Positions 1 through 64,000 of a stretch of DNA of 64,000 nucleotides are shown here, one piece after another. The position numbers and the translations under genes are program-made. Numbering within the stretch: the stretch's first letter is position 1; each line of letters begins with the position of its first letter. The stretch covers positions 3,930,001-3,994,000 of the forward strand of contig NZ_CP051428.1 of assembly GCF_012676905.1 (NCBI RefSeq), given 5' to 3'. The stretch is from Paenibacillus albicereus. GTDB lineage: Bacteria > Bacillota > Bacilli > Paenibacillales > Paenibacillaceae. The notes beneath the pieces were generated by a model. It saw only the letters and a list, made by a program, of their open reading frames with translations. It made no database searches and was not told where the DNA came from.

Positions 1-66
1 GGAGACAAGCGAGCCGACGAAGCCGATCAGAAACAGCGTGACGACGAAGCCGAGGCTCATCTCCAT
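1..66 (-). CDS. TauE/SafE-family sulfite/sulfonate exporter, N-terminal fragment (yrkJ-like)
   Basis: Only the first 22 codons are inside the window; the gene continues past the left edge. The visible start reads MEMSLGF followed by the hydrophobic run LFLIGFVGSLVS. This matches the opening transmembrane segment of TauE/SafE permeases such as B. subtilis YrkJ. The ATG lies one base after the stop codon of the rhodanese/beta-lactamase-fold gene, so the two are translationally close. Family members are multi-pass membrane proteins thought to export sulfite or related sulfur anions, which fits its place at the end of a persulfide-handling operon. Substrate is inferred from context only. Confidence 0.75.
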   Translation of the reverse strand, partial: MEMSLGFVVTLFLIGFVGSLVS

Positions 67-67
67 G

Positions 68-1192
68 TCATCTCACCGCACAGCGGTTCGGCCCGATCTC
101 CATCTCCCGCTGCTGCTCCTCGCCGGGCTGCAGCCGCCCCATATTCGTCTGCCGGATTTCTTGATAAGCGTTGGGCTGCGGGGGCAGCTGCTCCGTCACC
201 ATCGAACGGAACTCCTGCTCGTCCTTGACGTTCAGGCCATGATTGCGGCGAAGCAGCTCGCCGAGCGGGCGGGAGACGGTGCCGTCCGCGTTGAGCTCCT
301 CCATGACCATGAAGTGCGCGGGCAGCACGAGCAGTTCTTCCGAAAGGGCCCGGTAGCGCACGTACAGCGTCTCCCTCAGATCGCCGACCCAGTCTTGCGC
401 CGATCCGGCAAGATCCGGCCGGCCGATCGAGTCGACGAACAGGATGTCTCCCGTCAGCAGATAGCTGCCGTCGATGATGAAGGACATCGAGCCGATCGTA
501 TGGCCGGGAGTTTCCAGCGCCTCGATCCGGATGCTCGACGAGCCGACCGCAAGTTCGAGTCCCGGCTCCAGCGGCTCGTAGCGGTAAAGAACCTGCTCCG
601 CGTCTTTGGGCGGCAGCCAATAGCTCGCCGAAGCGGCTTCCGCGATGCTCCGGCCTCCCGAAATATGGTCGGCATGAAGATGCGTATCGAAGACATGCCG
701 AATCTGGACGCCGCGCCGCTTCGCAAAGTCGAGGTAGACCTCCGTCATGCGCGTCGCATCGAACAGCGCCGCTTCGTCTCCGGAGATCGCCATGTAGGAC
801 AGGCATCCCTTCCCGATGCGGTTGAACTGGAACAGCTCTCCTCCGCCAGCCAGATCCCCGACCTTCAGCGGCACCAGATGCTCGCTCCAGGCTTTCATGC
901 CGCCCTTCAGATACCCGACTTGCCGCCCGTGCCCGTCCAGCATCTCCGCGATCATCCTCGACGATCCTTCCTTGGCGCAGACGACAAGAATGTCTTCATC
1001 CGCCGGAAGACGGTCCAGAATGTTCTCCACTCCGTCGATCAGGTCGTAATAGGGTACGTTCAAGTAGCGAAAGCCTTCTCCCTCGACCTTCCAATCCCGG
1101 AAAGCCTCTTCGTTGCGCACGTCCAGAATGAACAGGGAATCGCCGCCGATCGCTTTCGACGCAAGCTCCGCCGCTTCCACTTCTCTCATCAT
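68..1192 (-). CDS. Rhodanese / metallo-beta-lactamase-fold fusion, persulfide dioxygenase-like (YrkH-like)
   Basis: 374 residues. Residues 1 to about 110 form a rhodanese domain with the active-site loop VCAKEGSS. About residues 125-330 form a metallo-beta-lactamase-fold domain with the metal motif THLHADH and a later [12 protein letters not shown] segment, as in ETHE1/CstB persulfide dioxygenases. The predicted role is oxidation of protein or low-molecular-weight persulfides to sulfite, with sulfur transfer by the rhodanese part. The start is the ATG at 1192, which overlaps the TGA of the upstream TusA-rhodanese gene (ATGA) and follows a GGAGGAG ribosome site; the longer open frame upstream is unsupported. 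Domain order (rhodanese first) resembles B. subtilis YrkH rather than S. aureus CstB. Cytoplasmic, no signal peptide. Confidence 0.88.
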
Positions 1193-1788
1193 CGGCTCTC
1201 CTCCTTGACCGGTTTTCCATCGATGGCTTCCAGTTCCCCCGTCCACCCGTTCATGCCGGGCACGACATTGAACACGCGCCGGAAGCCCGCTTCCGTCAGC
1301 AGCCTCGCCGCCAGATCGCTGCGCGTGCCGGACCGGCAGATGACATACAGCTCCGACTCCGCATCCAGCTCCGACCGGCGCTGCTCCAGCTCGCCCAGCG
1401 GAATGGAGATCGCCCCCGGGATGTGGCCGAAAGCATACTCCGCCGGCTCCCTCACATCCAGCAGCAGCGCTCCGCCGTTGAGCTTCTCCCTCAGCGCGTC
1501 CAGCTCCGCGACCGCCTCGTGCCGTCCCTCTTCCGCTGCTGCTTGCTCGGTGCTGGCCGCCTTGCGGACATAATGGCGTAGCACGCCCTGCTCCTCCTTC
1601 GTGCCCAGGTACTGATGGCCGGCGCTTTGCGCCCACGCTTTGAGATCGGAGGTCGAGCCCGCATCCGTCGCTTCGATTTCAAGCACCAGACCCTCGCCGA
1701 GCTCCTTCATCGCTTTTTTGGTGCGCACGATCGGCATCGGGCAGGCAAGCCCTTTCGCATCCAGCTTTTGATCGCTAGGTATGGTCAC
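1189..1788 (-). CDS. TusA-rhodanese fusion sulfurtransferase (YrkF-like)
   Basis: 199 residues. Residues 1-75 are a TusA-like domain with the sulfur-carrier cysteine in GLACPMPIV. Residues about 95-195 are a rhodanese domain with [10 protein letters not shown] and the active-site loop CRSGTRSD. It should accept persulfide sulfur and relay it between carrier proteins, in the manner of S. aureus CstA or B. subtilis YrkF. The start is a GTG at 1788 with AAAGGAG nine bases upstream. Its stop overlaps the start of the persulfide-dioxygenase-like gene. A CsoR/CstR-type operator at 1811-1826 precedes it, so it probably has its own regulated promoter within the locus. Confidence 0.9.
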
Positions 1789-1810
1789 GTCAATTCTCTC
1801 CTTTATACAT

Positions 1811-1826
1811 ATACGAGTATGGGTAT
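1811..1826. promoter_or_regulatory. CsoR/CstR-type operator upstream of the TusA-rhodanese gene
   Basis: ATACGAGTATGGGTAT: the ATAC-N8-GTAT frame shared with three other sites in this locus (2404-2419, 2691-2706, 3092-3107). This is the most degenerate of the four. It lies 23 bases upstream of the GTG start of the TusA-rhodanese gene. Confidence 0.6.
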
Positions 1827-1872
1827 TTTATAAGGTATAAAAAACGACAGCCCGCTCTGTTCGGCTTCCCTG

Positions 1873-2379
1873 TTAAATAAACAAATTGACCCGGCCCTGC
1901 TCCGCATCGCCCAGATAAGCCGCCACGCCGGCGTATTCGATGCCGTCGAGAAGCTCGGCTTTCTGCAGTCCCAGCAAGTCCATCGTCATCGTGCACGCGA
2001 CCAGCTTGACCTCCTGCTCCTGGGCCATCTCGATCAGCTTCGGCAGCGGCACGGCATTATGCTTGCGCATGACCTGCTTGATCATTTTCTGGCCCATGCC
2101 CGCGAAATTCATTTTGGAGAGCCCCATGCGGTCTGCTCCGCGAGGCATCATGCCGCCGAACATTTTTTCCATGAACCCTTTAGGGGAGGTCAACTTAACC
2201 GATTCTTCCTTGCGCAGCGCGTTCAGTCCCCAGAAGGTATGGAAAATCGTCACCTCGTGGTCATATGCCGCTGCGCCGTTGGCGATAATGTAGGCGGCCA
2301 TCGCCTTGTCGTAGTCGCCGCTGAACAAGACGATCGTCGTTTTTTTCGTTTCTTCCATGCTAAGCTTCATCTCCTTCAT
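1873..2379 (-). CDS. DsrE/DsrF-like sulfur-relay protein (YrkE-like, DsrE2 family)
   Basis: Up to 168 residues. The core reads TTIVLFSGDYDKAMAAYI, followed by a HEVTIFHTFWGLNAL segment and, later, VKLVACTMTMDLLG with the conserved cysteine typical of the DsrE2/peroxiredoxin-like branch (COG2210). These proteins carry or deliver persulfide sulfur with TusA and rhodanese partners. The start is uncertain. The first ATG (2379) has only a weak AGGA upstream; the ATG at 2358 has AAGGAG twelve bases upstream and gives the usual family N-terminus (MEETKK). It sits between the free TusA gene and the TusA-rhodanese gene and has its own CstR-type operator (2404-2419). A weak terminator-like hairpin follows at about 1838-1862. 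Confidence 0.85.
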   Translation of the reverse strand: MKEMKLSMEETKKTTIVLFSGDYDKAMAAYIIANGAAAYDHEVTIFHTFWGLNALRKEESVKLTSPKGFMEKMFGGMMPRGADRMGLSKMNFAGMGQKMIKQVMRKHNAVPLPKLIEMAQEQEVKLVACTMTMDLLGLQKAELLDGIEYAGVAAYLGDAEQGRVNLFI

Positions 2380-2403
2380 CCTGGATCATTCCTAAATTTA
2401 CCT

Positions 2404-2419
2404 ATACGGGTTGGGGTAT
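2404..2419. promoter_or_regulatory. CsoR/CstR-type operator upstream of the DsrE-like gene
   Basis: ATACGGGTTGGGGTAT, sharing the ATAC-N8-GTAT frame and G-rich right half with the other three sites. It lies between the end of the TusA gene and the start of the DsrE-like gene. Confidence 0.65.
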
Positions 2420-2420
2420 T

Positions 2421-2447
2421 AAAAAGGGCGAAACTCAGCCCTTTTTC
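2421..2447 (-). terminator. Terminator overlapping the end of the TusA gene
   Basis: Minus-strand AAAAAGGGC / GCCCTTTTT hairpin with an 8-nt loop. It overlaps the TusA stop codon at 2435-2437 and abuts the next CstR-type operator. Confidence 0.65.
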
Positions 2448-2665
2448 AGCCAGAATTTCAGCACGCCCTGCTCTTCGCTCCCGTGAAGAAGCTCGTTCCC
2501 GCTGGATTTGGCCCATGCCGCCAGATCGCTGCGCGCGCCTTGGTCCGTCGTATGCACTTCGAGCACCTCGCCGGTCTGCATGTCCTTCATCGCTTTTTTC
2601 GTTTGGACGATCGGCATCGGACAAGCCAATCCTTTCGCATCCAGATAACGGTCCGCTTTCATCAT
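2435..2665 (-). CDS. TusA-family sulfur carrier protein (YrkI-like)
   Basis: 76 residues, a complete single-domain TusA protein. The sulfur-accepting cysteine is in GLACPMPIV. The C-terminal part ends EEQGVLKFWLKKG, as in Firmicute YrkI-type proteins. It should carry sulfur as a cysteine persulfide between rhodaneses and acceptors. The start is the first of two adjacent ATGs at 2665, eight bases after AAAGGAGG; the longer reading frame from 2692 begins upstream of that ribosome site and is rejected. A CstR-type operator lies at 2691-2706 and a terminator overlaps its 3' end. Confidence 0.9.
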   Translation of the reverse strand: MMKADRYLDAKGLACPMPIVQTKKAMKDMQTGEVLEVHTTDQGARSDLAAWAKSSGNELLHGSEEQGVLKFWLKKG

Positions 2666-2690
2666 AGATCGTTCCTCCTTTATTGTCTTC

Positions 2691-2706
2691 ATACCCTGCG
2701 GGGTAT
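2691..2706. promoter_or_regulatory. CsoR/CstR-type operator upstream of tusA
   Basis: ATACCCTGCGGGGTAT: perfect 6-bp arms (ATACCC/GGGTAT) around 4 bases. It lies 26 bases upstream of the TusA start, just before the ribosome site. Confidence 0.7.
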
Positions 2707-2715
2707 CGTGAAGAG

Positions 2716-2742
2716 TAAAAAAAAAGGGAAGCCCCTTTTTCT
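2716..2742 (-). terminator. Terminator after the CsoR/CstR-family gene
   Basis: Minus-strand AAGGG-GCTT-CCCTT hairpin running into a long T tract (2717-2725). It separates the repressor gene from the following operator and TusA gene. Confidence 0.7.
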
Positions 2743-2764
2743 TCTCGGGGATAGCCGGCTGAAG

Positions 2765-3025
2765 TCAACGGCTGCGCACGAGCAGCTCCACCGCTTCCTT
2801 GATGAGCTTCTCGGCATCCTCGCCGTTCTTCTCTCCCTCGCGCACGCATTCCACCAGGTTGGCGCTGACGATGACGCCGATCGTCCGGTCGATGGCCGTG
2901 CGCGTGGCGGACAGCTGCGAGATGACGTCCTTGCAGTTCTCCTGCTGCTCCATCATGCTCAGGATGCCCCGGAGCTGGCCTTCGATCCGCTTGACGCGGT
3001 TCTTGATCGGATCCTGATACTCCAC
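2765..3025 (-). CDS. CsoR-family repressor, likely persulfide-sensing CstR type (YrkD-like)
   Basis: 86 residues, all-helical DUF156 protein: KNRVKRIEGQLRGI in helix 1, ENCKDV carrying the first conserved cysteine, ANLVECV carrying the second. In copper-sensing CsoR the residue four before the second cysteine is the histidine ligand; here it is Asn, as in CstR proteins that form disulfide or trisulfide bridges with persulfides. A sulfur-sensing role is therefore inferred. The start is a GTG at 3025 after GGAGGAGG; the longer open frame upstream runs through the promoter. It heads the sulfur locus, and its own promoter contains the best of four shared operators, so autoregulation is expected. 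Confidence 0.88.
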   Translation of the reverse strand: MEYQDPIKNRVKRIEGQLRGILSMMEQQENCKDVISQLSATRTAIDRTIGVIVSANLVECVREGEKNGEDAEKLIKEAVELLVRSR

Positions 3026-3086
3026 GTGGTTCGTCCTCCTCCACCAAGCCCCGATTCGGCCGCCCGGCCCGCTTGGCTTGAGACCT

Positions 3087-3115
3087 ACTATATACCCATG
3101 GGGGTATAATGTCAA
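3087..3115 (-). promoter_or_regulatory. Promoter of the CsoR/CstR gene with operator in the spacer
   Basis: On the minus strand, TTGACA (3115-3110), a 17-bp spacer, then TATAGT (3092-3087). The palindrome ATACCCATGGGGGTAT (3092-3107) fills the spacer and touches the -10, an ideal position for repression by the downstream gene product. Confidence 0.82.
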
Positions 3116-3134
3116 GCTGTCGACTCGCTTCTCC

Positions 3135-3167
3135 GAAAAAAATGCCGCCGGCGCAAAGCCGGCGGCG
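3135..3167 (-). terminator. Terminator of the metA-metI-metC operon
   Basis: Minus-strand GCCGCCGGC / GCCGGCGGC stem followed by seven T residues. It lies 10 bases after the metC stop. Confidence 0.88.
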
Positions 3168-3177
3168 AAAGCAACAA

Positions 3178-4374
3178 CTAGGAATCGGCCCCGCCGAGCG
3201 CCTGCTCCAGATCCTCGAGCAGGTCGTCGACATGCTCCAGGCCGACGGAGTAGCGCAGCAGCCCGTCGCCGATGCCGCGCTCGGCGCGGACCTCCGGCGG
3301 CATCGCGGCATGCGACATCATCGCCGGATAGGAGAGGATGCTCTCGACGGCGCCGAGGCTGACCGCAACGAGCGGCAGCTGCACGCGGCTCAGCACGCGC
3401 TTGGCCCGCTCGCCGCTGCCGACGTCGAACGAGACGACGGCTCCGTAGCCGAGCGACTGGCGCTCATGCACGTCGCGGCCGGGATGCTCCGGCAGGCCCG
3501 GATAGTAGACGCGGGCGATATCGCCGCGCGCGGCAAGCCATTCGGCGAGCCGCCTCGCGCTGCGCTCGCTCTGCTCCATGCGGGCCTGCAGCGTCTTCAT
3601 GCCGCGCAGGAGCAGCCAGCCCTCCTGCGGGGCGAGCACGGCGCCGAGGCCGTTCTGCAGCGCGTAGAGCCTTTTGCCGAGAGCCTCGTCCTTGGTCACC
3701 GCCAGCCCCGCCAGCACGTCGCTGTGGCCGCCGAGGAACTTGGTCGCGCTATGCAGCACGATGTCCACGCCCAGCTCGAGCGGACGCTGATGGTAAGGCG
3801 TCATGAACGTATTGTCGACCATCGTGAGCAGGCCGCGCTCCTTGGCCCAGGCGGCGACGGCGGCGACATCGGTGATCTTGAGCGTCGGATTGGACGGCGT
3901 CTCCATGAAGACGGCGGCCGTATTCGGCTTGAGCGCCGCCCGGACCGCATCGAGGTCGGTCATGTCCACGAACGTCGTCTCGATGTTCATCCGCGTCAGG
4001 ATCGTCGTCAGCAGCCGGTACGTGCCGCCGTAGACGTCCTCGGTCACGATGATGTGGTCGCCCGCCGACAGCAGCAGCAGCGCGCTCGAGATCGCCGCCA
4101 TGCCGGAGGCGAAGGCGAAGCCGCGCGTGCCGCCCTCGAGCAGCGCGATCGCGCTCTCCACCGCCGCGCGGGTCGGGTTGCCGGAGCGGCTGTAATCGAA
4201 CGCCGGCGGGTTGTAGATGTCGTGGTGATGGAACGTCGACGCCTGGTGGATCGGGACGCTGGAGGCGCCGGTGACGGCATCGATCTCGCCGCCGAAATGC
4301 AGCAGCTTCGTGGCGAAGCGGCGCTCGGAGGGCGATTTTGGTCCTCCGCGCTCGCTGAGCTCGCGGCCGCTCAT
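3178..4374 (-). CDS. metC: Cystathionine beta-lyase (MetC)
   Basis: 398 residues, Cys/Met-metabolism PLP enzyme. The pyridoxal-phosphate lysine is K212 in LHSATKFLGGH, and SGNPTR and ETPSNPTL are further family signatures. The expected reaction is cleavage of cystathionine to homocysteine, pyruvate and ammonia. Its ATG overlaps the stop of the upstream metI gene (ATGA), and the order metA-metI-metC behind a SAM riboswitch supports a methionine biosynthesis role. The N-terminal 18 residues are polar and probably disordered. Sequence alone does not fully separate cystathionine beta-lyase from gamma-lyase; operon order favours MetC. Confidence 0.85.
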   Translation of the reverse strand: MSGRELSERGGPKSPSERRFATKLLHFGGEIDAVTGASSVPIHQASTFHHHDIYNPPAFDYSRSGNPTRAAVESAIALLEGGTRGFAFASGMAAISSALLLLSAGDHIIVTEDVYGGTYRLLTTILTRMNIETTFVDMTDLDAVRAALKPNTAAVFMETPSNPTLKITDVAAVAAWAKERGLLTMVDNTFMTPYHQRPLELGVDIVLHSATKFLGGHSDVLAGLAVTKDEALGKRLYALQNGLGAVLAPQEGWLLLRGMKTLQARMEQSERSARRLAEWLAARGDIARVYYPGLPEHPGRDVHERQSLGYGAVVSFDVGSGERAKRVLSRVQLPLVAVSLGAVESILSYPAMMSHAAMPPEVRAERGIGDGLLRYSVGLEHVDDLLEDLEQALGGADS

Positions 4375-5546
4375 GCCGTCACCTCGCCAGCGATCTCCCG
4401 GCGGGCCGCCTCGAGCGCCTGCCCGAGATCGGCGATCAGGTCGTCGGCATGCTCGATGCCGACGGAGAAGCGCAGCAGCCGGTCGTCGACGCCGACGGCG
4501 CGGCGGATCTCCTCCGGAATGTCGGCATGCGTCTGCACGGCCGGATACGTCATGAGCGACTCTACGCCGCCGAGGCTCTCGGCGAAAGCGATCAGCCGGA
4601 TGCGCCGCAGGATCGGCTCGACATAGCGCGCGTCCTTGACCTTGAAGGAGAAGATGCCCGTGTTGCCGGACGACTGGCGGTTCTGCACGTCATGGCCCGG
4701 ATGATCGGGGAGCGCCGGGTAGAACACTTCCGCGATCGCGTCATGCCCTTGGAGGTATTCGGCCAGGCGGGTCGCGTTGTATTGATGGCGCTCCATGCGC
4801 AGCGCCAGCGTCTTCATGCCGCGCATGAGCAGCCAGGAATCCTGCGGGCCGAGCACGGCGCCGATCGAGTTGTGCAGCACGGCCATCTCGGCCGACAGCT
4901 CCTTGCCCTTCGTCACGATGAGCCCGGCAAGCACGTCGTTGTGGCCGCCGAGGTACTTGGTCGCGCTATGGATGACGATGTCGGCGCCGAGCTCGAGCGG
5001 GCGCTGGAAAAACGGCGTCAGCAGCGTGTTGTCCACGATCGTCAGGATGCCCTTGGCCTTGGCCCACGTACAGACGGCCTCGATGTCCGTGACCATCATG
5101 AGCGGATTCGTCGGCGTCTCGATGAGGACGGCTTTCGTATTCGGCTGCAGCAGCTTGTCCATCGCCTCGATGTCGTTCGTGTCGACGTAGGAGGTCGTGA
5201 CGCCGAAGCGCGACATGATCCGCTCCAGCAGGCGGTACGTGCCGCCGTACAGGTCGAGCGAGACGATCAGATGGTCGCCTTGGCTGAACAGCGCGAAGAT
5301 CGTCTGCAGCGCGGCCATGCCGGAGCTGCAGGCGAAGGCGGCGTCGCCTGATTCCAGCTCGGCGGCCGCTTCCTCGAGGACGGCTCGGGTCGGGCTTTTG
5401 GTGCGGGCGTAGTCGAAGCCGGTGCTTTCGCCGAGGCGGGGATGGCGGAACGCCGTCGCCTGGTACACCGGGAAGCTGACGGCGCCGGTGACGGGCTCTT
5501 GGATGGATCCGATCTGGGCAAGGCGGCTTTCAATCTTCATGGGCAT
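4371..5546 (-). CDS. metI: Cystathionine gamma-synthase / O-acetylhomoserine thiolyase (MetI)
   Basis: 391 residues, fold-type I PLP enzyme of the Cys/Met-metabolism family, paralogous to the downstream gene. The PLP lysine is K197 in IHSATKYLGGH, with YGGTYRL and ETPTNPL motifs. It should join O-acetylhomoserine with cysteine (giving cystathionine) or sulfide (giving homocysteine). The ATG at 5546 lies six bases after AAAGGAG; the open frame also permits a TTG one codon earlier. It is 18 bases downstream of metA and overlaps metC by four bases, so the three genes form one unit. Confidence 0.87.
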   Translation of the reverse strand: MPMKIESRLAQIGSIQEPVTGAVSFPVYQATAFRHPRLGESTGFDYARTKSPTRAVLEEAAAELESGDAAFACSSGMAALQTIFALFSQGDHLIVSLDLYGGTYRLLERIMSRFGVTTSYVDTNDIEAMDKLLQPNTKAVLIETPTNPLMMVTDIEAVCTWAKAKGILTIVDNTLLTPFFQRPLELGADIVIHSATKYLGGHNDVLAGLIVTKGKELSAEMAVLHNSIGAVLGPQDSWLLMRGMKTLALRMERHQYNATRLAEYLQGHDAIAEVFYPALPDHPGHDVQNRQSSGNTGIFSFKVKDARYVEPILRRIRLIAFAESLGGVESLMTYPAVQTHADIPEEIRRAVGVDDRLLRFSVGIEHADDLIADLGQALEAARREIAGEVTA

Positions 5547-5564
5547 CAAGGTCTCCTTTGCGAA

Positions 5565-6482
5565 TCAGATATGCGCGCCAAGCTCGAACGGCGTCTGCTG
5601 GTACACGTAATAGTTGAGCCAGTTGCTGTAGAGCAGGTTGGCATGGGCTCTCCAGGTCGACAGCGGCTGCCGGGCCGGATCGTTGCCCGGATAATAGTTG
5701 GCCGGCAGCGCGATGTCCATCCCTTTGGCGATGTCGCGGTCGTACTCGTACTTGAGCGTCTCCGGATCGTACTCCGAATGGCCCGTGACGAAAATCTGCC
5801 GTCCGTCCTTGGAGGCGACGAGATAGACGCCGGCATCCGGCGATTCGGACAGGATCTGCAGGTCGGAGATGCGCTCGATGTCCTCGCGGCGCACGTCCGT
5901 ATGCCGCGACTGCGGCACGAAGAACAGCTCGTCGAAGCCGCGCAGCAGGCTGACGTTGCGTTTGCGGATCGTGTGCGGGTAGACGCCGAAAATCTTCTGG
6001 TCCAGGTCGTATTTTTCCACTCCGTAATGATGGTACAGCCCCGCCTGCGCCGCCCAGCAGATATGGAAGGTCGAGGTGACGTGGCTGCGGCTCCAGTCCA
6101 TGATGTCCTTGAGCTCCTCCCAGTAGGTGACCTGCTCGAACGGCAGATGCTCGACCGGGGCGCCGGTGATGATGAGGCCGTCGAAGTACAGGTGGGCCAC
6201 CTCGCCGAACGTCTTGTAGAACGACTGCAGATGCTGGGAGCTCGTATTCTTGGACGTGTGGGACTGCGGATGCAGCAGCACGACCTCGACCTGCAGCGGC
6301 GTGTTGCCGATCAGGCGCAGCAGCTGCGTCTCGGTCGTCTCCTTGGTCGGCATCAGGTTCAGGATCGCGATCCGCAGCGGACGGATGTCCTGCTGGTAGG
6401 CGATGCTCTCGTCCATGACGAAAATATTTTCCTCCGCCAGCACTTCCTTGGCCGGCAGATGGTCAGGCACTTTGATCGGCAT
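5565..6482 (-). CDS. metA: Homoserine O-acetyltransferase (MetA)
   Basis: 305 residues, MetA family. The N-terminus [15 protein letters not shown] is canonical. The catalytic cysteine is C142 in FHICWAAQ, and the HSEYD segment supplies the histidine and glutamate region. Residue 111 is Glu in [10 protein letters not shown]; in characterised MetA proteins Glu here goes with acetyl-CoA use, whereas Gly goes with succinyl-CoA, so acetyltransferase is preferred. The ATG at 6482 has GAAGGAG eight bases upstream; the in-frame GTG at 6491 directly abuts that site and is rejected. It is the first gene of the SAM-riboswitch-controlled met operon. Confidence 0.9.
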
Positions 6483-6545
6483 GCTCGTCACTCCTTCGTG
6501 GCTCGGAAATATAGGCCGTACCGAATACCTTCCGGGCTAAGGGCG

Positions 6546-6580
6546 CAAAAAAAGACCCCTATCCTGACAGAGAGGGGTCG
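6546..6580 (-). terminator. Expression-platform terminator of the SAM-I riboswitch
   Basis: Minus-strand GACCCCT / AGGGGTC stem followed by TTTTTTT, placed between the SAM aptamer and metA. Typical SAM-I OFF-switch layout. Confidence 0.9.
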
Positions 6581-6601
6581 TGTATGAAAACACATGCACC
6601 T

Positions 6602-6714
6602 CTCTCATCTCTCAGACATGCGCTACATGTCCGCAAGAATTAGCACCGTGCGTGTCAACGCCGGTTGCCGGGCTTCATCGGGCTGGTCCCTCCGCCTACT
6701 CTTGATAAGAAAGT
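6602..6714 (-). ncRNA. SAM-I (S-box) riboswitch
   Basis: Minus strand. Conserved S-box blocks occur in order: CTTATCAAGAG, then GGCGGAGGGACCAGCCC, GATGAAGCCCGGCAACC, GGTGCTAATTCTTGC and the closing GAGAGATGAG that pairs with the 5' end. It is followed by an intrinsic terminator and then metA. High S-adenosylmethionine should terminate transcription of metA-metI-metC. Confidence 0.96.
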
Positions 6715-6753
6715 TACGTATTCAGTTCATGGGCAGGTTGCTGCTCCCCTCCT

Positions 6754-6783
6754 ACAATAAGGGTTGCGCCGCTCTTTCGTCAA
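6754..6783 (-). promoter_or_regulatory. Candidate sigma-A promoter of the met operon
   Basis: Minus-strand TTGACG (6783-6778), 18-bp spacer, TATTGT (6759-6754). It sits about 40 bases upstream of the SAM aptamer. Confidence 0.5.
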
Positions 6784-6823
6784 GAAGCGTTTGCAGAGAA
6801 CAGGGCATATCGGGGAATAATCA

Positions 6824-6852
6824 TTGTCAAAACGCGTCGATCCCTGTAGAAT
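6824..6852 (+). promoter_or_regulatory. Sigma-A promoter of the uracil permease gene
   Basis: TTGTCA (6824-6829), 17-bp spacer, TAGAAT (6847-6852). The resulting leader is only about 85 nt and shows no obvious PyrR-type antiterminator. Confidence 0.65.
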
Positions 6853-6942
6853 GGAACCGTTTGTGCTTGCAGCCGGGACAAGCCCGGCCGCGGCGCGACG
6901 ATTGGACCACCATATCCGCTAGCCGAAGGGGCGTCTCAACGA

Positions 6943-8241
6943 ATGAAAAAAGAAATCGGAGTGCTGGAGCGGCCGTCAATCGGCCCGGGCATGCTGCTGA
7001 GCCTGCAGCATCTGTTCGCGATGTTCGGCTCGACCGTGCTCGTGCCGAACCTGCTCGGCGTCGATCCTGCCATCTGCCTGCTCATGAACGGCATCGGCAC
7101 GCTGTTCTACATCCTTATCACCAAAGGCAAGATTCCGGCCTATCTCGGCTCGAGCTTCGCCTTCATCGTGCCGGCTCTGACCGTCATCGGCACCCAGGCG
7201 TCGGGAGGCGGCTACGCGGCCGCGCTCGGAGGCTTCATCGCCGCCGGCGTCGTATTCACGATCGTCGCCATCATCGTGCAGCTCGCCGGCACCGGCTGGA
7301 TCCACGTCCTCTTCCCGCCGGCCGCGATGGGCGCGATCGTCACCGTCATCGGCCTCGAGCTGATCCCGGTCGCCGCGGGCATGGCCGGCTGGATCAACCG
7401 CAGCCCGGGCAGCGACTGGACGCCGAATACGGATGCGATCCTGCTGTCGATCGCCACGCTGCTGCTCACCGTGCTCGGCTCGGTGCTGTTCCGCGGCTTC
7501 CTGAAGATCATCCCGATCCTGATCGGCATCGTCGGCGGCTATCTGCTCGCCTGGGGCATGGGACTGACGGGAGAAGCGGGCAAAGCCGTGGGAGAAGCCG
7601 CCTGGCTGAAGCTGCCGGTGTTCACCACGCCGGAATTCCACTTGAGCGCGATGCTCGTCATCGTGCCGGCGGCATTCGTCGTCATCGCCGAGCATGTCGG
7701 CCATCTGGTCGTCACCGGCAACATCGTCGGCAAGGACCTGTCCAAGGATCCGGGCCTGCACCGCTCGATGCTCGGCAACGGCATCAGCACGATCCTGTCC
7801 GGCTTCGTCGGCGCGACGCCGAACACGACGTACGGCGAGAACATCGGCGTGCTGGCGATCACGCGCGTCTACTCGACGTTCGTCATCGGCGGCGCGGCCG
7901 TCATCGCGATCGCGCTCAGCTTCCTGGGCAAAGTGTCGGCGCTCATCGCCTTCATCCCCGAGCCGGTCATGGGCGGCGTATCGCTGCTGCTGTTCGGCGT
8001 CATCGCCGCCTCGGGACTGCGCATGCTCGTCGAGTCCAAGATCGACTACGGCCGTCCGACGAACCTGTACCTGACCACGATCGTGCTCGTCGCGGGCCTC
8101 AGCGGCGCGAAGATCGTCATCGGCGACTTCTCCCTGTCGGGCATGGGCCTCGCCACCGTCGCCGCCATCGTGTTCAGCCTGCTGTTCAAGCTGTTCGAGG
8201 TGACCGGCCTGTCCAACGACAAGGAAGAGTCGGCTCACTGA
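6943..8241 (+). CDS. uraA: Uracil permease, NCS2 family (UraA/PyrP)
   Basis: 432 residues, multi-pass membrane protein of the nucleobase:cation symporter-2 family (usually 14 segments). LQHLFAMFGSTVLVPNLLGV near residue 21 is the family opening. AEHVGHLVVTGN (E250) matches the UraA substrate glutamate region, and TTYGENIGVLAIT supplies the second glutamate. These residues favour uracil over xanthine transport. The start is the ATG at 6943 with AAGGGG upstream. It is a single-gene unit with a promoter at 6824-6852 and a terminator at 8277-8317, not embedded in a pyr operon. Confidence 0.9.
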   Translation: MKKEIGVLERPSIGPGMLLSLQHLFAMFGSTVLVPNLLGVDPAICLLMNGIGTLFYILITKGKIPAYLGSSFAFIVPALTVIGTQASGGGYAAALGGFIAAGVVFTIVAIIVQLAGTGWIHVLFPPAAMGAIVTVIGLELIPVAAGMAGWINRSPGSDWTPNTDAILLSIATLLLTVLGSVLFRGFLKIIPILIGIVGGYLLAWGMGLTGEAGKAVGEAAWLKLPVFTTPEFHLSAMLVIVPAAFVVIAEHVGHLVVTGNIVGKDLSKDPGLHRSMLGNGISTILSGFVGATPNTTYGENIGVLAITRVYSTFVIGGAAVIAIALSFLGKVSALIAFIPEPVMGGVSLLLFGVIAASGLRMLVESKIDYGRPTNLYLTTIVLVAGLSGAKIVIGDFSLSGMGLATVAAIVFSLLFKLFEVTGLSNDKEESAH

Positions 8242-8276
8242 GCCGGCTTGCATTCAAGCCCTTGCATCAAATGAAG

Positions 8277-8317
8277 CCGGGACGAATCGGAGACGGACTC
8301 CGCTTCGTCCCGGTTTT
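8277..8317 (+). terminator. Terminator of the uracil permease gene
   Basis: CCGGGACGAA / TTCGTCCCGG stem followed by TTTT. Confidence 0.8.
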
Positions 8318-8351
8318 GCTTCCTCTCCGTTTTCGGCCCGATCGGCATGGA

Positions 8352-8403
8352 TGTCCGAATCTAAGCGGATAATTCCTCCAATTTATCCGGTAGGTTGTCC
8401 GAA
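8352..8403. promoter_or_regulatory. Symmetrical half-site array upstream of the xyloglucanase gene
   Basis: Two TGTCCGAA copies (8352-8359, 8396-8403) flank an inverted pair CGGATAA (8366-8372) and TTATCCG (8383-8389). All four are variants of a TNTCCG half-site. A possible -10, TATACT, follows at 8414-8419. Binding site for an unidentified regulator is an inference. Confidence 0.4.
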
Positions 8404-8431
8404 ACCGCCCCTTTATACTGGGAGGGATCGT

Positions 8432-8445
8432 TGAAATCGCTTCCA
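8432..8445 (+). promoter_or_regulatory. Catabolite-responsive element (cre)-like site 1
   Basis: TGAAATCGCTTCCA fits the CcpA consensus TGNAANCGNWNNCW at every fixed position. It lies just downstream of the putative -10 and upstream of the xyloglucanase gene, where CcpA would block transcription. Confidence 0.65.
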
Positions 8446-8459
8446 GCAAGCAGGTAAAT

Positions 8460-8473
8460 TGAAAGCGCTTAAC
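8460..8473 (+). promoter_or_regulatory. cre-like site 2
   Basis: TGAAAGCGCTTAAC has a perfect left half and central CG of a cre site but a degenerate right end. It lies 40 bases before the xyloglucanase ATG. Confidence 0.4.
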
Positions 8474-8512
8474 CTCTCTTGCCGAAGCCAACGAGAAGAA
8501 GGAGCTGATGAG

Positions 8513-11500
8513 ATGTTCAAGAAATGGAGCGCCGCCGCCCTCGCGGCCTGCCTGCTCGCGCCGCTGGCCATCCCGCCTGCGGCCGCAGCGGCCGCGCCGG
8601 CGGACAGCGCGCAATCGCCCGGGCGCCAGCAGCCGTACGCCTGGAGCCGCGCCGCCGTCGTCGGAGGCGGCTACATTCCCGGCATCATCTACAGCGAGGC
8701 GGAATCCGGGCTCGCCTACGCGCGCACCGACATGGGCGGCGCCTACCGCCGCGACGCCTCGACCGGAGGCAAGTGGAAGCAGCTGCTCGAGGGCGTCGGC
8801 ATGGAGGAATGGAACCTGCTCGGCGTCGAGAGCATCGCGGCCGATCCGTCGGATCCCGACCGGGTCTATGCCGCTCTCGGCACGTACACGAACGACTGGA
8901 CGGACATGAACGGCTTCATGTACCGGTCCGGCGACCGCGGCGACAGCTGGCAGCGGACGGAGCTTCCGTTCAAGCTCGGCGGCAACATGCCGGGGCGCAA
9001 CATGGGCGAGCGGCTCGCCGTCGATCCGAACGACGGGCGGGTGCTGTTTTTCGGAGCGCGCAGCGGCAACGGCCTCTGGAAAAGCTCCGACGCCGGCGCG
9101 ACCTGGGCGCGCGTCGCGTCGTTCTCCGCGGTCGGCCAAGTCGCGGACGACTATATGAAGGATCCGCTCGGCATCGCCTGGGTCGTCTTCGACAAGACCA
9201 CCGGGCAGCCGGGCCGCCCGACGCCGACGCTCTATGCCGGAACGGCTGAGCGGACGAGCCCGATCTACCGCTCGACGGACGCCGGCGAGACATGGCAGCC
9301 GGTTCCGGGCCAGCCGGAGCAGGGCTTCCTGCCGAACCGAGGAGTCCTTGCCCGCGATGGCCGCCTCTACGTCAGCTACGCCAAGGACATCGGGCCTTAC
9401 AACGGCGGAGAAGGCTCGCTCTGGGTGCTCGATACGGCGAGCGGCGCCTGGACCGACATCAGCCCGGAAGGGGCCGGCTCCACCTCCAGCCCGTACGGCG
9501 GGCTTGCGGTCGACGCGCAGAACCCCGACATCGTGATGGCCGCTACGCTGAACAAATGGTGGCCGGACGAGCAGATCTACCGCAGCCTCGACGGCGGACG
9601 CAGCTGGACGCCGTTCTGGACATTCGGCACTTATCCGGAGCGCGACAACAAGTACGAGCTGGATTATGCCCTGTCCCCGTGGCTCGACTGGGGCCGCAAA
9701 ACCGATCCGCTGCCGGAGACGTCGCCGAAGCTCGGCTGGATGATCGGCGACCTCAAGATCGACCCGTTCGATTCCGACTCCTTCCTCTACGGGACCGGAG
9801 CGACGATGTACGGATCGGACAACGCGACCGCGATGGACCGTCCGGTCACGGTCGGCGGCGACGTGTACGGGAAGGTGCGCATCTCCGTCAAAGCCGAGGG
9901 CATCGAGGAGACCGCCGTGCTCGGCCTGGTCAGCCCGCCGTCCGGCGCGCCGCTGCTCAGCGCGATGGGCGACATCGGCGGCTTCCGGCATGCCGACCTG
10001 AGCCGCGCGCCCGAGATGATGACGAATCCGTATATCGGCTCCAGCACCGACATCGACTATGCCGAGCTGGATCCGAACCGTGTCGTGCGCGTCGGCAACG
10101 TCTCCGGCAGCGATGTCGGCATCGGCGTCTCGCATGACAACGGCGTCACCTGGCAGCCCGGCACCAATCCTTGGGGCGGCGGCGCATCCGTGAACGGCGG
10201 CTTCGTCGCCATGGGCGCCGATGGCGGCTCGATCGTCTGGGGAGCGGAAGGCCAACCGATCCATCATTCGGTCGACGACGGCGCGAGCTGGACCGCATCG
10301 GCAGGCATCCCGGCCGGCGCGGTCGTCGCCTCGGACCGGGTCGATCCCGAGCGCTTCTACGGCTTCGCGGAAGGCGTGCTGTATGCGAGCGAGGACGGCG
10401 GAGCGACCTTCGCGCCGAGCGGCGCCGAGGGACTGCCGCGCAAGATCACGAGCAAGCTCAAAGCCGTGCCCGGCCGGGAGGGCGAGGTATGGATCGCCGG
10501 CGGACGGGACAACAAGAACCCGGAGGACGCGTTCGGGCTATACCGCTCGACCGACTCCGGCGCGACGTTCGAGCGCCTGGACGGCATCGAGGAGGCGGTC
10601 ACGATCGGCTTCGGCAAAGCCGCTCCGGGACAGGATGAGCCGGCCTTGTACAGCTACGCCAAGCTGGACGGGCAGTGGGGCATCTACCGCTCCGACGACG
10701 GCGGCGCGGACTGGATCCGCATCAACGATGACGCCCATCAGTTCGGCGCCGCCAACCGCGCGATCACCGGCGATCCGCGCGTGTACGGCCGCGTCTACGT
10801 CGCGACGAACGGCCTCGGCATCGTCGTCGGCGAGCCGTCCGGCGAGATCGAGCCGCAGCCGGGCACGAGTCCCGACCCGCAGCCGAGCGCGGAGCCGAGT
10901 CCGAGCGTGAGCCCGGACCCGCAGCCGAGCGCGGAGCCGAGTCCGAGCGTGAGCCCGGACCCGCAGCCGAGCACGGAGCCGAGTCCGAGCGTTAGTCCCG
11001 ACCCGCAGCCGAGCGCGGAGCCGAGTCCGAGCGTGAGCCCGGACCCGCAGCCTAGCGTTGATCCGTCTCCGACAGCCGCCCCTCCGGCGCCCCCTTCCCC
11101 GACGCCGGCTCCGACGGCGAGCGCCGCGCCGTCCGCGGCGCCAAGCGCTTCTCCGGCCGCATCCCCATCGCCGTCCGCCGCTCCGCCTTCGTTCGCCGAC
11201 GTGACCGACGCGCATTGGGCTGCGGAAGCCGTCGCCGGACTCGCGAGCCTCGGCCTCGTGCAAGGCACAGCGAACGGCCGCTTCGAGCCTGCGCGGCCGA
11301 TTACGAGAGCTGAGTTCACCGCCCTGCTCGTCCGCGCGCTGCGCCTGCCTGCGGCCGAGGCGGGGGCCGCGCCGTTCGCCGACGTGCCGGCCGGCTCCTG
11401 GCATGCGGCCGCAGCGAGCGCCGCGTCGGCCGCCGGCCTCGTGCGCGGCACCGCGAGCGGCCGCTTCGAGCCGGACGCGCCGCTGCGCCGGCAGGACATG

Positions 11501-11749
11501 GCCGTGCTGCTCGAGCGCGCGCGGCAGCGGCTGGCGGCATCGCGGAACGCGCCGCTGGAACCCGCCGCCGCCGCGTTCCGCGATGCCGGCGACATTTCCG
11601 GCTACGCCCGCGCTTCGGTGCAGGCGCTGGCCGCGGCCGGCATCCTCGGCGGAGACGCCGAGGGCAGGCTGCTGCCCACCAAGTCCGCGACGCGCGCCGA
11701 AGCGGCGGCCGCGCTCTGGCGCTTGCTGCAAGCTGCACCGCAAGGCTGA
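8513..11749 (+). CDS. Secreted GH74 xyloglucanase with SLH cell-wall anchor
   Basis: 1078 residues. A signal peptide (MFKKW then a long Ala/Leu core to about residue 28) is followed by a GH74 domain (about 40-780) built of BNR/sialidase-like blades such as YRSTDAGETW. Expected catalytic aspartates are D73 in RTDMGGAYR and D487 in GDIGGFRHAD. A Pro/Ser linker with 14-residue repeats follows. Three SLH domains close the protein (from about residues 896, 956 and 1020), with TRAEF, a degenerate RRQDM and TRAEA motifs. It should hydrolyse xyloglucan at the cell surface. The start at 8513 has AAGGAG eight bases upstream and gives the signal peptide; the longer frame from 8459 is rejected. cre-like sites upstream suggest carbon catabolite control. 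Confidence 0.92.
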   Translation: MFKKWSAAALAACLLAPLAIPPAAAAAAPADSAQSPGRQQPYAWSRAAVVGGGYIPGIIYSEAESGLAYARTDMGGAYRRDASTGGKWKQLLEGVGMEEWNLLGVESIAADPSDPDRVYAALGTYTNDWTDMNGFMYRSGDRGDSWQRTELPFKLGGNMPGRNMGERLAVDPNDGRVLFFGARSGNGLWKSSDAGATWARVASFSAVGQVADDYMKDPLGIAWVVFDKTTGQPGRPTPTLYAGTAERTSPIYRSTDAGETWQPVPGQPEQGFLPNRGVLARDGRLYVSYAKDIGPYNGGEGSLWVLDTASGAWTDISPEGAGSTSSPYGGLAVDAQNPDIVMAATLNKWWPDEQIYRSLDGGRSWTPFWTFGTYPERDNKYELDYALSPWLDWGRKTDPLPETSPKLGWMIGDLKIDPFDSDSFLYGTGATMYGSDNATAMDRPVTVGGDVYGKVRISVKAEGIEETAVLGLVSPPSGAPLLSAMGDIGGFRHADLSRAPEMMTNPYIGSSTDIDYAELDPNRVVRVGNVSGSDVGIGVSHDNGVTWQPGTNPWGGGASVNGGFVAMGADGGSIVWGAEGQPIHHSVDDGASWTASAGIPAGAVVASDRVDPERFYGFAEGVLYASEDGGATFAPSGAEGLPRKITSKLKAVPGREGEVWIAGGRDNKNPEDAFGLYRSTDSGATFERLDGIEEAVTIGFGKAAPGQDEPALYSYAKLDGQWGIYRSDDGGADWIRINDDAHQFGAANRAITGDPRVYGRVYVATNGLGIVVGEPSGEIEPQPGTSPDPQPSAEPSPSVSPDPQPSAEPSPSVSPDPQPSTEPSPSVSPDPQPSAEPSPSVSPDPQPSVDPSPTAAPPAPPSPTPAPTASAAPSAAPSASPAASPSPSAAPPSFADVTDAHWAAEAVAGLASLGLVQGTANGRFEPARPITRAEFTALLVRALRLPAAEAGAAPFADVPAGSWHAAAASAASAAGLVRGTASGRFEPDAPLRRQDMAVLLERARQRLAASRNAPLEPAAAAFRDAGDISGYARASVQALAAAGILGGDAEGRLLPTKSATRAEAAAALWRLLQAAPQG
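10870..11060 (+). repeat. 42-bp in-frame repeat encoding the Pro/Ser linker
   Basis: About four and a half copies of a 42-bp unit encode the 14-residue motif SPDPQPSAEPSPSV, with single-residue changes (Ala to Thr or Val). It separates the GH74 domain from the SLH domains and is prone to copy-number change. Confidence 0.85.
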
Positions 11750-11822
11750 GCCGCAGCCGGAACTTGCCGCCCCGCTCCGGCAGCGGCCCGCAGCACGCCG
11801 CTCCCTTGTCCATTCAACGATG

Positions 11823-11861
11823 GCCGCAGCCCAGGCAAAGGATGCCCGGGCTGCGGCTTTT
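11823..11861 (+). terminator. Terminator of the xyloglucanase gene
   Basis: GCCGCAGCCC / GGGCTGCGGC stem followed by TTTT. Confidence 0.8.
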
Positions 11862-12684
11862 CACGCTGCAGCCTGTCCAAGGCCGGTGCGGCATATCTGT
11901 TGCGAATCGTCTTGTCCGAGGCATCATGGACGTTCCGAGAATCAACGCTAACAACGCCTGAGACGCTTAGCCGGCCCTTTTTTGCCTTTCCGGCAGGCTA
12001 ACGACTCCTCACGCGCTTAACGACTAGTTTCGCCTTCTATCCGGGCTGATTCCGGCCTTTTTCAGCCGCTAAGCTCATCACGCGTCGTTAACCAATCGAA
12101 ACCTCTGCTTTTATCGTTCTAACAAGCCGATTCGTCGTAAGGCAGCCACATGAATCGGCGAATGAAAGGTTCCGGACATCCGACGGGCTATCTTGCTCGG
12201 GTAGGACATGGCCGGGTCAGGCCGCGCCTCGCATGCTGCCGGCTCATCCTCGCAGTCCGCCCCTCCGGTTCACTTCGCCGCTTCATAGGGCCGATCCCAT
12301 GTCGTAAAGCCTCCTAGCTCGGCGCACCTTTTCCCAGCCGTCGAATAAGATGGGCCATGGGCCGACGGGTCTTGCGGAAAGGCCGGACAACACGCCTGCG
12401 ATGGCCCTGCAGACAGGCGGGCCCGTGTGTCTGGCGAGCGGCTTGAGCCAGGGAGCCGGCACCTGGCCCGCTTGGAAGGGCATTTCCAACGCTCGTCCCG
12501 CTAGCGCCTCTCCGGCCTCCGCTGCCGAACCCCGACGCTGAGCCCGCTTGCGCCTCTCCACACTCCGCGGCGGAGCCTCGACGCTCGTCCCGCAAGCGCC
12601 TCGCCGGCCTCAGCGCCAGCCTCAGCCGCTGGCTTCCGCAAGCCGAGGCTGCAGGGCCTCGCAAGCGCCGCGCAGCCGGTTTTT
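11862..12684. other. Non-coding stretch between the xyloglucanase and CorA units
   Basis: No open frame here has both a ribosome site and recognisable protein. The left part (about 11950-12130) contains scattered short motifs of the type CTTAGC, CTAACGA and TTAACGA with no clear order. The right part holds a 46-nt tandem repeat (12489-12626). Confidence 0.6.
12489..12626. repeat. 46-nt tandem repeat, three degenerate copies
   Basis: Copies begin at 12489, 12535 and 12581, each opening ACGCT followed by a CCCGC-AGCGCCTC-type core. Copies 1 and 3 match at about 29 of their first 31 bases; copy 2 is more diverged. The period is not a multiple of three and no gene spans it. Confidence 0.75.
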
Positions 12685-12689
12685 CCTTC

Positions 12690-12718
12690 TTGAGTGTGGT
12701 CGGCCGGAAGAGTATACT
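12690..12718 (+). promoter_or_regulatory. Sigma-A promoter of the corA leader
   Basis: TTGAGT (12690-12695), 17-bp spacer, TATACT (12713-12718). It predicts a transcript start near 12725, about 260 nt before corA. Confidence 0.7.
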
Positions 12719-12759
12719 AGACAAGACTTTCAACCGAAAAGGCAAAGGAGTGAAACGCC

Positions 12760-12855
12760 ATGGAAGGCGATAGGCCGAAGCCCGTCCCGACAGCAAGACC
12801 CGCAAGCAAGCATCGCGATAGACGACAAGCCGGCCCCGCCTCTCCTGGCGGATGA
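12760..12855 (+). CDS. Putative proline-rich leader peptide of the corA-type gene
   Basis: A 31-codon open frame in the corA leader. The ATG at 12760 is nine bases after AAAGGAG, a stronger ribosome site than corA's own. The peptide begins MEGDRPKPVPTARP, with prolines at 6, 8, 10 and 14 and again at 26 and 29, and is rich in Arg/Lys. Its stop is 128 bases before corA. The layout resembles the proline-codon-containing leaders of enterobacterial mgtA (MgtL), where ribosome stalling couples Mg2+ or proline shortage to transporter expression. No similar leader is known to me in Firmicutes. Expression and function are inferred from position and ribosome site only. Confidence 0.5.
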   Translation: MEGDRPKPVPTARPASKHRDRRQAGPASPGG

Positions 12856-12869
12856 CCTCCCTCGCCTGC

Positions 12870-12917
12870 CCGAAGCGCCATCCCTCCGCATCCAGCGGCT
12901 GAGGAAGGCCGCTTCGG
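12870..12917 (+). promoter_or_regulatory. Hairpin in the corA leader downstream of the leader peptide
   Basis: CCGAAGCG (12870-12877) pairs with CGCTTCGG (12910-12917). It has no T tract, so it is not an intrinsic terminator. It could influence Rho access or corA translation. Confidence 0.4.
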
Positions 12918-12983
12918 CGTGCCGCGCCGCGGTCTCCCCCGGCTTCTCCTGTCGTCCTCGCGCACGAGAGGAGACCGAGACCC

Positions 12984-13919
12984 ATGAAGATTCGCATGGT
13001 CAACAACGGCGTATTCACGCCTGTGGACGAGCTGGAGCACACGCTCACCCCTCCGCTGGAGGGCTTTTACTGGATCGATGCCGATGTCGAGGATCTCGCC
13101 TATCTGCAGCCTCTGTTCGGCCTGCATGACCTGGCGGTCGAAGACTGCCTGACCGAGGAGGAGCAGCGCCCCAAGATCGAGCTTTACGAAGGGCATTATT
13201 TCATCGTCATCAACAGCATCCGCTTCGACGACGAGGAGATTTTCCTCCGCGCGCTGAACATCTTCCTCGGACGCCACTACATCATTACCGTCACCAAGCA
13301 GAAGATCAACGAGCTGCGATCGCTCAAGCCGATCCTGTGGGAGCAGGAGGTCAGCCGGCCGGACCGGTTCCTGTACCACCTGGTCGACATCGTCGTGGAC
13401 AACTACTTCCTCGTCGGCGACCGCATCGAGGCGCGCATCGAGCGGCTCGAGGAAGACATCCTGATGCACACCAAGAAGTCCCATCTGAACGAGATCATCG
13501 GCCTGCGCAGCGAAATCCTGTGGCTCAAGAAGGTGCTCGGGCCGCAGCGCGACGTCATCGCCACGCTCAACAAGAAGGACCTGCGCCTGATCGACGACCA
13601 GCTGCAGAAGTACTTCAGCGATATTTACGAGAACGCCGTCAAGATCACCGAGACGTTCGACACCTACCGCGATCTGATGGGCAACTTGCGCGAGGCGTAC
13701 CAATCCAGCCTCTCCAACCGGGCGAACGAGATCATGCGCGTCTTTACGGCGCTGACGACGATCTTCATGCCGCTGACGTTCATCACCGGCATCTACGGGA
13801 TGAACTTCGCGCACTTGCCCGGCGAGACGTTCTACTACGGCTTCTACATCCTGCTCGGCTTCATGCTGCTCCTCGGCGGGGGCATGTTTCTCCTCTTCCG
13901 CAAAAAGGATTGGCTGTAA
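12984..13919 (+). CDS. CorA-family magnesium/divalent cation transporter
   Basis: 311 residues, CorA/CmaX-type transporter. The long N-terminal cytoplasmic domain contains helical segments such as RLEEDILMHTKKSHLNEI. Two transmembrane helices lie at the C-terminus, the first ending in the family signature YGMNF (GMN at 272-274). The C-terminal tail is basic (FRKKDWL). It should form a pentameric Mg2+ channel, although CorA relatives can carry Co2+, Ni2+ or Zn2+. The ATG at 12984 follows a GAGAGGAGA site. It is the only gene of its unit, with promoter 12690-12718, a 260-nt leader holding a predicted leader peptide, and a shared terminator at 13959-14011. Confidence 0.88.
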   Translation: MKIRMVNNGVFTPVDELEHTLTPPLEGFYWIDADVEDLAYLQPLFGLHDLAVEDCLTEEEQRPKIELYEGHYFIVINSIRFDDEEIFLRALNIFLGRHYIITVTKQKINELRSLKPILWEQEVSRPDRFLYHLVDIVVDNYFLVGDRIEARIERLEEDILMHTKKSHLNEIIGLRSEILWLKKVLGPQRDVIATLNKKDLRLIDDQLQKYFSDIYENAVKITETFDTYRDLMGNLREAYQSSLSNRANEIMRVFTALTTIFMPLTFITGIYGMNFAHLPGETFYYGFYILLGFMLLLGGGMFLLFRKKDWL

Positions 13920-13958
13920 CCGCCGCGTCGGCCCGAACGGAGTTCGAGCTTGAATAAA

Positions 13959-14011
13959 TCGAAAGCCCCCTTGCCTGTCGGCCGCGGCCGACGAGCAAAG
14001 GGGCTTTTCTC
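13959..14011. terminator. Bidirectional terminator between corA and the UMF1-type MFS gene
   Basis: AAAGCCCC(C)TTGC / GCAAAGGGGCTTTT stem around a GC-rich centre, with A and T tracts on both sides. The two genes converge here. Confidence 0.75.
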
Positions 14012-14063
14012 TATTCTCCGCCAGGCCGAAGGCTCGGCCGCCGCGCGGCGGCCGAGGGCTCCG

Positions 14064-15395
14064 TCAGGAAGTCAATCCCGCTGGCGGCAAGCCGCTCCCC
14101 GGGCCGTCCGCATCGCCGCTGCGGGCGGCCGCCTGCTCCGCTCCCCGGTGGAAGTCGACGCGCTGGAGCAGCAGCCAGCCGAGCACGAAAAAGGCGGCGA
14201 CCGACAGGATCGCGGCGCGGCTCGAGCCGGTCAGCGTCGCGCTGAGCGAAAAGACGAGCGGGCCGAGCACCGAGGTGAACTTGCTGCTGAGCGCCAGGAA
14301 GCCGAACCACTCGCCGGAGCGGTCCGGCGGCACGAGCCGCGCGTACAGCGAGCGGGCCGCCGCCTGGCTGCCGCCCTGTACGAGCCCGACGAGCGTCGCC
14401 AGGACGAAGAAATGCAGCGACGTCGTCATGAAGTAGCCGAGGATGACGATGCCGAGATAGATCAGCAGCGAGGCGCTCAGCATGCGCTTGGCCCCGAAGC
14501 GGCCGACCAGCCGGCCGAAGCCGAGCGTCGCGGGCAGGCCGACGAACTGCGTCACGAGCAGCGCGAGGATGAGATCGTCCGAATCGATGCCGATGCCCGC
14601 GCCGTAGATCGTCGCCATGACGATGACCGTGCTGATGCCGTCGTTGAACAACCAGAACGCCGCCATGTACTTGAGCAGCTCCGGATAGCGCCGCAGGCTG
14701 CGCAGCGACTGGGCGATGCGGCCGAACGACGCTCCCGCCGCCTGCAGCACGGTCGGGCCGCTCCTCATCGGCTCCGCAGACGCCGGCCGCTCCTTCCAGC
14801 GCGTGAACAGCGGCAGCGAGAACAGCAGCCACCAGACGCCGACCGTGGCGAACACGACCTGCGTCGCGGCCGTCTTGCTCGGAAAGCCGAGCGCCTCCCA
14901 CTGCAGGATCATGACGAGGTTGATCGCCAGCAGCGCCCCGCCTCCCGCGTAGCCGTAGGCGTAGCCCTTGGCGCTCACCGCATGGCGCTGCTCCTCCGGC
15001 ACGCCGTCGCGCAGCAGCGCGTCGTAGAACGTGTTGCCGGTGGAGAAGCCGACGATGCCGAGCACGAGCAGGCAGGAGGCGAGCAGCCAGTCGCCTTCCC
15101 CGGCCAGCGCCATCAGCGAGCTCGATGCCGCTCCGAGCACCGTGAAGGCGATCAGGAAGCGCAGCTTCGAGCGCGAGAGGTCGGCTGCGGCGCCGGCCAG
15201 CGGCGCCAGCACGGCGACGAGCAGCATCGCGATGCTCTGCGTGTTCGCCCAATACGACTGGGCCGCGCCGTCGGCAAGTCCGCTTGCGGCCACTCCTTCG
15301 TAGTAAACCGGCATGACGGCTGCCAGCATCGTCGTCGCGAACGCGGAGTTCGCCCAGTCGTACCAGATCCAGCCTCGGACCGCTTTTCGATCCAT
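14064..15395 (-). CDS. MFS transporter, UMF1 (Atg22-like) family
   Basis: 443 residues, about 12 transmembrane segments. The opening RGWIWYDWANSAFATTMLAAVMPVYY is characteristic of the UMF1/Atg22-like branch, whose fungal members export amino acids from the vacuole; bacterial substrates are unknown. An internal GGGALLAINLVMI segment and FGRLVGRFGAKR loop fit MFS topology. The C-terminal tail of about 30 residues is hydrophilic. It is convergent with corA and divergent from the LysR gene at 15623. No partner gene suggests a substrate. Confidence 0.82.
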   Translation of the reverse strand: MDRKAVRGWIWYDWANSAFATTMLAAVMPVYYEGVAASGLADGAAQSYWANTQSIAMLLVAVLAPLAGAAADLSRSKLRFLIAFTVLGAASSSLMALAGEGDWLLASCLLVLGIVGFSTGNTFYDALLRDGVPEEQRHAVSAKGYAYGYAGGGALLAINLVMILQWEALGFPSKTAATQVVFATVGVWWLLFSLPLFTRWKERPASAEPMRSGPTVLQAAGASFGRIAQSLRSLRRYPELLKYMAAFWLFNDGISTVIVMATIYGAGIGIDSDDLILALLVTQFVGLPATLGFGRLVGRFGAKRMLSASLLIYLGIVILGYFMTTSLHFFVLATLVGLVQGGSQAAARSLYARLVPPDRSGEWFGFLALSSKFTSVLGPLVFSLSATLTGSSRAAILSVAAFFVLGWLLLQRVDFHRGAEQAAARSGDADGPGSGLPPAGLTS

Positions 15396-15622
15396 CCCAA
15401 GTTCCCCCGTTTCTTGCGGGCGCAGACCGCCCCTCGGATAGAGCTTCGCCGCTCTCTGTCCGATTCCTGCACCCGCTCCGGCCGCTCCTTCCTTGCTTTT
15501 TCGTAAAGGCTGCCCGCTTTGCTCTGCGCCTCCGGCTTGGATATACTAGGAAGAAGAGTGATAAAAAAGTCTTATCGAACGGAACCGAAGCCTCGGTTCG
15601 AGGCGAGAAAGGAGAGCTGCCC

Positions 15623-16525
15623 CTGAATATCAGCCAGCTGGAGACGCTGCTTACCATTTCCAAAACGATGAGCTTCCGCAAGGCCGGCGAGCTGCTCAAC
15701 CTGACCCAGCCCGCCGTCTCCGCCCAGATCAAAAGCCTGGAGGAGGAGTTCAAGACGGTGCTCGTCGACCGCAACCAGCCGGTCACGCTCACCGATCGCG
15801 GCCAGGTGTTCCTCGACCACGCCACGCGCATCCTCGACATCGTCGAGGAGCTCAAGCAGAAGCTGTCCGACTTGAACCATACGCCGCAAGGCCATATCGT
15901 GCTCGGCACGACGAGCTCCATCGCCATCCAGATCCTGCCGCGCGTGCTGTCGTATTTCCAGAACCAGTTCCCGCTCATCAAGACGACGATCCATACGATG
16001 CCGTCGGCGCAGGTGCTCTCCAGCGTGGAGAACGGCAGCGTCGATCTCGGCCTGACCTATCTGATGGAGCATAATCCCCATGTGCGGACGGCAACGCTGT
16101 ACTATGACACGTTCGAGCTCGTCGTCTCTCCGCGCCACCCGCTCGCCTCGCTCAAGCACGCGTCGCTGGACAAGCTGCGCGATGTGCCGCTCATCATGCT
16201 TTCGCCGGACACGCTCGGCCGCCGCTTCGTCGACCGCGTCTTCGCCGAGCACGGCATCGCGCCCAACATCGTCATGGAGCTGTCGAGCAGCGAGGAGGTC
16301 AAGCGGATGGCGGAGATCAATCTCGGCGCCGCCGTCGTCTCCAAGCAGTCCATCGCGAGCGAGCTGCGTCTGGGCACGCTGCGCATGATCAAGGTGAGCG
16401 AGCTCGAGGTGAGTCATCCGGTCGGCGTCGTCTACAAGTCGGGGCGCTATCTCAATTCGGCGATGCAGCAATTCCTCAGCGACCTCAAGGGCATGCCCGA
16501 GGCGCAGTTCATCAGCAGCGAATAG
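15623..16525 (+). CDS. LysR-family transcriptional regulator with apparent CTG start
   Basis: 300 residues when read from CTG at 15623. The N-terminal winged helix (NISQLETLLTISKTMSFRKA, then LLNLTQPAVSAQIKSLEEEF) is a complete LysR DNA-binding domain, and residues about 90-295 form the effector-binding domain. The CTG is eight bases after AAAGGAG, and no ATG, GTG or TTG exists in frame upstream. The first ATG (15668) would remove helix 1 of the DNA-binding domain and leaves 285 residues. CTG initiation is therefore the best reading, though a sequencing error is possible. It lies 11 bases before a PHP phosphatase gene. Regulated targets are unknown. Confidence 0.85.
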   Translation: MNISQLETLLTISKTMSFRKAGELLNLTQPAVSAQIKSLEEEFKTVLVDRNQPVTLTDRGQVFLDHATRILDIVEELKQKLSDLNHTPQGHIVLGTTSSIAIQILPRVLSYFQNQFPLIKTTIHTMPSAQVLSSVENGSVDLGLTYLMEHNPHVRTATLYYDTFELVVSPRHPLASLKHASLDKLRDVPLIMLSPDTLGRRFVDRVFAEHGIAPNIVMELSSSEEVKRMAEINLGAAVVSKQSIASELRLGTLRMIKVSELEVSHPVGVVYKSGRYLNSAMQQFLSDLKGMPEAQFISSE

Positions 16526-16536
16526 GAGGCCTTTCC

Positions 16537-17346
16537 ATGAAATTCGACCTGCATACCCACCACTCGCGATGCGGCCACGCCGAGGGCAGCATCGAGGACT
16601 ACATCCGCGCCGGCATCGACGCCGGGCTGTCCGTCATCGGCATCTCCGACCACTCGCCGTATTTCGGCAGCGAGGAGGATCATCCGCAGCCGGGCATCGC
16701 GATGGCCCGCAGCTCGCTGCCGGGCTATGTCGAGGAGGTGCTGGCGCTCAAGGCCAAGTACGAGGGGAAGATCGAGGTGCTGCTGGGGATGGAATCCGAC
16801 TTCTTTCCCGAGCATGCCGAGACGTACCGCCGCGCGTACGAGCCGTATCCGTTCGACTATCTCATCGGCTCCGTCCATCTCTCGGGGGGCAAGAGCATCT
16901 TCAACCGCAACCGCTGGAAGGGACTGTCCGACCTCGTGCAGATCGAACAGAAGCGGGACTACTATGAGCTGATCCGCCAATCCGCCGTCTGCGGCATGTT
17001 CCAGGTGCTCGGCCACATCGACGCCATGAAGGGCTACTATCCGGCCTTCTCGGACATCCCGGCATCCGAGAGCATCGACCTGACGCTGCAGGCGATCTCC
17101 GGCAGCGGAGCGGCCATCGAGATCAATACGTCCGGCAAGACCAAGACCGTCGGCGGCTGGTATCCGTCCGAAGCGATCCTCGAGCGCGCGCTGTTCTACG
17201 GCGTGCAGGCGAGCTTCGGCTCCGATTCCCATGTGCCTTCGCGGGTCGGCGACGAGTTCGAGGAGGTTCGCGCCAAGCTCAAGGAGATCGGCTTCAAGGA
17301 GTGGGTGTTCTACCGCCAGAAACGTCCGGTGGCCGTGCCTCTCTGA
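16537..17346 (+). CDS. PHP-domain histidinol-phosphatase (HisJ/HisK-type)
   Basis: 269 residues, PHP-fold metallophosphoesterase. The metal motifs are visible: FDLHTHHSRCGHA at the N-terminus, ISDHSPY, GMESDFF, GSVHL, LGHIDAMK and a C-terminal GSDSHVP. This arrangement matches the monofunctional HisJ family that dephosphorylates L-histidinol phosphate in Gram-positive bacteria. It is co-directional with and 11 bases after the LysR gene, so the regulator may share its transcript. No other his genes are nearby, so a different phosphate ester substrate is possible. Confidence 0.85.
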   Translation: MKFDLHTHHSRCGHAEGSIEDYIRAGIDAGLSVIGISDHSPYFGSEEDHPQPGIAMARSSLPGYVEEVLALKAKYEGKIEVLLGMESDFFPEHAETYRRAYEPYPFDYLIGSVHLSGGKSIFNRNRWKGLSDLVQIEQKRDYYELIRQSAVCGMFQVLGHIDAMKGYYPAFSDIPASESIDLTLQAISGSGAAIEINTSGKTKTVGGWYPSEAILERALFYGVQASFGSDSHVPSRVGDEFEEVRAKLKEIGFKEWVFYRQKRPVAVPL

Positions 17347-17374
17347 GGCCGCAGCTCGGAAAAAAGACAAAAAA

Positions 17375-17401
17375 AGTGGACCTTCCGGAAGGAAGGTCCC
17401 A
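17375..17401. terminator. Hairpin after the PHP phosphatase gene
   Basis: GGACCTTCC-GGAA-GGAAGGTCC stem. The T tract is on the minus-strand side only (seven T residues); on the plus strand it ends in CAAGAAATATTT. It may end the phosphatase transcript weakly. Confidence 0.45.
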
Positions 17402-17542
17402 AGAAATATTTATTAAAAGGGGGTCATGCAACTATCATAACCGCTCCTTGTAATAATACCGTGACAGGATTATTTCAATTGTGTAACAAAACGCATGTCT
17501 CCCCCGTTCTTCGGACAATCTGCTTGAAGGAGATTCCGTCTT

Positions 17543-18463
17543 ATGCCCGCTGACATGCCCTGGCTCCTGGTCGCGATCGGCAGCGCCCTCGTCTTCGGCC
17601 TCGCCGGCTGGTGGATGAAGGTGTCCCAGATGAAGCAGGGCGGCCGGACGGCGCTGCTGCTCGGCCTTTATGCGTCCGGCACGGCCGGGTTCGCGGCGCA
17701 AAGCTTGACGGACGGCGGCTGGTCGGCGCTCGGCGACTGGCGGCTCTGGCTCTATGGCGGCATCGTCGGCGCCGGGTCGGCTTGGGGCAACGCGGTCTTC
17801 ATGAAAGCGCTGGAGCACGGTCCCGCCAGCATCACCTCGCCGATCACGAACCTCAACATTGTCCTCGTCGTGGCGATGTCGGTCGCGTGGTACGGCGAAC
17901 GGCTCGGCCCCGCAGAAGCGGCCGGCATCGCGCTGCTGCTCGGGGCGGCGGTGCTCGTCGCGATCCGCCCGGCGGAGAAGCTGCGCCTCTCCAGCCGCCT
18001 CTGGTACATCTACACCGGCGCCGCCGTCCTGCTGTTCACGTTCCGCAACGGCGGCCTCAAGGTGACCGGCGAAGCCGGACTGCCCTCGTCGGCCGTCCTG
18101 TTCAGCGGCTATGCGCTGGCGCTGCTCTGGTTCGCTGCCGCCGCATGGCGCGAGCAGGCCCGCTCGGCTGCCCCGCGACCATCTCCGGACTCGCCGACCC
18201 CAGCGGTGCGGAGCGAGGCGGCGGCGCGCTTCCGCATCGGCCTGCGCCATGGCCTGCTCGCCGGACTGTTCTCCTACGGGGGGCTCCAGCTCTACGCGCT
18301 GGCGCTCGAGACCGGCCCTGCGGGCCTCGCCGCCCCGATCTTCGCGACAAACAGCCTTGTCGTCGCGGCCGGGTCCATCCTCGTGTACCGGGAGCGCCTG
18401 ACAAGGCTGCAATGGCTTGCTTTCGCCTGCCTCATGGCAGGGCTCGTCGTCATCCGGCTGTAG
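17543..18463 (+). CDS. EamA/DMT-superfamily membrane transporter
   Basis: 306 residues with about ten hydrophobic segments in two EamA-like halves (residues 5-140 and 150-305), separated by a hydrophilic loop near 205-225. The motif LEHGPASITSPITNLNIVL in the first half and LETGPAGLAAPIFATNSL in the second are the equivalent repeat positions. Drug/metabolite exporters of this family move amino acids, nucleotides or drugs; nothing here indicates the substrate. The ATG at 17543 follows AAGGAG by ten bases. It converges with the RraB-like gene ten bases downstream. Confidence 0.8.
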   Translation: MPADMPWLLVAIGSALVFGLAGWWMKVSQMKQGGRTALLLGLYASGTAGFAAQSLTDGGWSALGDWRLWLYGGIVGAGSAWGNAVFMKALEHGPASITSPITNLNIVLVVAMSVAWYGERLGPAEAAGIALLLGAAVLVAIRPAEKLRLSSRLWYIYTGAAVLLFTFRNGGLKVTGEAGLPSSAVLFSGYALALLWFAAAAWREQARSAAPRPSPDSPTPAVRSEAAARFRIGLRHGLLAGLFSYGGLQLYALALETGPAGLAAPIFATNSLVVAAGSILVYRERLTRLQWLAFACLMAGLVVIRL

Positions 18464-18472
18464 CCGTCCGGC

Positions 18473-19294
18473 TCAGCTCTTGGTCCGTCCGGACAGCCGC
18501 TGGATGCCGAGCCGCTTCTTGGCCCATTGGCGCAGCCGGTACAGAGGCGGCTGCTTCATGACCGAGCCCCAGCCGTCGTACTTGCCGCCGCCCCCGCCGA
18601 GAACGCGGTACAGCTCGTCGACGCGGCCGTTGACCGTCTCCAGCCGCACGTCCTCATAGCGGCTGATGACGAGCGGATACGGATAATCCGGCTCCGGCTC
18701 CCCGCTCTTTCCTTCCTCGATCCGATAGCCCATCCCTTCCAGCTTCATCCGCATCATCATGCGATCGTCCGAATCGCGGAACAGCAGCCAGTGGTAGACG
18801 TTGCGCGGCTGGCGGATGTCGTCCCCGCGGTTCAGCAGCGCATACACCATCTGCGCATTATGGATGAACAGCTCCTCCAGCGTGTCCGGCATCATGAAGC
18901 GGTAAAATTCCCACTGCGGATCCGGCTTGGCATAGTATTGCAGCCGATAGCCCTGGTGCTCGCGGATCATGTTCTCCAGCGGCTCCAGCACGGCGTCGGA
19001 CGCGATATAGTAATAATATTCCAGCCTCTTGGGCGTATTGATCCTTCCGGCATAAAAGGCTTCCCCCCCGGCCAGCACCGCTTCCTCCAGGCGCTGCTCC
19101 AGCTTCTCCAATTCGGCAATCATGGCGGCCTTTTTCTTCTGACGGCTGCGCACCGAATACAGGTTGATCGTGATGGAGAGCAGCCGGGTCAGCTCGGAGG
19201 GAGGCGTTTCTTTTTTCCAGGCGCAATTGACGAGAATCCTCATCTGCTCCTTGGACTCCGTCATGCGTTCAAAAAATCCCCAATCGTCCGGCAT
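18473..19294 (-). CDS. DUF695 / RraB-like domain protein
   Basis: 273 residues, no signal peptide or membrane segment. Residues about 95-170 (YYYYIASDAVLEPLE onward) look like a DUF695-type domain. Residues about 170-235 (HWLLFRDSDDRMMMRMKLEG, then LVISRYEDVRLETVNGRVDEL) resemble RraB, the inhibitor of RNase E in proteobacteria. Firmicutes such as this lack a classical RNase E regulon, so the biochemical role is unknown. The ATG at 19294 is preceded by GAGGAGGAG; the open frame reaching 19327 is rejected. It is monocistronic and convergent with the EamA gene. Confidence 0.6.
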   Translation of the reverse strand: MPDDWGFFERMTESKEQMRILVNCAWKKETPPSELTRLLSITINLYSVRSRQKKKAAMIAELEKLEQRLEEAVLAGGEAFYAGRINTPKRLEYYYYIASDAVLEPLENMIREHQGYRLQYYAKPDPQWEFYRFMMPDTLEELFIHNAQMVYALLNRGDDIRQPRNVYHWLLFRDSDDRMMMRMKLEGMGYRIEEGKSGEPEPDYPYPLVISRYEDVRLETVNGRVDELYRVLGGGGGKYDGWGSVMKQPPLYRLRQWAKKRLGIQRLSGRTKS

Positions 19295-19467
19295 GGAGTC
19301 TCCTCCTCTCTGGTGGGTCCGTTCCACTCATTATAGCGAAACCTCGCCGCCATCTCATCCTTTTTTGCCAAGCATCTTACTCAAGAGACGAAACTCTACC
19401 TGAAAAGTTGCGCTTCGCGCCTCTTTTCCACAACCTGGCCACGCCCGATCTCAATCCGTCCGCAAAG

Positions 19468-19515
19468 AAAAAAGAACCGCCCCCTGCCGCAGTCTCGGGA
19501 AGGGACGATTCTTGG
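19468..19515 (-). terminator. Terminator of the DoxX gene
   Basis: Minus-strand AAGAA(T)CG(T)CCC / GGGGCGGTTCTT stem followed by TTTTC. Confidence 0.65.
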
Positions 19516-19523
19516 CCTTAATC

Positions 19524-19919
19524 TTACAGAAGCGCGTCGATGGAATAAGCTCCCGCTCCGGAAAAAGCAAGCGCAAGCGCGGCCGCGATCAGCACGAGAT
19601 TGTACTCGTAGCCGTTCGATGTCGACCAGATGCCGTTCGCTCCGTGCACCTTCGCGATCGCGACGAGCATCGTCACGACGATGAGGGCGGCGGCCACCCA
19701 CATCCACAGGCCGAGCGCGAGCAGCAGTCCGCCGAGCAGCTCCGCTCCTCCGGCCAGCACGGCCATCAGCACCCCCGGCTTCGCCCCGATCGACTCCAGC
19801 CAGCCGGCCGTTCCCTTGATGCCGTAGCCTCCGAACCAGCCGAACAGCTTCTGCGCGCCGTGCCCGATGAACAGCAGGCCGACGACGACCCTCAAGATGA
19901 GCAATCCCGTATCCAACAT
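19524..19919 (-). CDS. DoxX-family membrane protein (CatD/YfiD-like)
   Basis: 131 residues, four predicted transmembrane helices. The family signature LLFIGHGAQKLFGWFGG is at residues 17-33, followed by GGAELLGGLLLALG. DoxX proteins form membrane oxidoreductase complexes, and in B. subtilis CatD (DoxX) is induced by quinones and catechols under YodB and CatR. The divergent HxlR neighbour here is of the YodB type, so quinone or thiol stress control is inferred. The ATG at 19919 follows AAAGGAGAGG; the frame reaching 19976 is rejected. Confidence 0.82.
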   Translation of the reverse strand: MLDTGLLILRVVVGLLFIGHGAQKLFGWFGGYGIKGTAGWLESIGAKPGVLMAVLAGGAELLGGLLLALGLWMWVAAALIVVTMLVAIAKVHGANGIWSTSNGYEYNLVLIAAALALAFSGAGAYSIDALL

Positions 19920-19963
19920 TGCAACCCTCTCCTTTATCGTCTCTTGTTTGTTTCGATGGACTA

Positions 19964-19992
19964 ATCTTATATCCATAACTAACTAAAGTCAA
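19964..19992 (-). promoter_or_regulatory. Promoter of the DoxX gene
   Basis: Minus-strand TTGACT (19992-19987), 17-bp spacer, TAAGAT (19969-19964). Its -35 abuts the palindrome at 19994-20005. Confidence 0.7.
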
Positions 19993-19993
19993 G

Positions 19994-20005
19994 TAAATAT
20001 ATTTA
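19994..20005. promoter_or_regulatory. Palindrome between divergent doxX and HxlR promoters
   Basis: TAAATATATTTA, a perfect 12-bp palindrome between the two -35 elements and in the most AT-rich stretch nearby. Candidate operator for the HxlR/YodB-type regulator. Confidence 0.5.
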
Positions 20006-20029
20006 AGTTATTTAGTGGGCCGCAGTCAC

Positions 20030-20058
20030 TTACATTTCCTTAGTCAATGTGGTACAAT
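20030..20058 (+). promoter_or_regulatory. Promoter of the HxlR/YodB-type gene
   Basis: TTACAT (20030-20035), 17-bp spacer, TACAAT (20053-20058). Confidence 0.65.
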
Positions 20059-20083
20059 AGCGGCAACAGAAGGAGTGATGCGA

Positions 20084-20392
20084 ATGGACTACTCCACGAT
20101 GTGCCCCAAGTATGAGGCGGCGATCGAGCTCCTCGGCAAGAAGTGGACGGGCCTGATTATCCGCGTGCTGCTCGGAGGGCCGAAGCGGTTCAAGGAAATC
20201 AAGGAGCAGATTCCGGAGATGAGCGACAAGATGCTGACCGACCGGATGAAGGAGCTCGAGACGAGCCAGATCGTCAATCGCAACGTATATCCGGAGATGC
20301 CGGTCCGGATTGAATATGAGCTGACCGAAAAAGGACGGAACCTCAAGCCGGTCATCGAATCGATCCAGGACTGGGGAGAGAACTGGCTTTGA
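20084..20392 (+). CDS. HxlR-family regulator, YodB/CatR-type redox sensor
   Basis: 102 residues, winged-helix HxlR protein. The N-terminus MDYSTMCPKYEAAIELLGKKW closely follows B. subtilis YodB, including the single cysteine (C7 here, C6 in YodB) that is the redox switch for diamide and quinones. RFKEIKEQIPEMSDKMLTDRMKELE is the recognition region. It has only this one cysteine, so intersubunit disulfide or alkylation control is expected. The ATG at 20084 has AAGGAG eight bases upstream. It is divergent from the DoxX gene, which is its probable target. Confidence 0.87.
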   Translation: MDYSTMCPKYEAAIELLGKKWTGLIIRVLLGGPKRFKEIKEQIPEMSDKMLTDRMKELETSQIVNRNVYPEMPVRIEYELTEKGRNLKPVIESIQDWGENWL

Positions 20393-20402
20393 CCCCCGCC
20401 TT

Positions 20403-20424
20403 GCCGCCTTCGGGCGGCTTTTTC
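20403..20424 (+). terminator. Terminator of the HxlR/YodB-type gene
   Basis: GCCGCC-TTCG-GGCGGC stem followed by TTTTT. Confidence 0.88.
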
Positions 20425-20560
20425 GTTTTGCTAAAAGCCTATGTGCGATTCGGAGGATTTAGGACCTTGCCGGCTGGGACTTGCTCGAGGATAGTGGAAA
20501 CGCTTCTTCGAGGGGCTTATACTAAAGAGGACATCTATAAGCGGACAGTGAGGGTGAGGC

Positions 20561-21493
20561 ATGGACAACGAAACGATCAAGCAGGCCTATGCGGATCTGG
20601 GGCTCGATCCCGCTGCGACCAAGGAGGACGTGGAGAAGCGGTACGACCTGCTGCTTCGCCGCGCTCGCAGCAGCCGGTCCGGGGCGCAGCTGCAGGAGGG
20701 ACAGGTCGACCTGGAGCGGATCAACGCCGCCTATCGCACCATCCAGAACCAGGATCGCGAGGCATCGACCGAAGCGTACAACGAGCAGGCCTACGGCAAG
20801 TACAAGGGCATGGCTCCCGCGATGCAGAAGCTCGACCATTTCTTCAGCTATTATAAATTTCATCTGCTGGGAGCGATCGTGCTCATCGCCGCCGTCGTCT
20901 ACGGCATCAACGCCTATCAGGACAAGAAGCGCGAGGAGGCCGAGCTCGCCAAGCTGCCCCCGGCCGCGATCGCCGTGTCGTTCTTCGGCCAGTTCATCGG
21001 CGCCGACGGCAGCAGTCCGATCGGCGGCGGCGTCGACCTGAAGCCGGCGGAAGAGCAGATCGTCAAGCGGTTTCCCGAGTGGAAGCGCGCGATCGTCCAC
21101 CTGACCTTCGTCCCGGAGGAGCCGCAGTCGAGCCAGGATATGGCGATGGTCCAGAAAAGCCTCATCGACCTCATCTCCAACAAGGACGACGTCTACATCC
21201 TGGACAAGCCGAACTTCGAGAAGCTGGCGCGGGACAATGCCCTCGTCGATCTCGGCCCGCACGCTTCGTTGCTGGGCCTGGCTGCGGACGACAGCCGCGC
21301 CGTGCATACGGCGACGACGGATGCCCCGACGACGGAGCAGTGGTTCGGCGTCGACGTCTCGGACAGCCCGCTCATCAAGAGTATGGGCCTTGCCGGCAAC
21401 ACGTTCATCGCCGCCGTCCGCGGCGACACGCAGAAGCTCGACAACTCGCTGCAGCTCATCCAGGCTGCGGCATCCGATACGTCGGCTCCTTGA
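20561..21493 (+). CDS. J-domain-like single-pass membrane protein
   Basis: 310 residues. Residues 1-70 resemble a DnaJ J-domain (IKQAYADLGLDPAATKEDVE, then LERINAAYRTIQNQ) but lack the HPD tripeptide that stimulates DnaK, so chaperone co-factor activity is doubtful. A transmembrane helix lies near residues 98-116. The remaining 190 residues, probably extracytoplasmic, start FFGQFIGADG and show no recognised domain; the segment DLISNKDDVYILDKPNFEKLA looks like a periplasmic-binding-like strand pattern. A possible -10 (TATACT, 20518-20523) precedes it and a strong terminator follows. Function unknown; this architecture recurs in Paenibacillus-type genomes as far as I recall. Confidence 0.7.
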   Translation: MDNETIKQAYADLGLDPAATKEDVEKRYDLLLRRARSSRSGAQLQEGQVDLERINAAYRTIQNQDREASTEAYNEQAYGKYKGMAPAMQKLDHFFSYYKFHLLGAIVLIAAVVYGINAYQDKKREEAELAKLPPAAIAVSFFGQFIGADGSSPIGGGVDLKPAEEQIVKRFPEWKRAIVHLTFVPEEPQSSQDMAMVQKSLIDLISNKDDVYILDKPNFEKLARDNALVDLGPHASLLGLAADDSRAVHTATTDAPTTEQWFGVDVSDSPLIKSMGLAGNTFIAAVRGDTQKLDNSLQLIQAAASDTSAP

Positions 21494-21512
21494 TCGCTCC
21501 TGTCCATCGCTG

Positions 21513-21542
21513 GAAAAAGACGGCCTCTCGGCCGTCTTTTTT
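21513..21542 (+). terminator. Terminator of the J-domain-like gene
   Basis: AAAAAGACGGCC-TCTC-GGCCGTCTTTTTT, a near-perfect bidirectional stem. Confidence 0.92.
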
Positions 21543-21824
21543 GTTCCGGGAGCGATGCGGGAGCTGCTGCCGCTTCGCAGACCCTCGTGCTAATGCTTTG
21601 AAACCTGACTCCGCTTCGCGGAGCGGGGACTCGTTCCGATCTGCCTAGAGCCCGGATTCCTTTCATCCCAATTTCCCAGCAGGGTGGAATCCCGCCTCCT
21701 AGGGAACCGCTGCCGCTTCTCCACGAGCCCCCGCCCGCTTCGCTCCAGGTTCCAAGCCAACTCGTCTCATGCATGGCGTTCGCTGCATGGAGCAAGATGA
21801 GACATTGCTCCACCTGACCGTCGG

Positions 21825-22475
21825 CACCCGAGTTGCTCGGTTTTTCCGCGCAACGCGCTCCTTTTCGCCGCCTCCGCACCCGAGCTGCTCGGTTTTTCCG
21901 CGCAACTCTTCCTTTTCGCCGCCTCCGTACCCGAGTTGCTCGGTTTTTCCGCTCAACTCTTCCTTTTCGCCGCCTCCGTGCCCGAGTTGCTCGGTTTTTC
22001 CGCTCAACTCTTCCTTTTCGCCGCCTCCGCACCCGACTTGCTCGGTTTTTCCGCGTAACTCTTCCTTTTCGCCGCCTCCGCACCCGAGTTACTCGGTTTT
22101 CACGCGCAACGTGCTCCTTTCCGCCGACCCCGCACCCGAGTTGCTCGGTTTTTCCGCGCAACGCGCTCCTTTCTGCCGACTCTGCACCCGAGTTGCTCGG
22201 TTTTTCCGCGCAACAATTCCTTTTCGCCGCCTCCGCACCCGAGTTGCTCGGTTTTTCCGCGCAACGCGCTCCTTTTCGCCGCCTCCGCACCCGACTTGCT
22301 CGGTTTTCACGCGCAACTCTTCCTTTTCGCCGACTCCGCACCCGAGTTGCTCGGTTTTTCCGCGCTCGCCGACTCCGCACCCGAGTTGCTCGGTTTTTCC
22401 GCGCAACGCGCTCCTTTCCGCCGACCCCGCACCCGAGTTGCTTGGTTTTTCCGTGCAACTCTATTCGCTGCGGGT
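21825..22475 (+). repeat. Minisatellite of terminator-like hairpin units, 13 copies
   Basis: Copies start at 21825, 21877, 21928, 21979, 22030, 22081, 22133, 22185, 22236, 22288, 22339, 22378 and 22430 (periods 51-52, one of 39). Each has the core CCGAG-TTG-CTCGG followed on the plus strand by TTTT or TTTTT, then a C/T-rich part ending CGCCGCCTCCGCA or similar. Most copies keep the stem; changes to TTA and CTG fall in the loop, while two CCGAC variants lose one pair and the last has CTTGG. Both the hairpin and the T tract point the same way, so each unit is a minimal plus-strand intrinsic terminator. Confidence 0.9.
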
Positions 22476-22808
22476 TGAAGCAGCCTTTTACTCCTTTAGC
22501 CTTGTGAGGTGTGGGGACCGGCTAGCTGCATTGGGCTTGTCCCTGTGCTTAAACGTTTTCTGACCTATGCAGCTTGCTGCATGCCTTATACGGCCGGTAA
22601 GTCCGGGCTGTGCGTAGCGCTGCCGTCTCCCTGGTATGCGGGAGATGCCCCCCTCCCCCCAAAAAGGGGGGAGGAAGACGCCTAGGGACAGGGCAAGCGA
22701 AGCGAGCCGATGCCTTTCGGAGAAGCGGCAGCGGTCCTCTTGGAAGACGGATGCCCTCCGAATCGGAGGTTGGGCAATCCAGGCATCCGGCTTCCAGTGG
22801 AATCGGAG

Positions 22809-22970
22809 AAAGGCTCGGCTCGCGCAGCGGTATGCTGTCCTGCTCCGTCCTGCTCCGTTCTCCGGCTCTCACGGAGAACGAAAGGCTCGGCTCGCGCAGC
22901 GGTATGCTGTCCTGCCCCGTCCTGCTCCGTTCTCCGGCTCTCACGGAGAACAAGCGGCTCGGCTCGCCCA
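22809..22970. repeat. 72-nt tandem repeat, two copies plus a partial third
   Basis: Copies start at 22809 and 22881 and differ by very few bases; a shorter, more diverged third begins at about 22953. Each contains GGCTCGGCTCGCGCAGCGG and the inverted pair TTCTCCG / CGGAGAA, so it can form a hairpin. A related CGGAGAA-GGCTCGG junction occurs before copy 1. Confidence 0.75.
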
Positions 22971-22993
22971 GCGGCTTGCCTGTCTGGACAAAG

Positions 22994-23043
22994 CAAAAAG
23001 CCTCCCGCGCCGCCTGCTAGGCAGGCAACGCGGGAGGCTTTCG
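22994..23043 (-). terminator. Terminator of the sdhCAB operon
   Basis: AAAGCCTCCCGCG / CGCGGGAGGCTTT stem, A/T tracts on both sides. It lies 10 bases after the sdhB stop. Confidence 0.88.
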
Positions 23044-23053
23044 TCCATCGAGC

Positions 23054-23824
23054 TTAGAAGCTCAGCCAGTTCTTGAACAGCTGGGCCGTCGTGTCGCGGT
23101 TGATCGCGGCGATCGACGTCGTCAGCGGAATGCCTTTCGGGCAGGAGCGCACGCAGTTCTGCGAGTTGCCGCAGCCCTCGATGCCGCCGTCCTCCATGAG
23201 CGTCTCCAGGCGCTCGGCCTTGTTCATCTCGCCCGTCGGATGGGCGTTGAACAGGCGCACCTGCGAGATCGCAGCCGGGCCGATGAAGCTCGAACGGTCA
23301 TTGACGTTCGGGCAGGCCTCGAGGCAGACGCCGCAGGTCATGCATTTGGAGAGCTCATAGGCCCACTGGCGCTTCGTCTCGGCCATGCGCGGTCCGGGAC
23401 CGAGGTCGTACGTGCCGTCGATCGGAATCCACGCCTTCACGCGCTTGAGCGCGTTGAACATGCGCTCGCGGTTGATGACGAGGTCGCGGACGACCGGGAA
23501 CGTGCTCATCGGAGCGACGCGCACCGGCTGCTCCAGCTTGTCGACCAGCGCGCTGCACGCCTGGCGCGGCTTGCCGTTGATGACCATCGAGCAGGCGCCG
23601 CATACTTCCTCGAGACAGTTGGACTCCCAGATGACCGGGGTCGTCTTGCCTCCGTCGGTCTTGACCGGGTTGCGCTGGATCTCCATCAGGGCGCTGATGA
23701 CGTTCATGTTGGGACGGTAAGGAAGCTCGAACTCCTCCGTATAAGGAGCCGCTTCCGGCGAGTCTTGGCGGGTGATGATGAATTTGACCGTCTTGCCCGC
23801 CTTAACCGGGGTTTCGGTTGCCAT
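23054..23824 (-). CDS. sdhB: Succinate dehydrogenase iron-sulfur subunit
   Basis: 256 residues. An N-terminal plant-type ferredoxin domain holds the [2Fe-2S] ligands C70, C75, C78 and C90 (NCLEEVCGACSM). The C-terminal domain holds the [4Fe-4S] motif CMTCGVCLEACP (C161-C171) and the [3Fe-4S] motif with CGNSQNCVRSCPKGI. It passes electrons from the flavin of SdhA to the diheme SdhC. The ATG at 23824 follows AGGAGGGAG. It is last in sdhC-sdhA-sdhB and is followed by a strong terminator. Confidence 0.96.
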   Translation of the reverse strand: MATETPVKAGKTVKFIITRQDSPEAAPYTEEFELPYRPNMNVISALMEIQRNPVKTDGGKTTPVIWESNCLEEVCGACSMVINGKPRQACSALVDKLEQPVRVAPMSTFPVVRDLVINRERMFNALKRVKAWIPIDGTYDLGPGPRMAETKRQWAYELSKCMTCGVCLEACPNVNDRSSFIGPAAISQVRLFNAHPTGEMNKAERLETLMEDGGIEGCGNSQNCVRSCPKGIPLTTSIAAINRDTTAQLFKNWLSF

Positions 23825-23842
23825 GGTCGTTCTCCCTCCTCG

Positions 23843-25591
23843 TTAGGACTTGCTGCTCGAGTAGTCGCGCTTGCGCGGCTGGATGAGCGAGGTGTCGACT
23901 TCCTCGTACGAGATCTCCGGACCTGCAGCCGTCCATGTGGCGATCGTCGTCTTGAGGAACTGGTCGTCGTTGCGGTCCGGGAACTCCGGCTTGTAGTGCG
24001 CGCCGCGGCTCTCGTCGCGCAGCAGGGCGCCCTTGGTCATCGCCTCGGCCAGCTCCAGCATGTTCCACAGCTGGCGCGTGTAGGCGACGCCGGCGTTGTT
24101 CCAGCGCGCGGTATCGTTGATGTTGATGTTGGAGTAGCGCTGCTTGAGCTCCTTGATCTTGTCGATCGTCTGCACGAGGCGGTCGTTGTAGCGGACGACG
24201 GTCATGTTGTTCGTCATCCACTCGCCGAGCTCCTTGCCGAGCACGTAGGCGTTCTCCGTGCCGCCGAGCTTCAGGATCGACTCGTAGTTGTCCGTGCGCA
24301 GCTTGACCTCGCGGTCGAAGATGGAGGACGGGGCGTCCTCGGCGGACTTCTTGAGTCCTTTGATGTACTCGACCGCTTTCGGTCCCGTCACCATGCCGCC
24401 GAAAATAGCGGACAGCAGCGAGTTCGCGCCGAGACGGTTGGCTCCGTGGTACTGATAGTCGCATTCGCCGCAGGCGAACAGGCCCGGGATGTTGGTCATG
24501 CCGTTGTAGTCGACCCACAGGCCGCCCATCGAGTAGTGGACCGCCGGGAAGATCTTCATCGGCAGCTTGCGCGGATCATCGCCGACGAACTTCTCGTAGA
24601 TCTCGATGATGCCGCCGAGCTTGACGTCGAGCTCCTTGGGATCCTTGTGGGACAGGTCGAGGTAGACCATGTTCTCGCCGTTGATGCCGAGCTTGTCGTC
24701 CACGCAGACCGAGAAGATCTCGCGGGTCGCGATGTCGCGCGGCACGAGGTTGCCGTAGGCGGGATACTTCTCTTCGAGGAAGTACCACGGCTTGCCGTCC
24801 TTGTACGTCCAGATGCGTCCGCCCTCGCCGCGAGCCGACTCCGACATGAGCCGGTTCTTGTCGTCGCCCGGGATGGCCGTCGGGTGGATCTGGATCATCT
24901 CGCCGTTGGCGTAGTTTACGCCTTGCTGGTACACGGCGCTTGCCGCGGTGCCCGTATTGATGACCGAGTTGGTCGTCTTGCCGAAAATGATGCCGGGGCC
25001 GCCGGTCGCCAGAATGACCGCGTCCGCGCGGAAGGAGATGACCTCCATCGTGCGCAGGTCCTGGCCGGTGATGCCGCGGCAGACGCCGTCGTCGTCCAGA
25101 ACCGCGCCCATGAACTCGAAATGCTCATGCTTGCTGACGAGGCCGGCGGCCTCCCAGCGGCGAACCTGCTCGTCCAGCGCGTAGAGCAGCTGCTGGCCGG
25201 TCGTCGCGCCGGCGAACGCCGTGCGGTGGTACTGCGTGCCGCCGAAGCGGCGGAAGTCGAGCAGTCCCTCGGGCGTGCGGCTGAACATGACGCCCATGCG
25301 GTCCATCAGGTGGATGATGCCGGGAGCGGCTTCGCACATCGCCTTGACCGGAGGCTGGTTCGCGAGGAAGTCGCCGCCGTAGACCGTATCGTCGAAGTGC
25401 TCCCAAGGGGAGTCGCCTTCGCCCTTCGTATTGACGGCGCCGTTGATGCCGCCCTGCGCGCACACGGAGTGCGAGCGCTTCACGGGCACCAGAGAGAACA
25501 GGTTGACGTGGACGCCGGCTTCGGCCGCCTTGATCGTGGCCATGAGGCCGGCCAGGCCGCCGCCGACGACGATGATGTTGTTTTTAGCCAT
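23843..25591 (-). CDS. sdhA: Succinate dehydrogenase flavoprotein subunit
   Basis: 582 residues. The FAD-binding motif VVGGGLAGL is at the N-terminus, and H41 in RSHSVCAQGG is the expected covalent FAD histidine. QIHPTAIPG, SESARGEGG and the active-site RLGANSLLSAIFGG are standard. It oxidises succinate to fumarate on the cytoplasmic face of the membrane. It belongs to the Bacillus-type enzyme with menaquinone and a single cytochrome b subunit. It lies 18 bases upstream of sdhB and follows sdhC. Confidence 0.96.
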   Translation of the reverse strand: MAKNNIIVVGGGLAGLMATIKAAEAGVHVNLFSLVPVKRSHSVCAQGGINGAVNTKGEGDSPWEHFDDTVYGGDFLANQPPVKAMCEAAPGIIHLMDRMGVMFSRTPEGLLDFRRFGGTQYHRTAFAGATTGQQLLYALDEQVRRWEAAGLVSKHEHFEFMGAVLDDDGVCRGITGQDLRTMEVISFRADAVILATGGPGIIFGKTTNSVINTGTAASAVYQQGVNYANGEMIQIHPTAIPGDDKNRLMSESARGEGGRIWTYKDGKPWYFLEEKYPAYGNLVPRDIATREIFSVCVDDKLGINGENMVYLDLSHKDPKELDVKLGGIIEIYEKFVGDDPRKLPMKIFPAVHYSMGGLWVDYNGMTNIPGLFACGECDYQYHGANRLGANSLLSAIFGGMVTGPKAVEYIKGLKKSAEDAPSSIFDREVKLRTDNYESILKLGGTENAYVLGKELGEWMTNNMTVVRYNDRLVQTIDKIKELKQRYSNININDTARWNNAGVAYTRQLWNMLELAEAMTKGALLRDESRGAHYKPEFPDRNDDQFLKTTIATWTAAGPEISYEEVDTSLIQPRKRDYSSSKS

Positions 25592-25618
25592 GTGAGTGGG
25601 TCCTCCTTCTCTATCGTG

Positions 25619-26284
25619 TTATCCGATCCAGGTCCGTACGGCAGCCGACGTCTCTGCGAACTCGTCGCCGCGGAACGCCGCGATGGAGAGCAGGAACAGG
25701 GCCGACACGATGACGAACACGCCCATCCAGATGTACGAGGAGATGCGCTGCGCGCGCGGGCCCACGGTGATGCCCCAGCTCACGAGGAAGGACCACATGC
25801 CGTTGGCGAAATGGAATACGGCGGCGAGCACGCCGATCGTGTAGAGGACGACGCTGACCGGATTCGTGAAGATTTCGTGCATCTGATTGCCGAGCTGCTC
25901 ATGCGTCAGCTCGCCGATCAGCACCTGATAGCGGGTCTGATAGACGTGCCATACGACGAAGACGAACGTGATGACGCCAGTGAGGCGCTGCACCGTGAAT
26001 GCCCAGTTGCGGCCGTATTGGAAGCGGGAATTGTTCCAGTTCGACTGGTAGGCGACGTAAAGGCCGTAGACGCCGTGGAAGATGAGCGGCAGGAAAATGC
26101 CGAAAATCTCCAGGAAGTAGATCAGCGGCAAGCCGTTGAGCATCTCGACGCTGTCGTTGAACCCTTCCGGGCCCCCCTCGAACGCCGAGTAGTTGGTGAT
26201 GGCGTGGTTGACGAGGAACAGGGCAAGAGGCACCACCCCGAGAAGCGAGTGGATCTTGCGCGTCAAATAGGAATTTCCTTTCAT
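25619..26284 (-). CDS. sdhC: Succinate dehydrogenase cytochrome b558 subunit
   Basis: 221 residues, five transmembrane helices. The axial heme histidines of the B. subtilis diheme protein have counterparts at H12, H27, H70, H113 and about H158 (for example RKIHSLLG, VNHAIT, IFHGVYG, VWHVYQ). It anchors SdhA/B and passes electrons to menaquinone, using membrane potential. There is no SdhD gene, as expected for this class. First gene of the operon, divergent from a LysR gene. Confidence 0.94.
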   Translation of the reverse strand: MKGNSYLTRKIHSLLGVVPLALFLVNHAITNYSAFEGGPEGFNDSVEMLNGLPLIYFLEIFGIFLPLIFHGVYGLYVAYQSNWNNSRFQYGRNWAFTVQRLTGVITFVFVVWHVYQTRYQVLIGELTHEQLGNQMHEIFTNPVSVVLYTIGVLAAVFHFANGMWSFLVSWGITVGPRAQRISSYIWMGVFVIVSALFLLSIAAFRGDEFAETSAAVRTWIG

Positions 26285-26530
26285 AAATAATGCGTTCTCC
26301 TTTCCAGCCGTTTGAATGCGTAATCATCATCAGGGACAAACCTTACCCATTTTACAGCCCGTGCCTGAGAGCGTCAACAATTCGCGACAGCATCCGACTT
26401 CGGCATGGACACAGATTAGCCACAGTTCCCATCGTACCCTTTTTTCGCTTATAAAGATATTGTTTATTTTTTATACGATGTTATAACATATACGCATAAG
26501 GAAACGAGCGACTCGAAAGGATGGGATTCG
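26285..26530. promoter_or_regulatory. Divergent sdhC / lysR control region with ATGTTATAACAT palindrome
   Basis: 246 bases between divergent starts. The palindrome ATGTTATAACAT at 26478-26489 lies 41 bases before the LysR ATG and has the dyad expected for a LysR box (T-N11-A type). AT-rich flanks contain several possible -10 elements (for example TATAAA on the minus strand near 26475), so exact promoters were not assigned. Confidence 0.5.
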
Positions 26531-27463
26531 ATGCAGGAAGACCTTCAGCTGTTCGCGGTCATCGTCGAGCAGTCCAGCATGAACAAGGCGTCCGCGCTGC
26601 TCAATCTGTCGCAGCCCGCCCTCTCGCGCAAGATCGCCAAGCTCGAGGAGGAGCTCGGAGCTCCGTTGTTCCGCCGCGTCGGGCGGCGCCTCGAGCTGAC
26701 GCGCATCGGCGAGCTGACGTACGACTATGCCGTGCAGCTGCGCCAGATGCATCGGCAATACCTGCTGACGCTCGCCGAGTTCAAGCAGACCCATCGGTTC
26801 ACGCTGACGATCGGCGCCAGCCTGACGACGCTGCAGACGACGCTGCCCGATCTCATCCAGGCGCTGACCGCCGGCCATCCGCAGATCGACATCAAGGCCG
26901 TCACCGGCAAGACCCATGAGATCGTCTCGCTCGTCCGGGACAAAAAAATCGAGCTCGGTCTGGTGGCATCCGTCATAGACGACCCGCAGCTGCACTGCGT
27001 GAAGCTGTTCGACGACCACCTCGAGCTCGTGTTGCCTCGCGGGCGCATGCTGTCGGACAAGCTCGCGATCGAGGATCTGAACGGCCTGCCGATGATCCTG
27101 TTCTCCAAGGGCACCTGGTTCCGCACGCTCACCGACGAGCTGTTCGACAAGTTCCGCCTTCATCCCGACGTCCGCATGGAGATCGATTCCTTCGAGGCGA
27201 TCCTGCGGCTGCTGCATACGTGCGGAGCGGCCACGCTGCTGCCCCGATCCTACATCCGCCCGCAGATGGCCGAGGACAACGACCTGCTCATCGTGCCGCT
27301 GCCGGAGCTGAAGAAGACCCGGCGCACGACGTCGCTCATCCACGGCGATCCGGCGCTGCTGGAGCCCGTCGTCCGCCAGTGGATCGCGGAAGCGTCGGCC
27401 GGCTATGCGGCGCGCTCGGGATTGCCGCTGAGCGCTCGCGGCGGACTGCCGGGACAGGCGTAG
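26531..27463 (+). CDS. LysR-family regulator divergent from sdhCAB
   Basis: 310 residues. The N-terminal winged helix (LQLFAVIVEQSSMNKASALL, then NLSQPALSRKIAKLEEEL) is intact, with a typical effector domain after residue 90 (TLTIGASLTTLQTTLPDLI). The C-terminal 20 residues are Gly/Ala/Leu-rich and probably disordered. The ATG at 26531 follows AAAGGATGGGATTCG. Divergence from sdhC and the dyad at 26478-26489 suggest control of succinate dehydrogenase and itself; the effector is unknown. Confidence 0.85.
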   Translation: MQEDLQLFAVIVEQSSMNKASALLNLSQPALSRKIAKLEEELGAPLFRRVGRRLELTRIGELTYDYAVQLRQMHRQYLLTLAEFKQTHRFTLTIGASLTTLQTTLPDLIQALTAGHPQIDIKAVTGKTHEIVSLVRDKKIELGLVASVIDDPQLHCVKLFDDHLELVLPRGRMLSDKLAIEDLNGLPMILFSKGTWFRTLTDELFDKFRLHPDVRMEIDSFEAILRLLHTCGAATLLPRSYIRPQMAEDNDLLIVPLPELKKTRRTTSLIHGDPALLEPVVRQWIAEASAGYAARSGLPLSARGGLPGQA

Positions 27464-27498
27464 CGCTGCCGGGGAACGTCCCCGCTGCCCGCTCGCAA

Positions 27499-28176
27499 TC
27501 AGCGCTCGCTGACCATGTTCTCGAAATCCTCGATGCCCTCGTTCGTGCCGATGACGACCATGATGTCGCGCTCGGCCAGCACCTGCTCGGCCTTGGGCGC
27601 GATGACGATGCCTTGCGGCTTGTTGACGGCGACGATGCTGCAGCCGAACCGCTTGCGCGGATCGATGTCGGCAAGCGTCTTGCCCGCGAGGCAGCGCGGC
27701 ACGGACAGCTCCGCGACGGAGTAGTCGGAGCTCAGCTCGATGTAGTCGAGCAGATTGGGCGAGACGAGCTGATGCGCGACGCGGATGCCCATGTCCCGCT
27801 CGGGATAGATGACCCGGTCGGCGCCCAGCTTCTCCAGCACGCGCCCGTGCAGCTCGCTGACCGCCTTGACGACGACCTGCTTCACGCCGGCGTCCTTCGC
27901 GAGGATGGCGGTCATGATGCTCGCCTGGATGTCCCCCCCGATGGCGACGATGCAGCAGTCGAAGTTGCGGATGCCGAGCGCGCGCAGCGCCTCCTCGTCC
28001 GTGGAATCCGCGCATGCGGTGTGCGTGAGCGTGCCGCTCATGTCGTCGACGAGCTCCTCGTTGCGGTCGATGCCGAGCACTTCATGGCCGAGGTGCACGA
28101 GCTCCTTGCCGAGGCTGGATCCGAACCTTCCCAGCCCGATGACGCAAAATTGACTTCCTTTGGCTCCCTTACCCAT
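27499..28176 (-). CDS. Ktr potassium channel gating subunit (KtrA/KtrC)
   Basis: 225 residues. RCK_N domain with nucleotide motif CVIGLGRFGSSL and acidic ribose-binding D in IDRNEE; RCK_C domain after about residue 140 (SVAELSVPRCLAGKTLADI). It forms a cytoplasmic octameric ring that gates the Ktr membrane subunit in response to ATP/ADP, and RCK_C domains of this family bind c-di-AMP. It follows the ktrB-like gene by 21 bases in the same unit, which lies behind a c-di-AMP riboswitch. KtrA and KtrC cannot be told apart here. Confidence 0.9.
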   Translation of the reverse strand: MGKGAKGSQFCVIGLGRFGSSLGKELVHLGHEVLGIDRNEELVDDMSGTLTHTACADSTDEEALRALGIRNFDCCIVAIGGDIQASIMTAILAKDAGVKQVVVKAVSELHGRVLEKLGADRVIYPERDMGIRVAHQLVSPNLLDYIELSSDYSVAELSVPRCLAGKTLADIDPRKRFGCSIVAVNKPQGIVIAPKAEQVLAERDIMVVIGTNEGIEDFENMVSER

Positions 28177-28197
28177 TGTCTCTCTTTCTTTCCTTTC

Positions 28198-29550
28198 CTA
28201 TCCGATGATGATCTTGCCTTCCGGATGCTTGAAGTATTCCTTGCTGGCCTTGGGGCGAAGCGCGTACGCCATCGTCAGCGGGCCGAGCCGGCCGGCGAAC
28301 ATGACGAAGCTCAGCACCAGCTTGCTCACGTCCTGCAGCCCCGGCGTGATGCCGGTGCTCAGCCCGACCGTGCCGAACGCCGACACCGTCTCGAACAAGA
28401 TCCGCAGGAAATCGCGGTCCTCGAGCGTGCAGAGCACCATCGTCGAGGCGAGCACGATGGCGATCGACAGCATCGTGATGGTGAGCGCCTTGAGGATGCG
28501 CTCCTTGGCGAGGCGGTAGCGGAACAGCACGATGTCCTCCTTGCCGCGCAGCATCGCCCACATCGCCGCAGCGAGCGTCATGAACGTCGTCGTCTTGATG
28601 CCGCCCCCGGTCGAGCCCGGCGACGCTCCGATGAACATGAGGATAATCATGAAGAACAGGCTCGCCTGGGTAAGCGCTCCGATATCCACCGAGTTCGGGC
28701 CGGCGGTGCGCGTCGCGACCGACTGGAACAGCGAGGCGAGCAGCTTGCCGCCCAGGTCGAGCGGCCCCATCGTGCCGGGGTTGCCGTACTCGAACAGGAA
28801 GATGACGACCGTGCCCAGCGATACGAGCCCGCCGGTCGCCAGCAGCACGACTTTGGAGTGGAGCGTCAGCCGGCGCTGCCTGCGGAAGTCGACCAGATCG
28901 GACAGGACGATGAAGCCGAGCCCGCCCAGGATGACAAGCGAGACGGTGACGAGATTGACGAGCGGATCCGCGACGTAAGCGGTCATGCTGCGGTACTCGC
29001 CCATGATGTCGAAGCCGGCGTTGTTGAACATCGAGATCGCATGGAAGATGCCGTAGTAGACCGCCTGGCCGATCGGCATGTCGTACAGGAAGCGGATCGC
29101 GTACAGCAGCGCTCCGCAGCCTTCGATGACGAGCGAGTAGAGCAGGACGCGGCGGATCAGCCGCACGATGCCCTCCATCGAGCCCTGGTTCATCGCTTCC
29201 TGCAGCAGCAGCCGGTCCTTGAGCGAGATCCGCTTGCGCAGCACGAGCGCGAACAGCGTCGCCATCGTCATGAAGCCGAGACCTCCGACCTGGATCATCA
29301 GCAGGATAATCAGCTGTCCCGCGATCGAGTAGTGCGTCCCGGTGTCGACGACGACGAGGCCGGTGACGCATGTGGCGGATGTCGCGGTGAAGAGGGCGTC
29401 GATCCAGCGCGTCCCCTGGCCGTCCGCAGTGGCGAACGGCTGCATGAGCAGCAGCGAGCCGAGCAGGATGATGAGCCCGAAGCCGGCGATCAGAATCCGC
29501 GGCGGGGATGGGATGAGCAGCTGCTTGAGCTGCAGCCTCCATGCGGTCAT
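28198..29550 (-). CDS. Ktr potassium transporter membrane subunit (KtrB/KtrD)
   Basis: 450 residues, four M1-P-M2 repeats of the Trk/Ktr/HKT superfamily. Pore-loop selectivity segments are recognisable: TATSATCVTGL, SMFNNAGFDIMG, VATRTAGPNSVD and SAFGTVGLSTGI. It is the Na+-dependent K+ channel-like subunit partnered by the downstream RCK protein. The ATG at 29550 has AAAAGGAG eleven bases upstream; the longer frame from 29583 starts inside the riboswitch terminator and is rejected. Expression should be switched off by c-di-AMP. Confidence 0.92.
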   Translation of the reverse strand: MTAWRLQLKQLLIPSPPRILIAGFGLIILLGSLLLMQPFATADGQGTRWIDALFTATSATCVTGLVVVDTGTHYSIAGQLIILLMIQVGGLGFMTMATLFALVLRKRISLKDRLLLQEAMNQGSMEGIVRLIRRVLLYSLVIEGCGALLYAIRFLYDMPIGQAVYYGIFHAISMFNNAGFDIMGEYRSMTAYVADPLVNLVTVSLVILGGLGFIVLSDLVDFRRQRRLTLHSKVVLLATGGLVSLGTVVIFLFEYGNPGTMGPLDLGGKLLASLFQSVATRTAGPNSVDIGALTQASLFFMIILMFIGASPGSTGGGIKTTTFMTLAAAMWAMLRGKEDIVLFRYRLAKERILKALTITMLSIAIVLASTMVLCTLEDRDFLRILFETVSAFGTVGLSTGITPGLQDVSKLVLSFVMFAGRLGPLTMAYALRPKASKEYFKHPEGKIIIG

Positions 29551-29582
29551 AGGCGGGAAGTCTCCTTTTTTTGAACACGACA

Positions 29583-29609
29583 AAAAGGCACCGGAAACAC
29601 CCGGTGCCC
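29583..29609 (-). terminator. Expression-platform terminator of the c-di-AMP riboswitch
   Basis: Minus-strand GGCACCGG / CCGGTGCC stem followed by TTTTT, between the aptamer and ktrB. Confidence 0.9.
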
Positions 29610-29624
29610 AGCGCCTGTGTGAGT

Positions 29625-29790
29625 CCTGTCATGAAGCCTGCGAGGTTAGCTGACGGATTCGGGCGTGACGGCCGCCCTAACCGCCGGGGCATGTCCCCGG
29701 CGGCATTCACCCCTGCGGACGGCAGCTGCTCGAGCGGCCGTCCGCGCTGGTTCCCCCGCTTCCGGCGCATCGTCCGGAATTCGGCAGTTT
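29625..29790 (-). ncRNA. ydaO/yuaA c-di-AMP riboswitch
   Basis: Minus strand. Diagnostic blocks in order: AGCGGGGGAACCA, GGGGTGAATGCCGCC, a variable hairpin, then CCCGAATCCGTCAGCTAACC and TCGCAGGC. A terminator follows. In this class c-di-AMP binding promotes termination, which suits a potassium importer because c-di-AMP rises with potassium. Confidence 0.96.
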
Positions 29791-29813
29791 AAAGTTCTAT
29801 AGGATCGGATTTG

Positions 29814-29842
29814 ATTATATAGGATAAAGGACAGGTTACCAA
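29814..29842 (-). promoter_or_regulatory. Promoter of the ktr unit
   Basis: Minus-strand TTGGTA (29842-29837), 17-bp spacer, perfect TATAAT (29819-29814), just upstream of the riboswitch. Confidence 0.8.
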
Positions 29843-30043
29843 ACGCATCGGCGGGCGATGGCGGCCGATTTGCTTCGTTATTCGGGGCTGGCGGACTTTG
29901 CGGCGGATGCTATCCCCATCGCGCTCGCTCTTTTGGCCGCTGGCTCGTCCGCACGCCCGGGCGGCATGGATAAAAGGAAAGCCGCTGTGGTAAGGTTAAA
30001 CCATGGATCCAACCAGGCAGCGCCATCAGCAAGGAGGACTTCA

Positions 30044-31666
30044 ATGAATTCATCCCGTCTCGATCAAGCTTTTCGAAGGTACGTATGGTATGGCGCGATC
30101 GGAGCCGCTTTATTCCTGCTGCTGCAGGTCATCCCTTCGGCAGCGGGGCTCGGCGAGGAGATGGAGCCGGCTCATCCGGTCAGCCGCGAGCAGGCGTTGG
30201 CGGCGGCAGCCGACTTCGCCCAGATGCAGCTGGGGTCGCTTCCGCAGAACGCCCATGCCGTGCATCAGGCCGACCGGCTGATGGCCGGCTATGTCGCCAA
30301 GGAGAAGCTGGGCAAGACGATGGACAGCAGCGCCGGCCTCAAGGTGCCCGTCGATCTATGGCAGGTGACGCAGAACTTCGAGGACGGCCGGCGGCTGCTC
30401 GTCGAGATCGGCATGACGAGCGGCAAGCTCGTCGGCTGGAAGCAGCTGCTCGAGCCGTCCGGCGGCGACAGCAGCGGCTCCCCGCTGGAGGGCGGCGCCC
30501 TGGACCGGACTGTGCAGCGGCAGGCCGACGAGCTCGGGATCGGCCAGCTCCGCCGCGCCTTCGCCGGCGAAGGCGACTCCGTCCGCTACGAGGCCGATGG
30601 GATCACCGTCGGAGAAGCGAGGCTGACCGTCCTGGCCGAGGGCGAGCGGCTCGAGGGCGAAGGCCGGCTGACGCGATTCCAGCCCGTCTACGAGGTTCCT
30701 GCCTCCTACGCGGCCTACACGGAGGAGCAGGACCGGCTCGGCGAACGCCTGTCGCTGCTCGGCAACCTGCTGCCGTCCGGCGTCATGACGCTGCTCGCCA
30801 TTGTTTACGCGATCGTCATGCGGCGCTTCACGTCGTTCCGCCGGGGCTGGGCGCTCGCGCTGATCTTCCTCGTCTTTTATACGATCAACAACTTCAACCT
30901 GCTGGACGGCCTGCGGGCCATCTACGGGGGCGAGGTCAACGCCGAGCTGGCGGCGATGGCGCAGCTCGTCTTCATGTCGGTGCTCACCTTCGCGATGGCG
31001 GTCGGCGCTTACTTCTCCCTCGTGGCCGGAGACGGCCTGTGGAGAGCCCAGGGCCGTCCGCTATGGACGGCCGGCCGGGAGCCCGGCTTCGGTGCCCAGG
31101 CGTGGAGCGCGATGAAGCTTGCCTACGTGCTCGCCTTCGTGCTGCTCGGCCTGCAGACGCTCATCCTCGGCGGCCTCTCGGCCGCCACAGGCGCCTGGGC
31201 GACGACCGACGTCACCCAGTCGCCCTACAACATGTCGGCGCTCTGGCTCATGCCTCTGCTCGCCTGGTGCGCCGCCATCCAGGAGGAGGCGGTATACCGG
31301 CTGTTCGGCATCGGACTGCTGATGAAATGGATCAAAAACCCGTTCATCGCCTCGCTCATCCCGACCGTGATCTGGGCGCTCGGCCATGTCACCTACCCGA
31401 TCTATCCGTCGACCACCCGGCTGATCGAGCTGACGATCCTCGGCCTGCTGTTCTCGTACCTGTTCTTGAAGTTCGGCTTTTTCACCGCCGTCTTCACCCA
31501 CGCGATCATGAACAGCGTGCTCATGTCGCTGTCGCTGTTCATGACCGGACGTCCCGTCGAAACCGTGGCGGGCGCCATCTACATCGCCGCTCCGATCGCA
31601 GTCGCCTGGCTGATGCGAAGGTACGGCATGCAGCGGAGCGCGGCCGCCTATCCGCCGCCGGCCTGA
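30044..31666 (+). CDS. CPBP-family intramembrane metalloprotease-like protein
   Basis: 540 residues. A first transmembrane helix near residues 14-33 is followed by a roughly 200-residue extracytoplasmic region (about 40-240) without a recognised domain. A cluster of about eight helices then follows. The CPBP (Abi/CAAX protease) motif EEAVYR is at 414-419, and downstream histidines appear in WALGHVTYP and FTHAIMNS, giving the expected glutamate/histidine metal site. Members cleave within membranes or process prenylated or bacteriocin peptides; the substrate here is unknown. The ATG at 30044 follows AAGGAGGACTTCA; the open frame back to 29858 lacks support. Monocistronic. Confidence 0.82.
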   Translation: MNSSRLDQAFRRYVWYGAIGAALFLLLQVIPSAAGLGEEMEPAHPVSREQALAAAADFAQMQLGSLPQNAHAVHQADRLMAGYVAKEKLGKTMDSSAGLKVPVDLWQVTQNFEDGRRLLVEIGMTSGKLVGWKQLLEPSGGDSSGSPLEGGALDRTVQRQADELGIGQLRRAFAGEGDSVRYEADGITVGEARLTVLAEGERLEGEGRLTRFQPVYEVPASYAAYTEEQDRLGERLSLLGNLLPSGVMTLLAIVYAIVMRRFTSFRRGWALALIFLVFYTINNFNLLDGLRAIYGGEVNAELAAMAQLVFMSVLTFAMAVGAYFSLVAGDGLWRAQGRPLWTAGREPGFGAQAWSAMKLAYVLAFVLLGLQTLILGGLSAATGAWATTDVTQSPYNMSALWLMPLLAWCAAIQEEAVYRLFGIGLLMKWIKNPFIASLIPTVIWALGHVTYPIYPSTTRLIELTILGLLFSYLFLKFGFFTAVFTHAIMNSVLMSLSLFMTGRPVETVAGAIYIAAPIAVAWLMRRYGMQRSAAAYPPPA

Positions 31667-31676
31667 CGCCGCATAT

Positions 31677-31719
31677 GAAAAGAGACGAAGCGGACTTCCT
31701 AATCGCTTCGTCTCTTTTT
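31677..31719. terminator. Bidirectional terminator between the CPBP gene and uvrC
   Basis: AGAGACGAAGCG / CGCTTCGTCTCT stem with A and T tracts; the two genes converge on it. Confidence 0.92.
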
Positions 31720-31739
31720 GCCTCCGGCCGACCCAGCCG

Positions 31740-33644
31740 CTACTCCTCGCGGAGCGCCTCGACGATGCGCTCCGCGAGCTTGTCGCCGATGCCGAGCGGG
31801 CGGAAGTCCTCGGCCTTCGCCTCGCGGATCTTCTTGAGCGAGCCGAAATGCCTCAGCAGCTGCTTGCGCCGCTTCTCTCCGATGCCGGAAATCGAGTCGA
31901 GGCGCGATTCGGTCATGGACTTGCCGCGCTGCTCGCGGTGGAACGAGATCGCGAACCGGTGCACCTCGTCCTGGATGCGCTGCAGCAGGTAGAACTCCTG
32001 GCTGTCGCGCGGCAGCGTCACCGGCACCGGCGGATCGCCGACCATGAGCTGCGCCGTCTTGTGCTTGGCGTCCTTGACGAGGCCGCATACCGGCACCTGC
32101 AGGCCGAGCTCGTTCTCGAGGATGTCGTTAGCCGCGCTGATCTGGCCCCTGCCGCCGTCGACGACGATCAGGTCGGGCAGCGGTAGCCCTTCCTTGAGCA
32201 CGCGCTCGTAGCGTCTGCGGATGACCTCCCGCATCGTCTCGTAATCGTCCGGCCCCTGCACGGTGCGCACCTTGTACTTGCGGTATTCCTTTTTGTCCGG
32301 CTTGCCGTCGGTGAAGACGACCATCGCGGAGACCGGGTTCGTGCCCTGGATGTTGGAGTTGTCGAACGCCTCGATGCGGCGGATGTCCGTCATGCCGAGA
32401 TAGGCCGCGAGGCCCGTCGAAGCCTTGACGCTGCGCTCCTCGTCGCGCTCGATCAGCTTGAACTTCTCGTCGAGCGTCACCTTGGCGTTGCCCTCGGCCA
32501 TCGCCACGACCTCGCGCTTGCGGCCCCGCTGCGGCAGATGGACCTTGACCTTGAGCCAGCTCTGCAGCGAGGCGCGCACCTCGTCGGCGGCCGAGCCGAG
32601 CGCCGGCTCGGCGCCGTCGGCCTCGTCCCCGCCGAGCCTCCCGCCCGCTGCGGGCGCGTCTGCGGCGACGCTCTCGGCGGCCGCCGCCTCGCCGTCCTTG
32701 CCCGCTGCCGGCGCGTCCGGCAGCGGCAGCAGGATTTCTTTGGGCAAGGCCGGATTGTCGCTGTAGTACTGCGTCACGAACGTCATGAAGTCGTCGTAGG
32801 CCTCGCCGTAATACGGGAACGACGTCGTGCGCCGCTCGATCAGCTTGCCGCCGCGCATATAAAGGATCTGGACGCACATCCAGCCCTTGTCGACGGCGAA
32901 TCCGAACACGTCGCGGTCGAGCGCGTCGGCCAAGGTGATCTTCTGCTTTTCCATGACGGCGTCGATCGCCTGGATCTGGTCGCGGTACTCCTTGGCCCGC
33001 TCGAACTCCATCGCCTCCGCGGCCGCCGCCATCTTGCGCTGCAGCTCCGCCTTGACCTCGTCCTGGCCGCCGTTCAGGAAGCGCGCGATCTCCTGCACCA
33101 TCGACTCGTAGGTGCCGGGCTCGACCTCGTACTCGCACGGCGCGATGCACTGGCCCAGGTGATAGTAGAGGCATACCTTGTCCGGCAGGGTGTTGCATTT
33201 GCGGAGCGGATACAGCCGGTCGAGCAGCTTCTTCGTCTGCTGAGCCGCGTAGGCGTTCGGATACGGGCCGAAATATTTGCCCTTGTCCTTCACGATCCGC
33301 CGCGTCACCTCGAGCTTCGGATGCTTCTCGTTCGTAATCTTGATGTACGGAAACGTCTTGTCGTCCTTGAGCAGGACGTTGTAGCGCGGATGGTACTGCT
33401 TGATGAGGTTGCATTCGAGAATGAGGGCTTCCATGTTGCTCGCCGTCACGATATATTCGAAGTCCCGGATCTCCGAGACGAGACGCTGCGTCTTGCCGTT
33501 GTGGGTCCCGTTGAAATACGAGCGCACCCGGTTCTTGAGCACCTTCGCCTTGCCGACGTAGATGATGGTGCCTTCGCCGTTCTTCATCAGGTAGCAGCCC
33601 GGCTGATCGGGCAGCAGGGCGAGCTTGCCCTTGATCTGATCCAT
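31740..33644 (-). CDS. uvrC: Excinuclease ABC subunit C
   Basis: 634 residues. GIY-YIG nuclease domain at residues 12-95 (GCYLMKN, then [18 protein letters not shown]), a cysteine cluster C150, C158, C166, C170 (candidate 4Fe-4S ligands), a UVR helical hairpin near 200-235, the RNase H-like endonuclease domain with VVDGGRGQ, and C-terminal helix-hairpin-helix motifs ([13 protein letters not shown], then [12 protein letters not shown]). It makes both incisions in nucleotide excision repair with UvrA/UvrB. An Ala/Gly/Asp-rich insert at about 309-354 is unusual. The ATG at 33644 follows AAAGGAGG; the frame reaching 33776 is rejected. Confidence 0.95.
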
Positions 33645-33801
33645 GGCCCAGAGGCCTCCTTTCCGCGGCGCATCCGCAGGATTGCCGTACCTTCTATTGT
33701 AGCACAGCGCGCTTCGGCGAGTCAGTCCCCGTCGGCCGACAAGGCCGGCCGACCGATCGGCAGCAATCGCTTCCATCCGATCCGGACAGGCAAAATTCGC
33801 C

Positions 33802-33831
33802 TTTACATAAGTTCCGCAGTCTGGGTATACT
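33802..33831 (+). promoter_or_regulatory. Promoter of the small membrane protein gene
   Basis: TTTACA (33802-33807), 18-bp spacer, TATACT (33826-33831). Confidence 0.7.
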
Positions 33832-33927
33832 ACTAGGAGAAGTTGTCACGTCAGGTGCTGGCCCCCGGCCATGGACGCCGCCGCGCCGGCGGCAGGGACA
33901 GCGATATTGAAGCGAGGAGGACGCACA

Positions 33928-34080
33928 ATGGAGAACGTCAACGTCAGAGATCCGCGCGAGCATGTGAACGAGGAGCCCCGCGACGACCTGAAGGATCTCG
34001 TGTTCGGATTCGGCGGCATGATCGGCTTTATGACCGTCGCCTATATCATCATGGTGGTTGTCAAGTACATCATCGACTAA
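33928..34080 (+). CDS. Small single-pass membrane protein, function unknown
   Basis: 50 residues. The first 24 are charged (NVRDPREHVNEEPRDDLKDL); residues 25-46 form one hydrophobic helix ending KYIID. The ATG at 33928 follows GAGGAGGACGCACA, and the gene has its own sigma-A promoter (33802-33831) and a perfect terminator, so it is very likely expressed. I do not recognise a family. Divergent from uvrC. It could be a membrane regulator or stress protein; nothing in the sequence decides. Confidence 0.7.
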   Translation: MENVNVRDPREHVNEEPRDDLKDLVFGFGGMIGFMTVAYIIMVVVKYIID

Positions 34081-34102
34081 CGATCCGCTCCCATCCAACT
34101 CA

Positions 34103-34137
34103 ACCCTCCGGCCCAGCCGGGAGGGTATTTATTTTTT
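34103..34137 (+). terminator. Terminator of the small membrane protein gene
   Basis: ACCCTCC / GGGAGGGT stem followed by ATTTATTTTTT. Confidence 0.88.
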
Positions 34138-34145
34138 ATGGCCCA

Positions 34146-34201
34146 TTGCAAATGACGTATTCGATGTGGTACTTTATTTCCATCTTTATCGAATCAATAA
34201 G
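34146..34201 (+). promoter_or_regulatory. arsR-type promoter with overlapping operator
   Basis: TTGCAA (34146-34151), 18-bp spacer, TACTTT (34170-34175). The -10 is overlapped by CTTTATTTCCATCTTTATCG (from 34172), a motif repeated at 34525 and 34562 before the MFS gene. It fits autoregulation by the ArsR-family gene. Confidence 0.6.
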
Positions 34202-34230
34202 AAAAATCACAAAGGAAAGGCGGGGATGTC

Positions 34231-34512
34231 ATGGTCGAGGACAACGAGGACGTCAAGCAAGCCGTCAAAGTCTACAAAGCTCTCGGTGAACCGACCCGGA
34301 TTAAAATCGCCATGCTGCTCACGGAGGAGAAGAACCTCTGCTGCTCCGACATCAGCGGCAAGCTCGATTCCGTCGCCGGCTCCACGCTCTCCCATCATCT
34401 CAAACAGCTGACGGAATGCGGCCTGCTGAAGCAGCGCAAGGACGGAACCTACATGTACTACAGCGTCAACAAGGACATCGCCCGCAAGTACGCTCCTTAT
34501 CTGCTGGAGTGA
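34231..34512 (+). CDS. ArsR-family repressor
   Basis: 93 residues, winged-helix ArsR/SmtB protein (KVYKALGEPTRIKIAMLLTE, recognition helix GSTLSHHLKQLTECGLLKQR). In the position where arsenic sensors carry the CxC of ELCVCDL this protein has NLCCSDI, i.e. adjacent cysteines. This could be a thiolate metal site, a redox switch or unrelated; the inducer is unknown. The ATG at 34231 follows a GGAAAGGCGGGG site. Its probable target is the MFS gene 98 bases downstream, which is preceded by two more copies of the operator motif found at its own promoter. Confidence 0.87.
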   Translation: MVEDNEDVKQAVKVYKALGEPTRIKIAMLLTEEKNLCCSDISGKLDSVAGSTLSHHLKQLTECGLLKQRKDGTYMYYSVNKDIARKYAPYLLE

Positions 34513-34524
34513 TTTTTTTCCGCC

Positions 34525-34591
34525 CTTTATTTCGACATCGATGGAAATATGACTTCATGGCCTTTATTTCGATATTTTTAGAAATATAAAC
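34525..34591 (+). promoter_or_regulatory. Two ArsR-type operator copies before the MFS gene
   Basis: CTTTATTTCGACATCGATGG (from 34525, ending near 34552) and CTTTATTTCGATATTTTTAG (34562-34591). Each has an imperfect inverted repeat ATTTC / GAAAT 10 bases apart. They fill the gap between arsR and the MFS gene. Confidence 0.6.
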
Positions 34592-34610
34592 GAATAGGAG
34601 CTGGAAAATC

Positions 34611-35843
34611 ATGACGCCAAGCTGGACATGGAAAATCTATATGCTGGCCATCGTCAGCTTTTTGGTCGGCACGTCGGAGTACATCATCGCCGGCATCTTG
34701 GATCAGGTCGCCGCCGATATCGGAGTCTCGCTCGCCGCCGCCGGCCAGCTGATTACCGTCTATTCCCTCGCCTACGCCTTCGGCACCCCCTTCCTGCTGG
34801 CCGCCGCGGCCAAGGCCGACCGCAAAAAGCTCATGATCGGCTCCCTCGCCGTCTTCGTCGCCGGAAACTTCGCCGCGCTCGCGTTCACCGGCTACGGAGC
34901 CCTGATCGTCTCCCGCATCATCCTCGCTCTGAGCAGCGGCGTCTTCATCGTCACCGCGATGTCCGTCGCCTCCAGGCTCGCCCCGCCGGGCAAGCAGGGC
35001 CGCGCCATCGCGACCCTCGTCATGGGCTTCAGCATGTCGCTCATCATCGGCGTCCCGCTGGGCCGAATCATCGCCTCGGCGTACGATTGGAATCTCGTGT
35101 TCGGCGCCATCGGCCTGCTCGGCCTGCTCGCCATGGGGCTCATCTTCCATGCGTTTCCGCCGACCGACGGAGAGAAGCTTATTCCGCTGAAGGAGCAGCT
35201 GAGGCTGCTGGCGAATCCGAGGATCGCCATCGGACTCCTGATTACGTTCTTCTGGATCGGCGGCTACTCCATCACACATACCTACATCTCCCCCTTCCTG
35301 CTGGACGTGACGGGGATGAGCGATCGAAGCGTCAGCATCGCCTTGTTCGCGCTCGGCATCGCCGCCTTGATCGGCTCCCAGCTCGGAGGCTTCGGCACGG
35401 ACCGGTGGGGCTTCCCCCGCATGCTGGTCGGCGGCATGGTTCTCCACTCGATCTTCCTGCTGCTGCTGTTCCTGTTCGCCCCGTCGGCTGCCGTCGTCGT
35501 TCCGCTGCTCCTGCTCTGGTCCATAGCGGCCTGGTCGTCGGGTCCGACCCAGCAGTATCATCTGCTCACGCTGGCGCCTGGAGCGGCAGGCATCATGCTG
35601 AGCCTCAACAGCTCCATGGTTCAGCTCGGGATGGCAGCCGGAGCCGGGCTCGGCGGACTGATCGTCGAGGGCTCCTCGCTGGCGGCCACGAGCGGGATCG
35701 GAGCCGCAGCCGTCGCCGTCGCGGCGCTGACCGCGGCCGCGTCGTTCGGCTATCTCAGCCCGGCAGCCGCGCGGCGCCGAAAGGCGAGCCTCGCCGGAGC
35801 CGGCATCGCCGGGAAGGGGATCGGCCTGAAGGACGATAACTGA
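34611..35843 (+). CDS. MFS drug-efflux-type transporter (DHA1 family)
   Basis: 410 residues, 12 predicted transmembrane helices. The opening MLAIVSFLVGTSEYIIAGIL, the loop-2/3 segment AKADRKKLMIGSLAVF and the TM5 segment LVMGFSMSLIIGVPLGRIIA place it with DHA1 exporters such as AraJ, NepI and B. subtilis YtbD. The substrate is unknown. The ATG at 34611 has AGGAG ten bases upstream. Immediately downstream of an ArsR-type gene and two operator copies, so it is probably induced by the same signal. The C-terminal tail (35 residues) is basic and Ala/Gly-rich. Confidence 0.83.
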   Translation: MTPSWTWKIYMLAIVSFLVGTSEYIIAGILDQVAADIGVSLAAAGQLITVYSLAYAFGTPFLLAAAAKADRKKLMIGSLAVFVAGNFAALAFTGYGALIVSRIILALSSGVFIVTAMSVASRLAPPGKQGRAIATLVMGFSMSLIIGVPLGRIIASAYDWNLVFGAIGLLGLLAMGLIFHAFPPTDGEKLIPLKEQLRLLANPRIAIGLLITFFWIGGYSITHTYISPFLLDVTGMSDRSVSIALFALGIAALIGSQLGGFGTDRWGFPRMLVGGMVLHSIFLLLLFLFAPSAAVVVPLLLLWSIAAWSSGPTQQYHLLTLAPGAAGIMLSLNSSMVQLGMAAGAGLGGLIVEGSSLAATSGIGAAAVAVAALTAAASFGYLSPAAARRRKASLAGAGIAGKGIGLKDDN

Positions 35844-35904
35844 CGAGCGGGCAGCGCCGTCATGCGGGCGCAGCGCTTGCCGGACGGCCTCATCGAGACG
35901 AAAA

Positions 35905-35941
35905 GAAAGGACGAGGCGGAAAATCCGCTCTCGTCCTTTTT
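35905..35941. terminator. Terminator between the MFS gene and yezD
   Basis: AAAGGACGAG(A)GCGGA stem with CTCGTCCTTTTT, A tract and T tract on both sides; serves converging units. Confidence 0.88.
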
Positions 35942-35967
35942 GGCAAGACTCCCCGCTGCCGTCGAAC

Positions 35968-36156
35968 TCACCCTTGAGCGGAAGCCGCCCCCTGCTGCCG
36001 GACCGCCGCGGCGTCGAACCGCTTGCGATCGGTCCGGTCGATCTGCACGATCCGCCCGTCATGCACCGTGATGAGCACCGAGCCGTACTCCAGGCCGTTG
36101 ACCTGATCCGCAATTCGATCCAGCCACGCTTCATCCAATTCCACCGGCTTCGCCAT
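35968..36156 (-). CDS. YezD-family small protein (DUF2292)
   Basis: 62 residues. The pattern DRIADQVNGLEYGSVLITVH, followed by DGRIVQIDRTDRKRF, is the YezD/DUF2292 signature: a short beta-rich protein of unknown biochemistry that recurs next to sulfate or sulfur-assimilation genes. Here it is the last gene of the sulfate ABC transporter unit, three bases after cysW, which supports a link with sulfur uptake. Confidence 0.85.
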   Translation of the reverse strand: MAKPVELDEAWLDRIADQVNGLEYGSVLITVHDGRIVQIDRTDRKRFDAAAVRQQGAASAQG

Positions 36157-36159
36157 CCT

Positions 36160-37050
36160 TCATCCCTCCAGATTTTGATTTCGCTGAGCGGTTTTCCATT
36201 CGACGAGACTCTTCGCCCCCAGCGTCAGCAGCGCGAGCAGCATGAGCAGCGACGCCGCTGCGAACGAGGCGGAAAACTGGTATTCATTGTAGAGAATCTC
36301 GACATGCAGCGGCAGCGTGTTGGTCTCGCCGCGGATGTGGCCGGAGACGACCGAGACGGCTCCGAACTCGCCCATCGCGCGGGCGTTGCACAGCACGAGG
36401 CCATACAGCAGACCCCATTTGATATTCGGCAAGGTGACGCTCCAGAAGATGCGGAAGCCCTTGGCGCCGAGCGTGGCCGCGGCCTCCTCCTCCTGGATGC
36501 CTTGAGCCTGCATGAGCGGAATCAGCTCTCTGGCCACGAACGGGAACGTGACGAACATCGTCGCGAGCACGATGCCCGTGGGAGCGAACACGACCTGCAG
36601 GCCGCGTTCGTCCAGCCATGGCCCCAGGTAGCCCTGGGCGCCGAACAGCAGCATGAACATGAAGCCCGCGATGACCGGCGACACGGAGAACGGCAGATCG
36701 ATGAGGCTGAGGAGCAGGCTCTTGCCGCGGAAGCTGAACTTGGCGATGAGCCAGGAAGCCGCGATGCCGAACACTGTGTTGAGCGGCACCGCGATCGCGG
36801 CGACGAGCAGCGTCAGCTTGAGCGCCGATACGGCATCCGGGTCGACGAGCGCGCTGAGATAGACTTCCCAGCCGCGCTTCAGCCCCTCTACGAATACGGT
36901 GAGGAGCGGGAGCAGCACGATCAGCGTCAGGAACAGCACCGCGATGCCGATCAGCAGCCAGCGCACGGCGGCCGGCTCGGTTGTCGGACGTCCGGTGTCG
37001 GGCGGCGCCGGCGTTCGGACGGAGCGGGAGGCGGCGATTGCGCCTGCCAT
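36160..37050 (-). CDS. cysW: Sulfate/thiosulfate ABC transporter permease (CysW)
   Basis: 296 residues. About six transmembrane helices after a 28-residue polar N-terminus. The segment DLPFSVSPVIAGFMFMLLFG and the EAA loop QEEEAAATLGAKGFRIFWSVTLP are typical of CysW. It forms the inner-membrane channel with CysT. No CysA ATPase gene is present in the unit, so the ATPase must be encoded elsewhere. It follows cysT by 12 bases. Confidence 0.9.
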   Translation of the reverse strand: MAGAIAASRSVRTPAPPDTGRPTTEPAAVRWLLIGIAVLFLTLIVLLPLLTVFVEGLKRGWEVYLSALVDPDAVSALKLTLLVAAIAVPLNTVFGIAASWLIAKFSFRGKSLLLSLIDLPFSVSPVIAGFMFMLLFGAQGYLGPWLDERGLQVVFAPTGIVLATMFVTFPFVARELIPLMQAQGIQEEEAAATLGAKGFRIFWSVTLPNIKWGLLYGLVLCNARAMGEFGAVSVVSGHIRGETNTLPLHVEILYNEYQFSASFAAASLLMLLALLTLGAKSLVEWKTAQRNQNLEG

Positions 37051-37062
37051 AGGCGATCCCTC

Positions 37063-37896
37063 CTATTCCGCCAGAGCGCGCCGGCTGGCGCGCCACTGGA
37101 TGTAGTTGATGACAAGCAGCATGGCGAAGCTCATGACGAGCAGCACGACGGCGATCGCCGTCGCCTGCTCGAGCTCGAACGACTCCAGCTTGGTCATGAT
37201 GAGCAGCGGCGCGATCTCGGTCTTCATCGGCATGTTGCCGGAGATGAAGACGACCGAGCCGTACTCGCCGATGCCGCGGGCGAAGGCGAGGGCGAAGCCG
37301 GTGAGCAGCGCCGGCATGAGCTCCGGCAGCACGACGCGCAGCACCGTGCGCCAGCGTCCTGCCCCGAGCATGACCGCCGCCTCCTCGATTTCCTGGTCCA
37401 GATCCTCGAGCACGGGCTGCACGGTCCGCACGATGAACGGCAGGCCGATGAAGATCAGTGCGATCGTGATGCCGAGCGGGGTGAAGGCGACCTTCAGGCC
37501 GAGCGGCTCCAGCCACTTGCCGATCCAGCCGTTCGGCGCGTAGATCGCCGTGAGCGCGACCCCGGCGACCGCCGTCGGCAGCGCGAACGGCAGGTCGACG
37601 AGGCTGTCGAGCAGCTTGCGGCCCGGGAACCGGTACCGGACGAGCACCCACGCGACGATCAGCCCGAACAGCAGGTTGACGAGTGCGGCGCCGAACGAGG
37701 TGAGCAGGCTGATCCGATAGGACGCCATCACCCGCGGCGCGGTCACGGTCGACCAGAACTCGCTCCAGCTCAGAGCGGACGTCTTGAGGAAGATGCAGGC
37801 CAGCGGAATGAGGACGATCATGCCGAGATACAGCACGGTAATGCCCATCGTGAGGCCGAAGCCGGGCAGCACGCTGCGGGAACGGGAACCTTTCAT
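37063..37896 (-). CDS. cysT: Sulfate/thiosulfate ABC transporter permease (CysT)
   Basis: 277 residues, six transmembrane helices. [20 protein letters not shown] and the EAA loop [22 protein letters not shown] match CysT/Cys[17 protein letters not shown] near the C-terminus is diagnostic. It pairs with CysW and is fed by the lipoprotein encoded 40 bases upstream in the transcript. Confidence 0.92.
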
Positions 37897-37936
37897 GTGA
37901 AGTCAGCTCCTGTAACGGTAGGATAGCAGCATCGTC

Positions 37937-39079
37937 TTACTTGGAGCCCGGCACGTAAATCTCGTCGAACGTGCCGCCGTCGGCGAAATGCTTCTTCTGC
38001 GCTTCGGCCCAGCCGCCGAAGTCCTTGTCGATCTGCAGCAGCTCAAGCTCCTTGAACGTGTCTTTGTACTGAGCGGCGATGTCCGGGTTGATCGGGCGGT
38101 AGAAGTTGTCGGCCGCGATCTTCTGACCCTCATCCGTGTAGAGGTACTTCAGGTACTCCTCCGCCACCTCGCGCGTGCCCTTGCTGTCGACGACCTTGTC
38201 GACGACCGCGACCGGCGGCTCCGCCAGGATGCTGAGCGAAGGATAGACGATCTCGAACTTGTCGCCGAGCTCCTTTTGGGACAGGAACGCCTCGTTCTCC
38301 CATGCCAGGAGCACGTCGCCGATGCCGCGCTCGGTGAACGTCGTCGTCGAGCCGCGGGCTCCGGAGTCGAGCACCGGCACGTTCTGGAACAGCTCTTTGA
38401 TGAATGCCTTGGTCTTGGCTTCGTCGCCGCCGTCCTGCTTCTGGGCGTAGCCCCAAGCCGCCAGGTAGTTCCAGCGGGCGCCGCCGGACGTTTTCGGGTT
38501 CGGCGTGATGACCTCGACGCCGTCCTTCACGAGGTCGCCCCAGTCCTTGATTCCTTTCGGATTGCCCTTGCGGACGAGGAAGACGATCGTCGACGTGTAC
38601 GGGGCGCTGTTGGCCTCGAACTTGCCCTTCCAATCTTTGTTCAGCAGTCCCTTTTCGGCGATGGCATCGATGTCGTAGCCGAGCGCCAGCGTCACGACGT
38701 CGGCCTTGAGGCCGCCGATGACCGACAGCGACTGCTTGCCGGAGCCGCCGTGCGACTGCTTGACGGTCACTTTTTGGCCGGTCTTATCCAGCCAGTACTT
38801 GGCGAAAGCACCGTTGAAGGACTCGTACAGCTCGCGCGTCGGATCGTACGAGACGTTCAGCAGCTCGACCGGCTCCTTCGGCGTCGCCGGAGCTTCCGTC
38901 GCGCCGGCGTTCGCAGCCGTATTGGATGCAGCCGTGTTTTCGGCAGGCGCGTTGGCGGCTCCGCCGCTTCCCGCCGAGTTCGAAGCATTGTTGCCGGACC
39001 CGCATGCGGTCAGACCGAGAGCAAGCGAAGCGGTGAGGAGCAGGACAGGCCATTGGGAAAGCGGATTTCTTTTGGACAT
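37937..39079 (-). CDS. Sulfate-binding lipoprotein of the ABC transporter
   Basis: 380 residues. Lipoprotein signal with lipobox LTAC near residue 26, then a Ser/Asn/Ala linker (about 30-70) and the binding domain. [33 protein letters not shown] and [20 protein letters not shown] are signatures of sulfate/thiosulfate-binding proteins of the Sbp/CysP type. The start is the ATG at 39079 with AAGGGG upstream; the frame reaching 39136 is rejected. First gene of the unit; a consensus promoter lies at 39175-39204. Confidence 0.93.
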
Positions 39080-39174
39080 ATGGACACACCCCTTGGTTTT
39101 GGTCGATTCGCGCTCATGCCGGTAGTCCGGTAACAAGCCGTTAATTCCCAGCTGTTTAGTTGGTTATGAATGGA

Positions 39175-39204
39175 ATCATACCAGCCTATTCCTCCCTGTG
39201 TCAA
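39175..39204 (-). promoter_or_regulatory. Promoter of the sulfate transporter unit
   Basis: Minus-strand TTGACA (39204-39199), 18-bp spacer, TATGAT (39180-39175). The roughly 95-nt leader contains GGGAATTAAC, which might belong to a sulfur-regulator (CymR-like) site, but the match is weak. Confidence 0.75.
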
Positions 39205-39313
39205 CGGATTTTTCAGCGAGAGTTATACGCCCGATAAGAATTCCTTATGCGCCATCGCCCGATCGTCGGAGCCGCCGCGTCCGCGCCGTCCCTGGCTGCG
39301 GCCGGGCAAAAAT

Positions 39314-39353
39314 CAAAAAGCCCTGGAAGGAACGCTCGTCCTCTTCCAGGGCT
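39314..39353 (-). terminator. Terminator of the dnaB-dnaI unit
   Basis: Minus-strand AGCCCTGGAAG / CTTCCAGGGCT stem followed by TTTTTG. Confidence 0.88.
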
Positions 39354-39369
39354 CATCAAGCTTGCTCGG

Positions 39370-40341
39370 TTATAATTCCGTCTCGTCCTTGCGGCCGCGC
39401 TTGTTCGTCCCTTTGACGTGCACGACCTCGACGAAGGGGCCGATCCGGTCCATCAGGCGCCGGCCCTTGTGATATTCCTCGCCGTCCTTGCTCGTGAAGC
39501 TGAAGTGCTGCTCCAGGTCGGCGAGCGCATGGTTGGACGTATAGAAGGTCGGCTTGCGCTCCATCCGGTAGTTGAGGATCGAGCCCATCACATGGTCGCG
39601 CACCCACGGGCTCAGGTTCTCGGCGCCGATGTCGTCGAACACGAGAAGATCGGCTTCCTTCATCAGGTCGATCGTCTCCTTGAGCTTGCCCGGCTCGCCG
39701 AACATCGCCTTGAGATCCTCGACGAAGTCCGGCATGTAGACGATGACGCCGGAGTAGCCGCTCTTGGCCAGCTCGCCGAGAAGGTAGCTCATCAGGAACG
39801 TCTTGCCGGTGCCGAACGATCCGGTCAGGTAAAGCCCCTCGGCCTGCAGGCCCTGCTCCTTGGTGCGCCGGATATACTCCAGCACCTTCATGACCGCCGT
39901 CGAGCGGGCGCGGTCCTTCATCAGGATCTCGTCCGCCGAGTAGGCGCTGTCCAGCGTGCGCTCGCTCACGTAGAAGCTGCGGATGCGGGAGCGGATCTGC
40001 TCCTCGTTGCGGCGGGCGATGAACTTGCGGCAGGCCGTCTTGCGGTCGATCAGCCGCAGCTCGTCCGCGACCGTCTCGGCGGAGAGCAGCGTGTAGTGGC
40101 CCTGGAAATCGTTGGGGCAGCGGTCGAGCCCCGGACAGCTCTCGCAGTTCCGATGCTCGCGCACGTATTGGTACACGAGATTGGAGTTGCGCCGCAGCAC
40201 GTCCTCGTCCAGCTCCGGATGCTGGTCCATCAGCTTCCGCACCTTGGGCTCGCGCATCAGCTCGCCCAGCTGCTCCTGCGCGCGGGCGCGCAGCTTGCCC
40301 CCTCCGGGCATCGTCTTCAGCAAATCGCGCAGCGATTCCAT
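39370..40341 (-). CDS. dnaI: Primosomal protein DnaI (helicase loader)
   Basis: 323 residues. The N-terminal zinc-binding domain carries HRNCESCPGLDRC. The AAA+ domain has Walker A GSFGTGKT and Walker B LLVFDDIG. DnaI loads the replicative helicase DnaC of Firmicutes during initiation and restart. The ATG at 40341 has AAGGAGG eight bases upstream; the GTG three codons earlier abuts that site. It follows dnaB by 36 bases, the usual Bacillus order. Confidence 0.94.
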   Translation of the reverse strand: MESLRDLLKTMPGGGKLRARAQEQLGELMREPKVRKLMDQHPELDEDVLRRNSNLVYQYVREHRNCESCPGLDRCPNDFQGHYTLLSAETVADELRLIDRKTACRKFIARRNEEQIRSRIRSFYVSERTLDSAYSADEILMKDRARSTAVMKVLEYIRRTKEQGLQAEGLYLTGSFGTGKTFLMSYLLGELAKSGYSGVIVYMPDFVEDLKAMFGEPGKLKETIDLMKEADLLVFDDIGAENLSPWVRDHVMGSILNYRMERKPTFYTSNHALADLEQHFSFTSKDGEEYHKGRRLMDRIGPFVEVVHVKGTNKRGRKDETEL

Positions 40342-40377
40342 CGCTTCCACCTCCTTCGTTCCGATCGGCTCCTCGGC

Positions 40378-41889
40378 CTAGCGTCCGTCGAGCTTGCGCG
40401 CGAGCTTGCGCATCTCCTCCAGCTCTTCGTCGGAAATATCGGGCTCCTGCCCGGCGTCGTCGCCGACGACCGGCAGCACCGGCTTGCGCGGCTGGCCGGC
40501 TCCGCGCCGGTAGCCGCCCGCGCCTTTCGCTCCGGCGGCGGCTCGTCCTGCCGGCTTGGCCGCGCCGGCGGCTTCAGCCGCTTCCTTGCTCCGTTCGAGC
40601 TCGGTCTGGCTGCGCACGTACAGCACCGCCTTCTCGAACTCGTCGACCTGCTGCACGAGCATGTTCGAGGCGACCGCCTCGATGAACGTCTTGGTCACCC
40701 GGGCGGAGCCCTTCATGCCGAACACGTAATGCACGAGCACGTTGATGACCGGCGCCGGGAGGCGATAATGCAGGTCGATGCGCTCGAACTGCCGCTCGAT
40801 CCAGTCCGGCACCGCTCCGGGGAAGAAGCGCTTCAGGAAGCGGGTGTGCGGCTCGTTGCGCATGAGCATGTTGTACTGCTGGATATCGCAGCGTCCCGTC
40901 AGCTGGGACGGCACCGGCAAGTAATGCTCGGCCTGCACGCCCTGCTCCGGCAGCTCGGACTCGGCTTCCTCCTGCAGGCGGGAACCGGCGGCGCGACGCT
41001 CTTCCTCGCGCTTGAGGTCATGCCGGTACAGCTGGACCGCCTTGAGCTGCAGCGCGTCGGTCTGCAGGCCGCCGCGCCGGTCGAACGCGTCCTCCTCGTC
41101 GAGCAGCCGGCACAGATCGGCCGGACCGAGATCGTATTTGTAGGCGATGTAGTTGAGCTGGGCGAGCGCGTCCTTGTCCCCGCGCATCCGCTCCACGAAC
41201 GGACGGTTGAGCGAGCCGCGGGGGAAGCGGTACAGGATGTCGCCGTATTCGATGCCCGCGCCCGGCTGGGCGACAGGCTCCGGCGGCTGACGGAGCGGCG
41301 CGGACTCCTCCAGCGCCTGCTCCAGCTCGGCGTCCACGGCGGCGCTCAGGCGGAACAGCTCGTAGAACGGCATCGAGATGTTCTCCCGCTGCAGCTCATG
41401 CTGCGCCAGCTCGTCCGGCTCCCGCCGCAGCAGCGTCTCCTGGAGCGCCACGACGCCGTACTTGCCGACCTTGTCCCGCAGCAGCATGCTCAGATGCTGG
41501 CTGCGGAAAAACTCGGCCGGCGACAGCGGGGCATGCAGCTCGTACTCGTACACGACCTCCTCCTGCCCCGGCAGGAACAGCCGGCAGGTCGTGAGCAGGC
41601 CGAGCGCCTCCAGCACGGAGGCGCAGCGCACGAGCTCGCGGCGTCCCGACTCGCTCGGGTCGAGCCCGAGGCCGAGGAACAGCCGGCGCTGCGCGTCCAT
41701 CGGCGAGTAGCCGCTGTAGCCCTCGTCCACTTGATGGTACAGGAGCTGATACAGGGAGGAGGCCGCCCCGCCGGTCATCGGCTGGTAGATGAGCGCGAGC
41801 ATCCGCTGGTCGAGCGGGCTCAGCGCGAAGCCCCGGTACACGCAGAACCGGTGATGCTCGGTAAAAGCCAGCTTGCTTCCGATGCGCAT
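40378..41889 (-). CDS. dnaB: Replication initiation and membrane attachment protein DnaB
   Basis: 503 residues. N-terminal DnaB/DnaD-type winged helix (HHRFCVYRGFALSPLDQRML, then LALIYQPMTGG), a middle region with helical segments, and a C-terminal DDBH2-like domain (INVLVHYVFGMKGSARVTKT). A Pro/Gly/Ala-rich disordered segment (about 440-480) precedes the acidic tail. It acts with DnaD and DnaI in helicase loading at oriC and stalled forks. The ATG at 41889 follows GAGGAGGGTC. First gene of the unit. Confidence 0.92.
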   Translation of the reverse strand: MRIGSKLAFTEHHRFCVYRGFALSPLDQRMLALIYQPMTGGAASSLYQLLYHQVDEGYSGYSPMDAQRRLFLGLGLDPSESGRRELVRCASVLEALGLLTTCRLFLPGQEEVVYEYELHAPLSPAEFFRSQHLSMLLRDKVGKYGVVALQETLLRREPDELAQHELQRENISMPFYELFRLSAAVDAELEQALEESAPLRQPPEPVAQPGAGIEYGDILYRFPRGSLNRPFVERMRGDKDALAQLNYIAYKYDLGPADLCRLLDEEDAFDRRGGLQTDALQLKAVQLYRHDLKREEERRAAGSRLQEEAESELPEQGVQAEHYLPVPSQLTGRCDIQQYNMLMRNEPHTRFLKRFFPGAVPDWIERQFERIDLHYRLPAPVINVLVHYVFGMKGSARVTKTFIEAVASNMLVQQVDEFEKAVLYVRSQTELERSKEAAEAAGAAKPAGRAAAGAKGAGGYRRGAGQPRKPVLPVVGDDAGQEPDISDEELEEMRKLARKLDGR

Positions 41890-42026
41890 GGGCGCGACCC
41901 TCCTCCGTTCATGTCCTTTTTCGTCCTATCAGTTTAGCATAGAGAGGGCGCATCCGACAGCATTCGCCACGAGAAATCGACTGCCTCCTCCTGCCAGCCC
42001 AGCGCCGCTGCCCGGCGATCGCCGCC

Positions 42027-42090
42027 GAAAAAGAGGGCGGCCCGCTCCTCCCGTGGCTCCGGCGGAACCGTCAGGAAGAAGCGGGCCGCC
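42027..42090 (-). terminator. Terminator of the YuiB-like gene
   Basis: Minus-strand GGCGGCCCGCTTCTTCC / GGAGGAGCGGGCCGCC long stem followed by CTCTTTTTC. Confidence 0.75.
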
Positions 42091-42105
42091 TGTCCGGCCG
42101 GCATC

Positions 42106-42393
42106 CTAGAACATCTTGTAGCCGCCGATCCGCAGCGCGCGGATCGCGTAGCCGCTCACGTAGGCGCCGACAAGCGCCGCGACGACGGGCAGCCAGTCGA
42201 TGAAGGTGAACTCCGTCAGATTGGCGCCGAAGGATGCGGCGTGATCCCAGGTCGACCATATGTAAAGCGGCACCAGCACGAGTACGAACAGGTAGATGGG
42301 GAACCAGGTCGTCTTCATCAGCATGTTGAGGATGAAGCCGATTCCGAACATCATGACAAAAAACAACACCATCGCAATCACGATTTGAAGCAT
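42106..42393 (-). CDS. YuiB-like small membrane protein
   Basis: 95 residues, three predicted helices: [20 protein letters not shown], a central [14 protein letters not shown] and a final [18 protein letters not shown]. The first helix and [12 protein letters not shown] resemble the YuiB family of uncharacterised Bacillus membrane proteins. The ATG at 42393 is preferred because AAGGG lies 12 bases upstream; the ATG at 42405 directly touches that site but would add only four residues. Monocistronic and divergent from hemQ. Function unknown. Confidence 0.7.
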
Positions 42394-42577
42394 GCAGCCG
42401 ATCATCCCTTCGGATAGCGTTCCTTTTCAGTTTATGCCAAGCCCCCCGGCAAGTCAATTTGCAAAAGGCCGGCCGGCTCGACGAAGAGAGGGGGATCGGC
42501 TACAATGGAGGATGGACCTACAAGCGTATCGGGGGGCGCAACTCGCTCCCTTTAATGAAGGAAGGAGCCATGCAACG

Positions 42578-43324
42578 ATGAGTGATGCCGCACAGACGCT
42601 GGAGGGCTGGTACGTCCTCCATGATTTCCGTACGATCGACTGGCAGGCGTGGAAGCAGGCCGGAGCAGGAGAGCGCGCTGCCGCGCTGGACGCGATCCAG
42701 TCGATGCTCGCCGACTGGAACGCCCAGGAGGAGCAGCGCGAGGGCAGCACGGCGTTCTACGCCATCGTCGGCCAAAAGGCGGACTTCGTGCTCATGCACC
42801 TGCGCGAGACGCTGGAGGAGTTGAACGAGCTCGAGAACCGCTTCAACAAAAGCCCGCTCGCCGCGTTCACCAAGCCGGCATATTCGTACGTCAGCATCGT
42901 CGAGCTGTCCAACTACATGAGCAAGCCGGGCGAGGACCCGCTGCAGAACCCCGACATCGTCGCGCGCCTCAAGCCGGCGCTGCCGAAGGCGCGCCACATC
43001 TGCTTCTACCCGATGAACAAGCGCCGCGACGGCGGCGACAACTGGTATATGCTGGGCATGGACGAGCGCCGCGCCATGATGCGCAGCCACGGCATGATCG
43101 GCCGCCAGTATGCGGGCAAGGTCAAGCAGATCATCAGCGGCTCCGTCGGCTTCGACAACTGGGAGTGGGGCGTGACGCTGTTCGCGGAGGACGCCCTGCA
43201 GTTCAAGAAGCTCGTCTACGAGATGCGCTTCGACGAGGTGAGCGCCCGCTACGGCGATTTCGGCGACTTCTACGTCGGCAATCGGCTGGATGCGGACAAG
43301 CTGGTTCAGCTGCTCCAGGTTTAA
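42578..43324 (+). CDS. hemQ: Coproheme decarboxylase HemQ
   Basis: 248 residues, chlorite-dismutase-like fold. The axial heme histidine is H171 in [13 protein letters not shown], and the catalytic tyrosine is Y144 in CFYPMNKRR, with K148 beside it. These match characterised Firmicute HemQ, which converts coproheme III to heme b in the coproporphyrin-dependent pathway. The distal arginine of true chlorite dismutases is not evident. The ATG at 42578 follows AAGGAG; the frame from 42392 is rejected. Monocistronic with a perfect terminator. It adjoins the 3' end of the catecholate cluster but on the opposite strand. Confidence 0.94.
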
Positions 43325-43345
43325 GCTCCGCGCACAGGACGAGGA

Positions 43346-43376
43346 AGCCGCTCCCGATTCGGGAGCGGCTTTTTTG
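43346..43376 (+). terminator. Terminator of hemQ
   Basis: GCCGCTCCC-GATTC-GGGAGCGGC stem followed by TTTTTT. Confidence 0.93.
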
Positions 43377-43469
43377 GGCTGCCTCAGGGCGATCACCCGC
43401 GCCGGAGGCCGCCCCTTTTCGATTTCGCGGCCGAAGCCTCGATTGCCGGGGGCGGCCTCTTATGCCGGG

Positions 43470-44618
43470 TTACTGCGGCACGGCCATCCGCGCGCTCTCC
43501 AGCGTCTCTCTCACGCGGGCAGGCCACTTGCCGTAATCGCCGCCGTACCCATCGAGCAGGGCGTACGCCCAGCGGTCGATGCCGAAGGCGATGCAGCCCG
43601 ACTGCATCGGATTCGCCTCCGCGTCCAGCACCTCGAACGGCTTGCAGAGCGAGTCGCCCATATGGTTGAACGACGCGATGGAGAACGAGCCGCCGTCCTC
43701 GCCCGCCCGGGCGATGAGCTCGTACTTCATGTTCCCCATCAGCTGCTGCTGGCCTTTGCCGCTTTCCTCGGAGAAAAAGAAAGGGTCGCTCGCCGTCTCG
43801 ATCTTGCCCGCGAGCCCCAGCCTTTCGAACAGCGACCACGCCTCCTCCATGAACGCGCGGCGCTCCTCTTCGATGAAGGACGCCTCCCCGAACAGGACGA
43901 TCTCCCGCATGCTGAATTCTTGAAGCCGATGCTTGCCGACGCGCCAGGCGGCTTCGTGGCGGAAGCAAGTTCCGCGTGAAGTCAGTACGAGCGGCTCCTG
44001 CAACCGCGAGCCCGACAGCTCCGCGTAGCAATGGAAGCAGACCGCGGGCGAGAGCGCGTACGGGCTGAGGCGCGCCAGCCCGTTCAGATCGCCCGCCTCG
44101 CGGACCTTCTCCAGCTCCTCGAGCCGATGGGGGAACTCGGACACGAAATGGATGTTTTGCGGGAAGGTCTCGATATACCGACACTTGCGCAGCGTCTCGA
44201 CGGGAATCATCGAAGGGTAGCTGCGCAGCTGCGCCTGATGGCGCTGCGCCCACTCGACGAGCAGCCGGTCGATCTGCTCGGACAGCGTCACGGCCAGCCC
44301 CCGCTTCCAGGCGCCGTTCGGAGCGAACAGCTCGCCCGCCGTCTCCGGCGTGCCCGCCCGCGCGTCCTCGCGGGCTTCCGTTTCCCGGTACAGGCGCGAG
44401 CCGATGATGCGGCTGCTGCGTTCCTTTGCGATCAGGCGCTCCACGGCGTCGTCGATGGGTCCTTGGGCAGTGCCGGGCAGCAGCTCCACGATTATCGCTT
44501 GCGTCGTCTCGTCCAGCCGGCAGCCCGAGATGCCCTCGATGCTGTAGATGAGCTTCGCCAGCAGCGACTGCGCCTGCCGTTCGTTCAGAATGTTCGAAGT
44601 CGGGTAGGTTTTGATCAC
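43470..44618 (-). CDS. Amino acid:carrier-protein ligase (class II aaRS-like)
   Basis: 382 residues, seryl-tRNA-synthetase-like catalytic core without a tRNA-binding domain. Signatures are TCFRHEAAWRVGKHRLQEFS (motif 2 region) and SGCIAFGIDRWAYALL (motif 3). Candidate zinc ligands are C146 (RKCRYIETFP), E200 and C342, the pattern of the Bll0957-type ligases that activate Gly or Ala and load a stand-alone carrier protein. The start is a GTG at 44618 with AAAGGGGAG six bases upstream; the ATG-initiated frame from 44660 contains that site and overlaps the upstream gene. Last gene of the cluster. A GAGGCCGCCCC / GGGGCGGCCTC hairpin near 43405-43455 follows, without a T tract. Which amino acid and which carrier protein it uses is unknown. 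Confidence 0.83.
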   Translation of the reverse strand: MIKTYPTSNILNERQAQSLLAKLIYSIEGISGCRLDETTQAIIVELLPGTAQGPIDDAVERLIAKERSSRIIGSRLYRETEAREDARAGTPETAGELFAPNGAWKRGLAVTLSEQIDRLLVEWAQRHQAQLRSYPSMIPVETLRKCRYIETFPQNIHFVSEFPHRLEELEKVREAGDLNGLARLSPYALSPAVCFHCYAELSGSRLQEPLVLTSRGTCFRHEAAWRVGKHRLQEFSMREIVLFGEASFIEEERRAFMEEAWSLFERLGLAGKIETASDPFFFSEESGKGQQQLMGNMKYELIARAGEDGGSFSIASFNHMGDSLCKPFEVLDAEANPMQSGCIAFGIDRWAYALLDGYGGDYGKWPARVRETLESARMAVPQ

Positions 44619-44646
44619 GATTCGCTCCCCTTTCATTATGTTGGCG

Positions 44647-45513
44647 TCATCCGTGGGCATGGGCCGCCTCCCTGCCCGGACTGCTCCAGCCGGCCAGCCA
44701 GCGCCGCTCCTCCTCCAGCCGAGCGAACGGATGCTCGCCGAACCATTCGATCGCGATCGGATGCGGCGCAGCGTCTTGGTGCAGCCGATCGAGGACGGGC
44801 GTGTAGTCGATGGCCCCCTGCGCCAGCGCCGACATGCCGTCGCGCTTGCCGGAGGGAGAGAAGACGTTGGCCGGCTCGAACAGCCCGGCTTGCTCGGGAC
44901 GGGCTACGTTTTTGACGTGGAAATTGACGATCCACCGCTGCAAGGCCCGATACGCTTCGAGCGGGGCGGTGCCGGACTCCCATAGGTGCAGGAAGTCCAG
45001 ATTGATGCCGATATCGCCCCGCCCGGCATCGCGCAGCAAGCGGAGCGTCGCGTCCAGCGTATCGGCATAGGTGCGCGGGTGCGTCTCGACGACGAGCTGC
45101 GCGCCGGCCTCCGCGGCCATGCCGGCCAGCTGGCCGAGCCGGTCCACGCACAAGGCCCAGTCCCGCTCCGTGGCCGTATGACTCGGGCGGTCGCCCGCGA
45201 AGATGCGGATCTTGCGCGCGCGGAACGGCTGCGCCAGCTCGAGCAGGGCCGCCCATCGCTGCAATAGCTGCCGTGTCCGATCCTCCGGCGCGAGCAGGTC
45301 GACATAGTCGCTCATCATGGAGATGCCGAGTCCGCGCGCTTCCATCCTCTCCATCAGGCCGGGAAGCTCCTGCCGCCGTTCGCGCAGCAGCGACTTGGCA
45401 TGGACGCCCCATAGCTCGATGCCTTGGAATCCGGTCCGGTCCGCGAACTCGATCAGCTCGCCGAACGACACCAGCTCATGGCGGAACGAGATGGAGCAGA
45501 GACAAATATTCAT
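44647..45513 (-). CDS. asbF: 3-dehydroshikimate dehydratase (AsbF-like)
   Basis: 288 residues, TIM-barrel AP-endonuclease-2 family. The N-terminus (LCSISFRHELVSF, then GFQGIELWGVHAKSL) and the blocks INLDFLHLWESG, NFHVKN and FEPANVFSP follow B. anthracis AsbF closely by eye. Metal and catalytic residues have counterparts at E143, H145, D173, H175, H199 and E256. The reaction is dehydration of 3-dehydroshikimate to 3,4-dihydroxybenzoate, the catechol unit of petrobactin. The ATG at 45513 follows AAAGGTGGG. It lies between the AMP ligase and the aaRS-like ligase. A protocatechuate catabolic role is unlikely because no ring-cleavage genes are present. Confidence 0.88.
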   Translation of the reverse strand: MNICLCSISFRHELVSFGELIEFADRTGFQGIELWGVHAKSLLRERRQELPGLMERMEARGLGISMMSDYVDLLAPEDRTRQLLQRWAALLELAQPFRARKIRIFAGDRPSHTATERDWALCVDRLGQLAGMAAEAGAQLVVETHPRTYADTLDATLRLLRDAGRGDIGINLDFLHLWESGTAPLEAYRALQRWIVNFHVKNVARPEQAGLFEPANVFSPSGKRDGMSALAQGAIDYTPVLDRLHQDAAPHPIAIEWFGEHPFARLEEERRWLAGWSSPGREAAHAHG

Positions 45514-45544
45514 TCAAACCCACCTTTCGTCGGCTTCGCGCGCC

Positions 45545-46897
45545 CTAGCGGCCGGGCAGCTGCTCCTTCCGGATCTTCTTGTAGCGATCCGTATACAGCT
45601 CGCCTTGCCGGATCTCGATCTTGACGGGAATCTGGTACTCTTCCAGCTTTCCGCGACAGAAGCTTCGGATGCGGGCTTTGAGCTCGCTCGGCTCCAGCGG
45701 CTCCTGCACGTTGACGGCGGCCGCGACGATGCTTCCGAGCAGCGGGTTCGGCTCGCCTCTCACGGCCGCGTCCGCCACCTCGGGCATCTGGAGCAGGACG
45801 TCCTCCACTTCGACGGGGTACACCTTGCGGCCGCCGACGTTGATGACTTCCGACCTCCGCCCCAGGATGCGGATGTATCCGCCGTCCTCGAGCACCTCAT
45901 CCTGCGTGTCGAACCAGCCCTCTTCGTCGAACGGATTCGGCGCGTTCAAATACCCTCGCATCGCCGTGCCGGAGCGGATGTGCAGCACGCCGTCCACGAT
46001 GCGCGTCTCGATGCCCTCGCCGCCGATCCGCAGCCAGGGCGATCCGGAGGCGCGCGACTTGGCGCGCAGGATGCCGAGCTCGGACAGGCCGTACGTTTGC
46101 CGCAGCTGCGCCTCGGGGAAGGCCAGCCGCGCGGCGTTGAGCGTCGCGTCCGGCATGACCTCGGTGCCGTAGGTGATGATGCGGAGCGAGGACAGGTCGT
46201 AGTCGCGATGGACGCCGGACAGGAGCAGCAGGTTGAGGAAGCTCGGCGAGGCGGGGAGGAGCTCGATGCGGTGCCGCTCGATCAACGCGCAGATCGCGGG
46301 CGCGGTGCGGCTGTCCGGCGCGATGATCGTCCCTCCGTTGGCGAACGTATGGAACATCGTATTGATGCCGCCGATATGGTCGAACAGCAGGAACGTCAGC
46401 GTCCGCAGCGTGTCCCTCGGCGCCTTGTACCGTTCCAGGAAGGCGGCGAAATCGTGCAGGATCGCTTTGGGCCGGCCCGTCGTGCCCGACGTGAACAGGA
46501 CGAGGCCCGGCTTCTCCTCCTTGATGAAAGTATCCAGCAAGCCCGCGTGCCCGCTTCTCGCAAGCGTGCGGACCGCCGCTTCCGGGCCGCCGTCAAAGAC
46601 GATCGAGCGGTCGACCTGCGCGATCTCGGCCAGCTCGTCCCGCCTATGCCTCACGCTCGCCGACAAGGGCACGATCACATTGCGGTTCGCCAGCAGCGCC
46701 AGCATCGCGCCGCATGCGGAGGGCGAGTAATCGCCCTCCAGCGATACGACTTCGCCCGGCTGGATGCCGTGCTCTCGAATCCTGCCGGACCAGCTCCGGC
46801 AGCTCGCCAATAGGTCCGCATACGTGATCGAGCGCTCGCCGCGCACCATCGCCTGCCGATCCGCGTAGCCCGCCAGGGTCTGCAGCAGCCATTCCAT
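45545..46897 (-). CDS. Stand-alone AMP-forming acyl/aryl/aminoacyl ligase
   Basis: 450 residues, ANL adenylating enzyme. Core motifs: LVLFTSGTTGRPKAIL (A3), QTYGLSELG (A5), GWFDTQDEV (A7) and the C-terminal lysine region DRYKKIRKEQL (A10). No carrier, condensation or thioesterase domain is fused, so it should load a separate carrier protein, most simply the one encoded immediately upstream, with which the open frame overlaps. It is distinct from the AsbC-like ligase at 53682. The ATG at 46897 has GAGGAGG nine bases upstream. The acid substrate cannot be read from the sequence. Confidence 0.82.
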   Translation of the reverse strand: MEWLLQTLAGYADRQAMVRGERSITYADLLASCRSWSGRIREHGIQPGEVVSLEGDYSPSACGAMLALLANRNVIVPLSASVRHRRDELAEIAQVDRSIVFDGGPEAAVRTLARSGHAGLLDTFIKEEKPGLVLFTSGTTGRPKAILHDFAAFLERYKAPRDTLRTLTFLLFDHIGGINTMFHTFANGGTIIAPDSRTAPAICALIERHRIELLPASPSFLNLLLLSGVHRDYDLSSLRIITYGTEVMPDATLNAARLAFPEAQLRQTYGLSELGILRAKSRASGSPWLRIGGEGIETRIVDGVLHIRSGTAMRGYLNAPNPFDEEGWFDTQDEVLEDGGYIRILGRRSEVINVGGRKVYPVEVEDVLLQMPEVADAAVRGEPNPLLGSIVAAAVNVQEPLEPSELKARIRSFCRGKLEEYQIPVKIEIRQGELYTDRYKKIRKEQLPGR

Positions 46898-46914
46898 TGT
46901 CGCATGCCTCCTCA

Positions 46915-47208
46915 TCATCCGCCGCGCCCGGCAGGGCCTGCAGGCACTCCAGGGCTCGCGGCGACTTTGCTTGTCACATAGGCTTCCAGCAGCCGGAGCT
47001 CCCGCAAGAGCGACAGCCCGATCTCCTCCACGTCGATCGTGATGCCGAATTCGACTTCGAGATCCGCCAGCAGATGGACAATCGCGATCGAATCCAGCCC
47101 CAAGTCGTGAATCAGGTCGGTATCGGGGCCGATCTCCTCCCTCGCTGCTTTCACCGTCTCGTTGCGCAGGATCAAGTCCCGGATCCGGTCAAGCCATGGG
47201 CTCGGCAT
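46915..47208 (-). CDS. Acyl/aminoacyl carrier protein 1
   Basis: 97 residues, four-helix carrier protein. The phosphopantetheine serine is S40 in HDLGLDSIAIVHLL. The C-terminus (about 20 residues) is Gly/Pro/Ala-rich. The ATG at 47208 follows AGGAGGAGGGAC and overlaps the end of the BtrH-like gene. It lies just upstream of the AMP ligase, its most likely loading enzyme. No phosphopantetheinyl transferase is in the window. Confidence 0.85.
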   Translation of the reverse strand: MPSPWLDRIRDLILRNETVKAAREEIGPDTDLIHDLGLDSIAIVHLLADLEVEFGITIDVEEIGLSLLRELRLLEAYVTSKVAASPGVPAGPAGRGG

Positions 47209-48265
47209 AGGTCCCTCCTCCTGCGGCAGTCCGGTGCAGCCACTCCAAGAACCGGAGCTCCGCCTCCTTCACGGCTCCCGCGCGCTCCACGAGCGCAGGG
47301 AGCATTTCCGCCCCGCGCTCGCCGGCGCGCTCGTATTTAAGCAGAGCCAGATTGCACGCCGTCCAGGCGTCCGACACCGGCTGGAGCCGCAGCCGCCCCT
47401 CCTCGGCCTGCTGCTCGTCCATCTGCAGGAGCTCCCGGTACACCGTCCACGTCCGGGCCCGAAGCTGTCGGATCGACAGCATCGTAAGCGAATTCTGCCT
47501 GACCCACCGCGCTCGCAGAGCCGGCGTCCAGTTCACGGAATCGCGCGCATCCGAGACGAACAGGTCCCATGCCCGCGCGCCGATGCTCCGCTGCCGCAGC
47601 CGCTGGCGGATTCGATCCCATTTGTCCGGCTTGCCGTCCCCGCCTTGCTGCACCAGATCCCCGTCGTCCGGCGCCTGATACGCATGCAGGTTGCGCTCCG
47701 CGCCGGTTCGCAGGCAGTCGGCCACATCCGGCTCCGAATAGGGAGCCTCCGGCTCCTTCAGCACGAAGAAAGGAATGTCATCGCGGTCCGCTCGAACGAG
47801 GCTCGCTTGACGCAATCGGTCGGGGGACAGCTCGACGACGACGCCGACGACGGGGTCCGCGACGAGCAGCACGCCCTTCTCCGCGTCCCATCCCCGCACG
47901 AGAATCGCATGCCGGAACCCGCTCGACTCCATGCCCAGAAACGAGCGCGGAAAGTACTCCAGCAGGGACGCCTGGCTCAAGCAGATGACCGATCGGCCCG
48001 CCTTCACGACCGACAGCAGCCGCTCCACGGAAGCTTCCTCGAACGACAAGCCGATGCCGTACAAGTACCGCAGCGGGATATACGCCGCGTTCTTGCTCGA
48101 CAGCAGCGTCCGGCGCTCATAGCTCAGGTTCCAGTAATTCAACAGCACCTTGCGGTAATCGCGTCCCGTGCTCTTCAGATAAGTCAGCACGCAGGAGGTC
48201 AAGCATTCCATATAAGCCAACTGAACCTGGTCCTCCGGCTTCAAATCCGCCAGCTTGCCGATCAT
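47189..48265 (-). CDS. BtrH/C39-like acyltransferase candidate
   Basis: 358 residues. Residues about 10-165 have the layout of the BtrH N-terminal / C39 peptidase-like fold: a cysteine pair near the N-terminus (YMECLTSCVLTYL, C21 and C25), a histidine in GFRHAILVRGWD (H119) and an aspartate in LLVADPV (D137). BtrH of butirosin biosynthesis uses this fold to move an acyl group from a carrier protein to an amine, which fits the flanking carrier protein. The C-terminal half (about 200-358) is helical and unassigned. The ATG at 48265 is directly after the ABC gene stop. Assignment is by pattern and context. Confidence 0.6.
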   Translation of the reverse strand: MIGKLADLKPEDQVQLAYMECLTSCVLTYLKSTGRDYRKVLLNYWNLSYERRTLLSSKNAAYIPLRYLYGIGLSFEEASVERLLSVVKAGRSVICLSQASLLEYFPRSFLGMESSGFRHAILVRGWDAEKGVLLVADPVVGVVVELSPDRLRQASLVRADRDDIPFFVLKEPEAPYSEPDVADCLRTGAERNLHAYQAPDDGDLVQQGGDGKPDKWDRIRQRLRQRSIGARAWDLFVSDARDSVNWTPALRARWVRQNSLTMLSIRQLRARTWTVYRELLQMDEQQAEEGRLRLQPVSDAWTACNLALLKYERAGERGAEMLPALVERAGAVKEAELRFLEWLHRTAAGGGTYAEPMA

Positions 48266-50050
48266 TCACATCGCCTCCAATCGTTCGCCGCCCGTTCGTC
48301 CGTCCCGTTCGTGCCGCTCCTCGCGCTTCGCCAGCTCGACGTAGAGGGCGCAGCGGTCCATGAGCTCGTCGTGGGTGCCGCTGTCGACCACCCGGCCTTG
48401 CTCCATGACGTAGATGACGTCCGCCGCGCGGATCGTCTCCATCCGGTGGGTGGAGATCAGCGTCGTCTTGCCGCGCATGACCTGCTGGATCGTGCTCAGC
48501 ACCTGCTCCTCGGTATGGCGGTCCAAGGAAGAGGTCGGCTCGTCCAAAATCAAGAGATCGGGCTGCTTGATGATGGCCCTGGCGATGGCCATGCGCTGCC
48601 GCTGTCCGCCGGACAGCTGGAAGCCTTGGTTGTCCAGCTGCGTATGGATGCCTGCGGGGAGCGCATCCACGTAAGCTTGCAGGCCGACCTCGCGCAGCGC
48701 CCGGCATACCTCCTCCTCCGAAGCGTCCCGCTTGCCCAGGGCCACGTTCTCGAACAGCGTGCCGCGGAACAGGAACGTCTCCTGCGAGACGAAGCTGACC
48801 GATCGGGAGAGGGCGCTTCGCGGCCAGTCGCGGATCGGCCTCTCCCCGATGCGGAGCATGCCGGACGCAACCGGCATGAAGCCTTGCACCGCCTTGAAGA
48901 ATGTCGACTTGCCCGACCCGCTCCGCCCGACGAACGCCGCGACCTGACCTTCCCGCACGTCCACGCTCACCTGGCGCAGAATCGTCGTTCCTTCGTAAGC
49001 GACGACGAGATCCTTGCAGGTTAGATCAAGCGGCCGCCGTGCGGGGAATGGCTCCAGCCCGACGTCGTCTCCGGCCTCCGCGGCGGATTCGGCCGGCGTG
49101 GAGAGGAACGCTTCGATCCTCCCCATCGCGACTTCGCTGCCGATCAGATCGCCGATCAGGTAATTCATGCCCTGAATCGGATTCAAGACGGATTGCAGAT
49201 ACGGGACGGCCGCGACGAGCAAGCCGACGGAGAAGGCGCCGGACAGCACTTGGCCGCTGCCGAATCCGTAAAGAAGCACGGTCGCGAGCGCGACGGCCAG
49301 CGTCCCGGTCTGGCCCGACAGCTGCCGGAACAGCCCCTCCCGGACGCTGAGCTTGACGAGGCCCTCGTACATGGCTTCATTGCGCTCCTCCTCCCATCCC
49401 TCCAACCCGTACGCGCGTATTTCCCGCGAGCCTTGAATGCTCTCGTACAAGGAGGAGCCGATCTGCTCGTTGTGCGAGCGGAGTCCGCCGACGGCGGCGC
49501 GGATCGGCCTCCGGTAGAGCCGGGGGAGGCTCATCATGATCGGAATGCCGGCGACGGCCATCAGGCCCAGACGCCAGTCGATGGTGAACAGGAACGCCAG
49601 CGCGACCAGCATCTGGAGCCATAGCGAGATCAGCTCGATCATGATGACGTTGATGAACCGGGCCGTCGTCGTCGTATCCATGCCCAAGAGCGCCATATAC
49701 TTGCCCGCGCCATGCTTCTCGATCTCGGGCAGCGGAATTCGCCGGATGTGGCGCAAAATCGTCGTCCGCATATCGAGCGTGTGCCGGGCTTCGAGAAATC
49801 GAAAAATGGTAAACCCGATGACCGTGCCCAGGGCGGCGACGGCCGCCAAGCCGAGCGAGGCTCCCAAAATCGGGACGACGAGCCGCGCATTCCGGCCGAT
49901 GAGCACCTCGTCGATGAACCGCGAGACCAGGTAAGGCTGGCACAGATTCAGCACCAGGCTGGTCAAGGTCAAGAGAAGGCCGACGCTGGCCGTTCGCCAG
50001 CGCGGGCGGATGCGCCGGATCAAGCGGACGTACATGCGGATGCTCTTCAT
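48266..50050 (-). CDS. ABC exporter, fused membrane and ATPase domains
   Basis: 594 residues. Six transmembrane helices in about residues 15-310, then an ATPase domain with Walker A GRSGSGKST, signature LSGGQRQRM, Walker B LLILDEPTSSLD and switch STHRMETI. A type IV (MsbA/LmrA-like) homodimeric half-transporter. No peptidase C39 domain is fused, although C39-like proteins are encoded on either side. It probably exports the product of the surrounding cluster. The ATG at 50050 follows GGGGGGAG and overlaps the stop of the AsbE-like gene (ATGA). Confidence 0.9.
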   Translation of the reverse strand: MKSIRMYVRLIRRIRPRWRTASVGLLLTLTSLVLNLCQPYLVSRFIDEVLIGRNARLVVPILGASLGLAAVAALGTVIGFTIFRFLEARHTLDMRTTILRHIRRIPLPEIEKHGAGKYMALLGMDTTTTARFINVIMIELISLWLQMLVALAFLFTIDWRLGLMAVAGIPIMMSLPRLYRRPIRAAVGGLRSHNEQIGSSLYESIQGSREIRAYGLEGWEEERNEAMYEGLVKLSVREGLFRQLSGQTGTLAVALATVLLYGFGSGQVLSGAFSVGLLVAAVPYLQSVLNPIQGMNYLIGDLIGSEVAMGRIEAFLSTPAESAAEAGDDVGLEPFPARRPLDLTCKDLVVAYEGTTILRQVSVDVREGQVAAFVGRSGSGKSTFFKAVQGFMPVASGMLRIGERPIRDWPRSALSRSVSFVSQETFLFRGTLFENVALGKRDASEEEVCRALREVGLQAYVDALPAGIHTQLDNQGFQLSGGQRQRMAIARAIIKQPDLLILDEPTSSLDRHTEEQVLSTIQQVMRGKTTLISTHRMETIRAADVIYVMEQGRVVDSGTHDELMDRCALYVELAKREERHERDGRTGGERLEAM

Positions 50051-51012
50051 CCGGAACTCCCCCCGTGCCCGACGGCTTGTCCGGCGGCGGAGGACCACGA
50101 GGCCAGCGCGCCCAGCAGCTCCTCCCGGATGGAGGCCTCCCGTTCATGCAGGCGGGCAAGCTTCTCCGACAGGGCCGGCAGATCCGCGGCTCGCTTCAGC
50201 AGGCCGATGCGCGCGATCGTCAGCAGAAAGCTCTCCCAGCCTTGGATGAGCGCCGCCACGTCGGCGGCCAGTGCGGCACAGGCTTCCTCGTCGCGGCCGG
50301 CAAGGTAGCGGAACACGCGAGCGTACCCGCCGAAGCGCTTGGCGATGACGCCGGTCTGCTGCAACGATTCGAACAGGGTCGGCGGCGCATGGCCGCCGCT
50401 GCGCTCGACCGCTTCGCGCACGAACCGCTCCACGTCTCCGAGGAGCGGATTGATTCCGGGACGGATGTCCTCGCGGAACAGCTCTGCCGCCGTCTCCGGA
50501 GCGGCCTCGTGCATGGCGGCCGAATCGAGCCATACGCCGGAGAGAAAGCCCTCCCGGAGCGTCTCGCGCGAGACGCCGCCCGACCACGAGAAGTACGGAT
50601 CGATGATCCGCCATTCCCCGCCGGCCGGCGCCTCGAACACGACGATATGCGGAAGATGCCTCGACCCGAACCGAGGCGCGTGGGGAAAGTGGTACAGGTC
50701 GACGGTCAGCACGAATGCGCCGTCGGAGCGATCATCCAGAAGCCCGAGCAGCTTCGCGAAATTCGCGCTCCGCTTGGCCCCGTAGTCGCACCAGTGCACG
50801 ACCGCGGCGCCATAGAGGCGGCGCATCCTCTCCTGCCAGCGCTTGGGGTCGATCTCCTCGCCGAAATAGGCGATGCCGCGCTCGCTGACGTCGTAGCTGG
50901 CCTCCCACGCCCCGCTGTACAGCGGACGGCTGTCGAAGCCGGCCCGCTCGATGATCCAGGCGTAGCAGTCCAGCATGCAATGAATCGGCTCCCGCTTCGT
51001 CACCGTAGTCAC
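50047..51012 (-). CDS. asbE: AsbE-like 3,4-dihydroxybenzoyl transferase (DUF6005)
   Basis: 321 residues. The N-terminus (IHCMLDCYAWIIERAGFDSR, then PLYSGAWEASYDVSE) and the block RHLPHIVVFE ending IIDPYFSW match petrobactin AsbE by eye. AsbE transfers 3,4-dihydroxybenzoate from the carrier AsbD to a polyamine. Candidate catalytic residues in C39-like order are C12 or C16, H122 and D138, the same pattern as in the BtrH-like protein two genes away. The start is a GTG at 51012 overlapping the carrier-protein stop (GTGA). The amine acceptor here is unknown; no spermidine genes are nearby. Confidence 0.75.
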   Translation of the reverse strand: MTTVTKREPIHCMLDCYAWIIERAGFDSRPLYSGAWEASYDVSERGIAYFGEEIDPKRWQERMRRLYGAAVVHWCDYGAKRSANFAKLLGLLDDRSDGAFVLTVDLYHFPHAPRFGSRHLPHIVVFEAPAGGEWRIIDPYFSWSGGVSRETLREGFLSGVWLDSAAMHEAAPETAAELFREDIRPGINPLLGDVERFVREAVERSGGHAPPTLFESLQQTGVIAKRFGGYARVFRYLAGRDEEACAALAADVAALIQGWESFLLTIARIGLLKRAADLPALSEKLARLHEREASIREELLGALASWSSAAGQAVGHGGSSG

Positions 51013-51278
51013 CGTGCGACGCCGAGCTTCTGGACGATCCTGTCCGCGATGACCGCGATCGTCCTGAAGTTCTCGAGCAGCATCTCGTCGTCCTCGAAGG
51101 CGATGTCGTAGGCCGTCTCGATCTGCACGACCAGGTGGATCAGCTGCATGGAGTCGATGCCCGCGTTCCGGATCGGCTCGTCGTCCTCCGGTCCTCCGGC
51201 CGACGGCCGGTCCTTCGCCAAGCCGGCCACGCTGCTCCTCAAGAAGCGCTTGATGTCTTCTACTGAATTCCCGCTCAT
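51009..51278 (-). CDS. Acyl/aminoacyl carrier protein 2
   Basis: 89 residues. The phosphopantetheine serine is S43 in NAGIDSMQLIHLVVQIE. The ATG at 51278 follows GGGGAGG by seven bases and lies directly after the stop of the aminotransferase gene; the longer frame to 51446 is rejected. Together with carriers 1 and 3 it gives three free-standing carrier proteins in one cluster. The cargo is not known; the aaRS-like ligase needs one of the three. Confidence 0.83.
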   Translation of the reverse strand: MSGNSVEDIKRFLRSSVAGLAKDRPSAGGPEDDEPIRNAGIDSMQLIHLVVQIETAYDIAFEDDEMLLENFRTIAVIADRIVQKLGVAR

Positions 51279-51279
51279 C

Positions 51280-52416
51280 CTAAGACCTCCCCGGAACCGG
51301 CGACGCGGCGAAAAACGACTGGATCTCGGCTCCGATCGCGGCGACGTCCCGCTCCTGCAAGGCGGCGTGCATCGGCAGCGACAGGATTTCCGCGGCGTAC
51401 CGCTCCGCTCGCGGAAAGGAGCCCGGACCATAGCCCAAGCCCGCATAGGCCGGCAGAAGGTGGACCGGAACCGGGTACTGCACGGCGGTCAGGATGCCCT
51501 TCTTCTGCAACTGCCTCCTCAGCTCATCCCTGCGTCCTCCGCCGACACGGACCACGTAGAGATGGAACACGTGGCTGGAGTCGTCCGGCTCGACGGGGCC
51601 GGGGAGCGTCAGCTCGGATACGCCGGCCAGATGGCTGCGGTACCAGCCGGCGGCGCTGCGCCGATGGGCGTTCCACTCGTCCAGATAAGCGAGCTTGCAG
51701 TGCAGGGCGCTGGCCTGAATCGGATCCAGCCGGCTGTTGAAGCCCGGCAGCTCGTGCTGGTAGCGCGCCTCGCCGCCATGGTTGCGCAGCTTGCGCAGAC
51801 GACCGGCCATCTCGGGCGAGGAGGTGACGACGGCCCCGCCGTCGCCGAGGGCGCCCAGGTTCTTGTCGGGGTAAAAGCTGAAGCAACCCATGACGCCCCA
51901 GCTGCCGGCGGCCTTCCCCCGAAGCGAAGCGCCCGCCGCCTGCGCGCAATCCTCGACGAGCGCGATTCCCCTCTCCTCCGACCACGCCTTCCACTCGGCC
52001 AGGTCGATCAATTGGCCGTACAAGTGGACGGGGATGACCGCTCGCGTGCGGGCCGTGACGGCGGCGCGCACGTCGGCCAGATCCATCAAGTACCCGTCGC
52101 TGCAGTCGACGAGAACGGGCGTTGCTCCGGTATGATGGATGGCGCTCGCCGTCGCCACGAACGTGTTGGCCGCCGTGATGACCTCGTCCCCCGGACCGAT
52201 GCCGAGCGCCTTCAAGGCGAGGAACAGCGCATCCGTGCCGTTGCCGACGCCGATCGCCGCGCCTGCATCGAGGTAGGACGCCCAGGCGGATTCGAACTTC
52301 GAGACCCGGGCGCCCCCGACGAAGACGCCCTGCCGGCCGATCTGCGCCACGTCCGCCAGCCATTGCTCCCGGATGATGTCGTACTCAGCCTGCGGTGCCG
52401 AAAATAAGATTCCCAT
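51280..52416 (-). CDS. DegT/DnrJ/EryC1/StrS-family sugar aminotransferase
   Basis: 378 residues, PLP-dependent sugar aminotransferase. VGVGNGTDALFLALKAL, EDCAQAAGA and the PLP lysine in FSFYPDKNLGALGDGGA are diagnostic, and VPVHLLPAY is near the C-terminus. It should convert a keto-sugar (free, phosphorylated or nucleotide-linked) to an amino-sugar. It overlaps the upstream Gfo/Idh gene by 32 bases; this pairing, dehydrogenase then aminotransferase, is common in amino-sugar pathways such as kanosamine and 2,3-diamino-sugars. With the heptose genes in the same cluster an amino-heptose is a reasonable guess. Confidence 0.88.
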   Translation of the reverse strand: MGILFSAPQAEYDIIREQWLADVAQIGRQGVFVGGARVSKFESAWASYLDAGAAIGVGNGTDALFLALKALGIGPGDEVITAANTFVATASAIHHTGATPVLVDCSDGYLMDLADVRAAVTARTRAVIPVHLYGQLIDLAEWKAWSEERGIALVEDCAQAAGASLRGKAAGSWGVMGCFSFYPDKNLGALGDGGAVVTSSPEMAGRLRKLRNHGGEARYQHELPGFNSRLDPIQASALHCKLAYLDEWNAHRRSAAGWYRSHLAGVSELTLPGPVEPDDSSHVFHLYVVRVGGGRRDELRRQLQKKGILTAVQYPVPVHLLPAYAGLGYGPGSFPRAERYAAEILSLPMHAALQERDVAAIGAEIQSFFAASPVPGRS

Positions 52417-53413
52417 CTTCCCGCTCCTTCGTTTGCTGCGCGCAAGCGCGGATGTCGTCGAGCAGCGTCATCGTCTCGATCGCCTCGTCGAGCGTGACCG
52501 CCAAGGCGCCGCCATGCCGCACGGCGTCGGCGAACGAGGCATAGATGCGCTCCGGCCCCTGCCGCTCCTCCTTGCCCATGTCGATTTGCCGTGGCGGCTT
52601 GCCCGGCTCGTACACATAAGCCTCGCCGGGAGAGGCCACTTGCAGCGTCGCCTTGTCGCCGCCCGCGACCCACATCGGCGACGGAAGCGCGGACGCGAAA
52701 TTCAGGTTCATCGACAAAAGGACGTTCCGGTCCGTCGCCATGTCAGCTTGGACGAAGTCGTCCACCTCCTCCTCTCGCGGCCACAGGCTGCGCATCGTCG
52801 CGCGGACGGAGCCGCGCTTCCCCAGTCCGAGCCGCAGCAGCTGATCGGCCAGGTGGACGCCCCAGTCCAGCAAGGCGCCTCCGCCGTACCGCCGCTCGTC
52901 CCGCCACTGCGGATAGAACGACTTCACGCCGAAGGAAGCGCCGCTGCCGAACGCATGGTGGCGCCTCTCGACGAAGAGCGGCGAGCCGAGGACGCCCTCG
53001 TCCAGCAGCCGCTTGACGAGCAAGAAGTCGGCGTCGAAGCGGCGGTTGTGGAAGACGGTCACGACCCGCTCTTCCTGCCTTGCGATGTCGCGGATGCGCG
53101 TCGCCTCTTGCGCGCTCACCGCGACCGGCTTCTCGATGAGCACATGCTTGCCGCCCCGAAGCGCCAGCTCCGCAAGCTCCGCATGGCTGCTCGGAGGCGT
53201 GGCGACAAGCACCGCATCGATCTTGGCGTCCAGCAGCGCCTCCGCCTGGTCGTACACCTCGAACCCCCGCTTCGCGGCGAGCGCCCGCCGCTGCGGGGTA
53301 ATATCGTAGACGCCGGCGACTTCGAACTCTCCCAGCCGCTTCAAGAGCGGCAGATGCGTCAGCTCGACGATTCTGCCGAATCCCGCGATGCCCAATCGGA
53401 TCGGATCGGCCAT
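52385..53413 (-). CDS. Gfo/Idh/MocA-family sugar dehydrogenase
   Basis: 342 residues. N-terminal Rossmann fold with GIAGFGRIVELTHLP, the EKPVAV motif and a C-terminal domain with HNRRFDADF and DWGVHLADQLL, where the histidine is the usual catalytic residue. NAD(P)-dependent oxidation of a sugar hydroxyl to a ketone is expected. It starts one base after the stop of the carrier protein 3 gene and overlaps the aminotransferase, which would use its product. Confidence 0.88.
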   Translation of the reverse strand: MADPIRLGIAGFGRIVELTHLPLLKRLGEFEVAGVYDITPQRRALAAKRGFEVYDQAEALLDAKIDAVLVATPPSSHAELAELALRGGKHVLIEKPVAVSAQEATRIRDIARQEERVVTVFHNRRFDADFLLVKRLLDEGVLGSPLFVERRHHAFGSGASFGVKSFYPQWRDERRYGGGALLDWGVHLADQLLRLGLGKRGSVRATMRSLWPREEEVDDFVQADMATDRNVLLSMNLNFASALPSPMWVAGGDKATLQVASPGEAYVYEPGKPPRQIDMGKEERQGPERIYASFADAVRHGGALAVTLDEAIETMTLLDDIRACAQQTKEREDGNLIFGTAG

Positions 53414-53414
53414 G

Positions 53415-53678
53415 CTACACCGCCGTCCGCCGGAACGACTCGATCAGCTCCGCCAGCGAGCCGATCGTGAGGAAATGCTCCGGATCGACGCCTTCGTCCG
53501 GCAGGCTCACCTGGAAAACCTCTTCGATGTACACCATCAGTTGCAGCACCATGATCGAATCGATCTGCAGATCGTCGTACAGGCGCATCGACTCGTCCAG
53601 CGCCTCGGGCGCCTCCAGCTCCAGGTTCTCCGTAATCAACGTGCGAAGCTCGTTCAGAATCCACTTGCGGTCGTCCAT
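53415..53678 (-). CDS. asbD: Aryl carrier protein 3 (AsbD-like)
   Basis: 87 residues. The phosphopantetheine serine is S41 in YDDLQIDSIMVLQLMVYIE. That segment, and DEGVDPEHFLTIGSL, resemble petrobactin AsbD, the carrier of 3,4-dihydroxybenzoate. The ATG at 53678 follows AAAAGGAGAG. It sits directly after the AsbC-like ligase gene, the same order as in the petrobactin operon. Confidence 0.82.
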   Translation of the reverse strand: MDDRKWILNELRTLITENLELEAPEALDESMRLYDDLQIDSIMVLQLMVYIEEVFQVSLPDEGVDPEHFLTIGSLAELIESFRRTAV

Positions 53679-53681
53679 TTC

Positions 53682-54935
53682 TCATCTCTCCTTTTCCGCG
53701 ATAGAAGTCCGGCTGATCTTGCCCGCCGGCGTACGGGGAATCCCGTCCGTCATGTCGATGACGCTCGGCACCTTGTAGGCCGGGAGATGGCGGATGCACC
53801 ACTCCCGCACGTCTCCCGCCTCGATCGCGGGCTCTGCGACGACCATCGCCCGGACGGCATCGCCGGATACGCGATGCGCGGTCCGCAGGACGAGGGATTC
53901 CTTGATGCCCGGCATGCGCAGGAGGACCGACTCCACCTCCGAGGGAATCACCTTCAGCCCCGATACGTTGATCAAATCGTCCAGACGGCCCAGCACATGC
54001 AGCCGGCCGTCCTGCGGATTCATGGCGCCGAGATCCCGCGTGCGGATGTGAATGCCGCCGATCGCGGCCACGATTTCCCCTTGGCTGGCCGACGGCTCGC
54101 CCGGCTCCTCTGGAGCGAGCGTAACCTCGACATGCGCGAGCGGATGGCCGACGTCCGAGGCGCATGCGGGATCGCGCGCCACGGAGATGCAGCCGGCCTC
54201 CGTGCAGCCGTACTGCTGCCACACTTCGTCCGCGCGTGCCTTCATCCGCTCCAGCAGCGGGTCGGAGGGCGGCGACCCCGAGATGACCATCCGATGGAAG
54301 CGGTCCTCCTCGCTCGCCATCGCATCGAGGATGCCGAACAGAAACGGCACGGCATACACCAGGGGACGCGCCCGGCTCCGGATCGCCTGCAAGGCGGCCT
54401 TCGGATTGCGCTGCGGAACGATGGCCGGCTCCTCCCCGCGCGCCATGGAAGCGAGCGTGCCGGCGATCAGGCCGTACGAATGGGATACCGGCACGAGCAG
54501 GACCGGATCGAGACGCGCCTCCCTGCGAAATAGCCGATTGTAATGCTCGATCTCCGTCTCGACCTGCTCCCAGCCGCGCTCGATGAGAGCGGGCTGACGC
54601 GAGGTGCCGGAGCTGTACTGAAGGATGGACGGCCGATGGGCCGCAGCTCCCCCGAGCTTCAGCGTATCCTCCCATCCGCCGTGGACCAGGCAGGAGCAGT
54701 CCGCCTTGCGGGCCGCATCGACAGCCGACGATAGCGGCGTCGACTCATGCATCAGCAGCACCGATCCTCCCCGCTCGCGCATGTACAGCACGATCGCGAC
54801 CAGATCGAACGCATGGCCGACGCATACCGCATATCGCTTCCCTTCGGGATGGCGATACGCTTCAAGCCGTTCCATCTCGGCATGCCGGGCATGGAACGCA
54901 TGCTCATCGAATCGTTCCTGATGGACGGTAAGCAT
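53682..54935 (-). CDS. asbC: 3,4-dihydroxybenzoate:carrier-protein ligase (AsbC-like)
   Basis: 417 residues, short ANL adenylating enzyme. The N-terminus (MLTVHQERFDEHAF, then YAVCVGHAFDLVAIVLYMRE) and the block SILQYSSGTSRQPALIERGW are AsbC-like; note SSGTS rather than the usual SSGTTG. A5 is QQYGCTEAG and A10 is GIPRTPAGKISRTSI. It should adenylate 3,4-dihydroxybenzoate and load carrier protein 3, encoded three bases downstream. The ATG at 54935 follows GAGAGGTG. Divergent from the glycosyltransferase at 55035 across an AT-rich promoter region. Confidence 0.82.
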   Translation of the reverse strand: MLTVHQERFDEHAFHARHAEMERLEAYRHPEGKRYAVCVGHAFDLVAIVLYMRERGGSVLLMHESTPLSSAVDAARKADCSCLVHGGWEDTLKLGGAAAHRPSILQYSSGTSRQPALIERGWEQVETEIEHYNRLFRREARLDPVLLVPVSHSYGLIAGTLASMARGEEPAIVPQRNPKAALQAIRSRARPLVYAVPFLFGILDAMASEEDRFHRMVISGSPPSDPLLERMKARADEVWQQYGCTEAGCISVARDPACASDVGHPLAHVEVTLAPEEPGEPSASQGEIVAAIGGIHIRTRDLGAMNPQDGRLHVLGRLDDLINVSGLKVIPSEVESVLLRMPGIKESLVLRTAHRVSGDAVRAMVVAEPAIEAGDVREWCIRHLPAYKVPSVIDMTDGIPRTPAGKISRTSIAEKER

Positions 54936-55034
54936 GAATCACCTCTCCACAACGTAATCCATTATGCTATAATTTATAAATATAGGTATATTTGTATTAT
55001 TTCTACATTTCATTTTCATAAAAGGAGGTCGCGC
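54936..55034. promoter_or_regulatory. AT-rich divergent promoter region of the catecholate cluster
   Basis: 99 bases between divergent asbC-like and glycosyltransferase starts, far richer in A+T than its surroundings. A perfect TATAAT lies at 54967-54972 on the plus strand, and several TATA-type hexamers lie on the minus strand. No clear Fur box was recognised. Confidence 0.55.
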
Positions 55035-56231
55035 ATGGCAAAAGTCCTGTTCATCAACGGTCCCGCCAGCGGCCACGTCCATCCGACGCTCGGCCTCGTC
55101 GAGGAGCTCGTCGCCGCAGGAGAACAAGTCGTCTACCTGTGCAGCGAGCCGTTCCGCCGCCTCGTCGAGCGGCCCGGCGTCACCTTCATCGCCTACGAGG
55201 ACTTCCTGAGCCGGGAGGACCCGTTCGAGACGAGGCATTTCCTCTCGCTCGTCATCAAGATCCTCGGCGCGTACGACGTCATCCTGCCCTGCGTGCGGCA
55301 GGCCGCGGCCGATCACTCGTTCGACTATCTCGTACACGATTCCATGTACGGCTGCGGCCTCGTCGTCGCGGACCTGCTGGGCCTCCCTCATATCGCGACG
55401 TGCACGTCGTTGATCCGAGCCGAACGGCTGAGCGGGAGTGCCGGCAGCGCCGCTCCGATGAAGGACAACCTGCAGCTCGTCAAGCAGTACGCCGCCCTGG
55501 CCGCCCGCATCCGGGCCGACCACGGGATCAGACGCAAGCTGGAGATCGATCGCGTGTTCTTCAACGAGGGGATGCTGAACCTGGTGTTTACGTCCGCCCT
55601 CTTCCAGCCGGACCACGAGCGGCTGGGCAGCTCGTACAAATTCGTCGGCGCGAGCTTGGCCCAGCGGCGCGGCATTCAAGGGGAGCTGCCGCCCGGCGTC
55701 GGCCGCTCCGGCCGCAGGCTGGTGTACATCTCCATGGGCACGATGTTCAACGACGTCGCCGAGCTGTACATGCTGCTGTTCGAGGCGCTCGCGTCGCTGG
55801 ACGCCGACGTGCTCCTGGCCGCCGGCTCGCGCGTCGACCTCGGCGAGCTGCGCGGCATCCCCGGCAACTTCACCGTAGCCGCCCGGATGCCGCAGCTGGA
55901 GATTTTGCGGCATGCGGACCTGTTCATCACCCACGGGGGCATGAACAGCGTGAACGAAGCGCTGGTCCACGGCGTGCCGCTGCTCGTCATCCCGATGGCG
56001 GCCGATCAGCCGATCAACGGCGACCGGGTTCAAGCGCTCAGCGCGGGCCTCCGCCTGGATCGGGAGACGCTGACGAGCGCCCGGCTGCGCGAGGCGGCCG
56101 ACCGGCTGCTGGCCGCGGACGGATACCGGAGGAACAGCGCCGCGATCGGAGAAAGCCTGCGCGCCGCCGGCGGCCACCGGACGGCGATGGCCCATGTCCG
56201 GGCGTTCAAAGAGCAGCATCGCTTGCGGTAA
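55035..56231 (+). CDS. MGT-type (GT1) glycosyltransferase
   Basis: 398 residues, GT-B fold glycosyltransferase of the macrolide/UGT type. The N-terminus VLFINGPASGHVHPTLGLVE holds the acceptor-site histidine. The C-terminal nucleotide-sugar signature is ITHGGMNSVNEALVHGVPLL followed by DQPINGDRV. It would glycosylate a small molecule. It is the only plus-strand gene of the cluster and faces the asbC-like gene across a shared promoter region. The ATG at 55035 follows AAAAGGAGG; the long frame from 54747 is rejected. Confidence 0.87.
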   Translation: MAKVLFINGPASGHVHPTLGLVEELVAAGEQVVYLCSEPFRRLVERPGVTFIAYEDFLSREDPFETRHFLSLVIKILGAYDVILPCVRQAAADHSFDYLVHDSMYGCGLVVADLLGLPHIATCTSLIRAERLSGSAGSAAPMKDNLQLVKQYAALAARIRADHGIRRKLEIDRVFFNEGMLNLVFTSALFQPDHERLGSSYKFVGASLAQRRGIQGELPPGVGRSGRRLVYISMGTMFNDVAELYMLLFEALASLDADVLLAAGSRVDLGELRGIPGNFTVAARMPQLEILRHADLFITHGGMNSVNEALVHGVPLLVIPMAADQPINGDRVQALSAGLRLDRETLTSARLREAADRLLAADGYRRNSAAIGESLRAAGGHRTAMAHVRAFKEQHRLR

Positions 56232-56261
56232 GGATGGCTGGTGGAGAAAGAGGCGCGGCGC

Positions 56262-57488
56262 TTAAAGCCGCGCTTCTTCCTGCTGCGTCAGCGTTTGCGT
56301 ACCTTGCGCCGCATCCCGCCGCAGTGCCGTCAAGCAGCGGACGAAGCGCTCCGGCCGGATCTGCGCCTGGAACGCGCGAGCCGCCTGCTTGGACTGCTCC
56401 GCGATCCGCTCATACTGCTCGCGGTCTCCCGTCAGCTTCGCCAGGGCGGCAATCCAGGGACGCATGTCCTGCTCTGGAAGGACCGGAACGGGAATCAGCC
56501 GTTCATCCACCCGGGTCTCGTAGGCTTCGATCGGATGGACCGGAATGAGGTAGTCGACTCCGAGCTTCGCCTCGGACGTGCCGCCGACATCGCTGGCGAT
56601 GACGGGGATGCCCCGGAGCATCGCATCGACGATGACCGCCCCGAAGGCTTCTCCCCACAAAGAAGGCACGATCAGCACCTTGGTCGTCTTCATGATGTCG
56701 TCGATGTCGTCGGCTCGCGGCAGCAGGGTCATGTTCGGCAGCGACCTCAACGCCTCGAGGTCGCTGCTCGTCGTCGCCCAGGTCGGAACGGCCGCGAAGG
56801 GCAGCTCCGGGAACCGCCTCGCCAGGTCGAGGAAGATCGGCAAGCCTTTGATGCCCGACGGGTTAATCATCGTCACGTACCCGCCGTCAAAGTTGCGGTA
56901 GTCCTGGAACGGCCCCCATCCGTGCACCGGGAACGGGACGGCGGTCGACTCGAGATCGCTCCATCGGCGCAAGTACGCCTGGACGTAAGCGCTGGTGGCG
57001 ATGATCCCGGCCGTCTGCCTCAGCAGCTCCAAATGGCCGGGATTCTGCGCGTAGCATTCCGGGCCGAAGGGGAGCGCCACTTGGCTGTGCGCGATCTCGA
57101 CCACTTGGCCGGGAGCGGCGAGCAAGGCGCTCTCCAGGACGGCCGGCACGCGATCCTCGGTCACCAGCACCCACTCCGGCCGGAACGCTTCCATCCGCTC
57201 GCGCACGAATTCGCGCAGCGCGCCTGCATCCCGGAGCGCATGGATCTCGACCCCAGCCGACCGATAGACGTCGCAGGCCTCGTCGGAGCGGACGCGCTCC
57301 ACTTCTCCGCGGGCAAGCTTGTCCGCGAACAACGCTTCGTCGCTCAGCCCGTTGTCGTTCGGCGTGGCGGTGAGGACGAGGCATTCATGCCCGATGCGCG
57401 CGAGGCCCTCCATCAGGTTGCGGTTCGCCTTGCAGGCGCCGCTGTACGAGATGAAGTAACCGAGCGCTTGAATCAGCGCGATCCTCAT
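56262..57488 (-). CDS. GT4-type glycosyltransferase
   Basis: 408 residues, GT-B fold, glycosyl transferase group 1. The nucleotide-sugar site is in LIVPSLWGEAFGAVIVDAML followed by GIPVIASDVGG, with the E-x7-E arrangement. The N-terminal domain opens MRIALIQALGYFISYSGACK. Second glycosyltransferase of the cluster, so the product may be a disaccharide or be decorated twice. The ATG at 57488 overlaps the stop of the gmhA-like gene (ATGA) and follows GGGAGG. The donor could be the heptose made by the neighbouring genes. Confidence 0.85.
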   Translation of the reverse strand: MRIALIQALGYFISYSGACKANRNLMEGLARIGHECLVLTATPNDNGLSDEALFADKLARGEVERVRSDEACDVYRSAGVEIHALRDAGALREFVRERMEAFRPEWVLVTEDRVPAVLESALLAAPGQVVEIAHSQVALPFGPECYAQNPGHLELLRQTAGIIATSAYVQAYLRRWSDLESTAVPFPVHGWGPFQDYRNFDGGYVTMINPSGIKGLPIFLDLARRFPELPFAAVPTWATTSSDLEALRSLPNMTLLPRADDIDDIMKTTKVLIVPSLWGEAFGAVIVDAMLRGIPVIASDVGGTSEAKLGVDYLIPVHPIEAYETRVDERLIPVPVLPEQDMRPWIAALAKLTGDREQYERIAEQSKQAARAFQAQIRPERFVRCLTALRRDAAQGTQTLTQQEEARL

Positions 57489-58093
57489 GCGATCCCTCCC
57501 TTGCCGACCGCCAGGCGGCGATCCTCCTCCACGCGTTCCATCAGCTGGCATACCTCCAGCGCCATGCCGTGGCAGAGCAACGAATGGCTGTCTTCGATAA
57601 CCTGCATGCTGTCGCTGAACGTGATGATGGGGTAGTCCGTCATCCGGCTGACCGCGCCGCCTTGGAACCCGCTCAGAGAGGCGGTCGCGGCGCCTGCCTC
57701 GGCGGCATAGCCGAGCGCTTTCACCACATTGCCTGAATTTCCGCTCGCCGAGATGGCGATGACCATGTCCCGAGGCTCCAGGAACGGGATGAGCTGATGG
57801 ATGAAGATGTCTTCATAATGCGAATCGTTCGCCCAAGCCGTCAGGATGGCCGCGTTGTCGGTCAGGGAGACCGCTTTGACCCGGGGGCGACCGCCCGCGA
57901 TCGTCAGCTTGCTCAGGTCGCAGGCAAAATGGGATGCCGTCGAGGCGCTCCCGCCGTTGCCCATGATGTAGATCGTGCCGCGCTGCTTCCAGACGCCCAC
58001 GATCGCGCCCGCAAGCCGGTGAACCCGTTCCGCATTTACAGAGTCAAGCGAGCTGGACACCGCATGAAAATAGGACTCGATAAAGTAGCTCAA
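57485..58093 (-). CDS. gmhA: Phosphoheptose isomerase-like SIS protein (GmhA)
   Basis: 202 residues, single SIS domain. NGGSASTASHFACDLSK, DNAAILTAWANDSHYEDIF and SASGNSGNVVKAL are GmhA signatures, and IEDSHSLLCHGMA carries the C-terminal histidines. It should convert sedoheptulose 7-phosphate to D-glycero-D-manno-heptose 7-phosphate. The start is a TTG at 58093 with AAGGAGG seven bases upstream and one base after the stop of the gmhB-like gene. Next to gmhB and hddA homologues, it completes three of the four steps to a nucleotide-activated heptose. Confidence 0.85.
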   Translation of the reverse strand: MSYFIESYFHAVSSSLDSVNAERVHRLAGAIVGVWKQRGTIYIMGNGGSASTASHFACDLSKLTIAGGRPRVKAVSLTDNAAILTAWANDSHYEDIFIHQLIPFLEPRDMVIAISASGNSGNVVKALGYAAEAGAATASLSGFQGGAVSRMTDYPIITFSDSMQVIEDSHSLLCHGMALEVCQLMERVEEDRRLAVGKGGIA

Positions 58094-58094
58094 T

Positions 58095-58685
58095 TCAATT
58101 CCTCCTTCTCGAAAACCAACTGGTCTGCGCAAGCGATTCGACGGCTTCCATCACCCCCTCGCAATAGCGGTCGGCCGCTTGCAGCCGCCTCGTCTCCGCT
58201 TCCTGAGCGTGGCCTCGGCCGCTCAGAACGAGAATTCCGGACGCTCCGGCAGCCTTGGCCGCCAGCATGTCCGACAGGGCATCGCCGATGAAAAAGCTGG
58301 CCGACAGGTCGATCTCGTGCTCCTCGGCGGCTCGCAGCAGCATGCCGGGCCGAGGCTTCCGGCACGCGCAGCCGGTTTCCGGCCGATGCGGGCACACATA
58401 GATGCCGTCTACGACCGCTTGCCGGCTCGCCAGCTCCCGCCTCATCCGGTCATGGATGCCGTCGATGGCCGACCGGCTCGCGATCCCTTTGCCGATGCAG
58501 GCCTGATTCGTGACGAGAATCGCCTTGCGCTCCAGCCGGTTGAGCAGCGCGATCGCGTCGATCGCTCCGGGCAGCCACCGGAACGCATGCCAGCCGGTGA
58601 CGTAGCCGCCTGGAACGTTCTCGTTGAGGACGCCGTCCCGATCCAGGAACACGGCCCCACGGCGGCCGGCGCTCAATCCAGGCAT
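58095..58685 (-). CDS. gmhB: Heptose bisphosphate phosphatase-like HAD protein (GmhB)
   Basis: 196 residues, HAD phosphatase. Nucleophile motif FLDRDGVLNEN (D15), VTNQACIGKG, zinc motif CPHRPETGCACRKPRPGM and FIGDALSDMLAAKAAG. The CxH...CxC zinc loop is typical of GmhB, which removes the 7-phosphate from heptose 1,7-bisphosphate. The start is uncertain: ATG at 58685 overlaps the end of the kinase gene by 13 bases and has only a weak GGAAC upstream, so translational coupling is likely. The open frame to 58907 is antisense-like sequence inside the kinase gene and is rejected. Confidence 0.83.
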   Translation of the reverse strand: MPGLSAGRRGAVFLDRDGVLNENVPGGYVTGWHAFRWLPGAIDAIALLNRLERKAILVTNQACIGKGIASRSAIDGIHDRMRRELASRQAVVDGIYVCPHRPETGCACRKPRPGMLLRAAEEHEIDLSASFFIGDALSDMLAAKAAGASGILVLSGRGHAQEAETRRLQAADRYCEGVMEAVESLAQTSWFSRRRN

Positions 58686-59647
58686 GCGGCGGCGCGCGTT
58701 CCGAGCCGATCGAACCGGACGTCCAGCGCCGGAAGCCCGATCTTCTCCCGCAAGGCGGCATGATGCCGCTCCTCGGCGTGCAGCAGCAGGAACCCGCCTC
58801 CCCCAGCCCCGGCGATCTTGCCTCCCGTCGCTCCGTTTCGGAGCGCTTGTCCGTACCACTCGTCGATGGCCGGCGTCGTGATTCCGTCGGCCAGCCGCTT
58901 CTTCCATTCCCAGCCCTCATGCAGGATCGCGCCGAGCGTCTCGCCGCCCGTGCCGTCCTCCAACGCCCGCCTCATCGTCTCGCACTGAGCCTTGATCCGC
59001 ATCCAGTACTCCATGTTTCTCGCGGCGTCGTCCGTCTGCCTGCGCAGTATCGCCGACGCCGACCGGGTGATGCCCGTGTAGAAGAGAAGGAGGCTGCGCT
59101 GCAAGCCCTCCAGCCGTTCGGCGGCCATGCGGATCGGCTCCTCGTCGACCGCCCCGTCCCGGTGAAACGCATAATGCCGCAATCCGCCCAACGCGGCGGC
59201 GTATTGATCCTGCTTGCCGATCGGAGCCTGCAGCACGTCGATCTCGATCTCGCACGCTTGCTCGGCCAGCCGGCGCTGGCTGACGGCTCGTCCCTGATAG
59301 CGATGGCAGGCGTTCAGCAGCCCGACCGTCAAGGCGCTCGACGAGCCGAGGCCAGTGCCGGCCGACGGGATATCCGAGAAAATGGCGATGTCGACGCCGC
59401 CGCGGATGCCGGTCGCCTCCAGCACGGCCCGGACGAGATCGTGGCGGATGTCGCCGACGCGCTCGACCTCTTCGACCGCGTCCGCAGCGATCCGGATGCG
59501 GCCGTCGAACCGCTTATGGAGCGCGACATACACGTACTTGTCGATCGCAGCGCTGATGACCGCTCCGCCGTGAACGCCATAAAAAGCGCGAATATCCGTC
59601 CCGCCCCCGGCAAAGCTGATGCGCAGCGGCGTTTTGCTGATTAGCAT
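58673..59647 (-). CDS. hddA: GHMP sugar kinase, heptose 7-phosphate 1-kinase-like (HddA)
   Basis: 324 residues, GHMP kinase. MLISKTPLRISFAGGGTDIR is the substrate-side motif, GTGLGSSSALTVGLLNACHR the phosphate loop and KIAGAGGGGFLLL motif 3. This branch (HddA type) phosphorylates D-glycero-alpha-D-manno-heptose 7-phosphate at C1; related enzymes act on fucose. GmhA and GmhB neighbours favour the heptose reading. The nucleotidyltransferase (HddC) that would finish GDP-heptose is not in the window. The ATG at 59647 starts the conserved N-terminus; AAGGAG lies about 18 bases upstream. Confidence 0.85.
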   Translation of the reverse strand: MLISKTPLRISFAGGGTDIRAFYGVHGGAVISAAIDKYVYVALHKRFDGRIRIAADAVEEVERVGDIRHDLVRAVLEATGIRGGVDIAIFSDIPSAGTGLGSSSALTVGLLNACHRYQGRAVSQRRLAEQACEIEIDVLQAPIGKQDQYAAALGGLRHYAFHRDGAVDEEPIRMAAERLEGLQRSLLLFYTGITRSASAILRRQTDDAARNMEYWMRIKAQCETMRRALEDGTGGETLGAILHEGWEWKKRLADGITTPAIDEWYGQALRNGATGGKIAGAGGGGFLLLHAEERHHAALREKIGLPALDVRFDRLGTRAAACLD

Positions 59648-59687
59648 AGGTCCGCGATCCGCTCCTTTCTTGATCGACGCCGCCGGT

Positions 59688-60773
59688 CTATACCGATGCG
59701 GCCGCCCATTCGGCAAGCTCGAGCTGAATGGGTCTCCACGCTTCTCTCTCGCGGTCCGCCATCATCCTCAGCGCGGCCGCCGCATGCTCCAGCACCCGGT
59801 TATTCCCGGAGATGCGGTACTTCATGGCGACGTTGCGCAGCTTCAACGACTGCTCCTCGATCTCTTTCAGCCGATCCAGATGGAGCGCAGCGTTCGGATA
59901 AGCGCCGCTGTCGCCCAAATACTGCACGCGCAAGCACATGATCCGCTTGTGCTCGGCCAGCAGGTGGAACGAGCGCACGTCGCAGGCCACGTCGCTTTGG
60001 CTCTGCACGAGCTCGACATGCCGGATCAGCATCGCATAGATGTCCATGCCGAAATGGTCCCGCGACGCGTTTTCAAAGGCGGCGTAGGCGGCGGAGGTGT
60101 TTCTGGCGAGCAGATAATCCTCCATCAGACGCGCGATGTGGCCGATATCCAGCAGGTAGGGCCGCTTGGCATGAAAGACGGAGCGCGCGCCAAAGCGGAG
60201 CATCTCGATCCCGCTCAAATGATTGTTGAGGTCGGTGCTGGCCGCATGCTCGTAGTCGATCCGGCCGTCGTTGCGCTCGTCCACGCTGATGTAGGCCTGC
60301 TCAAGCTCGGCGTAGGGAATTTCCCGGAACTCGTATTTCCCCCCCTCGAAGAAGTCGGCGGCGTGGACGACCTCTCGGACCGAATCATAGCCAAAAAGAA
60401 AAATCTCGTGGAAGCGGTGGTAGCGTCGATAATAGTAGGGGTAGGCCTGGATGTAGTAGCTGTTCACCGTCGCTTGGACATACCGTCCGTCGTCGATGCA
60501 GCTTTGGACGAAGGAAAGGAAGGAAGGGAACCATCGGCCAAGCGTAGCTCGGCTCAGCTGCTCGTAGTCCACGACGGGACAGACCCGCTGGACATTGTCC
60601 GGATAGATCAGCAGATCCAGCGCATACGGCTTGCGGCTGCACTTCAGCTGGATATGGTTGCTGTAGAACCAAGGATAGAATTCCTCATGCATCGACAGCA
60701 TGGCCATCAAGTTGGTCGGTTGGGGATAGGTCGTCACAAAGGGGTAGCGGATGGGCAGCAGACGTTCGGCCAT
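59688..60773 (-). CDS. BtrH/C39-like protein lacking the catalytic cysteine
   Basis: 361 residues, no signal peptide. Residues about 60-145 resemble the BtrH/C39-like fold: YVQATVNSYYIQAYPYYYRR, then HRFHEIFLFGYD (H119 or H122) and AADFFEGGKYEF (D140). No cysteine occupies the N-terminal active-site position (the equivalent region reads YPQPTNLMAML), so it may be a non-catalytic partner or may work differently. The C-terminal 150 residues are helical. The ATG at 60773 follows AGGAGGAGG. First minus-strand gene of the heptose part of the cluster. Family assignment is by pattern only. Confidence 0.5.
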   Translation of the reverse strand: MAERLLPIRYPFVTTYPQPTNLMAMLSMHEEFYPWFYSNHIQLKCSRKPYALDLLIYPDNVQRVCPVVDYEQLSRATLGRWFPSFLSFVQSCIDDGRYVQATVNSYYIQAYPYYYRRYHRFHEIFLFGYDSVREVVHAADFFEGGKYEFREIPYAELEQAYISVDERNDGRIDYEHAASTDLNNHLSGIEMLRFGARSVFHAKRPYLLDIGHIARLMEDYLLARNTSAAYAAFENASRDHFGMDIYAMLIRHVELVQSQSDVACDVRSFHLLAEHKRIMCLRVQYLGDSGAYPNAALHLDRLKEIEEQSLKLRNVAMKYRISGNNRVLEHAAAALRMMADREREAWRPIQLELAEWAAASV

Positions 60774-60837
60774 GATCCTCCTCCTGACGCGCCGCTCGGA
60801 AGCTCGCAGCGTCTCGAATTAAAGTTCAGAATATTCA

Positions 60838-60882
60838 AAAAACAAAGTCCGGCAAGAATCCGGCGCTTGTCCGGCCTCCCGG
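60838..60882 (-). terminator. Possible terminator between the sugar ABC unit and the cluster
   Basis: Minus-strand CCGG(A)CAAG / CTTGCCGG stem followed by ACTTTGTTTTTT. The bulge makes it weaker than most others here. Confidence 0.5.
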
Positions 60883-60939
60883 CTGCGGACGAGAGCCGCT
60901 GAACGTCTTGTTCCGCGCATCCCGTCGCAACGGTCGGTC

Positions 60940-61815
60940 TCACCCCTTGACGGCGCCGGCGCTCAGTCCGCCGACGATGTACTTCTGGAAAAACAGGAAC
61001 AGCACGGCCGGCGGCAGCAGCGTCATCGACAGGATCGCGAACCGCACGTTCCAGTTGATGGTGGAGCCGGCATAGATGATTTTCGTATAGATCGCCGCGG
61101 CGAGCGGCTGCATGTCCTCCTGCATGACGAGGCTGGACCAGTAGAAATCGTTCCAGGTCGTGGAGAACCCGAGCATCGTGATCGTAATGAGGATCGGAAT
61201 GGACAGCGGAACCGCGATCATCGCGAAGCTCCGCAGCTCGGAAGCGCCGTCGATGCGGGCCGCCTCCAGCATCTCCTTATGGATGCCGTCGAAGAAGTTT
61301 TTGAGCAGCATGAGATAGAAGGCATTGGCGCCTGCCGGCAGCCAGAACGCCCAGTACTGGTTCAAGAGGCCGAGATCCTTCAGGTTCAAGAAGTTCGGGA
61401 TCAGATAGGAAGCGGCCGGGATGAGCAGGGTGCACATGAAGTACAGCGTCACCGCTTTTTTGAACGGCACCCGCATGTGGGCCAAGCCGTAGGCGGCCAA
61501 GCCGAGGACGACCAGCGAGAAGACGGTGTTGCCCACGAAGATGAGCAAGGTGTTCTTGAAATGAAGCAGGATGTCCAGGTATCCGAACGATTCCTTGTAA
61601 TTGCTCCAGTGCCACTCGCTCGGGAAGAACGGCGCGGGGAATTCGAAGAACTCCTGCGTCGACTTGAGCGAGTTGAGCACCGTATTGACGAACGGATACA
61701 GCATCGACATCGAGATGAGCGCGATCGCCAGCACCACGAAGCCGTAGATGACCCGGACGGCCGGCTTGCGAAAATCATAGCGGGACATAATGGCCCGATC
61801 CTGCTCGGCCTTCAT
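60940..61815 (-). CDS. Carbohydrate ABC transporter permease (MalG-type)
   Basis: 291 residues, six transmembrane helices. The EAA loop EAARIDGASELRSFAMIAVPLS and the C-terminal IVGGLSAGAVKG are typical of CUT1 sugar permeases. Its ATG overlaps the stop of the MalF-type gene (ATGA). No ATPase gene is present, as usual for Firmicute CUT1 systems that share MsmX. The substrate is unknown. Confidence 0.92.
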   Translation of the reverse strand: MKAEQDRAIMSRYDFRKPAVRVIYGFVVLAIALISMSMLYPFVNTVLNSLKSTQEFFEFPAPFFPSEWHWSNYKESFGYLDILLHFKNTLLIFVGNTVFSLVVLGLAAYGLAHMRVPFKKAVTLYFMCTLLIPAASYLIPNFLNLKDLGLLNQYWAFWLPAGANAFYLMLLKNFFDGIHKEMLEAARIDGASELRSFAMIAVPLSIPILITITMLGFSTTWNDFYWSSLVMQEDMQPLAAAIYTKIIYAGSTINWNVRFAILSMTLLPPAVLFLFFQKYIVGGLSAGAVKG

Positions 61816-62741
61816 GCGGCATCATCTCCTTTTCTGAGCTTGATCGTGAGCAGCGAGAAGGCGACCAGGAACACGAACATCAAGACGCCCATCGCGCTCG
61901 CCTTGCCGAAGTTGAAGAAGGTGAACGCCTCCCGCGTCGTCAGCAGCAAGTACGTCAGCGTGCCGTTGTCCGGGCCTCCGCCGAACATGATGAGCTGGGA
62001 TTGGAACGCTTGCGAAGTGGAAATCAGCTGCAGCACGAGCAGCAGCAGGATGAGGTTTTTGATGCCCGGCAGGGTCACGTACCGGATCCGTGCCCAGACG
62101 CCTGCGCCGTCCAGCTCCGCCGCCTCGTACATGTCCTTCGGAATGGCGGAAAGTCCGGCGATATAGATCAAGGTCGCGCTTCCGAAATTCTGCCAGGTTT
62201 CCAGGATGACGAGCGAGAACATGGCGTTCTCTTTGCTGTAGAAGTCAAAGCTCGGCAGGCCCAGGAAGTTCAGGAACGTATTGATCGGGCCGATCGGATC
62301 GTAGAACCATTGCCACATGCCGTAGAGCACGATCGCCGGGATGATGCTGGGCAAATACCCGATGATGCGCGCCGGTCCCCGGAACCACTTCAGCTCCGAC
62401 ACCCCGATCGCCATCGCGATCGGCACCCAGAAGCCGATGACGAGCGCCAATCCCATGTAGTACAGCGTGTTTTTGATGGCCGTATAGAAGTCCGGGTTTC
62501 CGAGCACGTCTTTGTAATTCTGCCAGCCGACAAAGGTGTTGCCGCTGACGAAATCGACCTGATAGAAGCTGTAGCCGATCCCTTTGGCGATCGGAACCCA
62601 CAGGAACAGCAAGAAAACGAGCACCGCCGGCAGCAGAAACAGACTTCCCCACCCGTATTTCTTCAATCGCCTGCTCAGGCTTGCATGGGCAAGGGGCGCA
62701 TCCGCTTTCGCTGGCGCCTGCGGTTGAACTTGCGTTGTCAT
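61812..62741 (-). CDS. Carbohydrate ABC transporter permease (MalF-type)
   Basis: 309 residues. The polar N-terminal 30 residues are followed by six transmembrane helices (GSLFLLPAVLVFLLFLWVPI first). The EAA loop YEAAELDGAGVWARIRYVTL is standard. The ATG at 62741 follows GGAAGGAGAAAGG; the frame to 62789 is rejected. It is separated from the binding-protein gene by an attenuator-like hairpin at 62788-62827. Confidence 0.92.
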   Translation of the reverse strand: MTTQVQPQAPAKADAPLAHASLSRRLKKYGWGSLFLLPAVLVFLLFLWVPIAKGIGYSFYQVDFVSGNTFVGWQNYKDVLGNPDFYTAIKNTLYYMGLALVIGFWVPIAMAIGVSELKWFRGPARIIGYLPSIIPAIVLYGMWQWFYDPIGPINTFLNFLGLPSFDFYSKENAMFSLVILETWQNFGSATLIYIAGLSAIPKDMYEAAELDGAGVWARIRYVTLPGIKNLILLLLVLQLISTSQAFQSQLIMFGGGPDNGTLTYLLLTTREAFTFFNFGKASAMGVLMFVFLVAFSLLTIKLRKGDDAA

Positions 62742-62787
62742 ACCCTTTCTCCTTCCTCTCCCGCGCATTCGCCCGTCCGGGCAATTC

Positions 62788-62827
62788 AAAAGGGGGACGC
62801 CCGGCTTTGTCCGTTCGGCCCCCTTTT
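62788..62827 (-). terminator. Attenuator-type hairpin between binding protein and permease genes
   Basis: Minus-strand AAAAGGGGG / CCCCCTTTT stem. It lies between the binding-protein stop and the permease start, where it could reduce read-through so that binding protein exceeds permease. Confidence 0.65.
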
Positions 62828-62836
62828 GTACCGGTA

Positions 62837-64000
62837 TTATTGAACCTTGACTTTATCGAAGTTTTCCTTCTGCACCTTGGCCGCCGCATCGTCCAGCAGC
62901 TTCTGCAGGTCCAGGTCGCCTTTGCTGATGAGCACTTTCTGGATGACGTTCGCCATCTCGGCATAGTAGGCCTGCGTCTCGTATGTCGCTTCCGGCTTCG
63001 ATTCCATCAGCTGGATCAGTTCAGGGGAGTATTTGTAGACGTTGTCATGCTTGTCGAGCACTTCCTGATACTTCTTGCCGTACTCGGAGTCATCGTTCCA
63101 GTAGTTGATGAGCTGCGGGACGTAGACTTGATTTTTGGATTTTTGATCGACGATCTGCTGATCGATCGCATCCAGATATTCTTGCGTGAAGTATTCGTCG
63201 ACTACGAAATCGAACGCCGCCTTCTGCTGCCCTTTGTCGGCAAGGCCGTTGATGACTTTGTAGTTGCCGCCGGCTACGCCGATATGCTTGCCGCCCTTGG
63301 ACACGGACGGAATCGGATAGATCAGGACGTCATCCTTGCTGATGCCGCCTTGATTGATCGCGCCGTCCAGCGCGTTGCCGCTGCCGCACATGACCATCGC
63401 GCCGCGCCCTTGGTTGAACATCGCCAGCGCGTCGCCGTAGCCGAGCGCCCATTGCTTCGGAATGACATTGGCGACCTTCAGGTCGTTGTAGAACTGGAGC
63501 GCTTTCAGGCCGGCTTCGCTGTTGAACGCCGCCGTCACCTTGCCGTCCGCCACCGTCTGGATATCGCCGCCCGCCGTGTAGAGGAAGTTCGTCCAGTTCC
63601 AGCCGGCCTCCGTGCCTTTGCCCATCGGGATGAAGCCTGCGATGCCTTTGGCCGGGTCGTTCACGGCTTTTGCCGCCTCGATGAACTCCTCCATCGTCCA
63701 ATCCATCGGCGGCAGCGGCACGCCTTTTTCTTCGAAGATTTTCTTGTTGACGGTAATCGTCATGCCGTAGGCATCGATCGGAATGCCGTACGTCTTGCCT
63801 TCGATGACGAAAGGCTTGGTGGCGAATGCGTTCAAGTCCTTCGCGTACGGCCAGGTCGCCATATAATCGGACAGATCGGCGATCCATTTCTTGTCGGTCA
63901 GCAGCTTGCCTTCCGTCGCCCACGTCGTGAATTCGGTCTGCGCGCTGTTCGACGCCATCTTAATCGCGATTTCCGAGTTTTCATATTTCCAGTATTTAGG
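62837..64000 (-). CDS. Extracellular sugar-binding protein of the ABC importer, N-terminus missing
   Basis: The frame is open to the right edge, so the signal peptide and first part are outside the window; 387 codons are visible. The start at 63958 seen in the open frame is internal: upstream codons read PKYWKYENSEIAIK, a normal solute-binding-protein segment. Later blocks such as FVIEGKTYGIPIDAYGMTIT and AALGYGDALAMFNQGRGAMV-like features (here KQWALGYGDALAMFNQGRGA) are typical of family 1 sugar-binding lipoproteins. It would deliver an oligosaccharide to the downstream permeases. Substrate unknown. Confidence 0.88.
   Translation of the reverse strand, partial: PKYWKYENSEIAIKMASNSAQTEFTTWATEGKLLTDKKWIADLSDYMATWPYAKDLNAFATKPFVIEGKTYGIPIDAYGMTITVNKKIFEEKGVPLPPMDWTMEEFIEAAKAVNDPAKGIAGFIPMGKGTEAGWNWTNFLYTAGGDIQTVADGKVTAAFNSEAGLKALQFYNDLKVANVIPKQWALGYGDALAMFNQGRGAMVMCGSGNALDGAINQGGISKDDVLIYPIPSVSKGGKHIGVAGGNYKVINGLADKGQQKAAFDFVVDEYFTQEYLDAIDQQIVDQKSKNQVYVPQLINYWNDDSEYGKKYQEVLDKHDNVYKYSPELIQLMESKPEATYETQAYYAEMANVIQKVLISKGDLDLQKLLDDAAAKVQKENFDKVKVQ

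Follow-up and report, generated by a model that had tools for sequence, protein, structure and literature searches.

The described systems closest to the island discussed here are the petrobactin operon asbABCDEF and those of rhodopetrobactin and methylolanthanin, with which it has AsbC, AsbD, AsbE and AsbF homologues in common. The same route is inferred in the island as in petrobactin, that is, from 3-dehydroshikimate through a carrier-bound 3,4-dihydroxybenzoyl group to an amine. However, the island has neither NIS synthetases nor a Fur box, its AsbC and AsbE stand on separate branches, and it adds an aminoacyl ligase, extra carriers, BtrH-like proteins, sugar genes and glycosyltransferases. 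The side-chain assembly of butirosin, whose components we take to be BtrH, BtrI and BtrJ, appears analogous in that it likewise proceeds from a free-standing ligase through a carrier and a papain-like protein to a sugar amine. Unlike butirosin, the island has BtrH-like proteins below the Pfam BtrH_N cut-off and an added catechol supply, and no 2-deoxystreptamine synthase was seen in family scans of the island. Amino acid:[carrier protein] ligases of the Bll0957 type align with residues 122-387 of the gene product G1, but on the N-terminal side of the aligned core G1 has about 60 residues more than the solved relative, and it lies in a catechol/amino-sugar cluster and scores below the NCBIfam equivalog cut-off. 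In addition, three of the four enzymes of the D-glycero-D-manno-heptose pathway (gmhA, hddA, gmhB, hddC) lie side by side with a GT4 glycosyltransferase, although the nucleotidyltransferase is missing and the three enzymes are below their equivalog cut-offs.

The window, that is, the whole stretch of 64,000 nucleotides analysed, carries the island at 43376..60939 (17,564 bp), flanked by hemQ on one side and a gene for a sugar ABC permease on the other; the host is a Cohnella relative. A sister genome (G004) has 21 bp at this place, and the flank homology to it, about 92-93% on both sides, ends at 43375 and resumes at 60940, so this is a precise empty site. Eighteen genes were called in 43470-60773, one more than the 17 proteins of an earlier note on this DNA, and all 18 are stop-free on translation, the start codons of some having been picked by eye (Table 1). 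Also confirmed from that note were its amino acid:carrier-protein ligase and other AMP ligase, the two further carriers, the amino-sugar pair, the heptose genes, of which there are three, both glycosyltransferases and the exporter. The two borders have no words of at least 9 bases in common, and family scans of the 18 genes gave no integrase or transposase, so a mobile element was dropped as an explanation; a chance gene neighbourhood is ruled out by the recurrence in other genera and the clean empty site in the sister species. A promoter and terminator scan of 43000-61200 gave nothing above shuffled controls, so the operon view draws on gene spacing alone.

Table 1. Genes of the island, with positions in the window and the principal matches.
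Gene	Assignment	Position	Strand	Match
G1	Aminoacyl:carrier-protein ligase (class II, SerRS-like), putative G8 loader	43470..44660	-	3mey amino acid:[ACP] ligase E 1.7e-27; NF005479 142 bits, cut-off 357
G2	AsbF, predicted 3-dehydroshikimate dehydratase giving 3,4-dihydroxybenzoate	44647..45513	-	3dx5 AsbF E 1.5e-57
G3	Second AMP-forming ligase	45545..46918	-	PF00501 E 3.2e-38
G4	Carrier protein adjoining G3	46915..47208	-	PF00550 E 5.5e-11
G5	BtrHa, papain-like (C39-like) acyltransferase candidate	47189..48265	-	BtrH_N E 0.0056; hhalign to AsbE E 1.2e-12
G6	ABC exporter, membrane and ATPase domains fused	48266..50056	-	PF00664, PF00005
G7	AsbE (DUF6005), candidate 3,4-dihydroxybenzoyl transferase	50047..51012	-	PF19468 152.5 bits, cut-off 25
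G8	Carrier protein, putative G1 partner	51009..51278	-	PF00550 E 9.2e-9
G9	DegT/StrS-type sugar aminotransferase	51280..52416	-	PF01041 E 1.2e-106
G10	Gfo/Idh/MocA oxidoreductase, paired with G9	52385..53413	-	PF01408 E 2.5e-25
G11	AsbD carrier protein	53415..53678	-	NF005798 AsbD 87.1 bits, cut-off 100
G12	AsbC, AMP ligase, probably for 3,4-dihydroxybenzoate	53682..54935	-	NF006167 426 bits, cut-off 513; 36% identity to own petrobactin AsbC
G13	MGT-family glycosyltransferase, divergent from G12	55035..56231	+	TIGR01426 308.8 bits, cut-off 260
G14	GT4 glycosyltransferase, candidate heptosyltransferase	56262..57488	-	PF13692 E 2.1e-11
G15	GmhA-like sedoheptulose-7-phosphate isomerase	57485..58132	-	TIGR00441 E 3.7e-26, 92 bits, below cut-off
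G16	GmhB-like heptose bisphosphatase	58095..58685	-	NF006506 161.8 bits, cut-off 178
G17	HddA-like D-glycero-D-manno-heptose-7-phosphate kinase	58673..59647	-	3k85 E 2.2e-42; NF049969 149 bits, cut-off 600
G18	BtrHb, BtrH-like protein without conserved Cys	59688..60773	-	PF14399 E 0.0029, below cut-off

We hold, with slightly more confidence than doubt, that the island encodes a natural-product pathway of neither the NRPS nor the NIS kind, in which three acyl relays act on an amine core that is glycosylated and exported, the product probably not being an iron-regulated siderophore. This reading builds on the observed gene content, island limits, recurrence, AsbC and AsbE separation and Fur-box absence; from these we infer every substrate, relay pairing, acceptor and biological role, the pairing from adjacency only. 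The 3,4-dihydroxybenzoate relay would consist of AsbC (G12), AsbD (G11) and AsbE (G7), supplied by AsbF (G2), a second acid would pass from G3 through G4 to G5, and an amino acid would pass from the aminoacyl ligase G1 to the carrier G8 and possibly to G18. The likeliest acceptor is an aminocyclitol or an amino sugar formed through oxidation by G10 and transamination by G9; a heptose from G15-G17 would be attached by G14 and a further sugar added by G13. The product would leave through the exporter G6 as a secreted bioactive glycoconjugate, again probably other than an iron-regulated siderophore. As a precedent, section 17 of PMC2922099 has a SerRS-like/ACP system predicted to aminoacylate an amino sugar. 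The glycosylated, aminoacylated 3,4-catecholate proposed in the earlier note gains support as the deduced product, and, in line with its remark that it knew no described pathway with this set, no published description of such a cluster was found in the open-access PMC literature searched.

Homologues of AsbC, AsbD, AsbE and AsbF are indeed all in the island, and NIS synthetases (IucA/IucC-type, AsbA/AsbB) are absent from it, both as previously claimed. The genome's two NIS synthetases lie about 530 kb from the island, in a complete asbABCDEF operon, so the island is not a broken petrobactin locus, and decay of such a locus is further ruled out by all 18 genes being open. AsbC (G12) and AsbD (G11) are both under the NCBIfam equivalog cut-offs, like G1 and G15-G17; AsbE belongs to the DUF6005/PF19468 family, which is equated with AsbE in the part of PMC11317620 consulted. 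In AsbF (G2), E143, D173, H176, H199, K201 and E256 (first-row numbering) are invariant in 13/13 rows. In unrooted trees the cluster sequences stand apart from the petrobactin ones for AsbC (support 98/94) and AsbE (100/99), with the cluster of genome G070 as the neighbour branch to petrobactin in both; AsbF of clusters and petrobactin is not separated (67/50). The AsbC motifs H[SA][FY]G[LF] and QYG[CS][TS]E.G are common to clusters and petrobactin (21/21 rows); they are partly general AMP-ligase motifs, so they carry little weight for the substrate.

The island contains three ligase-carrier sets, among which G12/G11 and G3/G4 adjoin, and three BtrH/AsbE-type proteins (G5, G7 and G18). Two of the latter, G5 and G18, are BtrH-like, in place of the single one noted before, and both are weak BtrH_N matches (17.4 and 18.3 bits, respectively, below the Pfam cut-off of 29.7). 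In the G5 (BtrHa) family, Glu-Cys, His and Asp-Pro are invariant in 15/15 rows, that is, the papain-like Cys-His-Asp set is present, and BtrHa and AsbE are related with these residues in register (hhalign 97.8%, E 1.2e-12). The AsbE profile matches solved BtrH-N-domain proteins (E 9e-5), and the BtrHa profile matched no BtrH protein among solved structures. In G18 (BtrHb), His122 and Asp140 are invariant and an invariant Cys is absent (8 rows); its comparisons with BtrHa and AsbE are weak (47% and 66%), so a shared mechanism is not claimed. G18 is a weak candidate transferase because it has no conserved Cys, and because 8 of the other clusters have a match to it at 19-28% identity and 8 have none. 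The class II core of G1 has identical aligned residues at SPA.C, CFR.E and GC.AFG.DR, the Cys, Glu and Cys of which are presumably the positions of the bound metal. In loci L079 and L084, the neighbours of the G1 relatives are a BtrHb-type gene and a G8-type carrier; genome G133 keeps G8 and lacks the aminoacyl ligase gene, so the pairing of G1 and G8 is not strict. G3 is 55-64% identical to its counterparts in 8 other clusters, and phmmer gave it no solved relative at E 1e-30.

Among the sugar genes, G9 has 7b0d, 2oga and QdtB as nearest solved relatives, and the heptose isomerase, kinase and phosphatase (G15, G17 and G16) are all present as below-cut-off relatives. An activated heptose pathway is expected to be finished by a nucleotidyltransferase; for heptose-1-phosphate, none is in the island and there are only 24-30% matches genome-wide, and one is present in G133 and, as judged by eye, in G040, in both of which G14-type GT4 genes accompany the heptose genes.

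Eighteen clusters were compared, the present island included, all from one order, which we take to be Paenibacillales; they were gathered by BtrHa, whose presence is therefore by construction. asbC and asbD are in 18/18, asbF in 17/18 (weakly in G090), asbE in 14/18, Gfo and DegT in 14/18, a GT4b or MGT glycosyltransferase in 17/18 and an exporter in 17/18, and asbA/asbB in 0/18; gene absences in G215a and G215b, on short contigs, count for little. The gene set, sugar genes included, recurs in other genera in similar, largely conserved order. The cluster is not a one-off but a member of a recurrent type. Cluster-type AsbE was found in 23 genomes, all within the 25 BtrHa genomes, when rows of at most 323 bits were sorted by eye, leaving out a fragment in G266 (on a contig with an NIS gene), a fragment with stops in G029 and G260 (below the cut-off).

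It could be supposed that the island merely holds spare catechol-loading enzymes for petrobactin among unrelated neighbours, since asbABCDEF is in the same genome; however, an NIS gene is lacking in 16 of the 24 other BtrHa-bearing genomes, AsbC and AsbE are apart from the petrobactin sequences and the order with the sugar genes is largely conserved, so this is largely refuted and has very little probability. A cell-surface or envelope decoration, in which an aminosugar-heptose glycan of the surface would receive the catechol and the amino acid, is improbable. Gram-positive S-layer glycans are known to contain D-glycero-D-manno-heptose, and the best NCBIfam score of the exporter G6 is to the lipid-A exporter MsbA, below cut-off. 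The SerRS-like/ACP systems of PMC2922099 are a further, predicted, precedent, but the heptose set is missing from 16/18 clusters, and neither a polymerase nor a lipid-linked sugar transferase turned up in family scans of the 18 genes.

Less improbable than these two, but still unlikely, is a siderophore of the glycosylated 3,4-catecholate kind, or another metallophore, with a sugar scaffold instead of citrate and importers elsewhere in the genome. The AsbC-F homologues speak for it, and in the parts of PMC13251462 and PMC11317620 consulted the 3,4-dihydroxybenzoate cluster products are metallophores, the 3,4-catechol unit being taken as the mark of one. Against it, the island lacks a Fur box even when up to 3 mismatches are allowed, family scans of the 18 genes show neither an importer nor a siderophore binding protein, and a petrobactin operon is already present in the genome, with a 1-mismatch Fur box 73 bases before asbA, at a GC equal to that of the island. 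Counted with one consensus at no more than 2 mismatches, Fur boxes are in 10/10 fetched NIS loci (that of the host and one from each of nine NIS-bearing genomes, leaving out the second of G090 and those of other genomes) versus 1/18 clusters (Fisher p 8e-7, related genomes not being independent samples), and the sole box lies within a gene beyond the limits of that cluster. In all 10 NIS loci, one or more Fur boxes fall outside the ORFs of at least 150 aa in a mechanical listing, and in 3/10 a box is within 200 bases of an NIS start, the others being 1.5-4 kb upstream. Therefore, an iron-controlled siderophore is less likely as the island product, and the "siderophore or antibiotic" of the earlier note is no longer at even odds, its siderophore side being weakened; the missing box is compatible with other iron control.

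Returning to the glycosylated acyl-relay pathway, we propose more tentatively, at a little under even confidence, that such clusters constitute an undescribed pathway class of the Paenibacillus/Cohnella order, in which an AsbC-F relay and interchangeable carrier-based acyl relays (aminoacyl ligase, AMP ligase or decarboxylase-fed) act on glycosylated amine cores to give non-siderophore 3,4-catechol glycoconjugates. Petrobactin would be one offshoot of a larger 3,4-catechol acyl-transfer family if the unrooted trees were rooted among the clusters. In the search rule quoted in the consulted part of PMC11317620, petrobactin-like loci are called only with IucA/IucC genes, and this rule would miss these clusters. 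The family suggests that Paenibacillus and Cohnella secrete compounds not yet seen, and with it one could test directly whether 3,4-dihydroxybenzoate has uses beyond iron capture; its loci, with natural single-relay swaps, also offer a test of carrier and amine choice by BtrH/AsbE-type transferases. In one of the clusters, that of G133, asbE and the GT4 gene are each broken into two reading frames, so it may be decaying or misread.

The region 43470-60773 holds eighteen genes (G1 to G18 by rising coordinate), of which 17 lie on the minus strand and every one translates stop-free. Their families were assigned via Pfam and NCBIfam, and the starts of some were picked by eye within the longest reading frame. 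The gene set is a discrete island, because the flanks in G004, a genome of the same genus in which hemQ directly adjoins sugar-transport genes, align with the window up to 43375 (93% identity) and from 60940 onward (92%), with 21 bases between them against 17,564 in the window. The left border lies just beyond the terminator-like hairpin of hemQ, and no words of at least 9 bases common to both borders were found. Of eight genomes in the genus, the BtrHa gene, G5, was found only in that of the window. Twelve genes run from asbC (G12) to G1 with overlaps or gaps of at most 31 bases, and in a second run, from G18 to G14, no gap exceeds 40 bases. A scan of 43000-61200 gave three promoter-like matches, a number not above chance, all at or in the gap between asbC and G13.

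Positions of island features (in the window) and of related features in fetched loci
Feature	Locus	Position	Remark
G1, aminoacyl:carrier ligase	window	43470-44660	end of twelve-gene run
G12, asbC	window	53682-54935	start of twelve-gene run
asbC/MGT gap, divergent	window	54936-55034	AT-rich inside the 65% GC island
G13, MGT glycosyltransferase	window	55035-56231	opposite to asbC, 99-base gap between them
G14, GT4 glycosyltransferase	window	56262-57488	end of second run
G18, BtrHb	window	59688-60773	start of second run
Second AsbE-type gene, Cohnella mopanensis	L091	14752-15735	29% to G7
GT4-gmhA-gmhB-hddA cassette, G040	L035; L039	15694-16806; 12700-16770	NRPS-looking very long genes alongside
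Split genes, G133	L038; L034	3911-4874; 11965-13175	
Split genes, other relatives	L076; L084; L092	14627-15777; 5072-6239; 6052-7166	
Ketoacyl synthase-like genes, G090	L108	7139-14489	named by eye
Ketoacyl synthase-like genes, G322	L111		named by eye

The earlier note had named homologues of AsbC, AsbD, AsbE and AsbF here, and two of these assignments are clear while the other two match below equivalog level. The top solved match of G2 is AsbF itself (3dx5, E 1.5e-57; next match E 4.3e-6), and the residues which we take to be its metal and substrate site are invariant in all 13 aligned sequences, including the genome's own petrobactin AsbF. Judged by sequence, G2 is clearly an AsbF and G7 clearly an AsbE, the latter matching DUF6005 at 152 bits (Pfam), the family used for AsbE in PMC11317620. 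G11 (AsbD) reached 87 bits against an NCBIfam equivalog cut-off of 100 and G12 (AsbC) 426 bits to NF006167 against 513, such as divergent members would give.

At a distance of about 530 kb from the island, in locus L003, the genome carries a petrobactin operon of its own, whose copies are 36% (AsbC), 43% (AsbD), 27% (AsbE) and 43% (AsbF) identical to the island's. The only two citrate-condensing NIS synthetases found in the genome sit in that operon, which bears out the claim that the island has no AsbA/AsbB-type synthetase. A role of the island as a petrobactin accessory is made very unlikely by two results. Among 24 other BtrHa-bearing genomes, NIS synthetases occur in 8 and not in 16 (G215 in this check is only 78% complete, and a 25th genome, G040, taken for its heptose genes, has NIS). 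In addition, maximum-likelihood trees, unrooted and with some long branches, place petrobactin and cluster sequences apart for AsbE (5 and 14 sequences, support 100/99) and AsbC (5 and 16, 98/94), and for AsbF (5 and 15) only at 67/50. The G070 cluster adjoins the petrobactin branch in both the AsbC and AsbE trees and is possibly a link between the two types; this cluster (L083) is without the Gfo/DegT pair.

The note had also left open a siderophore or an antibiotic as product, and the siderophore is now disfavoured, mainly by the absence of the iron-regulator (Fur) box. In the genome's own petrobactin locus one stands 73 bases upstream of asbA, with 1 mismatch, and all 10 NIS loci fetched (its own and one from each of nine other genomes) have at least one outside long reading frames with at most 2 mismatches. 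It lies less than 200 bases from the NIS start in 3 of them and, at the nearest, 1.5 to 4 kb upstream in 7, where we infer Fur control of the NIS genes themselves. In contrast, the island has no box at up to 3 mismatches, and 17 of 18 clusters (the window's and 17 relatives') have none at up to 2, the exception being G133 with one box outside the cluster and one within gmhA (Fisher p 8e-7, the genomes not being independent). Base composition does not explain this, since the island and the own petrobactin locus are equal in GC, 65-66%. Therefore, with NIS enzymes and Fur box both looked for and both absent, the island is not a petrobactin cluster, although its catechol relay would operate like that of petrobactin, with a butirosin-like relay joined to it. 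The enzyme kinds are known already, and the surprise is their combination and the missing Fur box; as far as the open-access literature was searched, no description of such a cluster was found, in line with the note.

The island has three ligases, three carriers and three BtrH/AsbE-type proteins, which could form three relays acylating an amino sugar or aminocyclitol with 3,4-dihydroxybenzoate, an amino acid and a third acid. Profile comparison relates AsbE to BtrHa (97.8%, E 1.2e-12) and brings their Cys, His and Asp into register, consistent with the papain-like classification of DUF6005 and BtrH_N in PMC10318531. The AsbE profile matches solved BtrH-N-domain proteins (E 9e-5); the BtrHa profile did not find them. 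AsbE transfers 3,4-dihydroxybenzoyl groups from AsbD to spermidine, according to PMC6836290. The likely substrate of G12 is 3,4-dihydroxybenzoate, because AsbC, AsbD and AsbF co-occur in the clusters with one clear AsbF exception; the AsbC motifs common to clusters and petrobactin are partly general. A relay from ligase G1 through carrier G8 to G18 is suggested by C. endophytica and G411, in which genes for a G8-type carrier and a BtrHb-type protein adjoin that of the aminoacyl ligase. However, G18 lacks a conserved Cys, BtrHb is absent from 8 of the 18 clusters, and G133 keeps G8 without an aminoacyl ligase. For another system, PMC2922099 proposes that a SerRS-like ligase and a carrier attach an amino acid to an amino sugar. 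In C. mopanensis the second AsbE-type gene comes immediately after that of the aminoacyl ligase, a position occupied in P. oryzisoli by a BtrHb-type gene.

The cluster type is real and conserved. A BtrHa search found relatives in 25 of 392 genomes of the order (own genome counted), and among 299 genomes drawn from the class gave 3 matches: its own, G084 of the same family and a weak one elsewhere. DUF6005 was found in 52 and NIS in 130 of the 392. Scanning named genomes gave seven loci (Paenibacillus sp. N3.4, P. oryzisoli, C. mopanensis, C. cholangitidis, C. endophytica, C. zeiphila and a Paenibacillaceae MAG). The 18 tabulated clusters, which cover part of the 25 genomes and were compared in stretches of 13 to 39 kb (42301-61000 in the window), all have BtrHa by construction, having been collected by it. 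Both asbC and asbD occur in all 18, asbF in 17 (absent in C. endophytica, weak in G090), the exporter in 17 and a glycosyltransferase in 17 (6 MGT, 11 GT4b). The Gfo/DegT pair and asbE are each present in 14. Seven clusters have the aminoacyl ligase and two the heptose set, and none has asbA or asbB.

Nearest in gene content is G133, which has all of the genes but one at 28-64% identity, the heptose genes among them, and a nucleotidyltransferase as well; a methyltransferase gene lies near the place of the absent aminoacyl ligase. This cluster may be decaying or misread, since its asbE and GT4 are each broken across two reading frames. Several relatives, G133 among them, have one cluster gene (asbE, GT4, asbC, aaRS or DegT) split over two frames, by damage or sequencing error. 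In 7 of the more distant clusters the place of the second AMP ligase G3 is taken by another AMP ligase together with a short, AMP-binding-like protein (28.5 bits in Pfam against a cut-off of 29.9). Furthermore, 3 clusters have an ATP-grasp gene and 5 an ornithine/DAP-type decarboxylase gene, the aminoacyl ligase being absent from all of these 5. The ketoacyl synthase-like genes adjoining the G090 and G322 clusters are possibly a further acyl-supply variant; near the G090 cluster lie also a FabZ-like gene and a relative of AsbF at 30% (named by eye).

By sequence, G9 (DegT) and G10 (Gfo) look like an amine-forming and ketone-forming pair, and among solved structures G9 is closest to sugar and inositol aminotransferases. 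The heptose genes, G14 and G18 appear to move as a unit, because they recur together in G040, adjoining NRPS-sized genes; the G040 cassette also has a nucleotidyltransferase-like gene (by eye), and its G18 relative is 52% identical. A conserved Cys is absent in 8 aligned rows of the G18 family. This family is large: 63 of 147 relatives have matches, and the highest number in a single genome is 19, in G098, where some genes count as two pieces.
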